In this document: positions 1 to 37,618 of the stretch, in pieces
Numbering within the stretch: the stretch's first letter is position 1
How the letters are laid out: each line of letters starts with the position of its first letter
Assembly (NCBI RefSeq): GCF_937910895.1
Contig: NZ_CALEMI010000111.1
Location: 1-37,618 of the forward strand
DNA: 37,618 nucleotides
Direction of reading: 5' to 3'
Source: an uncultured Dokdonia sp.
Lineage (GTDB): Bacteria; Bacteroidota; Bacteroidia; Flavobacteriales; Flavobacteriaceae
Notes under the pieces: model-generated
What the model was told of the DNA's origin: nothing
Seen by the model: only the letters and a program-made list of their open reading frames with translations
Databases searched by the model: none
Made by a program: the position numbers and the translations under genes

Positions 1-306
1 GACCAAGTGAAGTTCAAACCTAGTACATTAATAAAAGCGGTAGCAGGTGCTCCCTTACAGGTAGATCTTACAGCAAACTTTTTATTTCTGGAAAAGCTAC
101 ACTTAGGAGCTGCTTACAGGTGGGATGCAGCCTTTAGTGGTCTTGCTGGTTTTCAAGTATCAGACAGCATGCTCATAGGACTTGCGTATGACCGAGAGAC
201 AACAGATTTAGGCAACACAACATTTAATGATGGAAGTTTTGAAGTTTTCCTTAGATTTGAACTCTTTAACGAATATGACAGGTTATTAACACCTAGATTC
301 TTTTAA
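1..306 (+). CDS. PorP/SprF family membrane protein, C-terminal part
   Basis: This is the 3' end of a gene that begins before the window; the frame is open from base 1 (D-Q-V-K-F-K...) to TAA at 304-306. The fragment is about 100 residues of alternating polar and aromatic beta strands (GAAYRWDAAFSGLAGFQVSD, LIGLAYDRETTDL, FEVFLRFELF) and ends in an aromatic pair, as outer-membrane barrels do. The pattern GAxYR...SGLAGFQ...IGLAYD matches the PorP/SprF family, outer-membrane partners of type IX secretion and gliding in Bacteroidota. The following OmpA/TPR/beta-propeller gene is the usual neighbour of this family. The family call is firm; which secreted adhesin it serves cannot be seen. Confidence 0.8.
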   Translation, partial: DQVKFKPSTLIKAVAGAPLQVDLTANFLFLEKLHLGAAYRWDAAFSGLAGFQVSDSMLIGLAYDRETTDLGNTTFNDGSFEVFLRFELFNEYDRLLTPRFF

Positions 307-347
307 TGAAATAGAATTTCGTATACTTATTATTTAAAATAAAATTA

Positions 348-2300
348 ATGAAACTTCACATTTACATACTAACCACCTTATTCTTGCTAGCAGGAACAAT
401 TAGTTTTGCTCAAGAAGGGAAGATTTCTAGAGCAGACAAAAAATTTGATCAATACGCTTTTGTAGATGCTCGTAAGATATACTTGGACGTTGCAGAAAAG
501 GGATATGAATCTGCAGATTTATTTCAAAAACTAGCAGACTCTTATTACTTTAATGCAGAGTATACAAGCGCAGAGGTATGGTATAAAAAATTGATAGATA
601 CCTATCAGGAAGGAATACGACCAGAGTATTATTTTAGATATGCACAAACATTAAGATCATTAAAAAACTATGAATTAGCAGATGTTATGATGACTCGATT
701 TGATGAACTTAGTGGGACAGATATTAGAGCAACATTATTTACAGAATCTCCAGATTACTTACGTGAAATAGCAGAATATAAAAAGAGTAAATATACCCTT
801 GAAGATATTAGAAGTATCAATTCAAGATATTCTGATTTTGCACCAACAGAATTTGAAGGAAGATTAATTTTTGCTTCAACTAGAGATACAGGAGGAGCCG
901 TCAGACGGATTCATAAATGGAATAACCAACCCTTCCTTGATTTATACCAAACAAGAATAGGGGAAGAGTCCGGATCTTTTTCTAAGCCTTCAAAATTCAA
1001 TAAAAAATTAAACTCTAAATTTCACGAAAGTACAACCACCTTTTCTAAAGATGGGAACACAGTATATTTTACACGTAATAACTTTACAGAAGGAGATTAC
1101 AAGAAAGCTAAAAATGGGACTAATAAATTAAAAATTTATAAATCTACAAGAGAAGAAGGAAAAGGATGGACAGAAGCTGTAGAAATGCCTTTTAACAGTA
1201 ATGAATACTCTACCGCACACCCTACCTTAAATGCAGATAACACAAAATTATATTTTGCTTCAGATATGGAAGGAACATTGGGTCTTTCTGATATTTGGGT
1301 AGTCACTATTAATGAAGATGGAACCTATGGAGAACCTGTAAATATGGGGCGCCCTATTAATACAGAAGGAAGAGAGACATTTCCTTTTATGAGTAAAAAT
1401 GGGAATCTATATTTTGCCTCAGATGGACATCCAGGATTAGGAGGTCTTGACGTATATGTGACAAGTCCTCAAGCTAAAGATAGTGAGCAAAGAATTATCA
1501 ATATAGGAAAACCTATTAATAGCTCTTATGACGACTTTACATTTATTATAAATGACGATACCAAACTAGGTTATTTTGCTTCCAATCGTAAAACAGGAAT
1601 GGGAAGTGATGATATCTATCGTTTCTTACAAGAAGAGATTCCTTGTGATATCCTAGTAAACGGAAAAGTTTTAGACAAAGAGTCAGGAGCTCCAATTCAA
1701 GGCGCCACAGTTCAGTTGATGGATAGTGACAATCAGGTAATAAGTTCAATCTTAAGTGCAACCAATGGAGATTACAGCTTTGATACAGCAACTTGTGAAG
1801 AGCAATATATTGTAAGAGCGATCAAAGAAACCTATAATGGTGATGAAGTCGTATTTACAACACCTGACGAGTCAAAAACGATTACAAATAATCTACAATT
1901 AGAACTTGCTCAAAAGCCTATTAATGTTGGAGATGACCTTACAGTACTGCTTGAATTGAACCCAATCTATTTTGATTTTGATAGATTCAATATTCGTCCA
2001 GATGCAGCACTAGAACTTGAAAAAGTAATTTCTGTGATGAAGCAATATCCTAATATGGTTGTAGACGCAAGATCACATACAGACAGTCGTGGGGTAGATA
2101 GCTATAACCTAAGTCTGTCAGATAAAAGAGCAAAATCTACCGTAGCATATATCATAAGTCAAGGTATTGATAGAAACAGGATTTCAGGCGCTGGATATGG
2201 TGAGACACAACTCGTAAATGACTGTGGTAATAATTCAAAATGTACTGAAGAACAACATCAGTTAAACAGAAGATCTGAATTTATAGTGATTAAAAACTAA
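348..2300 (+). CDS. OmpA-family envelope protein with TPR, beta-propeller and carboxypeptidase-regulatory-like domains (PorE-like)
   Basis: A 650-residue periplasmic or outer-membrane-associated protein. A Sec signal peptide covers about 1-21 (ending ISFAQ). TPR-like helices follow (about 25-130), then WD40/PD40-like propeller blades (about 155-430, with repeated LYFASD/YFASNR strands), a carboxypeptidase-regulatory-like beta domain (about 434-520, NGKVLDKESGAPIQGATV), and an OmpA-type peptidoglycan-binding domain (about 535-650, YFDFDRFNIRPDA...HTDSRG...LSDKRA...RRSEF). This domain order is that of PorE, which links the type IX secretion machinery to peptidoglycan. It lies 41 bp after a porP/sprF-like gene, so the two probably work together, likely for a secreted adhesin encoded upstream. 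It may be a PorE paralogue rather than PorE itself. Confidence 0.85.
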   Translation: MKLHIYILTTLFLLAGTISFAQEGKISRADKKFDQYAFVDARKIYLDVAEKGYESADLFQKLADSYYFNAEYTSAEVWYKKLIDTYQEGIRPEYYFRYAQTLRSLKNYELADVMMTRFDELSGTDIRATLFTESPDYLREIAEYKKSKYTLEDIRSINSRYSDFAPTEFEGRLIFASTRDTGGAVRRIHKWNNQPFLDLYQTRIGEESGSFSKPSKFNKKLNSKFHESTTTFSKDGNTVYFTRNNFTEGDYKKAKNGTNKLKIYKSTREEGKGWTEAVEMPFNSNEYSTAHPTLNADNTKLYFASDMEGTLGLSDIWVVTINEDGTYGEPVNMGRPINTEGRETFPFMSKNGNLYFASDGHPGLGGLDVYVTSPQAKDSEQRIINIGKPINSSYDDFTFIINDDTKLGYFASNRKTGMGSDDIYRFLQEEIPCDILVNGKVLDKESGAPIQGATVQLMDSDNQVISSILSATNGDYSFDTATCEEQYIVRAIKETYNGDEVVFTTPDESKTITNNLQLELAQKPINVGDDLTVLLELNPIYFDFDRFNIRPDAALELEKVISVMKQYPNMVVDARSHTDSRGVDSYNLSLSDKRAKSTVAYIISQGIDRNRISGAGYGETQLVNDCGNNSKCTEEQHQLNRRSEFIVIKN

Positions 2301-2323
2301 TTCCTAGTTTCATACAACATAGC

Positions 2324-2354
2324 AAAAGCCTTTCAGAAATGAAGGGCTTTTTTT
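2324..2354 (+). terminator. Rho-independent terminator after the OmpA-family gene
   Basis: An 11-bp stem (AAAAGCCTTTC / GAAGGGCTTTT, one G-T pair) with a 6-nt loop AGAAAT runs directly into a T tract, 23 bp after the stop codon. It should end the porP/sprF-ompA transcript. Confidence 0.85.
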
Positions 2355-2544
2355 AGTGAAAAGCTGTTTTGTAAAGTCAAAAAGACACACACAAAATAGG
2401 TAGTTGAACTAATCTTGCTACAAGCGGGATCTATAGTTTAATACCTCGATCCTTGTGTCGATTTTTAGTGTCCAGAGCTTGCTTTGAAAAACAAAAACCT
2501 TTCTGTTGAGTACCACATTGTGTTGCTTTGAGGATTATTCTTTA

Positions 2545-2564
2545 TACGCTTTCGCGAAAGCGTA
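2545..2564. repeat. Perfect 20-bp copy of the GCTTTCGCGAAAGC palindrome (copy 1, intergenic)
   Basis: TACGCTTTCGCGAAAGCGTA is a perfect 20-bp palindrome with core at 2548-2561. It is the only one of eight copies outside a gene, lying 30 bp beyond the stop codon of the DUF456 gene. It has no T tract on either side and is not a terminator. The other cores are at 7952-7965, 10961-10974, 13937-13950, 24539-24552, 27389-27402, 31952-31965 and 35950-35963. Confidence 0.9.
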
Positions 2565-2594
2565 CACAACATGGGTAAAATTTCATTGAATTCT

Positions 2595-3104
2595 TTAAGA
2601 CCAAACAAACAAAACGTCTCCGTACAAAAAAAGTTTATAAACGAATAAGACAAGGAATATGATCGTTACCACAAACTTCATAAAGGTAGAGGCGATAAAT
2701 CCTAGAAAAGAGCCTACAGCTGCTTTAAATGCCGTTTTAGAGTCACTCTGATTAAACACAAGCTCTCCAATAAGCGCACCCACAAAAGGACCAATAAGAA
2801 TCCCAAAAGGGATCAGTGAGAAAATACCAACAAATAGTCCGATCATGGTACCTATCGCACCCGCTCTGCTTCCGCCAAAACGTTTAGTTCCTATAGAAGG
2901 AATAATATAATCAAGTATAAAAATAAGAATGGCAAAAAATAAGGTAATTCCTAAAAAAGTATAATCCATAGGAACGGCTTCTGTAAGATGTAAGACCAAA
3001 AGCCCTAACCAACTCACAGGAGGACCCGGCAATACAGGAAGAAAACTCCCAAGAATACCTAAAAGTATAAGTAACAAACTAAAAAATACAAGAAGTAAAT
3101 CCAT
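2595..3104 (-). CDS. DUF456 family membrane protein
   Basis: A 169-residue integral membrane protein starting at ATG 3104-3102. Nearly the whole length is hydrophobic in four or five helices, with the DUF456 glycine/proline-rich signatures GSFLPVLPGPP (about 19-29), GTKRFGGSRAGAIGTMIGL and GPFVGALIGE. The glycine-zipper segments are typical of the family. Length is normal. No biochemical role is known. It is transcribed alone on the minus strand, divergent from the BlaI-like regulator with about 160 bp between them. Confidence 0.85.
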   Translation of the reverse strand: MDLLLVFFSLLLILLGILGSFLPVLPGPPVSWLGLLVLHLTEAVPMDYTFLGITLFFAILIFILDYIIPSIGTKRFGGSRAGAIGTMIGLFVGIFSLIPFGILIGPFVGALIGELVFNQSDSKTAFKAAVGSFLGFIASTFMKFVVTIIFLVLFVYKLFLYGDVLFVWS

Positions 3105-3164
3105 CCTAAGGTGTGTAATGACAGACGGTATGACGAAAAAAAGAATGCTTTGTTACAATTTTAT

Positions 3165-3198
3165 AACTAAGAAATTAGTTTAAACTAAATTTTTAGTT
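3165..3198. promoter_or_regulatory. Two tandem BlaI-type operators
   Basis: Two 16-bp inverted repeats of identical design, AACTAA-N4-TTAGTT, lie at 3165-3180 (spacer GAAA) and 3183-3198 (spacer ATTT), 18 bp apart start to start. They sit just before and touching the promoter of the BlaI-like gene. BlaI/MecI dimers bind inverted repeats over their own promoter, so this is a well supported autoregulatory site; dimer binding itself is inferred. Confidence 0.8.
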
Positions 3199-3205
3199 AT
3201 ATTTG
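3198..3205 (+). promoter_or_regulatory. Bacteroidota-type -7 promoter element (TATATTTG)
   Basis: TATATTTG matches the Bacteroidota sigma-ABfr -7 consensus TAnnTTTG at every position. It lies about 60 bp before the ATG of the BlaI-like gene and touches the downstream operator, so repressor binding would block it. No clear -33 box is claimed. Confidence 0.65.
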
Positions 3206-3263
3206 TGATCGTATTACTTTAAAAACCTTTTAGTAAAGAATCACGTAATGATTCATAATTGAT

Positions 3264-3638
3264 ATGCAAGAAATGAAACAACTTACAAAAGCCGAAGAAG
3301 ATATTATGCAGATTCTCTGGAATCTGGAAGAAGCAAATGTTGCAGCTGTTATAGAAGAATTACCAGAACCAAAACCTGCCTATAATACAGTATCTACAAT
3401 TGTTAGAATTCTTGAGAATAAAGAGTTTGTAGACTATCGCAAAGAGGGAAGAGGGCACATTTATTTTCCTTTGGTTCAAAAGGCAGATTATAGCAATCAA
3501 ACTCTTAATAAGTTGATGAATGGCTATTTTCAAGGCTCATTTAAAAGTATGGTGTCTTTTTTTATGAAGAAAAATGATATCAATATGTCAGAAATGGAAG
3601 CGATTATGAAGGAGATTAATAAAGAGGAAAACCTATGA
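3264..3638 (+). CDS. BlaI/MecI/CopY family transcriptional repressor
   Basis: A 124-residue winged-helix repressor. The family signature LTKAEEDIMQILWNLEEA opens the protein (about 6-23), followed by AYNTVSTIVRILENKEFVDYRKEGRGHIYFPLV (about 39-71), the recognition helix and wing. The C-terminal half is the helical dimerisation region. A second ATG nine bases downstream (3273) is possible. It overlaps the next gene by ATGA (3635-3638), so the two are translationally coupled, as blaI and blaR1 are. The two tandem operators upstream point to autoregulation. The signal is unknown; no beta-lactamase is adjacent. Confidence 0.93.
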   Translation: MQEMKQLTKAEEDIMQILWNLEEANVAAVIEELPEPKPAYNTVSTIVRILENKEFVDYRKEGRGHIYFPLVQKADYSNQTLNKLMNGYFQGSFKSMVSFFMKKNDINMSEMEAIMKEINKEENL

Positions 3639-5077
3639 TACATTACATCCTCCAGATCATCGCGTTTCAACTACTATTCTTAGTAGTATACGATCTGTTT
3701 CTAAAGAAAGAAACCTTCTTTGTGTGGAATAGATGTTACCTTTTAATCACACCTATTCTTAGTTTTATTCTTCCTTTTATTAAGATTGATGCCATTCGAG
3801 AAACGATACCAACATCCTATACCATCACACTTCCAGAAATATTGTTACAAACAGGAATTGGTGATCCAGTTATAGAAGGAGGAATGCTTCAGGAAGTAAT
3901 CCTTATAGGTTCAAAACAAATACCTCTATCTACATGGATCTTAAGTATATGGGGTATTGGAGTGATGATAAGCTGTAGCTATTTTATGTATAAATTTATA
4001 AAAATACAAGGACTTAAAAAGAAAGGGATTCTGAGTCATATAGAAGGATTCCAAATGATTATTTTACCAAATACGGATGTTGCTTTTTCGTTTTTCAATA
4101 CCATTTTTTTAGGAGCAGATCTCTCCGATTCTCAAAGAAAAAATATAATTCTCCATGAAATAATTCATATCAAAGAGCGCCACTCATTAGATATGCTATT
4201 TTTTGAAGTACTTCGTATAGTATGTTGGTTTAATCCGTTGGTATATATCTATCAAAATAAAATGATGCTCCTCCAAGAGTATACAGCAGATGCCAAAGCA
4301 GTCTCTCAAAACGACAAAAAAACTTACTATCAAAGCTTGCTATCACACGTTTTTAAAACAGAAAATATTTCATTCATCAATACATTTTTCAATCATTCAT
4401 TAATCAAAAAACGAATTATTATGTTACAAAAAACAAAATCCAGAAAAATTGCACAAATCAAATATGCGTTTATTCTCCCGCTTATTTTATCTATGCTCGT
4501 CTATGTGTCTTGCTCTGACGATAATGTCTCTGTAGAAAAAGAAGTTTCATTACAAACCCAAATTGCAGAGCTTCAAGCAGCCATACAAGAAAAAGAAGGG
4601 CTTTCTGATGCCGAAAGAGATCAGCTATCATCTTTGATGCAAGAAGTATATGAAAAGAAGTTTACGGCAGATGGAAGAGATAAAGTAATAGAAGAAAGAG
4701 AATATATAGACTTTGACGATATCGGAGTTCCTTATGCATTGATAGACCAAGTACCCGTATACCCTGGATGTGAGAATACGCTAACCAATGCAGAACGAAA
4801 AGCCTGTATGGCAGAAAAAGTAAGTAAATATGTGAATAGAAATTTTGATGTAAATCTTGCAAAAAAGCTGAATCTGAAAGGAGTTAATCGGATTTTTATG
4901 AAATTTAAAATAAACAAAGAGGGTGATATTATAGACATCATGGCAAGAGCACCGCACCCAGAATTAGAAAGGGAAGCCATCCGAATAATTAAGGGATTAC
5001 CCAATATGCAGCCAGGGCAGCAAGATGGCGTTCCAACAGCCGTTTTATACAGCCTTCCTATTACATTTAAAGTTTAG
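3635..5077 (+). CDS. M56 family (BlaR1-like) membrane metallopeptidase with C-terminal TonB-like domain
   Basis: A 480-residue membrane protein. Helices at about 3-20, 33-50 and 99-122 precede the cytosolic gluzincin domain with zinc motif HEIIH (H174, E175, H178) and a downstream glutamate in LLQEYTADA (E215). A fourth helix lies at about 267-285. Instead of the penicillin-binding sensor of BlaR1, the periplasmic part has a coiled stretch (about 293-330, QTQIAELQAAIQEKEGLSD) and a TonB C-terminal-like domain (about 375-480, VYPGCE...INKEGDI...PITFKV). In this family, signal-activated proteolysis removes the BlaI-type repressor. The ligand here is unknown; the TonB-like domain is the probable sensor or partner-binding part. 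Confidence 0.88.
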   Translation: MIHYILQIIAFQLLFLVVYDLFLKKETFFVWNRCYLLITPILSFILPFIKIDAIRETIPTSYTITLPEILLQTGIGDPVIEGGMLQEVILIGSKQIPLSTWILSIWGIGVMISCSYFMYKFIKIQGLKKKGILSHIEGFQMIILPNTDVAFSFFNTIFLGADLSDSQRKNIILHEIIHIKERHSLDMLFFEVLRIVCWFNPLVYIYQNKMMLLQEYTADAKAVSQNDKKTYYQSLLSHVFKTENISFINTFFNHSLIKKRIIMLQKTKSRKIAQIKYAFILPLILSMLVYVSCSDDNVSVEKEVSLQTQIAELQAAIQEKEGLSDAERDQLSSLMQEVYEKKFTADGRDKVIEEREYIDFDDIGVPYALIDQVPVYPGCENTLTNAERKACMAEKVSKYVNRNFDVNLAKKLNLKGVNRIFMKFKINKEGDIIDIMARAPHPELEREAIRIIKGLPNMQPGQQDGVPTAVLYSLPITFKV

Positions 5078-5087
5078 TAACTACTTT

Positions 5088-6284
5088 ATGAAAAAACATC
5101 TCTTTCTATTTCTCTTAAGTACAGTCATCCTTAAAGCCGAAGCTCAGTCTTCGGCTTTGACTGTTGCAGACAGTTTATATGCGGTGGGTAGTTACACAAA
5201 TGCTATCCAAGAATATCAAAGGGTATCAGAACAAAATGAAAAAGCACAATTACAAATAGCGAGATCGTACAAAGGGTTAGGGAATATAAAAGCAGCCCTT
5301 GAAGCCTATAAAAATTCTTTATCACTGGACTCAGAACAACCTATTGCCGCTACAGAGTATGGACGACTTTTAATCACTAGAGGTAAGTATGTCACTGCCG
5401 ACACTATATTTAAAGGATTAACGCAAAAATATCCAGATAATCCAGAATATTTCTATCAACGAGGAAGAGCCGTAAAACAACTCGAAAAGAAAGACGATTC
5501 ACTATGGAAGACTAAAGCAACGATTAAGAGTGAAGAAATTTTTTCTAGAGCAGTACAACTAGACTCAACACATCAGAAAGCATTGTATCAATTAGGATTA
5601 CATTATTTAGGGCAACGTGATTATCCTGTGGTGGATAAAATCTGTTTCAAAGCATTAGATATGGATCCAGATAATGTTGAAATGGTAAACATTCTAGCGC
5701 AAAATTATTACTTGAGAGGGTGGTATACTGAAGCGGTAACTTGGTTTGAAAAACTGATCGAATTAGGACAATCTTCTCCTTTTATTCACAATAATTTGGG
5801 TGTTAGTTATCAAAAAACAAATAAATATCAAAAGGCAATTGACCAATATTTAATTCTATTAAACATGGATGATGAAGATTATGGAGTTCATCATATCCTA
5901 GCCGAATTATATGGATTGACAAGAAATATAGAAAAAGCTGAATACCACGCAAAACAAGCCTTATACTATAAAGATTTACCGCTAGACGATATTTACTACA
6001 CCTTAGGAAGAGCATATCAAATTAATGAAAAATATGAAAAAGCGATTGGACAATATAGACGTGTCCTTAAAGTAGACCCTGAGAATATAAGAGTATACCA
6101 TAATATTGCTATCTGTGCTGATAATTATTATGAAGATAAAAAAGAGGTTGTCAAGTTATACGAAAACCTCCTTGAAAAATTTGGAGACTCAAAAGATCCA
6201 AGAGCTGATTTTTATATAACGATGTCAGAAAGACGTCTTAAAATCTTAAAAGAAGAACTTTTTTTAAAAGAAGGAGAAGATTGA
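5088..6284 (+). CDS. Secreted tetratricopeptide-repeat protein
   Basis: A 398-residue protein taken to start at ATG 5088 because this gives a clear Sec signal peptide (KKHLFLFLLSTVILKAEAQ). An in-frame ATG at 5025 would overlap the preceding gene and bury the signal. The rest is TPR repeats, for example AIQEYQRVSEQNEKAQLQIA, AVTWFEKLIELGQSSPFIHN, AIDQYLILLNMDDEDYGVHH and AIGQYRRVLKVDPENIRVYH. It follows the M56 gene by 10 bp and is in the same operon. TPRs mediate protein contacts; a role as periplasmic partner of the M56 sensor is inference. Confidence 0.85.
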   Translation: MKKHLFLFLLSTVILKAEAQSSALTVADSLYAVGSYTNAIQEYQRVSEQNEKAQLQIARSYKGLGNIKAALEAYKNSLSLDSEQPIAATEYGRLLITRGKYVTADTIFKGLTQKYPDNPEYFYQRGRAVKQLEKKDDSLWKTKATIKSEEIFSRAVQLDSTHQKALYQLGLHYLGQRDYPVVDKICFKALDMDPDNVEMVNILAQNYYLRGWYTEAVTWFEKLIELGQSSPFIHNNLGVSYQKTNKYQKAIDQYLILLNMDDEDYGVHHILAELYGLTRNIEKAEYHAKQALYYKDLPLDDIYYTLGRAYQINEKYEKAIGQYRRVLKVDPENIRVYHNIAICADNYYEDKKEVVKLYENLLEKFGDSKDPRADFYITMSERRLKILKEELFLKEGED

Positions 6285-6342
6285 ATCCCCTTTAGGACAA
6301 CACCATATAATATTGTAAATTTCATCCAAGAAATTAAATGGT

Positions 6343-6822
6343 ATGAACTTTCGTCTTATGTCTTTAGCTTGCTGTATGCTACTAGCTTCTTGCTCGGGAT
6401 GGGAGACCAAAAAAATTACCACAGAAGAAATCCTACATCAAGAGTGGAACACCATAGATATCAAAGAGGTAGACACCTATCCTAGTTTTGATCACTGCGA
6501 TAGTCTCTCTGAAAAAATAGCGTTAAAACGCTGTTTTGAAGACTTTGTAACAAGCACATTATATACAGAACTTAGTAATCTTACTATTATCGTACAAGAG
6601 TCAGTACTTGATACCGTATGGGTAGATTTTGTCGTGAATGAAACAGGAAACTTTTGTTTAGATAGTATTCATTTGACACCTACAGTACGCAAAGAAATTC
6701 CTGAGTTATCTCTATGGATTCATGATGCTACACAAGCCCTTCCAAAATCTCACCCTGCTATAAAACGAGATATTCCTGTAAAAACACGATTTAAAGTCCC
6801 CGTGATTTTAAAAGTAAATTAA
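6343..6822 (+). CDS. Small lipoprotein, possible degenerate TonB C-terminal-like domain
   Basis: A 159-residue lipoprotein: a short hydrophobic leader ends in the lipobox LLASC with the cysteine at 16. The mature part resembles the end of the M56 protein upstream. VDTYPSFDHCDSLSEKIALKRCFEDF lines up with its VYPGCENTLTNAERKACMAE, and FVVNETGNFCLDSIHL with its KFKINKEGDIIDIM; both end in a valine-rich strand (VPVILKV / LPITFKV). It may be a lipid-anchored paralogue of the sensor domain, in the same operon. The resemblance is read by eye. The stop codon ends 2 bp before the convergent gene. Confidence 0.6.
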   Translation: MNFRLMSLACCMLLASCSGWETKKITTEEILHQEWNTIDIKEVDTYPSFDHCDSLSEKIALKRCFEDFVTSTLYTELSNLTIIVQESVLDTVWVDFVVNETGNFCLDSIHLTPTVRKEIPELSLWIHDATQALPKSHPAIKRDIPVKTRFKVPVILKVN

Positions 6823-6824
6823 AA

Positions 6825-7700
6825 CTACAACACAAACCGATATCCAATAGTCAGATCAACAGGAAACGCTCCATTATCATCTATGATAAAAGAATACGCA
6901 TCGTTGTAATTAAGCGATAGATAGCCCTTTCCTAATTTAATATCAGCGCCTAGTCCAAAAATAAGAGGACCTTGCAAGTTGGATCCAGAATCTTCATCAA
7001 TGAAGATGAAATCATCACCGATCACTTCGGTTGTTCTCTTAGAAGACGTAAAGGTCACCAACTTTGTGTTGAGGTATATTTGGAATACAGGTGTTTTTAT
7101 AAATTTAAAACGATGATTAATAGAAACCTGTGATGCACTATAGTCAAAGTCATCACTAGATAAAGTTTGTTTAAATTGGAAAACAATCGCATGGCTAGGA
7201 AGTGCCGTTGGGTCATATAATTCAAAGTCAAATCCAAATTGACCATTAGATGTATTGTCTGGATTGTCTACAAAGACGCTATTGGTGATTCCTGCAAAAA
7301 TGCCCAAGCGAAATTCCATATTGGTAAGAAAACTATTTTCTTGATAAGAAGGATCTACTTTTTTATTATAGTCATTAAAAAATCGACGTAAACTCGCTAG
7401 CGTTAATTTCACTTTGTCCGCGTTCATATCCACATCCGAAGTGAGATCTTGGAGTTGTTTTTTATACTCATCCTGATACCTATTTCCTTCTTTGGTATTG
7501 GTCAATTCTATAATCGTATTTCCTTTTTTAGCAAAATAGCGGTATTCCTGACTAAATGTATTCCAGAGCAAGGTAATAGGACCGGCTACATCTGTTTTAA
7601 GCTCGTACGATTGATTGTTTACCGTGTAGGTATCTGTTTGTGCGGTGATTGTTGAAAGACTTAGTAGGAGTACACAACAAAAGAGTATATAGTGTTTCAT
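6825..7700 (-). CDS. Putative outer-membrane beta-barrel protein of unknown function
   Basis: A 291-residue protein with a Sec signal peptide (KHYILFCCVLLLSLSTITAQ). About 100 residues of mixed, partly helical sequence are followed by alternating strands from about residue 125 (FRLGIFAGITNSVFV, HAIVFQFKQTL, YLSLNYNDAYSFI), and the protein ends GYRFVL, a barrel-like C-terminus. This fits a small outer-membrane barrel with a periplasmic N-terminal part. No family is recognised. It is convergent with the lipoprotein gene and could share a transcript with the glycosyltransferase gene 37 bp upstream. Confidence 0.6.
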   Translation of the reverse strand: MKHYILFCCVLLLSLSTITAQTDTYTVNNQSYELKTDVAGPITLLWNTFSQEYRYFAKKGNTIIELTNTKEGNRYQDEYKKQLQDLTSDVDMNADKVKLTLASLRRFFNDYNKKVDPSYQENSFLTNMEFRLGIFAGITNSVFVDNPDNTSNGQFGFDFELYDPTALPSHAIVFQFKQTLSSDDFDYSASQVSINHRFKFIKTPVFQIYLNTKLVTFTSSKRTTEVIGDDFIFIDEDSGSNLQGPLIFGLGADIKLGKGYLSLNYNDAYSFIIDDNGAFPVDLTIGYRFVL

Positions 7701-7737
7701 GAAAAAAGATTTGGAATTTTAAAGGTAACAAAAAAAG

Positions 7738-8877
7738 TTATCTCTTAAAATACCTGCCTTTCCACGTAAATCCTCCTTTTAATGAAACCAAAGCAATATA
7801 TGAGCTTATAAAAGGATACCATAAAGCACAGAGTGGATACCAAAAAAAGAGCTTTAATTTTTTAAAAAATTGCGCAGATGGATATAGTAAAAAACTGTCT
7901 GCAACTATTTTTATAAAAAGTAGGATATAAAAAGGGAATGCTTCTTTGTCCGCTTTCGCGAAAGCAAAAACAACCCCAACAACAAACGTCAAATTAGACA
8001 TTAAAATAAGAAGCCCAACACCCTTAGTAAACGCTTTGGTATAGCCCGTTGACTTTGCTGCCCAACGGGTGCGTTGTGCTATATAGGAAGCCCAATCCTC
8101 TTGAAATGTTGTAGTAATTATAGCCTGTTTTGACTTTAGATAATGGACTTGCTTAGGATATACTGTTGTAAATTTTTCTAACATAAAGTGATCATCGCCA
8201 CTTGCTATATGATTGTTTCCTTGAAAACCGCCCAAGGTCAAAAAAGCCGCTTTCTCATAAGCCAGATGTGCGCCGTTGCACAAAAAAGGACGCCCTATTC
8301 CAAAACCACCTATGGTAGCTCCCGCAAGACTTAACGTATCCATTTGTTCAAAAGCATTTAAAAATGAGACCGTTTTAGGAGGCAAGCTCACAGGACCCGC
8401 AACCAATTTTGAGTTATTTTCTTGTATAAAAGTGTTTAGAGTACTTAACCATAACGTAGGAACTATACAATCTGCATCTGTCGTGACAATCCAAGAATGT
8501 GTGGCGATCTCAATAGCCGTTTGGATCGCGTCTTTTTTTGGAGAATCAGAAACTCGGATATTGTCTGTGATCGTGATGTTTGTTAGTTGATGGCTTTCAA
8601 TAAAGGATTCAATACACGCTACAGAATTATCTTCTGAGGCATCATTAATCAATAAAACTTCATACAAAGATTCAGGATACGTTAATGCGGCAAGACTTTC
8701 AAGCAATTGAGGAAGGTTTGCCTCTTCATTCCGAAAAGGAATAATCACAGAAAATCCTTGTGTTGGAATTTGTGTTTGTGACGTAAAATAAGGTACTCTT
8801 TTAACCCCATAAGACAACGCTCCTATAAGAAGAACGTAAGAGATCATAATACCATACAAGATGATCAATACAATCAT
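7738..8877 (-). CDS. Membrane-anchored family 2 glycosyltransferase
   Basis: A 379-residue GT-A glycosyltransferase. An N-terminal helix (about 1-23) precedes the GT2 domain with FSVIIPFRNEEANLP (about 43-57), the nucleotide-binding VLLINDASEDNS, the metal-binding DADC of TTDADCIVP, an acceptor-site motif GDDHFML, and QRTRWAAKS, the QxxRW-like motif of processive or lipid-linked GT2 enzymes. Two or three C-terminal helices follow. It overlaps the flippase-like gene by 4 bp (ATGA at 8877-8874), so the pair is probably one unit that makes and handles a glycolipid. The acceptor is unknown. The palindrome copy at 7952-7965 encodes AFAKA in this gene. Confidence 0.88.
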   Translation of the reverse strand: MIVLIILYGIMISYVLLIGALSYGVKRVPYFTSQTQIPTQGFSVIIPFRNEEANLPQLLESLAALTYPESLYEVLLINDASEDNSVACIESFIESHQLTNITITDNIRVSDSPKKDAIQTAIEIATHSWIVTTDADCIVPTLWLSTLNTFIQENNSKLVAGPVSLPPKTVSFLNAFEQMDTLSLAGATIGGFGIGRPFLCNGAHLAYEKAAFLTLGGFQGNNHIASGDDHFMLEKFTTVYPKQVHYLKSKQAIITTTFQEDWASYIAQRTRWAAKSTGYTKAFTKGVGLLILMSNLTFVVGVVFAFAKADKEAFPFYILLFIKIVADSFLLYPSAQFFKKLKLFFWYPLCALWYPFISSYIALVSLKGGFTWKGRYFKR

Positions 8878-9842
8878 AAAGCGCTGGTTTTTTTACGAGT
8901 TAGTGTTGTGTCTATCATTATAAAATAACTACCAGGAAGGATAGGAAGTACTACATTAAAAAACCACATCAAAAATGTAATAGCAACCATGATAATTTCG
9001 GGAACAGCGATCCATGAGAATATATAGACAGCAACGCCCGTTTTAATCACCACATCAAAAAGTTGCAGCATCGGTATGAGAGAACTTACCAAATACATAG
9101 TTGCAATAAGTCCCATTCCTAAAGGATAGGAAACATCTACTTGAAATACCAAAAGCAAAAAGTAAAACTGATGCGCAAATAATAAATACCTTATGAGAGA
9201 AAAAATCCATGCGTTTTGTTTTATAGGAGAAGCAATGGTCTTCATAAATTGGCGGATTCGTTGCCAGGAATATCCCTTAACACTCCACCGAATCTTATCT
9301 AAGATTTGAGGAGTTATATAAAGCAACGGAATGCCTAAAACGCACGCTAGAATATAATACCAACCAAAAGAAGGAAATAACAAGAACACACAGACCCCAA
9401 TCCCTATACTACCAAAAATAGTCGTTGCTAGCATTTGATACCCGTTTCCTAATAACGTCAAGAAGAGAATTTGCTTACGTTGATGTGCTGGAAAAAACAA
9501 TGCCTTCGCACCATATTCGCCAATTTTCGCAGGGGTGATCAGCGATGTAATATGCGCTTTTAAAACTTGTTTTAGGCTCTCTTTTGTAGAGATGACTTGA
9601 CAATGACTCGCTAAGGTTTTCCATTTCAAAATCTCAAAAAACCAATTAAGAATAGATAATAATAGTAATATTGCTATATTGCTATATGTAAATATAGAGA
9701 CAAAATCATCTTTAAAGTTTTCAAGAATAGGAATCGTATCTTGAGTTAAACGTTTGCCTACAAAAAAAAGCGTCGCAACCAAAATCAAAATTTTGATAGG
9801 ATAGCTTAAGAATTGTGTAGCTTTGTGGGAGACGCCTTGCAT
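8874..9842 (-). CDS. Flippase-like / lysylphosphatidylglycerol synthase TM-region family protein
   Basis: A 322-residue polytopic membrane protein with about eight helices and the AglD/MprF N-terminal-like signature SLITPAKIGEYGAKALFF (family form: TPGRxGE), followed by VLPILPGS near the C-terminus. The ATG at 9842 is chosen; a TTG nine bases upstream is in frame but gains nothing. Members of this family move polyprenyl- or lipid-linked sugars or lack a known role. Coupling to the GT2 gene suggests joint work on one glycolipid. It is divergent from ruvC with about 37 bp between starts. Confidence 0.75.
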   Translation of the reverse strand: MQGVSHKATQFLSYPIKILILVATLFFVGKRLTQDTIPILENFKDDFVSIFTYSNIAILLLLSILNWFFEILKWKTLASHCQVISTKESLKQVLKAHITSLITPAKIGEYGAKALFFPAHQRKQILFLTLLGNGYQMLATTIFGSIGIGVCVFLLFPSFGWYYILACVLGIPLLYITPQILDKIRWSVKGYSWQRIRQFMKTIASPIKQNAWIFSLIRYLLFAHQFYFLLLVFQVDVSYPLGMGLIATMYLVSSLIPMLQLFDVVIKTGVAVYIFSWIAVPEIIMVAITFLMWFFNVVLPILPGSYFIMIDTTLTRKKTSAL

Positions 9843-9879
9843 AACAAACAAAGTAACAAATAAAACCAGAACTTCTCAT

Positions 9880-10434
9880 TTGAAAGAAGAAAGAATCATA
9901 TTAGGGATTGACCCAGGAACGACTATTATGGGCTTTGGGCTTATTAAAATAGTAGATAAGAAAATGGAATTTATGCAACTCAATGAATTGTTGCTCTCTA
10001 AATATAAAGATCCCTACATCAAATTAAAACTCATCTTTGAACGTACCATCGAGCTCATCGACACCTATCATCCTGATGAGATTGCCATCGAGGCACCTTT
10101 CTTTGGAAAAAACGTACAAAGTATGCTCAAATTGGGAAGAGCACAAGGCGTGGCAATGGCGGCAGGATTAAGTCGCGAAGTCCCCATCACAGAATACCTT
10201 CCTAAAAAAATTAAAATGGCCATTACCGGTAACGGAAATGCCAGTAAAGAGCAAGTAGCCAAAATGTTGCAATCCCTCTTAAAACTCAAAGAACTTCCCA
10301 AAAACTTAGATAGCACCGACGGACTCGCCGCTGCCGTATGTCATTTTTATAATTCAGGAAAAATAGAAACAGGAAAAAGTTATACAGGATGGGAAGCATT
10401 TGTCAAACAAAATGAAAAACGTGTGAAGAAGTAA
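9880..10434 (+). CDS. ruvC: Crossover junction endodeoxyribonuclease RuvC
   Basis: A 184-residue Holliday-junction resolvase. Start TTG 9880 is preferred because it puts the first catalytic strand (RIILGIDPGTTIMGFG) at the usual place; earlier in-frame starts would overlap the divergent gene and add a tail not seen in RuvC. The RNase-H-fold acidic residues are visible: D in GIDPG, E in IAIEAPFF and D in the C-terminal LDSTDGLAAAVCHFY. It cleaves four-way junctions together with RuvA and RuvB, which are not in the window. The start lies in CATTTG, similar to the CATTG context of other TTG starts here. Confidence 0.95.
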   Translation: MKEERIILGIDPGTTIMGFGLIKIVDKKMEFMQLNELLLSKYKDPYIKLKLIFERTIELIDTYHPDEIAIEAPFFGKNVQSMLKLGRAQGVAMAAGLSREVPITEYLPKKIKMAITGNGNASKEQVAKMLQSLLKLKELPKNLDSTDGLAAAVCHFYNSGKIETGKSYTGWEAFVKQNEKRVKK

Positions 10435-10491
10435 TTGTGTTAATATGTTTTTTGACATAATGAATAGTTGAACGATTTATTTTATTTTTTC

Positions 10492-10531
10492 CATTAACCC
10501 ATTAACCCATTAACCCATTAACCCATTAACC
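10492..10531. repeat. Five perfect tandem copies of the 8-mer CATTAACC touching the hemW start
   Basis: Five exact copies of CATTAACC end one base before the GTG start of hemW (10533), so the array occupies the place of the ribosome-binding region. Degenerate arrays with the same 8-bp period lie before three other genes in this window. The unit length is not a multiple of 3, but the array is outside the coding frame. Confidence 0.9.
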
Positions 10532-10532
10532 C

Positions 10533-11669
10533 GTGTCCAGCATCTACATCCACATCCCATTTTGCAAACAGGCATGTCACTATTGCGACTTTCACTTCTC
10601 TACGTCTATGGGCAAGAAAGAAGCGATGATTCAGGCATTGATGAGAGAGTTGGAACTACGTAAAGAGGAGTTTAAAGATGTACTCGTAGATTGTATTTAT
10701 TTTGGAGGAGGAACGCCTTCGGTACTAGAAACAGAGGAGATTAACCTTTTGATTCAAACGGTATATACGCATTACCAAGTGAGTGCCGACCCAGAAATTA
10801 CGCTAGAAGCAAACCCAGATGATCTTTCAGAAGCAAAGATTGAGGCATTACATAAGTCGGCGATTAATCGGTTGAGTATTGGGGTGCAATCTTTTTTTGA
10901 AGAAGATTTAAAATTGATGAATCGGGCACATAATGCAGCCGAGGCGGTACGGTCTATTACGCTTTCGCGAAAGCGGTTTCAGAATAGTTCCATAGATCTT
11001 ATTTATGGGATTCCAGAGATGAGTAACGCTCGATGGATCGAAAACATCGAACAAGCACTTGCCTTAGACGTACCTCACATATCAGCATACGCACTGACGG
11101 TCGAACCCAAAACAGCCCTTGAAAAATTCATCAAAAAAGGAATCATTCCGCCTGTAGAAGATGAGGTGGCGCAAGCACATCATGCAATTTTGGTAGAACG
11201 TCTGGAAGCTGAAGGATATCAGAACTATGAGTTCAGTAATTTTGGGAAACCAGGATCTTTCTCACGTAATAATACCGCCTATTGGGAAGGAAAAAGCTAC
11301 ATAGGAATTGGTCCAGGAGCGCATAGTTATGATGGAAAACGTCGCGCTTGGAATGTGAGCAACAATCCAAAATATATCAAAGCCATCTCGCAAAATGAAT
11401 TGCCTCAGGACGTAGAGCAATTAACCCCTACCGATCAATATAATGAGTATGTCATGACGCGTTTACGTACCCAACATGGTATCTCGCTTAAAGAAGTGCT
11501 TGCACTTTTTGGAGAGAAAATGCACGAGTATTTTCTTCAACAATCGCAACCGCATATTCATAATCATTTCTTATTTCAAGAAGAAGATAGAGTGTATGTC
11601 ACCAAAAAAGGAAAGTTCTTAAGCGACGGCATCGCCGCGGACCTGTTCATGCTGAATTTAAGCTCGTAA
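10533..11669 (+). CDS. hemW: Radical SAM family heme chaperone HemW
   Basis: A 378-residue radical SAM protein. The cluster motif is CKQACHYC (C11, C15, C18), in the HemW form with PFC and the aromatic YCDFHF. YFGGGTPSVL, EANPDD, RLSIGVQSF and IGPGAHSY complete the family pattern, and the C-terminal winged region is present. HemW binds haem and delivers it to proteins; it is often misannotated as oxygen-independent coproporphyrinogen III oxidase (HemN). The start is GTG directly after an 8-bp repeat array. The palindrome copy at 10961-10974 is read here as LSRKR. Confidence 0.93.
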   Translation: MSSIYIHIPFCKQACHYCDFHFSTSMGKKEAMIQALMRELELRKEEFKDVLVDCIYFGGGTPSVLETEEINLLIQTVYTHYQVSADPEITLEANPDDLSEAKIEALHKSAINRLSIGVQSFFEEDLKLMNRAHNAAEAVRSITLSRKRFQNSSIDLIYGIPEMSNARWIENIEQALALDVPHISAYALTVEPKTALEKFIKKGIIPPVEDEVAQAHHAILVERLEAEGYQNYEFSNFGKPGSFSRNNTAYWEGKSYIGIGPGAHSYDGKRRAWNVSNNPKYIKAISQNELPQDVEQLTPTDQYNEYVMTRLRTQHGISLKEVLALFGEKMHEYFLQQSQPHIHNHFLFQEEDRVYVTKKGKFLSDGIAADLFMLNLSS

Positions 11670-11854
11670 ATTTCTAATAAAATAGAACTACACATAAAAA
11701 CTCCTTCGCTTATCAGGTAAATGACAGAAGGGATGGGCTAAATTATACCTAAAAGCAACTACAATACTGTGTAACATTTTTTATCTTTAAAGACACATAA
11801 CATATATAATATCAGCCAACACTTTTAAGAATTTCTGAAACAAGTTCAGCATAC

Positions 11855-12598
11855 ATGAAAGCAACCATCACTCATAAAAAACAGACCTTTTCTGTAGACT
11901 TATTGCAACCTATAGACATTTCTATTCCTTTAAGTGATTCAGAAAGCCCATTGGCTTGGTATCTAGATAAGCCTACCATCATTCCTGTACAGTCCGAAGA
12001 TTGGATAGGCAAAGTAAGCGAGGGCGGTGATGTGAACTTTAATACCATTACGTTCAATCCTCATGCACACGGTACCCATACCGAGTGCGTAGGTCATATT
12101 ACAGAAAAGGTGTATAGTATTAATGAGCATCTTACCACCTTCTTTTTTATAGCAGAACTCATTACAGCGGTATCGGAGGCTAATGGAGACGACTATATAA
12201 TTTCGAAAAAACAATTAAAGCATGCACTTCACGGTAAAATACCAGAAGCCTTAGTGATCAGAACGATTCCGAATACACAGGAGAAAAAAAGAAAAAATTG
12301 GTCGCACACCAATTGGCCTTATATAGAAGAAAGTGCGATGGTATTTTTACGGCAGTTAGGAATAAAGCATCTACTTATTGATTTACCTAGTGTCGATCGT
12401 GAAAAAGACGAAGGCGAACTAAAAGCCCACAGAGCTTTTTGGAATGTAGACGGCGTCATTCGTATGGATGCAACGATTACTGAAATGATTTACGTCCCCC
12501 ATAAAATCGAAGACGGCACCTACTTACTCAACTTACAAATCGCCTCTTTTGAAAATGATGCGACGCCTAGCAAGCCTGTATTGTATAAAATGGAGTAA
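11855..12598 (+). CDS. Cyclase family protein (kynurenine-formamidase-like metal hydrolase)
   Basis: A 247-residue cytosolic protein of the cyclase/KynB fold. The family metal site is HAHGTHTE (H70 just before, H72, H75, E77), preceded by the conserved opening DLLQPIDISIPL. VIRT, a distal WSHTNWPYI segment and LLIDLPSVD fit the family core. Members hydrolyse amides such as N-formylkynurenine or cyclic esters; substrate cannot be inferred because no tryptophan-catabolism genes are adjacent. It begins a run of small plus-strand genes and is 16 bp from the DUF4260 gene. Confidence 0.85.
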   Translation: MKATITHKKQTFSVDLLQPIDISIPLSDSESPLAWYLDKPTIIPVQSEDWIGKVSEGGDVNFNTITFNPHAHGTHTECVGHITEKVYSINEHLTTFFFIAELITAVSEANGDDYIISKKQLKHALHGKIPEALVIRTIPNTQEKKRKNWSHTNWPYIEESAMVFLRQLGIKHLLIDLPSVDREKDEGELKAHRAFWNVDGVIRMDATITEMIYVPHKIEDGTYLLNLQIASFENDATPSKPVLYKME

Positions 12599-12614
12599 TT
12601 AACATTTTAGTATT

Positions 12615-12959
12615 ATGAAAACAACCCTTAAACTAGAAGAACTCGCACAATTTGGATTAGGAATCTATTTGTTTAGCCTACTTCCATTTACATGGTGGTG
12701 GTTTTTAGTATTACTACTCACGCCAGATATTGGGATGATAGGCTATGCATTTGGAAATAAAGTAGGCGCTTTCTCATATAATTTTTTTCATCATAAAGGT
12801 CTCGCCATAGGACTATACTTACTAGGCATCTATTTTCAACATGAGATTTTAATGCTTATAGGAGTCATTTTATTTGCACACGCAGCTTTTGACAGAATAT
12901 TAGGCTATGGTTTAAAATATGAAAAAGGATTTAAGTTCACGCATCTAGGAAATTTGTAA
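12615..12959 (+). CDS. DUF4260 family membrane protein
   Basis: A 114-residue membrane protein with three or four helices. The conserved DUF4260 features are visible: LLTPDIGMIGYAFGNKVGAFSYNFFHHKGLA (about 34-64), HAAFDRILGYGLKYEKGFKFTHLG at the C-terminus. Function unknown. It follows the cyclase gene by 16 bp and probably shares its transcript. Confidence 0.9.
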   Translation: MKTTLKLEELAQFGLGIYLFSLLPFTWWWFLVLLLTPDIGMIGYAFGNKVGAFSYNFFHHKGLAIGLYLLGIYFQHEILMLIGVILFAHAAFDRILGYGLKYEKGFKFTHLGNL

Positions 12960-12973
12960 ATATTGAGTAAAAG

Positions 12974-13035
12974 TCTATCAGCGAAGCGATCTATTATCTA
13001 TAATCTGTCAGCAAAGCGGTCTTTATAGTATCTTT
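12974..13035. repeat. Imperfect tandem repeat, period 30 bp
   Basis: Two adjacent units begin TCTATCAGCGAAGCGATCT and TCTGTCAGCAAAGCGGTCT, 30 bp apart. The second runs into TATCTTTA (13029-13036), which resembles a -7 box directly before the DUF4230 start at 13041. It may be a duplicated regulatory segment. Confidence 0.6.
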
Positions 13036-13040
13036 ACACT

Positions 13041-13658
13041 ATGGAATTTTTATTTTTAGGCCTTGCCATAGGCGCAGTTATCGCCTATTTTTTATACGCA
13101 CGCTTTGCCAGAAGGGGAAATAAGGCAAATGCACATTCGCAATCTACGATACTTATGGAGCGTATTCGTTCTGTATGTAAGTTTATTACGGTAGAGGGAG
13201 ATTTTGCAGAGATTTATCATTATGAAAGCCTTCGCGATAAGTGGATTCAAAAGCTATTAGGTACCAAAAAAGCATTGGTGCTTATCGATGCCAAAGCGCA
13301 TATAGGTTTTGATTTGACCAAGATTAAAATGGAAGCAGATATCGAAACCAAGACCATTAAACTCTATGATTTTCCGCAGCCAGAATTACTCTCTATAGAA
13401 ACCGACTTTAAATTTTATAATACCCAAGAGGGCTGGGCAAATCCATTTAACAGTACAGATTTGACAGAGATTAATAAAGAAGCAAAACGACATATTGTGG
13501 ATAAAATTCCGAATAGCGGACTCTTTAAAGAAGCGTCCAGACAAGCCTTGGATACGATTGTTTTGATTCAGAAATTAGTAGAAACCATCGGTTGGCAATT
13601 AGATTATGATGCTTTAAAAATAACTGCGCCAGAAGAATCTCCAAAACTCAATGCCTAG
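13041..13658 (+). CDS. DUF4230 domain-containing protein
   Basis: A 205-residue protein with one N-terminal membrane anchor (about 3-20, FLGLAIGAVIAYFLYARF) and a DUF4230 domain. SVCKFITVEGDFAEIYHY, ALVLIDAKAHIGFDLTKI and the later IETDFKFYNTQEGW are typical; the domain resembles bacterial proteins of unknown role exposed outside the inner membrane. Its stop codon TAG shares its last base with the GTG start of the next gene, so the two are coupled. Confidence 0.88.
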   Translation: MEFLFLGLAIGAVIAYFLYARFARRGNKANAHSQSTILMERIRSVCKFITVEGDFAEIYHYESLRDKWIQKLLGTKKALVLIDAKAHIGFDLTKIKMEADIETKTIKLYDFPQPELLSIETDFKFYNTQEGWANPFNSTDLTEINKEAKRHIVDKIPNSGLFKEASRQALDTIVLIQKLVETIGWQLDYDALKITAPEESPKLNA

Positions 13659-14146
13659 TGATACACCTCATCCTCGGAAATACAGGAGCTGGCAAGACCA
13701 CATACGCGCTTTCACTAAAAGAAAAAGAGCAAGGTGTTCTCTTTTCGATAGATCATTGGAATAAAATCCTGTTTCTGGATGACAAAACACCAGACGATGG
13801 CGTCGATTGGTTTTTGGAACGGATTGAGCGTTCAGATACGATGATTCAATCATTGGTCGTGCAACTGGCGACGGTAGGAACACCCGCGATTCTGGATTTG
13901 GGATTTGCTAAAAAAGATCGGAGGGCTCGTTTTTACGCTTTCGCGAAAGCGTATAACATCCCCTTCCAATTGCATTTTTTAGATCTTCCATTAGAAGTAC
14001 GTAAACAACGTGTGATAAAACGCAATCAAGAGAAAGGAACCACATTTCAATTTGAAGTATCCGAAACCGATATGGAATTTATGGAAACCTGGTTTGAAAA
14101 ACCCACCCCAAACGAATTAGAACATGCACTCATTATTACAACCTAA
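13658..14146 (+). CDS. P-loop ATP-binding protein (kinase-like)
   Basis: A 162-residue P-loop protein starting at GTG 13658, which overlaps the preceding stop by one base. Walker A is GNTGAGKT (7-14). AILDLGFAKKDRR is the Walker-B-like strand, and LEVRKQRVIKRNQEK is the arginine-rich lid typical of small nucleotide or zeta-toxin-like kinases. The substrate is unknown; family members include gluconate-kinase-like and antibiotic-modifying kinases. The palindrome copy at 13937-13950 encodes AFAKA here (YAFAKAYN). It overlaps the next gene by 23 bp. Confidence 0.8.
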   Translation: MIHLILGNTGAGKTTYALSLKEKEQGVLFSIDHWNKILFLDDKTPDDGVDWFLERIERSDTMIQSLVVQLATVGTPAILDLGFAKKDRRARFYAFAKAYNIPFQLHFLDLPLEVRKQRVIKRNQEKGTTFQFEVSETDMEFMETWFEKPTPNELEHALIITT

Positions 14147-15083
14147 TAGACACGTCTTTACCTGCCTTTTTATCGGTCTGTGCTTTAGCATGTCGGCGAT
14201 ACCTCAAGACTATGAAAAAGTAGACGCTACTGTATCTTTTTATCCAAAAAGCTTTGAGACGCCTCAGGCCTTAGCTAAGAAAATAAAAAAAGATTTTACC
14301 AATCCTAAAGAGCAATTACGCGCAGGATACTCTTGGCTGATCAATAATGTAGCGTATGATCCGGAGGAATATTATACGTATCAGTTTCAATACCGTGTAT
14401 TGGATGAGCGTAATGAAAAAATGGCTGAAACCAGAGAAGCTATTATTAATAGAACCTTACAGCTAGGGATAGCGGTTTGTGAAGGCTATGCCTTAACATT
14501 AGAACGCCTGTGCGAGTTATTAGACATACAAGCGTATGTAGTCCGCGGAGACACTAAAACAAAACCTTCAGATATAGGGCGTTATTTTGTTAAAAATCAC
14601 ATGTGGATGGTGGCTATCATTGGCGATAATGCGCTGTTATTAGATCCTACTTGGGGAGCGGGTCGCTATCAAGATACGTTTATTAAATCCCCATCTTATT
14701 ATTATTTTGATACTCCAGCACCGCTGTTTTTAAAGAATCATTATCCAGAAGTTTTTGAGGATGCCTATGTGAATTTTACCTTGTCAAAAGAAGATTTTAT
14801 TCAGCAACCTTTAGTGATACGAAAACGACTTACGGTGGCCGATATAAGTCCCAAGGAAGGAATCATCAAAGCGAAAGAGTTATCTAAAGGAATTGTATTT
14901 TCGTTACGAGGAATAAAAGCAGAAAGTGTAAGTTATACCCTAGACGATGCTCAAAAAACAAAGGTAGATTTTACAATAGAAAATGATGTCTTAGCGTGTA
15001 TGATTGCAACAAAAACAAAAGGAGAGTCACTCATTATTTATGTAGATGATAAGCCTGTTGTTGGCTATAGGATTAAAAAGTAA
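14124..15083 (+). CDS. Secreted transglutaminase-like domain protein
   Basis: A 319-residue protein. An N-terminal hydrophobic stretch (about 10-25, HVFTCLFIGLCFSMSAIPQ) is a likely signal peptide, preceded by a charged N-region. The transglutaminase/papain-like core has all three catalytic residues: C119 in AVCEGYA, H159 in KNHMWM and D174 in LLLDPTWG. A beta-rich C-terminal domain follows (about 225-319). Bacterial members act as peptidases or crosslinkers in the periplasm. The start overlaps the previous gene by 23 bp, which suggests coupling or a slightly later true start. Confidence 0.85.
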   Translation: MHSLLQPNRHVFTCLFIGLCFSMSAIPQDYEKVDATVSFYPKSFETPQALAKKIKKDFTNPKEQLRAGYSWLINNVAYDPEEYYTYQFQYRVLDERNEKMAETREAIINRTLQLGIAVCEGYALTLERLCELLDIQAYVVRGDTKTKPSDIGRYFVKNHMWMVAIIGDNALLLDPTWGAGRYQDTFIKSPSYYYFDTPAPLFLKNHYPEVFEDAYVNFTLSKEDFIQQPLVIRKRLTVADISPKEGIIKAKELSKGIVFSLRGIKAESVSYTLDDAQKTKVDFTIENDVLACMIATKTKGESLIIYVDDKPVVGYRIKK

Positions 15084-15102
15084 GAAAAGTAAATAAGAAC
15101 TC

Positions 15103-15459
15103 ATGCACATAGAAGATGTACGGAACTATTGTATTGCAAAAAAAGGAGTGACCGAAGAGTTTCCTTTTGATGAGACCACACTTGTTTTTAAAGTGATGGG
15201 AAAGATGTTTGCATTAAGTGGTCTCGAACGTATTCCAGCTGCTGTCAATTTAAAATGTGATCCCGAACGTTCTGTCGAATTAAGAGAAGAGTATGATGGA
15301 AGTATTACAGGTGCTTTTCACATGAGTAAACTCCATTGGAACACAATTATCTTAGAAGAAGTACCTCCAAAATTAATCATAGAACTCATTGATCACTCAT
15401 ACAATCTTGTCGTGAGTAAGATGACAAAGAAACTTCGCAACGAACTAGAAAACCTATAA
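15103..15459 (+). CDS. MmcQ/YjbR family protein
   Basis: A 118-residue protein of the MmcQ/YjbR (CyaY-like fold) family. The family pattern MHIEDVRNYCIAKKGVTEEFPFDETTLVFKVMGKMFAL opens it, with NLKCDPERSVELREEY and the C-terminal HWNTIIL...LIDHSYNLVVSKM segment. Homologues are proposed to bind DNA; the role is not established. It stands 19 bp after the transglutaminase gene. Confidence 0.92.
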   Translation: MHIEDVRNYCIAKKGVTEEFPFDETTLVFKVMGKMFALSGLERIPAAVNLKCDPERSVELREEYDGSITGAFHMSKLHWNTIILEEVPPKLIIELIDHSYNLVVSKMTKKLRNELENL

Positions 15460-15496
15460 CCGCTTTCCTTCCCTTGAATAGAAGCGTTACTAATAA

Positions 15497-17284
15497 ATGT
15501 CTACAGACTTCATGAACAACCCATCCCAATTTTATAAAGATCAAAAAATAACGCATCAAGAAGCGCTCTCAAAAATCAAAGGGCAACTCAATGTATCAAG
15601 TACCATACGATTACTATTGTTTTTAGGAATCTTAGGAAGTATCTATGTTACGTTTGGAAACTGGAGACTAATGGCAGGCGTATTACTTGTTAAGGTTACA
15701 CTATTTGTCTTTTTGGTGGTGCGTCATGGCAAATTTATCTATCAACGTGATTTGATAAAAGCGTTGATTGCTATCAATGAAACAGAATTAAAGGTGTTAG
15801 ATCGTGATTTTCACGATTTGCCTACAGGCGAAGAATACCACGATCCAAATCATTTTTACAGTCAGGATATTGATCTTTTTGGAAGAGGTTCTTTTTTTCA
15901 ATACCTCAACAGAACGGCTTTGGAAAGTGGAGCAGATGTTCTTGCTGGTATTGTAAAAGCCAATGAGATCACGGATATTCCTGCAAAACAAAAAGCCATC
16001 CAAGAACTCAGTACCCTTCCAGAATGGAGACAGCAATTTTCGGCAATTGCATCTTTGGTAAAAACAGAAGTTCCTGCAACGACAGTAACCACTTGGTTAC
16101 AAGCGTACACACCGTTTGTTCCTAAAAATGCAAAAATAGGTTCAAGGATCTTTTCTGGTATTTCTTTAGCAGGATTAGTACTTTACTTCTTAGGCTTTAT
16201 TCACGGGAGTTTTGTGATAGGATGGTTTCTTTTAGGGCTTGCTATTATAGGAAAGTTTGTAAAGAAAATCAATGTACTTGCAGCATATACAGGAAAAATC
16301 CAAAGCACCTTTGATCAGTATCATAAATTATTAGCCAAGATAGAAGAACAAACCTTTGAAAGCGATGTACTCAAAGAAAAGAGCGCCAGGATTATTAATA
16401 CCTCTCAAAAAGCATCGGGTGTATTACGGAGCTTCTCTAGACATCTAGATGCCTTTGATCAGCGTAATAATATCTTGATTGGGATTATCGCCAATGGTTT
16501 TTTTATAAGAGACCTTTTGGTGGTTTCTCAAATAGAAACGTGGATTGCAAAACACAAAAATGATGTGGCGATTTGGTTTGAGATCATCACTTTTTTTGAT
16601 GCGTATAACAGTTTAGGAAATTATGATTTTAATCATCCGCACCATCACTATCCAGAAATTACGGATAGCAACGTGACCCTTGAAGCCACACAAACCGCAC
16701 ATCCATTACTAGACTCTGCAAAAGCAATCCGTAACGATGTAACCATAGACACAGAACAATTCTTTATCATCACAGGCGCAAATATGGCAGGAAAGAGTAC
16801 GTTTTTACGTACCGTTGCTTTGCAGATTGTAATGGGGAATATAGGATTGCCCGTATGCGCACAAAAAACTAGCTATACGCCTATAAAGCTCATCACCAGT
16901 ATGCGAACGACAGATAGCTTAACAGACGATGAGAGTTATTTCTTTAGCGAATTAAAACGCCTTAAGTTCATTGTAGAAGAAATTAAAAATGATCGCTATT
17001 TTATTATCCTTGACGAAATCTTAAAAGGAACCAATAGCACCGACAAAGCCATCGGTTCACGGAAATTTGTCGATAAGTTAGTAGGCTCAAAATCTACAGG
17101 GATTATCGCCACCCATGATCTAAGTTTGTGTGAAGCTGCTCAAGATTTACCCCAAGTTAAAAATTACTATTTTGATGCCCGTATTGAAGATGACGAACTC
17201 TATTTTGACTACACCTTTAAAGAAGGCATTTGCCAAAATATGAATGCGAGTTTCTTATTGAAGAAAATGGAGATTGTGGATTGA
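15497..17284 (+). CDS. Membrane-associated MutS-related ATPase
   Basis: A 595-residue protein with membrane helices at about 36-76 and 221-256 and a C-terminal MutS-type ABC ATPase. Walker A is GANMAGKS (427-434), followed by STFLRTVALQIVMGNIG, the signature-like MRTTDSLTDDESYFFSELKR, Walker B FIILDEILKGTNSTDK and the H-loop ATHDL. Mismatch-recognition and connector domains of true MutS are absent, so it is not the repair enzyme. Similar membrane-anchored MutS-like proteins are widespread in Bacteroidota, with no known function. Confidence 0.88.
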   Translation: MSTDFMNNPSQFYKDQKITHQEALSKIKGQLNVSSTIRLLLFLGILGSIYVTFGNWRLMAGVLLVKVTLFVFLVVRHGKFIYQRDLIKALIAINETELKVLDRDFHDLPTGEEYHDPNHFYSQDIDLFGRGSFFQYLNRTALESGADVLAGIVKANEITDIPAKQKAIQELSTLPEWRQQFSAIASLVKTEVPATTVTTWLQAYTPFVPKNAKIGSRIFSGISLAGLVLYFLGFIHGSFVIGWFLLGLAIIGKFVKKINVLAAYTGKIQSTFDQYHKLLAKIEEQTFESDVLKEKSARIINTSQKASGVLRSFSRHLDAFDQRNNILIGIIANGFFIRDLLVVSQIETWIAKHKNDVAIWFEIITFFDAYNSLGNYDFNHPHHHYPEITDSNVTLEATQTAHPLLDSAKAIRNDVTIDTEQFFIITGANMAGKSTFLRTVALQIVMGNIGLPVCAQKTSYTPIKLITSMRTTDSLTDDESYFFSELKRLKFIVEEIKNDRYFIILDEILKGTNSTDKAIGSRKFVDKLVGSKSTGIIATHDLSLCEAAQDLPQVKNYYFDARIEDDELYFDYTFKEGICQNMNASFLLKKMEIVD

Positions 17285-17498
17285 AACCATAGGATGTTTT
17301 AGAAGTTTGTGATGAGGTTTGAAGAAGCCCAATATACCTTTTCCCTACTTTTTTGGGTGATCATATTCTCTAGTTGTTAGATTAGTAAAATTAGTGCGGT
17401 TTTACTTGTTTTTGTCATAGTTCTTTGTCGGCAGTAGTCGAATTTCTTGGTTAGTCTTGTTTAAGGTAAAGTTAAAGAAAGATAAGTTATTCAAAATT

Positions 17499-17514
17499 AT
17501 TGTATATTTACAAT
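17499..17514. promoter_or_regulatory. Palindrome over the promoter of the Xre/RES operon
   Basis: ATTGTA-TATT-TACAAT has perfect 6-bp arms and contains TATATTTA (17503-17510), a near match to the TAnnTTTG -7 element, about 24-39 bp before the antitoxin ATG. A self-bound operator for the antitoxin is the natural reading; binding is inferred. Confidence 0.5.
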
Positions 17515-17537
17515 AGAATAGAGGTAAAAATACAATT

Positions 17538-18041
17538 ATGGCTTTAAGGACAAAATCTGTAAACCCGGCAAAAAAAGAAACTAGTGTGAGGGTTAGAGTG
17601 GCAAAAAAAGGAAAAACATCTGTTAAGCATACTAAGTTTTCTCCATCATGGGTTGTTGTTCATTCTAAAGACACTCCAGGGTTTAAACTTGAACTAATTG
17701 ACCGAATTAGAGAAGGTGTGAAAAAATCTGATTGGAAACAATTGATTCAATATACTGATTCCACCGAAAAAGAATTTGAACATATTCTTCCAGCATCCAT
17801 AAGTAGTATGCAAAAGAAAACGGTTTATGGTAAAGAAACTTCAGAGCGTATTTACGAGTTAGCAAAACTCTTTGGTTTAGGATATGATGTTTTTGATACA
17901 AAGGATGATTTTAAAAGATGGTTAAGAACACCATCTAAGGCTCTTGGTAATAAAATGCCATTTGAGTTATTGGACAGTAGTTTGGGATTTGAATTGGTTG
18001 AAAATGAGATTATTAGAATTAAGTACAATGTGTATAGTTAA
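17538..18041 (+). CDS. Antitoxin of the Xre/MbcA/ParS (DUF2384) type
   Basis: A 167-residue protein with a basic, disordered N-terminus (about 1-40). A helical region follows (about 50-110), ending in the C-terminal toxin-binding domain: ELAKLFGLGYDVFDTKDDFKRWLRTPSKALGNKMPFELLDSSLGFELVENEIIRIKY carries the DUF2384 hallmarks (WLxxPxxALG, P-ELLD, G-x-ELVE, I-x-Y). It neutralises the adjacent RES toxin and probably represses the operon through the upstream palindrome. Stop and toxin start overlap by one base (TAATG). Confidence 0.9.
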   Translation: MALRTKSVNPAKKETSVRVRVAKKGKTSVKHTKFSPSWVVVHSKDTPGFKLELIDRIREGVKKSDWKQLIQYTDSTEKEFEHILPASISSMQKKTVYGKETSERIYELAKLFGLGYDVFDTKDDFKRWLRTPSKALGNKMPFELLDSSLGFELVENEIIRIKYNVYS

Positions 18042-18508
18042 TGGTTGTCTATAGAGTTGCGAATGTTAAGTATAAAGACTCTACCTTATCAGGTATTGGT
18101 GCTGAAAAGGTTGGTGGTAGGTGGAATTCTGTAGGAACAAGAGCTATTTACTGTTCTGAAAATATTTCATTAGCATTATTAGAATACTACGTTCATTCTG
18201 ATGATATTTCTACTCTGCCAAAAAAAATATTGATAGCAAAAATTCAATTTCCTGATGATTTAATTATTGAAGAACCAGAGGAAATACCAGATACTTGGAA
18301 AGAATATCCATACACTTCAGAAACTACACAGGTATTTACTGAATTCGCTAAAGACAGAAATAAGTTTGCACTCAAGGTTCCTTCTACCATTATAGGACTT
18401 GAATCAAATATTATTTTAAATCCTCTATTTAAGGACTTTGGTAAAGTGGAAGTAGTGGAATTTTTTGAACTCCCAATAGATCAAAGACTTAAAAAGGAAA
18501 TTCGATAA
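18041..18508 (+). CDS. RES-domain toxin (NAD+-degrading family)
   Basis: A 155-residue RES-domain protein. The N-terminal VYRVANVKYKDSTLSGIGAEKVGGRWNSVGTRAIYCSENISLALLEYYVH contains the family's conserved arginine (R4), the RWN motif, a tyrosine (YC) and a glutamate (ALLE), which form the pocket in known RES toxins. Characterised members cleave NAD+ by phosphorolysis or hydrolysis and stop growth. Full length for the family. The pair is the first gene set of the accessory island and may act as a stability module or in abortive defence. Confidence 0.92.
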   Translation: MVVYRVANVKYKDSTLSGIGAEKVGGRWNSVGTRAIYCSENISLALLEYYVHSDDISTLPKKILIAKIQFPDDLIIEEPEEIPDTWKEYPYTSETTQVFTEFAKDRNKFALKVPSTIIGLESNIILNPLFKDFGKVEVVEFFELPIDQRLKKEIR

Positions 18509-18734
18509 TGATTCTAAATATTAGTCTTTAAAATTACTACTACCAATTAATGTAAAATTCATTGTAGTATTTTACATAATGTGCCTGTTGTATAAGTATT
18601 AGCTTATTTATTAACTTATTGTATGCAAGGGTTCAAGATTTGTCAGGAGAAATTTTCAATAGTTTTTAGTTAAGTAATTGCGTTCACTTGACCAATCTTA
18701 TAAGCTGTTAAAGGAGTACACTTATCCGCCATGG
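18509..18734. other. Intergenic stretch after the RES toxin, with a hairpin
   Basis: No gene is seen. The only clear structure is a perfect 9-bp inverted repeat, ATGTAAAAT / ATTTTACAT, at 18550-18558 and 18569-18577 with a 10-nt loop. It lacks a T tract, so it is a weak terminator candidate at best. The stretch leads into the long repeat at 18735. Confidence 0.6.
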
Positions 18735-18963
18735 CTTATAATTTAAAGAAACACCTCAAATTCACTCACAAAAAGGTAAAAAATAAGGTAAGAAAGCGGC
18801 TTTTATCTGGATTTTATAAAATCACTTTTTATAAGCGATTTTGCTTTGATATAAACGTCTTTAAAAGTACACCTCAATACCAGATGGTATAAAAAAAGCT
18901 TCGGGAGAGAGACTTAGAATGAGTCGTTTTTACTAGAATTTTGGATTTGTGCAACGGTTACCA
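18735..18963 (+). repeat. Long dispersed repeat, copy 1 (middle and right parts)
   Basis: From TTATAATTTAAAG to GTGCAACGGTTACCA this matches the middle and right parts of copy 2 (21049-21275), with the same order of blocks: CTCAAATTC, AAAAAGGTAAAAA, the perfect palindrome GATTTTATAAAATC, AAAAGTACACCTC, GATGGTATAAAAAA, GAATGAGTCGTTTTTA and TTGTGCAACGGTTACCA. It ends 3 bp before the convergent stop codon of the reverse transcriptase. The left part of the unit is missing. No ORF runs through it. Confidence 0.9.
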
Positions 18964-18966
18964 CTT

Positions 18967-20643
18967 TTAGGCAAAGTATTTTCTCACGTTAGATGAAATG
19001 TTTTTCAGATTTTGTCTCACATATTTATAATTTTTCCTTTCAAGAAATTTAAGAGTATCATAATTTAATTTAATTCTTGCTTGTTCGTTGCTATAATTGA
19101 AATTTTTCCCTCTATTTATTTTATCTTTTCGTTCTTTCTCGATTCGTAAATGCTCTTTAATTATTTTCTCTGTATCAACATCGATTACGCTACACCTGTG
19201 AGAATCATCATTTCTAATTTCCCTTAACATAGTAATATGTTTGTCGTAAGATATCTTTTTATCAAAGAAAAATTCCTTTTCATAAATAAAGACAAGAACA
19301 TTAATATTTAAATCACTGATTTTTTTAAAACTCTGTTTAGCTTTTTCTATAGATTTATATCTTCTCTTAAAATTGGGATTATTCTTAATAAGTTCATTTA
19401 ATAAATCATCGAAAACTTCAAATTTTTTATAGTAATAGAAATTTAGTAGATTTTCTATTTGATGAAACGCAGTAGTACAAAAAGAAATAAATTTATCATC
19501 GTCTGACAGCTCTTGATTCAAAAATGTTTTTTCCATCTTCAAGTTATCATCAATCAATTTATTCTTAACATTTTCGATGTCTACAAAGCCATACTCAATT
19601 AAATTATTAAGATTATTATATTTTTCTAACAGTCTTTTTACTAATTGGTTATCTTCTCCTTTAATTAATTTTAAGAATGATAAATGACCTAATAGGACTT
19701 CTCTAAAATCGAAACCTCTTTTATTTAAGGGCTGATGAATTCTAAAACGTAATATTGCAAAATTCAAACCTCCTTTCTCCCAATTATTGAGCATAGCACG
19801 TACTTTTTGTAAATATTCTCTTTTGACATTTAATTTGGAATTTACAACGAGACCAGTAACTTCCTGTCTCTGCATAAATGATTTAACTCTTGTCTTTTTC
19901 TTGTTCAGTTCAAAGTTTTCTGAATTTATTAATTCCTCAATTTCTCCAATAAATGTTGGTTTAAAAATGTTCCAATTTGAAGAAAAACTTAAGTCATCAG
20001 CATATCTTGTATATTTTATCTTGTTGTCAATGCAAAATTTAGAAACTTTCCTGTCTAATCTTTGAGTTACTACATTTGATAATATTGGACTTGTAGGTGC
20101 TCCTTGAGGAAGAGAGTTTCTATGACTGCAAAGGTTTGCTATTAGAAATCCAATTGTTTCTCTATCATCTCTGAGATTGAAAGGGGACAATTCGAGAACA
20201 ACTTTTATCCTCCTAAAATTTATAGATGGAAAAAAGTCTTTTATATCAATATTTAATAAGTAATTTTTATTTACGTGAGGTACCGCGTTTCTTTTAATAT
20301 CCTTTCCAAATAAAAACCCATTTGTTGAATAGTGCGAATGTTTCTCGAATATAATTTGTAATAGAAGATTGATTAAAGTTTGAGCTCTTTTAATTGCTTT
20401 GTCTGGAGATTTTATTGTCCTTGTCTTTCCATTTTTTTTAGGAATTTCAAATTCAATGTATCTATTATCCTTAGTCTTAGATAAATAATATAAATACTGA
20501 ATATTTAGCGGCTTTTGCCTTTCTTTAAAAACTCTAAATTCAATATAGTTTAGCAGAGATACGAAATCTGTCAAATTTTTCATTTGGTAGAATCGTTTTT
20601 TCGTATTCTCAATAAATAATTTATCTAAAAAGACACCAGACAT
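18967..20643 (-). CDS. Retron-like reverse transcriptase with C-terminal extension
   Basis: A 558-residue reverse transcriptase. Motif A NIDIKDFF (D133), LPQGAPTSPILSN (178-190) and catalytic YADD (214-217) are intact. VTGLVVN (262-268) is the VTG-containing motif characteristic of retron RTs. The usual retron RT is about 300-350 residues. Here a further 180 residues follow (about 380-558), charged and helical, with HQIENLLNFYYYKKF and LREIRNDDSH; R477-N-D-D-S-H482 is an R-x4-H arrangement like that of HEPN ribonucleases. Retron RTs make a DNA-RNA hybrid that gates an effector; the fused tail may be that effector, which is inference. A DRT-type or other defence RT is an alternative. The ncRNA was not found. 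AT-rich against the neighbours; the long repeats flank it. ATG 20583 is a second possible start. Confidence 0.85.
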   Translation of the reverse strand: MSGVFLDKLFIENTKKRFYQMKNLTDFVSLLNYIEFRVFKERQKPLNIQYLYYLSKTKDNRYIEFEIPKKNGKTRTIKSPDKAIKRAQTLINLLLQIIFEKHSHYSTNGFLFGKDIKRNAVPHVNKNYLLNIDIKDFFPSINFRRIKVVLELSPFNLRDDRETIGFLIANLCSHRNSLPQGAPTSPILSNVVTQRLDRKVSKFCIDNKIKYTRYADDLSFSSNWNIFKPTFIGEIEELINSENFELNKKKTRVKSFMQRQEVTGLVVNSKLNVKREYLQKVRAMLNNWEKGGLNFAILRFRIHQPLNKRGFDFREVLLGHLSFLKLIKGEDNQLVKRLLEKYNNLNNLIEYGFVDIENVKNKLIDDNLKMEKTFLNQELSDDDKFISFCTTAFHQIENLLNFYYYKKFEVFDDLLNELIKNNPNFKRRYKSIEKAKQSFKKISDLNINVLVFIYEKEFFFDKKISYDKHITMLREIRNDDSHRCSVIDVDTEKIIKEHLRIEKERKDKINRGKNFNYSNEQARIKLNYDTLKFLERKNYKYVRQNLKNISSNVRKYFA

Positions 20644-20888
20644 ATTCTCTTGTGTATGAACTTTGAAAAGTTACATTTCATAAAAATTTAAGTTTCAAAA
20701 ACAAATAGGCGAGGGCGATTTATAGTGTATATATAAGATATATTATTATAAAGATATAAATGTTTAAAAGATAAAAGTTAATAATAGCTTTCATCTAATT
20801 CCTCACTTTTGAATTTACATTTCGATATCGCAATGCATAATCAATATTTCTCTGGTGTCTTTATTTTTGTTTTTTTAATATTTTGCCT
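20644..20888 (-). other. Region upstream of the reverse transcriptase, expected place of a retron ncRNA
   Basis: Retron msr-msd RNAs normally lie just before the RT. This AT-rich, ORF-free stretch has only weak structure: an imperfect AT hairpin (about 20719-20760, outer arms TTTATA / TATAAA) and a direct repeat GAAATGTAA (minus strand) at both ends of the stretch. No convincing a1/a2 inverted repeat was found by eye. On the minus strand GTTAGGC lies at 20891-20885, at the border of repeat copy 2. Confidence 0.35.
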
Positions 20889-21275
20889 AACTACTTTATA
20901 TCAACACCCAAAATACTACAAAAAACATAACCTTCACGTTTTTAGCCATTTTAATTAAATAATCGAAGCGTTTATAACCGTTAAAAACGATTAGTCATAG
21001 TTGTGAGACCTTAGGAAATCGTAATCGTAGCGCATTGTCATCCTGAGTTTATAACTTGAAAAAGTATCTCAAATTCGCTCATAAAAAGGTAAAAAGTGGG
21101 GTAGGAAAGAGGCTTTTATCTGGATTTTATAAAATCACTTCGTATAAGGGTTTTTGCTTTGATCTAAACGTTTTCAAAAGTACACCTCCATACGAGATGG
21201 TATAAAAAAGTCTCGAGTGAGAGGCTCAGAATGAGTCGTTTTTATCAAAATTATGGACTTGTGCAACGGTTACCA
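20889..21275 (+). repeat. Long dispersed repeat, copy 2 (complete, about 387 bp)
   Basis: The only full copy: left part AACTACTTTATATCAACACC...TCATCCTGAG (shared with copy 3), middle part (shared with copies 1 and 3) and right part ending GTGCAACGGTTACCA (shared with copy 1). It fills the whole space between the RT gene's upstream region and the stop of the DUF2971-like gene. All copies have the same orientation, opposite to the two genes they separate. No coding frame spans it. Confidence 0.92.
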
Positions 21276-21295
21276 TTGTTGTGCGTAGGCTTTAT

Positions 21296-21967
21296 TCAAA
21301 AGTATATTTTTTCGCATAATTGAATTGCTTCCGGACAGTTGACAATTATTGATTCTTTTATATTCGGTTTTGAAAACCAAATTAGTCGATATTCCCTTTG
21401 GTGCTTATACTTCTCAAGTTTTAAAAATAATTCCATTCCTAATGTTATTTGATTGAATAACTCTCTCGAATTTGGGTCATTTTTAAAATCTAAATTCTGA
21501 AATATTTTATTCTCAATCTCATTGTCCAAAAAATGAACTCTTGATTTTGCGTAAGTACAATGTCCCTCAAGTCCACTATTTACAAATGGTATTTTTTTAG
21601 ATAATTCCAACCCAAAAAGTGTTGGATTGTTAATTTTGATAGCACATTTTCCGTTAAAGTCAGATTTGACTTCGTCAGTCAATTCCGTTGTTGTTGACAT
21701 AACGTATGCGTTAAGTCCAGATTCATAAATTACTGCACTAACATTTCCTTTTTCATCAGTTCCACCAACAATTCCGTTTCCCTCATCTTTATCTCCTTGC
21801 ATTTCATCTTCATAGTTTTTGAACTTGTCAAAACAACTTAACATTATTTCTCCAGTTTCAAAGAAGTTTTCCATCCATTTTACATCGTCAAAAATTCTAT
21901 AAATAGGTTCTCTTTTTACATTCCAGTCAACTGGATTCGATAATGAATGAGGTGAATAATATATCAT
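21296..21967 (-). CDS. DUF2971-like protein of unknown function
   Basis: A 223-residue cytosolic protein. The opening YRIFDDVKWMENFFETGEIMLSCFDKFKNYEDEMQGDKDEGNG and the late HQREYRLIW follow the plan of DUF2971 proteins (short start strand, an S/F-x-D-x-F-x-D segment, then a distal E-x-R-L-x-W strand). The family is of unknown function and is frequent in mobile and defence islands. The ATG at 21967 follows a CCGACAGAAATAA leader. The gene is AT-rich, minus strand, and bracketed by repeat copies 2 and 3 like the RT. The family assignment is by pattern only. Confidence 0.5.
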   Translation of the reverse strand: MIYYSPHSLSNPVDWNVKREPIYRIFDDVKWMENFFETGEIMLSCFDKFKNYEDEMQGDKDEGNGIVGGTDEKGNVSAVIYESGLNAYVMSTTTELTDEVKSDFNGKCAIKINNPTLFGLELSKKIPFVNSGLEGHCTYAKSRVHFLDNEIENKIFQNLDFKNDPNSRELFNQITLGMELFLKLEKYKHQREYRLIWFSKPNIKESIIVNCPEAIQLCEKIYF

Positions 21968-21998
21968 TTATTTCTGTCGGTTTTTTCAGCTTACGTAC

Positions 21999-22277
21999 AA
22001 CTACTTTATATCAACACCCAAAATACTACAAAAAACATAACCTTCACATTTTTAGCCATTTTAATTAAATAATCAAAGCGTTTATAACCGTTAAAAACGA
22101 TTAGTAATGATGTGAGACGTTAGGAAATAGTCATCGTAGCACATTGTAATCCTGAGCTTGTAATCTAAAGAAGTATCTCAAATTCACTTGTGAAAAGGTA
22201 AAAAGTGGGTTAGTAATGAGGTTTTTGTCTGGATTTTATAAAAATCACTTTTTATAAGCGTTTTTGCTTTGATATAA
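21999..22277 (+). repeat. Long dispersed repeat, copy 3 (left and middle parts, truncated)
   Basis: Begins AACTACTTTATATCAACACC and follows copy 2 closely through the left and middle parts, with GGATTTTATAAAAATCAC and GCTTTGATATAA at 22277, where similarity stops abruptly. The right part is absent; the small cysteine-rich ORF lies just beyond. Confidence 0.9.
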
Positions 22278-22355
22278 CCCGAGTGTAAAATAATGTTTTT
22301 GATGACCTTTAGGAATACTAACGATGAGTATATATAAACCATTAATTATTTTATT

Positions 22356-22508
22356 ATGATACTAGATCAAAAAATTAAACTAAAAAGGGAACGTATTAAA
22401 ACTGAATTTAATTATTCAGGACATACAGAACAATGTGGTGAATTTATAGGTCACCCTAGTGAACCATGCAAAAGATGTGGTTTTTCTTATCATAGCCACA
22501 CGGGATGA
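22356..22508 (+). CDS. Small cysteine-rich protein, 50 residues
   Basis: A 50-codon ORF starting at ATG 22356. It has a basic N-terminus (MILDQKIKLKRERIKTEF) followed by a compact Cys/His set: C27, C38, C41 with H23, H33, H46 and H48, in the order QCGEFIGHPSEPCKRCGFSYHSH. This could be a small zinc ribbon. It is out of reach of ordinary gene callers but has a coherent composition and ends at TGA 22506. No family recognised; it may be an antitoxin-like or regulatory partner, or a chance ORF. Confidence 0.4.
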   Translation: MILDQKIKLKRERIKTEFNYSGHTEQCGEFIGHPSEPCKRCGFSYHSHTG

Positions 22509-22850
22509 TTTTTTCGTGTTTTTAACAACATGAGGTAAGACCCTCTCATTTTTTGGTTTTACCTCATTACTAGTATTCACAAAATAATGCAAACAAGGTG
22601 TAGGAAACCAACTTGAAATTGTTTCCATTCGATTAAATATTAATAATTCTATTTTTTAAAATCTTCGTAAAGGGACGTGATTTACATAAGTTAAAGAGTA
22701 AGGTTGTATACAAACTAGGTAAGTGACTACGTGCTTTTGTTTTCACTAAAGTGTAGTAAAAAGAAGTGAAATGCTCTTTTTTAAACTTCCCTCCTAGAAA
22801 AGAGGGACTGAGGGAGGTGTTGTCTTAGGCAGTTCCCAAAGTACATTTCT

Positions 22851-22892
22851 AAAAATAGAGTAGTACTCTAAAATAGAACAATACTCTATTTT
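22851..22892. repeat. TAGAGTA/TACTCTA inverted-repeat element, copy 1
   Basis: A 42-bp element AAAAATAGAGTAGTACTCTA... with nested inverted repeats (outer arms AAATAGAGTA and TACTCTATTT). A copy with very few changes lies at 33531-33572. The symmetric arms could act as a bidirectional hairpin. Confidence 0.8.
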
Positions 22893-23043
22893 CGTGAGCA
22901 CTATTGATTTTACACCTCCCTAGCCCTTACTTCGATGGGATCAGTACATATCTTTTCAAACTCTTTGATAGTGTTATGCTTAAAAGAATTGTAAAAATTT
23001 TGTCGGACAATAGAGATTAACAATTTGAAACCATTTAGTTTTT

Positions 23044-23090
23044 CCTAAACACCTAAACACCTAAACACCTAAACACCTAAACACCTAAAC
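23044..23090. repeat. Tandem repeat of the 8-mer CCTAAACA, nearly six copies
   Basis: Five exact copies of CCTAAACA and a sixth of seven bases. It lies 69 bp before the VOC gene start. The 8-bp period is the same as that of the CATTAACC array at hemW, but the unit differs. Confidence 0.9.
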
Positions 23091-23158
23091 TTTTAAACTC
23101 AGATCAACTCTTCCGACAATTCATTACTTTTAAGCAACAATCTTAAAAACCAACAACT

Positions 23159-23530
23159 ATGAAACTAGGAGCATTTTCAGCAAGTTTGAGTGTCAAAGAC
23201 ATTCACGTATCCAAAGCATTTTATGAAAACTTAGGCTTTGAGGTATTCGCAGGCGATATGGAGCGTAACTATCTCATCATGAAAAACGGCAACGCCCTCA
23301 TCGGACTCTTCCAAGGAATGTTTGATGAAAATATTTTGACATTCAATCCAGGATGGGATGAAAATGCAAACCCATTAGACGATTTTGATGATGTGAGAAC
23401 TATCCAAAAACACCTCAAAGAAAAAGGTATTCTCTTAGAACGAGAAGCCGATGAAACCACAACAGGTCCTGCAAGCGTAGTACTCCTAGACCCCGATGGA
23501 AACGCCATCCTTATCGATCAGCATGTGTAG
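23159..23530 (+). CDS. VOC family (glyoxalase-like) protein
   Basis: A 123-residue protein of the vicinal oxygen chelate fold with paired beta-alpha-beta-beta-beta modules: FSASLSVKDIHVSKAFYENLGFEVFAGD (about 5-32) and the second module ending VVLLDPDGNAILIDQH (107-122). The usual metal ligands are partly visible (Q and D/E near the module ends), so activity is uncertain. Substrate unknown. A remnant of a second copy of this gene's 3' end lies 260 bp downstream. Confidence 0.88.
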   Translation: MKLGAFSASLSVKDIHVSKAFYENLGFEVFAGDMERNYLIMKNGNALIGLFQGMFDENILTFNPGWDENANPLDDFDDVRTIQKHLKEKGILLEREADETTTGPASVVLLDPDGNAILIDQHV

Positions 23531-23740
23531 TTCTTCATGACGAAATAACTGTGTTTTAATGGCATTCGAAAGATTGTCGTAAAATTTGAAGGGAAGATTC
23601 CGTAGAATTTCGCACTGTTTGAGCGCAGCGAGTTTGTGAAATTTAGGAATCAAGCAATAAATTTAGACAAGATTTCGCCAGCCTAGCCTTTTTTGTTTCT
23701 TTTTTTGGCAATGAAAAAAAGAAAAGAGAGGAATTTTTGA
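23477..23740 (+). repeat. Duplicated block, copy 1 (VOC 3' end plus downstream non-coding DNA)
   Basis: The last 54 bases of the VOC gene and about 200 bp after it match 23789-24045. The non-coding part includes CGTAGAATTTCGCACTGTTTG, AGCGCAGCGAGTTTGTGAAAT and a closing inverted repeat TTTCTTTTTTT-GGCAAT-GAAAAAAAGAAA. Similar GCGCAGCGAG blocks recur in flavobacterial genomes as far as I recall, so this may be a dispersed element. Confidence 0.85.
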
Positions 23741-23788
23741 GCAAACTAATATGCCTTAGTTTAATTGTTATCATAGTTTAAAATCAAT

Positions 23789-23842
23789 CTAGTACTTTTA
23801 GATCCTGACGGCAATGCGATCCTCATTGATCAGCATGTGTAG
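23789..23842 (+). pseudogene. Remnant of a second VOC gene (last 17 codons)
   Basis: In frame to TAG 23840-23842 the bases read LVLLDPDGNAILIDQHV, the same as the C-terminus of the upstream VOC protein except one residue. The codons differ mostly at third positions, so it comes from a diverged paralogue, not a recent copy. The rest of the gene is missing; the DNA before it is unrelated. Confidence 0.85.
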
Positions 23843-24045
23843 TTCTTCATGACGAAATAACTGTGTTTTAATGGCATTCGAAAGATTGTCGTAAAATTTG
23901 CAGTGAAGATTCCGTAGAATTTCGCACTGTTTGAGCGCAGCGAGTTTGTGAAATTCAGGAATTAAGCAATACATTTAGACAAGATTTCGCTAGCCTAGAC
24001 TTTTTTGTTTCTTTTTTTGGCAATGAAAAAAAGAAAAAGAAGATA
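23843..24045 (+). repeat. Duplicated block, copy 2 (non-coding part)
   Basis: Begins right after the remnant stop codon and matches 23531-23740 with about seven single-base differences over some 195 bp, ending in the TTTCTTTTTTT...AAAAAAAGAAA inverted repeat. Together with copy 1 it fills the 550-bp space between the VOC and YdjM-like genes, in which no other gene is seen. Confidence 0.85.
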
Positions 24046-24080
24046 TTTGGATTGATAATATATAATCAAACATTAACCCC

Positions 24081-25082
24081 TTGGATAGTTTAACACAAAT
24101 CGTATTAGGAGCTGCAGTAGGCGAAGCCGTATTAGGTAAAAAAGTAGGAAACAGAGCGATGCTTTGGGGAGCGGTTGCAGGAACGATTCCTGATTTAGAT
24201 GTCGTTGCACGTTTTCTGACAGATACGATTACCGCCACAGAAATGCACAGAGGATTCAGTCACTCTATCGTCTTTTCGGTGTTGATGGCACCACTTTTGG
24301 GTTGGCTCGTTCATCAGATAAAGAAACGACCGGATGTCGGTTGGCAAGGATGGAGCAAACTCTTTTTCTGGGGACTTTTTACCCACCCGCTACTCGATAC
24401 ATTTACCACTTGGGGCACCCAATTATTCTGGCCTTTTGATATCCGGCTCGCCTTCAATAATATCTTTGTGATTGACCCATTATATACCGTTCCCTTTTTA
24501 GTGTGTTTGATAATCGCGGCTTTTAAAAAAAGGGGTACGCTTTCGCGAAAGCGTATAAATAATCTTGGTATCTATCTAAGTACAGGATATCTAGTCATTA
24601 CCCTATTTTTAAAGTGGGGCGCACATACTAAAATCACAGAGGCACTAAAAGAACAAAACATAGCCTATTCAAAAGTATCCACCCGTCCAGCACCACTGAA
24701 TACCATTTTGTGGAATGCTAATGTAGATGCAGGCGAGAACTATCTGATTGGTGATTACTCCTTTTTTGACTCACAACCTGTCACATTTACTGCCTATCCC
24801 AAAAAACGAGTAACTTCACAAGAACTCGCCGCGACCGATGCCGTACAACGACTCATTGACATCTCCCAAGGCTGGTATATTCTAGAACAAGAAAATGGAC
24901 AATGGATTTATAATGACTTGCGTTTTGGCTTAATTTCGATTGACCCCGAAAACCCTCAGTTTGTTTTTAGATACATTCTTGAAAAAGAAAACGGAACCGT
25001 TACCGCCACGGAAGACCGTCCTAAAATGGAAAATACAAATGCTGTTTTTGGAACCTTGTGGGAACGGATCAAGGGGAATTAG
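24081..25082 (+). CDS. YdjM-type membrane-bound metal-dependent hydrolase
   Basis: A 333-residue protein of the YdjM/LexA-binding inner-membrane hydrolase family. The TTG start gives the family opening MDSLTQIVLGAAVGEAVLGKKVGNRA, followed by GTIPDLDVV, the metal motif HRGFSHS (about 53-59), and HPLLDTFTTWGTQLFWPFD. Helices lie at about 28-45, 60-80, 95-110, 128-145 and 160-180; a beta-rich C-terminal domain follows. No substrate is known. The TTG sits in CCTTGGAT, one 8-bp unit after CATTAACC. The palindrome copy at 24539-24552 is read as LSRKR. Confidence 0.88.
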   Translation: MDSLTQIVLGAAVGEAVLGKKVGNRAMLWGAVAGTIPDLDVVARFLTDTITATEMHRGFSHSIVFSVLMAPLLGWLVHQIKKRPDVGWQGWSKLFFWGLFTHPLLDTFTTWGTQLFWPFDIRLAFNNIFVIDPLYTVPFLVCLIIAAFKKRGTLSRKRINNLGIYLSTGYLVITLFLKWGAHTKITEALKEQNIAYSKVSTRPAPLNTILWNANVDAGENYLIGDYSFFDSQPVTFTAYPKKRVTSQELAATDAVQRLIDISQGWYILEQENGQWIYNDLRFGLISIDPENPQFVFRYILEKENGTVTATEDRPKMENTNAVFGTLWERIKGN

Positions 25083-25161
25083 TATAAAAGAGAAGGCCAT
25101 CCTTTCGAACAGCCCCTCCCAATCAAAAAAAAATCTTGATTCTATCAACATACAATTGACA

Positions 25162-26490
25162 CTATTGGTTTCTTGGTGATCCTATTTGTGTTCCGATCAC
25201 ACTCGCATCGGGTTGTGTAATTACTGGGCAGTTAATAATCGCTCCAGTAGCTGTTAATGAGTTAGATAAGGAATTTGCCAACGGACTTGCATTTGCATTG
25301 CCTCTAAAAGGAATTAAGACACCTTGATCTAAAAGATCATTAATTTGCTCAAAACTCGTAAGGATAGGACGTTCTGATTCGGGTACCGTAAATTCTGTGA
25401 TATGTGCATCCCACATCGGTGCATAACGAGTATCACTCGGATCTATCGGGAAGGTATTTGTAGGATCTTGTACCTGACGGTCACTTAAAGAGGCCGTATT
25501 TAAACCCTGTACACCTAATCCGTCGCCATTATCAAAAGTTCTTCCATTGGCAGTTGGGCTAAAGGGTAACATAGAACCTCCTGGGAATAGTCCAAAAGCA
25601 GGTAAGTTGTTTAATCGTGGCGCAAATACACCTAACTCAATCGCTGCAGGAGCTGGATCAGAAGTATCTGTTACGATATGAAAGTAGTATGGCTGACCAG
25701 CGTGCCATCCATCTAAAAGTTGCATCACAACGGATGCCTGATTAATCGCTAAATTTGGATTATTCAAATCATCTTCTTGTGCTTGACCATTCCCATCTGG
25801 ATGTGGTATTCTATCGTGAATTCCTGTACTATTGGCAACCAATTGTGCGTTGATGACAATATTAGTGTCAGGCAATACCACATACGAAGACCAGTTGGCA
25901 TCTGCCACAGCACCAGGAATGACTTGTGCTGGAGGAAATCCAACAAGTGCCCCATCAGGAGAGGCTCCCCCAGCAGTCAAATCTCTTGTTGGTGAAAAGT
26001 CTACAGAGCCTTCAAAAATAAGTCTCCCGTCCTCAGTCCATTCTGAGTTTTGCTCTCCTCCAGATCCTATCGCTTCTGCCATTCTAGGGGCATAAATAAC
26101 TCCTAACTCTGTGGCTAGATCACTATCTGATGCTTCGGTAATCACATAATATCCCTCTCTACGGTCTCCATTGGGTAAGGTCTCCCATCCTTGAAACATA
26201 GGGAATCTAGCGGTTGGTCCTGCTGGAACAACATTCCTATCTATGCGGAAATCAATGCCTAAAACACTTGGTATAAATACGTTTTGTGCATCTGTAAAGG
26301 AAAGTGCGGGGTTGTCTGTATCATAAGGAGTTCCGCCGTCTACTTCGATACTATTTAATAATAAACTTGCAGCTGTTGGCGCGTCTGGTTGTGGGTTTTC
26401 TCCTTCAGGAGTTGTGTTATTATCGTCAGAGTTGCAACTTCCTAAAAGTAGAGCCCCAGCGGCTATGAAAGTATATATAATCTTTTTCAT
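25162..26490 (-). CDS. Lipoprotein of unknown function
   Basis: A 442-residue lipoprotein: a signal peptide with lipobox LLLGSC (C19) is followed by a Ser/Asp/Asn/Pro-rich linker (about 20-42). The mature protein is beta-rich, with repeated FAPRL/YAPRM segments, WETLPNGDRREGYYVITE, DGWHAGQPYYFHIVTD, RYAPMWDAHITEFT and a C-terminal INCPVI. The FAPRL blocks hint at two related halves. No family recognised. Transcribed alone on the minus strand, convergent with the YdjM-like gene. Confidence 0.75.
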   Translation of the reverse strand: MKKIIYTFIAAGALLLGSCNSDDNNTTPEGENPQPDAPTAASLLLNSIEVDGGTPYDTDNPALSFTDAQNVFIPSVLGIDFRIDRNVVPAGPTARFPMFQGWETLPNGDRREGYYVITEASDSDLATELGVIYAPRMAEAIGSGGEQNSEWTEDGRLIFEGSVDFSPTRDLTAGGASPDGALVGFPPAQVIPGAVADANWSSYVVLPDTNIVINAQLVANSTGIHDRIPHPDGNGQAQEDDLNNPNLAINQASVVMQLLDGWHAGQPYYFHIVTDTSDPAPAAIELGVFAPRLNNLPAFGLFPGGSMLPFSPTANGRTFDNGDGLGVQGLNTASLSDRQVQDPTNTFPIDPSDTRYAPMWDAHITEFTVPESERPILTSFEQINDLLDQGVLIPFRGNANASPLANSLSNSLTATGAIINCPVITQPDASVIGTQIGSPRNQ

Positions 26491-26895
26491 GATTTTGTAT
26501 TTAATGTTTTTTTGTGTTTAGTTTTTTTCTGTATTAGATATTTTTGAAATAAGGAGCGCTTTATTTTTTAATACACCCATTTAGACTTTAACAAGCACTG
26601 TAACTTTCTAGGTATTTTGAAGAATTGTAAGAAAAAGGAAGTTTGTTCTAGTTTTTATAACTGCTTTTTTAAGAGTTAAAAAAAGCGGTGTTTACACGAT
26701 ACTAGGGCGTTTTTGTAGATTTTTATTTTTTTAAAAAAGAACATTCACAAAAAGTCATATTAAGGTAATACTGGTGGTTTTTTTGATAAACGAAAGGGTG
26801 ATTTTATGCAAGAATTGAGATGTATATACGCTGAGGCTTGCTTCAAAGTAACTAGTTTTCCTTAAAATCTTTTATGACCTTGTCCTGATGAAATT
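26491..26895. other. 405-bp gene-free stretch between lipoprotein and AraC regulator genes
   Basis: AT-rich, no ORF of interest. A strong hairpin GCTTTTTTAA / TTAAAAAAAGC (about 26663-26685, short loop) could end the minus-strand AraC transcript, since on that strand the stem is followed by AT-rich DNA without a clean T tract. The rest is probably the leader and promoter of the lipoprotein gene; no clear promoter box is claimed. Confidence 0.5.
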
Positions 26896-27726
26896 TTACA
26901 ATAATGAAGCCTTATACACAGACGGATTTAACTTCTTGTAGTGTTTGAACTTTCGGTTAAAATGAGATAAGGTTTGAAACCCTGAAAGCAGCGCAATATC
27001 TGCAATAGATAACTCAGGTCGCTCTTTTAATAAAGTACACACATGAGCAATACGAATCTCCGTGAGAAACTGAAAATAGGTTTTATTCGTTCGTTTTTTA
27101 AAATACTTACAAAATCCGTTGGTGGTCATCGCAGCGACTTCGGCAATGTCTGTGAGTTGGATCGGCTCCGAAAAATGCTGCAAAGAATATTCAAAAATCC
27201 GATGGAGTTTCTTTCCGTCGGCTTCAGATATGTTTTTATGGTATACAAAAGAAGCGATCGGAGTAGACTCACTCACCGTAAGTACTTGGATAAGCTGTAA
27301 AAAATATGCCAGTCGTAAGATTCCGTCGTGTTGCGATATGGCTTCGAAGGTAGCCGTGATTTCTGGCGTTGTTATGGTTTTAAATCCCGCTTTCGCGAAA
27401 GCGTAAAAATCCAATACCCCTTTGCCTTCTTCTAAATCCAAAAAGGAATTCCCAAAGGATTGCGGATTAAAAAAAACGGTATGCATTAACGCATCGGTCG
27501 ACTCATTACGAAACACATGTGGTTGCTGTCCGCCAATCACAAATACATCTCCTTCTTGAAAATGATGAATCGTATCTGCAATCAGCAACGTGCCTTTTCC
27601 TTCTATAATACGACTGATTTGTAGTTCTTGATGTTGATGTAATTGCCCATAAAATGGCCCCTCATCTATTTGAAAAATGATGGCTGTATTGCGGGATTTA
27701 GGAATTTTAAAAGGAAGGACTTTCAT
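26896..27726 (-). CDS. AraC family transcriptional regulator, probably of the hydroxyproline cluster
   Basis: A 276-residue regulator with an N-terminal cupin (about 20-100, HQHQELQISRIIEGKGTLLIADTIHHFQEGDVFVIGGQQPHVF) that senses a ligand and a C-terminal AraC double HTH (about 175-276, LTDIAEVAAMTTNGFCKYFKKRTNKTYFQFL...LSIADIALLSGFQTLSHFNRKFKHYKKLNPSVYK). It is divergent from the hydroxyproline deaminase gene across 181 bp, the usual place for a pathway activator. The palindrome copy at 27389-27402 encodes AFAKA (YAFAKAGF). Confidence 0.9.
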   Translation of the reverse strand: MKVLPFKIPKSRNTAIIFQIDEGPFYGQLHQHQELQISRIIEGKGTLLIADTIHHFQEGDVFVIGGQQPHVFRNESTDALMHTVFFNPQSFGNSFLDLEEGKGVLDFYAFAKAGFKTITTPEITATFEAISQHDGILRLAYFLQLIQVLTVSESTPIASFVYHKNISEADGKKLHRIFEYSLQHFSEPIQLTDIAEVAAMTTNGFCKYFKKRTNKTYFQFLTEIRIAHVCTLLKERPELSIADIALLSGFQTLSHFNRKFKHYKKLNPSVYKASLL

Positions 27727-27755
27727 CGTATAAAGATACTTTATTGTTGTAAAAA

Positions 27756-27773
27756 TAGTAAATCAGTTTACTA
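27756..27773. promoter_or_regulatory. Candidate operator between the AraC gene and the hydroxyproline genes
   Basis: TAGTAAA-TCAG-TTTACTA is a perfect 7-bp inverted repeat with a 4-bp centre, 30 bp before the AraC start and in the divergent promoter region. AraC proteins usually bind direct repeats, so a dimeric repressor of another family is also possible. Confidence 0.4.
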
Positions 27774-27907
27774 AATGGATAAAATACGCATAGTTTTGGA
27801 TAATTACTATAACGCTACTATCTGTGATCTATAGTATTTTTACGTTGAAAGTGAGAAGTGTTTACATGAACACATAGACTCAATAAAATAACTATATACC
27901 TTTATAT

Positions 27908-28822
27908 ATGTCAATACAATGGAAAGGAGTGATGCCAGCCGTCACCACAAAATTTACAGCACAGGATACCTTAGACTTAGATATGTTTGCTGTCAACATA
28001 AAAGCGCAATTAGAGGCAGGCGTACACGGAATCGTTTTAGGAGGAACGCTAGGAGAAGCGAGTACGTTAAGTGATGCTGAAAAAAGTACCTTAACCAAAG
28101 AAACTGTAGAGCTCGTAAACGGGAAAGTACCCGTACTTATTAATATCGCCGAGCAAACCACCAAAGGAGCCATTGCAGCAGCACATACCGCAGAAAAGGA
28201 CGGCGCTTCGGCGTTAATGATGTTGCCTCCTATGCGATATAAAGCAGGAGATCAGGAAGTCGTTACCTATTTTAAAGCAGTAGCAGAAAGTACCTCACTT
28301 CCTATTATGGTCTATAATAATCCTGTGGATTATAAAATAGAAGTCACACTACCAATGTTTGATCAATTATTGAAATGCGACAATATAGAAGCAGTAAAAG
28401 AATCAACACGTGATATTTCTAATGTGACACGGATTAAAAATGCCTTTGGCGATCGCTTAAAAATTATGACGGGTGTGGATACCTTAGCATTAGAATCTTT
28501 ATTAATGGGCGCCGATGGATGGATTGCTGGTTTGGTCGACGCCTTTCCCGCAGAAACGGTGGCTATTTATGAATTACAGAAAGCAGGACGCATTCAAGAA
28601 GCTCTCGAAATTTACCGTTGGTTTTTACCCTTGCTAGAGTTAGATATAAACCCGAAATTAGTACAAAATATAAAACTCGCCGAAGTGCATACAGGAATTG
28701 GTACAGAACACGTGAGAGCACCAAGATTACCATTAGCAGGAGAAGAAAGAGCACACGTATCAGAAGTTATTAAAAAAGGATTAGCGTCGAGACCTACGTT
28801 GCCTGATTACAAGAATTTATAA
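27908..28822 (+). CDS. Dihydrodipicolinate synthase family protein, likely 1-pyrroline-4-hydroxy-2-carboxylate deaminase
   Basis: A 304-residue class I aldolase-fold enzyme. The Schiff-base lysine K164 (IEAVKESTRD) and tyrosine Y136 (MVYNNP) are present, and the GTTGE loop of DapA is GTLGEAST. In context it should remove ammonia and water from 1-pyrroline-4-hydroxy-2-carboxylate to give 2-oxoglutarate semialdehyde, the third step of hydroxyproline breakdown. An epimerase, an FAD dehydrogenase and a matching aldehyde dehydrogenase in the same cluster support this over lysine synthesis. First gene of the cluster. Confidence 0.85.
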   Translation: MSIQWKGVMPAVTTKFTAQDTLDLDMFAVNIKAQLEAGVHGIVLGGTLGEASTLSDAEKSTLTKETVELVNGKVPVLINIAEQTTKGAIAAAHTAEKDGASALMMLPPMRYKAGDQEVVTYFKAVAESTSLPIMVYNNPVDYKIEVTLPMFDQLLKCDNIEAVKESTRDISNVTRIKNAFGDRLKIMTGVDTLALESLLMGADGWIAGLVDAFPAETVAIYELQKAGRIQEALEIYRWFLPLLELDINPKLVQNIKLAEVHTGIGTEHVRAPRLPLAGEERAHVSEVIKKGLASRPTLPDYKNL

Positions 28823-28825
28823 ACC

Positions 28826-29092
28826 ATGTTAGACCTACGACCTTCCTGCGAGCATTGCGACAAAGCACTTCCCTACGATGCGACAGATGCGATGATCTGT
28901 ACATTTGAATGTACGTTTTGTCAGGAGTGTGTAGAAAACGTATTACAGCAGGTATGTCCTAATTGTGGCGGTGGTTTTGAAAAACGATCCATCCGACCTA
29001 AGGAGCTGTTAGAAAAATATCCAGTATCTACAAAACGAGTGTATAAACCTGTAAATGTGGAGAAACATCAGGAAAGAATTAATAAGAAGTAG
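28826..29092 (+). CDS. DUF1272 zinc-ribbon protein
   Basis: An 88-residue protein of the DUF1272 family: LDLRPSCEHCDKALPYDATDAMICTFECTFCQECVENVLQQVCPNCGGGFEKRSIRP has the ordered CxxC pairs (C8/C11, C24/C28 region, C31/C34, C43/C46) of a double zinc ribbon. Function unknown. It follows the deaminase gene by 3 bp, so it is cotranscribed, but no link to the pathway is known. Confidence 0.9.
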   Translation: MLDLRPSCEHCDKALPYDATDAMICTFECTFCQECVENVLQQVCPNCGGGFEKRSIRPKELLEKYPVSTKRVYKPVNVEKHQERINKK

Positions 29093-29098
29093 GTAAGG

Positions 29099-30106
29099 AT
29101 GATTTTAAAAATTATTCAAATAGGTTTATGTCTTTTAATGTTAAGTTGTGCGAGTACACTAAAACCTAAAGAAAATGACTTAGAGAGGTATGAGCTAAAT
29201 GGAAAAGTAAAATCATATACAAAGATTATTTCTTATTATAGATACTACAGTAATGATACGGTCATAAAGAACATTAAAACAAATAAATATGAAGAATTAG
29301 TTTTTAATGAGAAAAAACAACTTATTCAGAAAAATTCATTTTATCGTACAGGCGAACTTTATAAAAAAATAGTTTATGTATATGATAAGAATTACAATAA
29401 TGTAAAGAGAATTATAATAAAGATCCCATCAGATACCATTTCAAAAAGTATTGAGAAGTTTGATTTAAAGGGAAATAATATAGAGTCGTTTATTTATGAT
29501 GGTAATGATTCATTAATAAGTCATTCTCAAAGTGTATTTCATAAAGACAATAACCAAACCAGACTTCTCATTCTAAAAAGTAAAGAAAGTTCTAACCCAT
29601 TACTTAAAGTAGCGTACAAGTATGATGATAAGGGAAATGAGATAGAGACTATCAGACATTATAAGAATAAAACGCAAACGCATTGGTATACAAAATACGA
29701 CAGTAAAGGGAATGAGATTGAATGGATAGTTAATGATAATCAAGGTAATCAAGAGAGAAGAGATGTAACTATTTATGATGAAAATTCAAATCCGATAGAA
29801 GAAAAAACATTTGACAGTGAAAATAGAATTGATACTCATTATATTTCAAAATATGATGACTCTGGAAATGAGATAGAGTCTAGAGAATACTTTAAAGATT
29901 CGACTTACACAAAAAATGAATACATATATGATGATCTAGGAAATGAAGTTGAATTAAGGAAGTATGATACAAAAGGGAATCTTAATACAATTTGGAAGAC
30001 CAAGTATCAATATGATAATTATAAAAATTTAATTAAAAAGAGTTTGTACAAAAATGATCGATTGGAAACAGTAAGATCATTTGAAATTAAATACTTTGAA
30101 AAATGA
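29099..30106 (+). CDS. Lipoprotein with YD-like (RHS-type) repeats
   Basis: A 335-residue lipoprotein with lipobox LMLSC (C17). The mature part carries at least five YD-type repeats of about 25-30 residues: YDDKGNEIETIRHY, YDSKGNEIEWIVND, YDENSNPIEEKTFD, YDDSGNEIESREYF, YDDLGNEVELRKYD. Such repeats form extended beta shells in RHS proteins; here the array is short and ends without a toxin domain. Visibly more AT-rich than its neighbours and inserted between pathway genes, so probably a later arrival. Its stop overlaps the next start by ATGA. Confidence 0.8.
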   Translation: MILKIIQIGLCLLMLSCASTLKPKENDLERYELNGKVKSYTKIISYYRYYSNDTVIKNIKTNKYEELVFNEKKQLIQKNSFYRTGELYKKIVYVYDKNYNNVKRIIIKIPSDTISKSIEKFDLKGNNIESFIYDGNDSLISHSQSVFHKDNNQTRLLILKSKESSNPLLKVAYKYDDKGNEIETIRHYKNKTQTHWYTKYDSKGNEIEWIVNDNQGNQERRDVTIYDENSNPIEEKTFDSENRIDTHYISKYDDSGNEIESREYFKDSTYTKNEYIYDDLGNEVELRKYDTKGNLNTIWKTKYQYDNYKNLIKKSLYKNDRLETVRSFEIKYFEK

Positions 30107-31605
30107 TCACAGGAAAAAACTATATAGGAAATACCCAAAGTGCCAAAGGAACAAAAACGTACAAAACGTTTAATCCGAAAGCAAATACAGAAAATGCCAC
30201 TTCTTTTGTAGAAGCCACATCAGAAGAAATTGATGAGGCAGTCACATTGGCTTCTCAGGCGTTTGATGCGTATCAGAAAGTATCTGGAGCAAAAAGAGCC
30301 AACTTCTTAAACACCATAGCAGACGAGATAGAAGCCTTAGGCGATACACTTGTCAATATGTATGTGTCAGAGACAGGATTACCAGAAGGAAGAGCCAAAG
30401 GAGAACGCGGACGTACCCTAGGACAACTCCGTATGTTTGCTAAACTTATACAAACCGAAGATTGGCGCAATCCGACGATTTCAGGAGAAAACAACGAATT
30501 ACGTCAGTATTTAATTCCGTTGGGGCCTGTGGTGGTTTTTGGGGCGAGTAATTTTCCATTGGCATATTCAACAGCGGGAGGAGACACGGCAAGTGCATTG
30601 GCATCGGGTTGTCCAGTGATTGTAAAATCACACCCCATGCATGCGGGAACAGGGGAGTTGGTGGCTGGCGCCATTCAACGCGCCGCAGAAAAAACAGGAA
30701 TGCCACAAGGTGTTTTCTCAAATTTGAATAGTGCAGGCATTGAAGTAGGCGTACAACTTGTTAAACACCCAAAAGTAAAAGCGGTTGGTTTTACAGGAAG
30801 TATCAAAGGAGGTCGTGCCTTATATGATCTCGCGGCAGAGCGGGACGAACCTATTCCTGTGTTTGCAGAAATGGGTAGTATAAACCCTGTTGTAATTACT
30901 TCAAAAGCACTAGAAGCTCGTGCTTCAGAAATTGCACAAACCTACGCAGATTCTATTACACTAGGTGTTGGACAATTTTGTACAAATCCAGGATTAATTT
31001 TAGGCGTTGCAAGTCAAGCATTAACGGACTTCGTTCATGATCTAGGAGAAAAAACAGCCGTGATCGATGCAAATTGTATGTTGCACCCTTCCATTCATCA
31101 AGCGTATGAAAAAAATGGCGAAGCCATTATCAACCAATCAGAAACGACTTTGGTCGCAACACATCAAGGAACGATTCAAGAAAATTATGCGCACGCAAAA
31201 ATTACGACTGTATCTGGAGACTCCTTTTTAAAGAACTCAAAACTACATCAAGAAGTATTTGGTCCTTTTTCGTTAGTCGTACAATGTAAGGATGAAGCAC
31301 AGTTGTTAGAAATTATTAGTAAATTAGAAGGTCAATTAACGGGTACCATTATTGCCCAAGAAGAAGATTTCAAAGACCTTTCACCCCTTATTGAAAGACT
31401 GCAAAACCGCGTAGGACGCATTGTATTTAACGGTGTTCCTACAGGGGTTGCGGTAGTCGATGCGATGACTCACGGAGGGCCGTATCCAGCATCAACAGAC
31501 AGTCGATTTACAGCTGTAGGGAATCAATCGATTAAAAGATGGGTGCGCCCTTTTAGCTTCCAAGATTTTCCGGAAGAGTTGCTTCCTGAGTTTTTAAAGA
31601 AATAA
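30103..31605 (+). CDS. Aldehyde dehydrogenase, likely 2-oxoglutarate semialdehyde (2,5-dioxopentanoate) dehydrogenase
   Basis: A 500-residue NAD(P)+ aldehyde dehydrogenase. Catalytic cysteine C293 (GQFCTNPG), glutamate E256 (VFAEMGS) and asparagine N150 (GASNFPLA) are in place, and GFTGSIKGG is the cofactor-binding loop. The long C-terminal GRIVFNGVPTGVAV...HGGPYPASTD matches the 2,5-dioxopentanoate dehydrogenase group. It oxidises 2-oxoglutarate semialdehyde to 2-oxoglutarate, the last step of hydroxyproline breakdown. Coupled to the YD-repeat lipoprotein by ATGA. Confidence 0.9.
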   Translation: MITGKNYIGNTQSAKGTKTYKTFNPKANTENATSFVEATSEEIDEAVTLASQAFDAYQKVSGAKRANFLNTIADEIEALGDTLVNMYVSETGLPEGRAKGERGRTLGQLRMFAKLIQTEDWRNPTISGENNELRQYLIPLGPVVVFGASNFPLAYSTAGGDTASALASGCPVIVKSHPMHAGTGELVAGAIQRAAEKTGMPQGVFSNLNSAGIEVGVQLVKHPKVKAVGFTGSIKGGRALYDLAAERDEPIPVFAEMGSINPVVITSKALEARASEIAQTYADSITLGVGQFCTNPGLILGVASQALTDFVHDLGEKTAVIDANCMLHPSIHQAYEKNGEAIINQSETTLVATHQGTIQENYAHAKITTVSGDSFLKNSKLHQEVFGPFSLVVQCKDEAQLLEIISKLEGQLTGTIIAQEEDFKDLSPLIERLQNRVGRIVFNGVPTGVAVVDAMTHGGPYPASTDSRFTAVGNQSIKRWVRPFSFQDFPEELLPEFLKK

Positions 31606-31650
31606 AATGATGCTACTTGAAAAGTACCTAAACTAGCTAATTGTCACCCT

Positions 31651-31690
31651 GAGCCTTTCGACAAGCTCAAGACGGGCTCTGTCGAAGGGG
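31651..31690. repeat. REP-like imperfect palindrome (CCTTTCGACA / TGTCGAAGGGG)
   Basis: GCCTTTCGACAAGCTC and GGGCTCTGTCGAAGGGG form an imperfect stem 46 bp after the aldehyde dehydrogenase gene, followed by TTTT. The same words recur at 31717 (TTTGACAGGCTCAG). Such TTTCGACAAGCTCA units are known as dispersed repeats in many bacteria. It may also weakly terminate. Confidence 0.65.
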
Positions 31691-31777
31691 TTTTGTACTC
31701 AAAAGATTAAAAACTTTGACAGGCTCAGTTTGACAAATTAAAAATGTTTTTAACATCCACGTTAAACTAATATCACT

Positions 31778-33505
31778 ATGAATAAAATACTAAGTGTATT
31801 ATTGATCATCAGTTGTAGCGCCATGCTATGTGCTCAAACTCCTTCTGAAAACCTTGCACAAATCATCGAAGACGTTCAGGATCACAAAGGATATGACCGT
31901 AAGGATTACCCGATGGGCTTATTTACAAAGGCATATTTTGAGGAGGAGTCCGCTTTCGCGAAAGCGCAATTAGAAAAACTTGCTAGCATTTCTGAAACCG
32001 ATCTTTCTGAAACCGAAGCGATCTCACTAGCCCTGTTGCGTTTTAGCTTACAAGAAACAATAGACTATACTGCTTACGAGCGCTATTTAAATCCGTTGTT
32101 ATCTGACTCAGGATTTCACAGTAGCTGGAATTATATGGTGCGCCCGATTACTAGTTATGAACAAGCAAAATCATATTTGAATCGATTGAATGCACTTCCA
32201 GATGCGGTAGATCAATATCTGCCTTTGTTGCGAGAAGGGTTGGAGAAAGGCGTGTCACAACCTAGAGTGATTTTCAACGGGTATGAAAGCACCTATGACT
32301 CTCAAATTGTCGCTAATTATGAAGATAGTTTTTATTATGAACCTTTTAAAAACTTACCGAGTTCGCTGACAAAAGCTGAAAAAGATTCGGTACTTACCGC
32401 TGCAAAAGCTGCCATAGAGAATCGTGTGATTCCCTCGTTTAAACGTGTCAAAACGTTTTTTGAAGAAGAGTATTTTCCAAAAACCCGAACAACGATCGGT
32501 GTTTCTCAAACCCCCAACGGTAGTGATTATTACCAAAACAGAATTAACTATTACACGACCTTAGATTTGACCGCAGATCAGATTCATACTATCGGTCTTG
32601 ACGAAGTTGCGCGGATCAAAGCTGAAATGCGAAAGATCATTGCTGAGGTTAATTTCAAAGGTTCCTTTGCCGACTTTTTACAATTTCTCCGCACCGACGA
32701 GCAGTTTTATGCGAAGACGCCCAAAGAACTCTTAATGATTGCTCGGGATATGGCAAAACGTGCGGATGCGCAATTACCACGATTTTTTAAAACGCTTCCG
32801 CGAAAACCTTATGGAGTCGCTCCCGTACCCGATGCGATTGCCCCGAAGTACACAGGCGGTCGTTATGTTGGGACCAATAAAAACAGTACAGATCCTGGCT
32901 ATTATTGGGTAAACACCTATGATTTGCCTAGCCGTACTTTATATACTTTGCCGTCTTTAACCGTACACGAAGCGGTTCCTGGGCATCATTTACAAGGAAG
33001 CCTTAATAACGAATTGGGAGATAGCATTCCGCAATTCAGAAAAAATATGTACCTCTCTGCTTTTGGAGAAGGCTGGGGATTATACTGTGAGTTTCTCGCC
33101 GAAGAAATGGGAATGTACACGACGCCGTATGAGCATTTCGGAAAACTCACGTATGAGATGTGGCGTGCCTGCCGATTGGTGGTCGATACAGGGATTCATG
33201 CCAAAGGATGGACACGCGATCAAGTCGTCGCCTATATGTCTGAAAATACGGCCCTTTCCATCCATGAGATCAATACAGAAACCGATCGGTATATCTCATG
33301 GCCTGGACAGGCATTATCTTATAAAATAGGCGAAATTAAAATTCGCGAACTCCGAAAAGAGGCAGAAACCGCTTTGGGTGCCGACTTTGATATTCGTGAG
33401 TTTCATGAAGTGATTTTAGGACAAGGAACGGTGACATTGGAGATTTTGGAACAACGAGTGAAGGATTGGATTGAGAAAGAAAGTAAAATAGAAAATAGAA
33501 AATAG
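31778..33505 (+). CDS. DUF885 family secreted putative metallopeptidase
   Basis: A 575-residue protein with a Sec signal peptide (KILSVLLIISCSAMLCAQ; the cysteine makes a lipobox possible) and the DUF885 fold. Its zinc-like motif is HEAVPGHH (H397, E398, H403), with a downstream GEGWGLYCEFLAEEMG helix giving the third ligand. The domain is distantly related to gluzincin peptidases. Its place in the hydroxyproline cluster suggests release of hydroxyproline from peptides, which is inference. The palindrome copy at 31952-31965 encodes AFAKA (SAFAKAQ). Confidence 0.85.
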   Translation: MNKILSVLLIISCSAMLCAQTPSENLAQIIEDVQDHKGYDRKDYPMGLFTKAYFEEESAFAKAQLEKLASISETDLSETEAISLALLRFSLQETIDYTAYERYLNPLLSDSGFHSSWNYMVRPITSYEQAKSYLNRLNALPDAVDQYLPLLREGLEKGVSQPRVIFNGYESTYDSQIVANYEDSFYYEPFKNLPSSLTKAEKDSVLTAAKAAIENRVIPSFKRVKTFFEEEYFPKTRTTIGVSQTPNGSDYYQNRINYYTTLDLTADQIHTIGLDEVARIKAEMRKIIAEVNFKGSFADFLQFLRTDEQFYAKTPKELLMIARDMAKRADAQLPRFFKTLPRKPYGVAPVPDAIAPKYTGGRYVGTNKNSTDPGYYWVNTYDLPSRTLYTLPSLTVHEAVPGHHLQGSLNNELGDSIPQFRKNMYLSAFGEGWGLYCEFLAEEMGMYTTPYEHFGKLTYEMWRACRLVVDTGIHAKGWTRDQVVAYMSENTALSIHEINTETDRYISWPGQALSYKIGEIKIRELRKEAETALGADFDIREFHEVILGQGTVTLEILEQRVKDWIEKESKIENRK

Positions 33506-33530
33506 AGCATAGAGAAGAGAACATAGACTA

Positions 33531-33572
33531 AAAAATAGAGTACTACTCTAAATTAGAGTGCTACTCTATTTT
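33531..33572. repeat. TAGAGTA/TACTCTA inverted-repeat element, copy 2
   Basis: AAAAATAGAGTACTACTCTA...CTACTCTATTTTT matches 22851-22892 closely. It is preceded by AT-rich GAAAATAGA repeats after the DUF885 stop and may serve as a terminator. Confidence 0.8.
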
Positions 33573-33624
33573 TGAATACCAAATACCGAATACTGATTTT
33601 ACAAGAATGGGAATATAATTATAC

Positions 33625-33680
33625 CATTATTTCATTTACCCATTATACGATTAACCCATTATATCATTAATACATTGACA
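33625..33680. repeat. Seven 8-bp-phased CATTANNN units running into the TTG start of the epimerase
   Basis: Units: CATTATTT, CATTTACC, CATTATAC, GATTAACC, CATTATAT, CATTAATA, CATTGACA. The spacing is exactly 8 bp throughout, and the start codon TTG (33675) lies at bases 3-5 of the last unit. Confidence 0.85.
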
Positions 33681-34679
33681 CACACATTTACCTGTATAGA
33701 CGCACATACCTGTGGAAACCCTGTTCGGTTAGTAAAAGAAGGAGGACCAGAGCTTATAGGAAATTCTATGAGTGAGAAGCGTCAGCATTTTCTAAAAGAA
33801 TATGATTGGATCCGCAAAGGTTTGATGTTCGAACCACGAGGTCATGACATGATGAGTGGAAGTATATTGTATCCTCCGCATGATCCAGCAAATGATGTAG
33901 GCGTATTATTTATAGAAACCTCAGGATGTTTGCCTATGTGTGGTCATGGTACCATAGGAACCATTACGATTGCCATAGAAGAAGGGTTTATTACTCCTAA
34001 AATACCTGGCAAAGTCCGCATGGAAGCTCCTGCTGGATTGGTGGAGATTGACTACCAACAAACAGGCAACAAAGTAGACTGGGTAAAACTGACCAACGTG
34101 CCTTCGTACCTCACTGCTCAAGATCTTACGATTGACTGTCCAGAATTAGGAGAAATTACGTTTGATGTGGCGTATGGAGGGAATTATTATGCAATCGTAG
34201 ATCCGCAACAACACTTTTCGGGGGTGCATGATTTTACAGCAGGACAGATTATACAGTACAGCCAAGTCGTTAGAGAACGCATTAATGCCAAATACCCCGA
34301 TCAATTTATCCATCCAGAGAATAAGACGATACGTGATGTCACACATTTATTATGGACAGGCGATCCTATAGATCCAACATCGTCAGGAAGAAATGCGGTG
34401 TTTTATGGAGATAAAGCCATCGATCGGAGTCCGTGTGGTACAGGCACATCAGCACGACTGGCGCAATTATACGCCAAAGGAAAATTACAACTAGGAGAGC
34501 CATTTATTCACGAGAGTTTTATAGGATCGACGTTTATAGGTCGTGTAGAAAAAGAAGTAACGATAGGAACACATAAAGCAATTATTCCAAGCATTCAAGG
34601 ATGGGCGCGTAGGTATGGACATAATACCATTACCATAGATGAAGATGATCCGTATGCGTTTGGGTTTTCGGTTATTTAA
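33675..34679 (+). CDS. 4-hydroxyproline 2-epimerase (proline racemase family)
   Basis: A 334-residue enzyme of the proline racemase family. Both active-site cysteines are present, C89 in PMCGHGTIG and C254 in DRSPCGTGTSA, so it is an epimerase or racemase rather than the Ser/Thr-containing dehydratase. It should convert trans-4-hydroxy-L-proline to cis-4-hydroxy-D-proline, step one of the pathway in this cluster. GRNAVFYGDKAIDRSP and the C-terminal FIGRVEKE...PSIQGWARRYG fit the 4-hydroxyproline-specific group. The TTG start lies in the 8-bp-phased repeat. Confidence 0.92.
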   Translation: MTHTFTCIDAHTCGNPVRLVKEGGPELIGNSMSEKRQHFLKEYDWIRKGLMFEPRGHDMMSGSILYPPHDPANDVGVLFIETSGCLPMCGHGTIGTITIAIEEGFITPKIPGKVRMEAPAGLVEIDYQQTGNKVDWVKLTNVPSYLTAQDLTIDCPELGEITFDVAYGGNYYAIVDPQQHFSGVHDFTAGQIIQYSQVVRERINAKYPDQFIHPENKTIRDVTHLLWTGDPIDPTSSGRNAVFYGDKAIDRSPCGTGTSARLAQLYAKGKLQLGEPFIHESFIGSTFIGRVEKEVTIGTHKAIIPSIQGWARRYGHNTITIDEDDPYAFGFSVI

Positions 34680-34748
34680 TGAGTTAGTAAAATAATGTAG
34701 TAATGAGATAATGGTTTAATGAATAAATGAGTTAATGATCTAATATGG
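34677..34748. repeat. Nine 8-bp-phased TAATGNNN units (inverse orientation of CATTA) from epimerase stop to next start
   Basis: Units: TAATGAGT, TAGTAAAA, TAATGTAG, TAATGAGA, TAATGGTT, TAATGAAT, AAATGAGT, TAATGATC, TAATATGG, with no break in phase. The first contains the TAA stop of the epimerase gene and the last contains the ATG (34745) of the four-helix-bundle gene. Confidence 0.85.
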
Positions 34749-35107
34749 ATAAGTCTGAATTTATAAAACAATTTAAAAGTAGAACAAAAGCATTGGCTGT
34801 GAAGATTGTGCTGTTTTATGATGAAATGCCAAAGACAGATGCTTCTAGAGTTATGGGGAGACAATTAATTCGATCTGTTACGTCTACTGCTGCAAATTAT
34901 AGAGCTGCTTGTATTGCGAGATCTTCAAAAGAATTTTATGCAAAAATGTCAATTGTAGTTGAAGAAGCAGATGAAACGTTGTTTTGGCTTGAAATGATAA
35001 AAGACACTGGAATGGCGACTGAAGAGAAATTAAAACCATTTATTAAAGAAGCTACTGAAATCGCAAAAGTAATGTCGGTAGCACGTAAAAATGTAGACAG
35101 ATCGTAA
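34745..35107 (+). CDS. Four helix bundle protein (23S rRNA-intervening-sequence family)
   Basis: A 120-residue helical protein: FIKQFKSRTKALAVKIVLFYDEMP, RQLIRSVTSTAANYRAACIARSSKEFYAKMSIVVEEADETLFWLEMI is the conserved core of the four-helix-bundle/S23 ribosomal family. Members are encoded alone in genomes or inside 23S rRNA intervening sequences; the function is unknown. It sits between two hydroxyproline genes and has an 8-bp-phased array on each side, so it may have been inserted into the operon. Confidence 0.92.
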   Translation: MDKSEFIKQFKSRTKALAVKIVLFYDEMPKTDASRVMGRQLIRSVTSTAANYRAACIARSSKEFYAKMSIVVEEADETLFWLEMIKDTGMATEEKLKPFIKEATEIAKVMSVARKNVDRS

Positions 35108-35113
35108 AGTATT

Positions 35114-35182
35114 CATTATATCATTCACTCATTAAATCAATAAGACATTGAAATAATAACCCATTAACCCATTATCACATTG
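35114..35182. repeat. Nine 8-bp-phased CATTANNN units running into the TTG start of the FAD oxidoreductase
   Basis: Units: CATTATAT, CATTCACT, CATTAAAT, CAATAAGA, CATTGAAA, TAATAACC, CATTAACC, CATTATCA, then CATTG. The TTG start (35180) takes bases 3-5 of the last unit, the same phase as at the epimerase gene. Confidence 0.85.
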
Positions 35183-36427
35183 AAAAAAGAAATCATCATC
35201 ATAGGCGGCGGGATCATAGGATTATCTTGTGCTTATTTCCTTCATAAATCGGGACATCAAGTCACGGTCATTGATCAGTCTAAAATGGACGGGGGTGCTT
35301 CCTACGTGAATGCAGGATATTTGTCGCCTAGTCATATGATTCCGTTGTCAGCACCTGGCGTGATGAAGCAAGGGATCAAATGGATGCTAGATAAGAAGAG
35401 TCCGTTGTATATTAAACCTCGATTAAATGCTGATCTAATCAAATGGAGTTGGGCGTTTAATAAATCCTGTACTTCAAAACATGTAGCTCGTGTGATTCCT
35501 GTGATGCGAGAAATTGCGGTGATGGGACGTGATTTATATGATCAGATTAAACAAGAAGAAGGCTTTGATTTTCAACTGGATAAAAAAGGATTATTCATGC
35601 TTTGTCAGACGGAGCAGACGCTGCATCACGAACAAGAATTAGTGGAGATTGCTCAAAAAGAAGGTTTGGTCGCTCGATCCATGTCGGCTACAGAAGTGCA
35701 GCAGATGATGCCAGACACCACGCTAGATATTATGGGTGCTACCTATTTTGAGTGTGATCATCATACCACGCCTGGCGCGTTTATGAACGAACTCAAAACG
35801 TATTTGGTAAACGCAGGGGTTGTGATCCGGAAGGAAGAAAAAGTATTGGATGTAGGCGTTGAAAATAATAAGATCACTTTCGTGAAAACGGATAAAGAGC
35901 AACTCAAAGCAGATGAGTATATTCTTGCTGCGGGATCGTGGACATCTATGCTTTCGCGAAAGCTAAACATTCACCTTTTACTCCAAGCAGGGAAAGGATA
36001 TCGCGTAGAGACGACAACGCCGACAGGAATTATATACCCGTCTATTCTCGCCGAAGCTAAAATTGCCATTACTCCCATGAGCGGATTTACACGTTTTGCG
36101 GGGACGATGGAAATTGCAGGGATCAATCACCAGATTAATACAGATCGAGTAGACGCTATTGCCGAAGGGGTACAACGATATTTTCCAGAGGTTAGAGTGA
36201 CCGCAGAAGAAAAAGCACAAGCAGCAAGTGGTCTTCGTCCTGTGTCTCCAGATGGAATGCCTTATATCGGGAAAAGTGCGAAGTGTAAAAACCTAACAAT
36301 CGCTACAGGGCATGCTATGATGGGATGGAGTTTAGGCCCTTCTACAGGAAAGCTTATACAAGAAGTAATAGATGGGATAAAACCTAGTATGGATATGGCA
36401 CTGTTTCATCCAGACCGAAGGTTTTAA
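35180..36427 (+). CDS. FAD-dependent D-amino-acid dehydrogenase, likely D-hydroxyproline dehydrogenase
   Basis: A 415-residue DAO-family flavoprotein. The N-terminal dinucleotide fold IIIIGGGIIGLSCAYFLHKSGHQVTVID (about 5-32) is followed by GGASYVNAGYLSPSH, the DadA-like substrate region and the C-terminal FAD contact ASGLRPVSPDGMPYIG...TGHAMMGWSLGP. In context it oxidises cis-4-hydroxy-D-proline to 1-pyrroline-4-hydroxy-2-carboxylate, the second step. The TTG start gives KKEIIIIGGG directly. The palindrome copy at 35950-35963 is read as LSRK. Confidence 0.88.
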   Translation: MKKEIIIIGGGIIGLSCAYFLHKSGHQVTVIDQSKMDGGASYVNAGYLSPSHMIPLSAPGVMKQGIKWMLDKKSPLYIKPRLNADLIKWSWAFNKSCTSKHVARVIPVMREIAVMGRDLYDQIKQEEGFDFQLDKKGLFMLCQTEQTLHHEQELVEIAQKEGLVARSMSATEVQQMMPDTTLDIMGATYFECDHHTTPGAFMNELKTYLVNAGVVIRKEEKVLDVGVENNKITFVKTDKEQLKADEYILAAGSWTSMLSRKLNIHLLLQAGKGYRVETTTPTGIIYPSILAEAKIAITPMSGFTRFAGTMEIAGINHQINTDRVDAIAEGVQRYFPEVRVTAEEKAQAASGLRPVSPDGMPYIGKSAKCKNLTIATGHAMMGWSLGPSTGKLIQEVIDGIKPSMDMALFHPDRRF

Positions 36428-36487
36428 AGTTTGAGATCTCCTAGAGCGCAGTCGATAGGTTTGATATTTATTAGTTAGCAAAAAGCT

Positions 36488-37150
36488 ATGACAAACATCG
36501 AAAACATAAGAACATTTAAAGATTTGAGCGAAAAACATTCGACTTGGATAATTAAATATTGTTCCGAAAATTTCGATAAACCAATATTTATGATTTGGTA
36601 CAGAGACAATAGCGAAACTGAACATATCTTGTCTTATAAAAACGGAGGAATTTTCACTTCCAAAACTTTGGTTGAATTAAGGAAAAAAATACAATCTGAA
36701 AAAAATGAGCTATTTAATTCTGAAAATATAAATCAATGGTTAGAAAATACTAAAGAAATGGAAATGGTTGAATCTTCCACTTATGACTTGATTTCTGTAA
36801 TTAACAATTTGAAGGAAAATATTTTAGACATAAAAACAACTGAAGGTTTTGCGGATTTTATAAGTTTATTTGATGATTATATAAATCAAGACGAAAAGAA
36901 TAATTATCTACAGAAATATATTGACAACGAATTAATAAAAAAAACCTGGAAATATTATTATAAATTTATTTTTTGGCCAAGATTTAATGACAAAGAAAAG
37001 TTTGAATTATGGAATCGACCAAAATTAGAAATTGACAAAATAAAGTTATTGACAAAATTTAAAGATGTAGTTCTGAAATTTGAAAATAATATGAACAGAA
37101 AGCCATTCGCTAATCGAGTAGCCCGACGCGATGAAAACTCACCGCGTTGA
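36488..37150 (+). CDS. Hypothetical protein, 3' end probably replaced by an intron
   Basis: A 220-residue ORF, strongly AT-rich and Lys/Asn/Glu-rich against its neighbours, with no recognised family. FMIWYRDNSETEHILSYKNGGIFTS and IDNELIKKTWKYYYKFIFWPRF look like a compact alpha/beta protein. From about residue 208 (after NNMNRKPFAN) the frame is read from a group II intron of opposite strand, so the true C-terminus is probably lost or lies beyond the intron. The composition suggests horizontal acquisition. Confidence 0.6.
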   Translation: MTNIENIRTFKDLSEKHSTWIIKYCSENFDKPIFMIWYRDNSETEHILSYKNGGIFTSKTLVELRKKIQSEKNELFNSENINQWLENTKEMEMVESSTYDLISVINNLKENILDIKTTEGFADFISLFDDYINQDEKNNYLQKYIDNELIKKTWKYYYKFIFWPRFNDKEKFELWNRPKLEIDKIKLLTKFKDVVLKFENNMNRKPFANRVARRDENSPR

Positions 37151-37618
37151 GGCTCTCACACCACCGTACGTACGGGTCTCGTATACGGCGGTTAGCAATC
37201 CATCTTTTCAATCGCTCTTTACACCAATCAAAACTATTTCTTACTTTATCAAGTGGCTACAAATTTTCTTGGGAATCGGTCACCCAATAACGAAAATTAA
37301 TGCTCCATTTGGCATTTCAGAAAGGATTACTTTCGGTCCTTCCTCACTTGTGAGACCTATGCAGATCTACTGCAACTCGTTTCTCTTGAGTACTATGACC
37401 TCTGCTGACTTCTCCATGTAACTACACGTAGTTTAGGAGACCTCCCCAGGTAAGAACATCTTCTTTCACTCAATTCCTGCTGTATCTACTATTTTGGTTA
37501 TCACTTAAAAAAAAAGTGTTTAGGACGTTGCAGTGATGTGTCTACTTATCCAACCTCATAGCCTCGTATACAGTTCCTGTTCGTCAGTACCGAGTTTTGT
37601 AGTCTCGCTTCCTTCAGT
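37112..37618 (-). mobile_element. Group II intron, 3' part, apparently without a maturase ORF
   Basis: On the minus strand, 37193-37160 is domain V (stem ACCGCCGTATACG...CGTACGTACGGTGGT), and 37149-37124 is a domain-VI-like hairpin, with the 3' end near CTACTCGAT at about 37112. Further up, GGGGAGGTCTCC...TGGAGAAGTCAGC and AGAGGTCATAGTA (37450-37391) are the blocks that normally come just before the domain IV ORF. Only about 200 bp separate these blocks from domain V, so no reverse transcriptase/maturase fits. The 5' end lies outside the window. Confidence 0.75.

Follow-up and report, generated by a model that had tools for sequence, protein, structure and literature searches.

A strict 14-bp palindrome iterated across Dokdonia and Nonlabens genomes resembles a DNA uptake signal

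Why should one exact 14-nucleotide word recur within a few tens of kilobases of a bacterial chromosome? The window analysed here, a whole stretch of 37,618 nt from a contig of an uncultured Dokdonia sp., contains eight exact copies of GCTTTCGCGAAAGC, precisely those that the original prediction had listed (Table 1). With up to two mismatches allowed there are nine matches, compared with 0.15 on average over 100 shuffles, so the claim that this recurrence is not due to chance is borne out. Seven copies lie within ORFs, four read as AFAKA and three as LSRK, again as described; the copy at 2548 falls between convergent ORFs. Two further claims, that only two reading frames are used and that no gene carries more than one copy, are correct for the window but do not extend beyond it: in 820 kb sampled from a Dokdonia genome, G149, each of the three frames is used (67 AFAKA, 23 FRES and 26 LSRK), and 5 of the 111 site-bearing genes have two copies.

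Table 1. Copies of the palindrome in the window, and the strain-variable insertion, with context and conservation
Feature	Position	Strand	Context and conservation
Copy 1, GCTTTCGCGAAAGC	2548..2561		Between convergent ORFs 348-2300 (+) and 2595-3104 (-); outside DNA aligned with D. pacifica
Copy 2	7952..7965		AFAKA frame; family-2 glycosyltransferase gene 7738-8877 (-); exact in G150 (D. pacifica), G163 and G165
Copy 3	10961..10974		LSRKR frame; radical-SAM/HemN_C (hemW-like) gene 10533-11669 (+)
Copy 4	13937..13950		AFAKA frame; AAA_33 ATPase gene 13658-14146 (+); exact in G150, G163 and G151, not in G165
Copy 5	24539..24552		LSRKR frame; YdjM-family membrane protein gene 24081-25082 (+); exact in D. 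pacifica
Copy 6	27389..27402		AFAKA frame; AraC-family regulator gene 26896-27726 (-); exact in D. pacifica
Copy 7	31952..31965		AFAKA frame; DUF885 gene 31778-33505 (+); exact in D. pacifica
Copy 8	35950..35963		LSRK frame; FAD-dependent oxidoreductase gene 35180-36427 (+); exact in D. pacifica
Strain-variable insertion	17285..23130		GC about 27-31% over most of its length; unaligned to D. pacifica except for two short pieces; no motif copy

The window is not exceptional. Its 4.81-Mb genome contains 878 copies of GCTTTCGCGAAAGC and none of the reversed control, a count far above chance. The word is present in every Dokdonia genome examined (369-905 copies in 18 of 18, a density of about 0.13-0.27 per kb) and in every Nonlabens genome examined (288-857 copies in 23 of 23), and the reversed palindrome is absent from all 41. 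Together with the window shuffles, these counts and controls rule out chance or base composition as an explanation. No mass occurrence was seen in the other genera sampled, nor was a related 10-mer core found iterated elsewhere in the order among 295 other genomes drawn, where the highest count was 28. The predicted host-specific, genome-wide DNA mark is therefore strongly supported, and of the genera sampled just these two have it in large numbers. In the open-access literature searched, we found no match for the GCTTTCGCGAAAGC string, for highly iterated palindromes in Flavobacteri or for an overrepresented DNA uptake sequence in Flavobacteri, while the titles listed for the TTTCGCGAAA string and for palindromes in Dokdonia or Nonlabens looked unrelated; PMC5217627, on spaced motifs, makes no mention of Flavobacteri or Bacteroidetes.

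The site is strict. In 33 of the 41 genomes, exact copies outnumber those with one mismatch by 22,980 to 3,204, or about 7:1, with a per-genome ratio of 3.8-12.7. An excess of exact over singly mismatched copies is described, in the available part of Redfield et al. (2006, PMC1626085), as a puzzling attribute that USS and DUS have in common and that sets them apart from regulatory binding sites. By simple arithmetic, the information content of the core is up to 28 bits, whereas about 12 would be needed to pick 899 sites from 3.29 Mb; this excess is as expected for discrimination against foreign DNA. The word itself is a perfect 14-bp palindrome with symmetric flanks, which are G-poor and strand-asymmetric, reach roughly 30 bp to either side of the centre, their conservation grading off, and are common to coding and non-coding copies. 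Beyond the core the two arms are independent: they do not co-vary, and match each other no better than independent draws. Because the flanks reach so far with independent arms, the pattern suggests that the reader is a dimeric protein acting on duplex DNA. An RNA hairpin, a terminator and a single-stranded DNA hairpin are ruled out, as the outer arms are unmatched beyond independent draws and the copies show no specificity for gene ends.

Individual sites also persist. Where the window aligns with D. pacifica it carries seven copies, each of them exact in that genome, and sites are often letter-perfect at the same positions at 60%-80% DNA identity, even between Dokdonia and Nonlabens. In Dokdonia pairs at 70%-80% identity, 122 of 177 sites were identical, compared with 20 of 422 control 14-mers; between Dokdonia and Nonlabens at 60%-70% identity, the figures were 38 of 53 and 0 of 60. 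Persistence is not uniform, since none of 18 sites was identical in Nonlabens pairs at 60%-70% identity. Of the genomes compared at the hemW position (copy 3), 4 of the 11 other Dokdonia and 4 of the 7 Nonlabens have the exact word; in the remainder it is replaced, decayed or interrupted. Here the alignments show in-register replacement without gaps, save in one genome, where an unrelated insert is present. Only at this site, the one aligned by eye, was an origin by substitution examined; other sites were compared through BLAST alignments, in which some of the word-less ones align with gaps.

Copies seldom lie close together. Gaps below 1 kb numbered 4 in G149, where 25 were expected, and 5 in a second genome, G166, where 19 were expected, although in G166 the coefficient of variation of spacing overall did not differ from random. 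Density round the G149 chromosome is even (variance/mean 0.48 over 41 stretches), which rules out an ori/ter-type macrodomain signal. In G149, 60 of 107 sites lie outside ORFs even though ORFs cover 91% of the sequence; in other Dokdonia stretches this intergenic excess is weak (12 of 77 sites, with ORFs covering 90%).

The original prediction had further proposed that foreign DNA has not yet gained the word, pointing to the gap between 13,950 and 24,539. The gap is real, but ordinary spacing would give one like it with 8%-14% chance, and within it only about 17,285-23,130, minus two short pieces, is unaligned to D. pacifica, which itself has a site-free 7.9-kb stretch at this region. By itself, the gap is thus weak evidence that the word is absent from foreign DNA. 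The insertion was earlier described as containing Xre/RES, reverse transcriptase and DUF2971-like genes. Two observations favour the proposal: the clear window insertion lacks the word, and copy number in Dokdonia scarcely tracks genome size (r 0.34). Against it, certain viral contigs bear the word at host-like density, one phage contig having 5 copies in 27 kb. Absence from recently arrived foreign DNA is nevertheless plausible.

What kind of site is this? Ranked second among the readings, and in our judgement rather unlikely, is a chromosome-organising site, in which the word would supply hundreds of spaced docking points for a dimeric nucleoid, condensin-loading or nucleoid-occlusion protein. 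A palindromic duplex site with independent arms, even density, too few close pairs, persistent individual sites and phage contigs that carry the word would all suit such a role; parS, the Noc site and matS are likewise palindromic duplex binding sites, and the TTTC...GAAA halves of GCTTTCGCGAAAGC resemble parS and the Noc site. However, the known examples of such sites (matS, parS and those of Noc and SlmA) are regional and number in the tens, whereas GCTTTCGCGAAAGC has hundreds, evenly spread, with a half-site spacing different from that of parS, the Noc site and matS. Addressing a genome also needs fewer than 14 strict bases, and the 7:1 exact excess stands against the relaxed consensus that the available part of PMC1626085 gives as usual for binding sites. 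A search confined to the ParB family revealed no extra ParB/Noc-like paralogue typical of the two genera: each of 23 Dokdonia/Nonlabens genomes has one usual-size ParB, and a 616-aa type found additionally in four of them occurs in other genera too. This result and the even density round one chromosome count against the clustered segregation sites that had been put forward as an option.

A HIP1-like element, upheld by an orphan DNA methylase and methyl-directed repair, had been suggested as well. HIP1 (GCGATCGC) of cyanobacteria is also a clade-wide, highly iterated palindrome with a CG-containing core, and HIP1 and alternate HIPs track methylases, according to the available part of PMC4390886. 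GCTTTCGCGAAAGC differs in being longer and stricter, of another sequence and in another phylum. We found TCGCGA outside TTCGCGAA near expectation (52 versus about 43), and mismatches show no clear end-bias, with 6 of 29, a small sample, at the outermost pair (2 of 14 positions) and the others spread over the word. To our knowledge, no methylase site reaches 14 strict bases; this strictness and the near-expected TCGCGA count weakly disfavour the suggestion, which we consider improbable. A shade more improbable is a Chi-like recombination hotspot or bidirectional repair-entry site: the copy density is near that of E. coli Chi and the G-poor flanks are strand-asymmetric, but known Chi sites are asymmetric, of 5-8 nt and read as single strands, whereas GCTTTCGCGAAAGC is a longer palindromic duplex site with symmetric flanks and arms that do not co-vary, not an asymmetric octamer-like word. 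The near-identity of copies might also point to a palindromic repeat that moves or is copied, of the sort found in Rickettsia or among REP-like elements. The ungapped replacement at hemW rules out an insertion element there and largely refutes this explanation for that site, and flank conservation grades off; we give it very little credence.

The reading that we consider most likely, while holding it tentatively, is by analogy an uptake-type self-recognition site. Among the options originally listed, this one best fits the strictness, the persistence of sites and the rarity of close pairs. Known USS and DUS are asymmetric 9-12-mers, and GCTTTCGCGAAAGC, known here from sequence, differs from them in being a palindrome of 14 bp, at lower density and in Bacteroidota. 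Nevertheless, its features resemble the uptake signals of Haemophilus and Neisseria: as described for Pasteurellaceae and Neisseriaceae in the available parts of PMC1626085 and PMC1939737, these share many copies, a predominance of exact copies over single mismatches, sites that arise by substitution and stay stable at homologous positions and, in Pasteurellaceae, semi-conserved flanks. We infer a reader protein, an uptake step and a drive. A symmetric, putatively dimeric reader would contact the 14-bp core as duplex, together with weaker flanks to about 30 bp on each side; site-bearing fragments would be preferentially taken in and recombined during natural transformation; and uptake bias, with selection against broken sites, would keep hundreds of mostly perfect, spaced copies over the whole chromosome, in intergenic DNA and at gene positions that tolerate AFAKA, FRES or LSRK.

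Phage contigs with the word count against an uptake signal, and a chromosome-maintenance site would give them too. Phage HP1, for its part, may carry USS. ComEC, the component of the competence machinery that was searched for, was found in all 23 Dokdonia/Nonlabens genomes given to the search and in 30 of 31 others (53 of 54 in the family); because it is near-universal in the family, it does not single out the two genera. Among the papers on competence listed from the open-access literature, none names Dokdonia or Nonlabens.

Many stray copies in other genera ride in transferred metal-efflux genes, and the word may therefore trace gene flow. An efflux gene in genus G087 has the word twice, and its protein matches Nonlabens and Dokdonia copies with identities of up to 99% and 97%, respectively; round this gene, the word is present in 19 of 20 Dokdonia/Nonlabens loci fetched, many at the same spacing.

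The well-studied uptake words known to us come from two bacterial families only, and neither is palindromic. A strict palindrome with hundreds of copies in culturable marine bacteria offers a convenient way to test the origin and upkeep of self-DNA recognition, and a sequence tag for gene flow. Our boldest proposal, which we regard as doubtful, is that GCTTTCGCGAAAGC is a DNA uptake signal with no earlier palindromic example and none from Bacteroidota, that a dimeric duplex-reading receptor recognises it and that it was present in the Dokdonia-Nonlabens ancestor; other Flavobacteriaceae may have words of their own (CTTCGGAA / TTCNGAA), dialects of one system. If this were true, such words would decide the partners of gene exchange in the sea.

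The 14-mer GCTTTCGCGAAAGC is a perfect palindrome, and a recount of the window agrees with the original prediction: eight exact copies at the predicted positions, seven of them within ORFs (as AFAKA four times and LSRK three times) and the remaining one between convergent ORFs. One additional match has two mismatches; with up to two mismatches allowed, shuffled sequence gave a mean of 0.15 matches. As had been proposed, the word recurs throughout the genome: exact copies number 878 in its 4,809,286 bases (169 contigs), against zero for the reversed palindrome that served as a control.

To define its taxonomic range, we surveyed the family with one genome per genus. Any copy was found in 31 of the 149 genomes. 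Consistent with the predicted host-specific mark, however, mass occurrence was confined among the genera sampled to Dokdonia (878) and Nonlabens (578), the next highest genome having 17. Every genome examined in these two genera was rich in the word, with 369-905 copies in Dokdonia (18 of 18) and 288-857 in Nonlabens (23 of 23), and the control was absent from each. A phylum survey, whose draw included neither Nonlabens nor any Dokdonia other than the window's genome, found copies in 22 of 395 genomes and mass occurrence in the window's genome only; the core TTTCGCGAAA was iterated in none of 295 other genomes drawn from the order (highest count 28). Among the 80 loci listed for an 18-mer form of the word, all were Dokdonia or Nonlabens bar four: one Muricauda, one 'Flavobacteriaceae bacterium' MAG, one 'Cytophagaceae' MAG and strain BBFL7. 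In a 29-row tree of the HemW protein, each of the two genera forms a clade, and their union is uncontradicted, with weak support (71/48).

The word is also strict. One-mismatch variants are far fewer than exact copies (3,204 versus 22,980, summed over the 33 of 41 Dokdonia/Nonlabens genomes that the tally covers), with exact to one-mismatch ratios of 3.8 to 12.7 per genome. In 1.29 Mb of sampled sequence, 344 exact copies were accompanied by 29 with one mismatch, scattered along the whole word. The core carries up to 28 bits of information; by simple arithmetic, selecting 899 sites in 3.29 Mb requires about 12. In 400 kb of the complete Dokdonia genome G149, the core is extended to TTAC-core-GTAA, outside which the 3' side of each strand is G-poor and A/C-rich, a pattern that fades about 30 bp from the centre and is the same in coding and non-coding copies. 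In Nonlabens (49 sites sampled), the bases immediately flanking the core are shifted towards GGAA/GAAA. Compared position by position in the flanks of 294 Dokdonia sites, the two arms match each other no more often than expected from independent draws. The symmetry thus points to duplex DNA bound by a putative symmetric protein and not to a hairpin that must pair.

We then asked what happens at orthologous positions, using regions of up to ~20 kb around hemW in 21 genomes; these comparisons share genomes and hence are not independent. Sites were mostly either intact or degraded well past one or two bases. In Dokdonia pairs of 70-80% identity, 122 of 177 site comparisons were identical, 8 had one or two mismatches and 47 had at least three or an indel, whereas only 20 of 422 random control 14-mers were identical. 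At 60-70% identity the figures were 34/72 (controls 1/181). Nonlabens pairs at 70-80% gave 60/78 (controls 8/190), and Dokdonia against Nonlabens at 60-70% gave 38/53 (controls 0/60). No site was identical in comparison with two genera that lack the word (0/33). The absence of identical sites in Nonlabens pairs at 60-70% (0/18) counts against uniform persistence. Of the eight window copies, seven fall within DNA alignable to D. pacifica (~76-80% identity), and each of these is exact there. In hemW itself the word occupies a variable stretch, in register in a gap-free alignment; LSRKR is encoded at this position in five Dokdonia and four Nonlabens, other residues in the rest. One pair of genomes, G152 and G155, retains a remnant with three mismatches, and in the Dokdonia genome G158 a 21-bp in-frame insert splits the middle of the word. 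This insert, CCTGTCTGCCGAACAGGCAGG, is an imperfect palindrome with a similar repeat in another genus, and may therefore represent a small mobile element of palindromic form.

Of the 107 sites in the first 400 kb of G149, 60 fall outside ORFs (minimum length 90 codons), though such ORFs cover 91% of the sequence; over 820 kb sampled, the count is 108 of 224 (cover 90%). Other stretches, selected mainly around hemW and the window, gave 12 of 77 in Dokdonia (cover 90%) and 14 of 49 in Nonlabens (84%). The excess of intergenic sites is thus strong in G149 and weaker elsewhere. The original prediction of two reading frames and one copy per gene holds in the window but not in larger samples, where coding copies use all three frames and some genes have two sites (in G149, 5 of the 111 genes with any site; elsewhere in Dokdonia, 1 of 64). 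Short gaps are scarce in G149 (<500 bp, 1 observed versus 13 expected; <1 kb, 4 versus 25), its sites are under-dispersed (spacing CV 0.72, P 0.0004) and their density is even around the chromosome (mean 5.46 in 41 stretches of 20 kb, variance/mean 0.48). The Nonlabens genome G166 has a similar deficit (<500 bp, 2 versus 10; <1 kb, 5 versus 19), with overall spacing no different from random (CV 0.92, P 0.25). Two consecutive site intervals in G149 measure 16.7-16.8 kb, and the first two of these sites have identical ORF distances, which suggests a large duplicated unit, itself word-free. In three Dokdonia genomes the ComEC domain starts 60 bp after the end of a copy; the G149 copy sits within a 674-aa ORF, and comEC itself seems to be word-bearing.

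Coordinates of individual features in the window and in other genomes
Feature	Genome	Contig or locus	Position
Low-GC insertion	Window's genome	Window	17285-23130
CCTGTCTGCCGAACAGGCAGG, hemW insert	Dokdonia G158	L078	10061-10081
CCTGTCTGCCGAACAGGCAGG, hemW insert		L050 (G158)	2198-2218
Repeat similar to CCTGTCTGCCGAACAGGCAGG	G078, another genus	L039	8461-8481
Sites bounding the 16.7-16.8 kb intervals	Dokdonia G149	C1 (L019-L021)	287375, 304074, 320877
Copy before ComEC domain	Dokdonia G149	C1	104330
Copy before ComEC domain	Window's genome (G000)	C11	9879
Copy before ComEC domain	D. pacifica (G150)	C9	101340

The word had also been thought absent from an accessory island. The window insertion is indeed word-free, but as a single case this proves little. 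Ordinary spacing would leave a gap of 10.6 kb with a probability of about 8-14%, and D. pacifica, which lacks the insert, has a corresponding word-free gap of 7.9 kb. Only ~17.3-23.1 kb of the gap fails to align with D. pacifica, and two short pieces within that stretch do align; its GC content is 27-31% over most of its length. This insertion encodes a toxin-antitoxin pair (Xre/RES) and, beside a 223-aa ORF with no Pfam match at E 1e-5, a reverse transcriptase of 558 aa, and could be a defence module. Across 13 Dokdonia genomes (rounded sizes), size correlates weakly with copy number (r 0.34), so the word tends to be sparser in larger genomes, as expected if acquired DNA lacks it.

Twenty-nine other genera have 1-17 copies, and we inspected selected loci in 10. 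In seven, at least some copies lie within genes of a metal-efflux type cluster (outer-membrane efflux protein, AcrB-family pump, P-type ATPases, Fur-like regulator), some assignments being based on likeness between loci; two of the seven also have copies in genes of other kinds, and the copies seen in the other three genera lie elsewhere. Efflux gene DNA is 99.9% identical between genera G087 and G101, and the protein is up to 99% identical to Nonlabens copies and up to 97% to Dokdonia copies. A homologue (E<=1e-100) occurs in 24 of 41 Dokdonia/Nonlabens genomes, and 19 of 20 such loci examined contain the word. The simplest reading of these sequences is that the efflux genes were transferred out of word-bearing genera. 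In G042 and G144 one-mismatch copies outnumber exact ones (19 versus 6 and 20 versus 9; controls 0), the pattern that decaying relics or old transfers should show. In a scan of viral contigs for the 14-mer, the first 80 loci listed hold 85 copies, 56 of them in sequence of GC at least 0.42, where chance matches are likelier. Among low-GC viral contigs, which were selected for carrying the word and so give no rate, one of 27 kb has five copies and encodes a phage-type primase, two have three copies each in the parts examined and encode a tail tape-measure protein and a baseplate hub protein, and a further one has six in 28 kb examined.

Other repeats occur in the family. In a by-eye k-mer survey of other genera, covering stretches no longer than 20 kb (33 of 40 were at least 9 kb), one genus, G012, stood out for a dominant dispersed word other than that of Dokdonia and Nonlabens, CTTCGGAA. 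By our count, 16 of the 149 family genomes, one per genus, have CTTCGGAAA at a level ~3- to 14-fold above the reversed control (for example, 1,048 versus 115 in G063); in the Dokdonia (39 versus 87) and Nonlabens (5 versus 26) genomes drawn, it falls short of the control. The relaxed form TTCNGAA reaches 2-4 times third-order expectation in several genera, and 2.9 times in G149. The family of CTTCGGAA(A) and relaxed TTCNGAA, seen in G012, G063, G076, G101, G027, G039 and others (loci L251, L393-L412), is possibly another uptake-like or Chi-like word, and these words may be dialects of a single system. Separately, contig C1 of G045 (L278, 18.8 kb) has eleven exact copies of ACAACGTGTATA, most with a common downstream stretch and many spaced 600-900 bp, an arrangement reminiscent of recombination sites in gene-cassette arrays.

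What might the Dokdonia/Nonlabens word do? A site that organises the chromosome ranks second among the readings considered and seems doubtful; a HIP1-like methylase explanation (PMC4390886) and a Chi-like role are both less likely. The uptake signals of Pasteurellaceae and Neisseriaceae offer the closest likeness. As described by Redfield and colleagues (PMC1626085), these signals are strict, persist at orthologous sites, originate by substitution and have graded flanks; Bakkali (PMC1939737) describes a mismatch gradient for the same words. ComEC is present in 23 of 23 Dokdonia/Nonlabens genomes searched, and also in 30 of 31 other genomes. Because the word's strictness, persistence, origin by substitution and graded flanks match the description by Redfield and colleagues, we tentatively rank first the reading that, in Dokdonia and Nonlabens, it would be an uptake-type signal.
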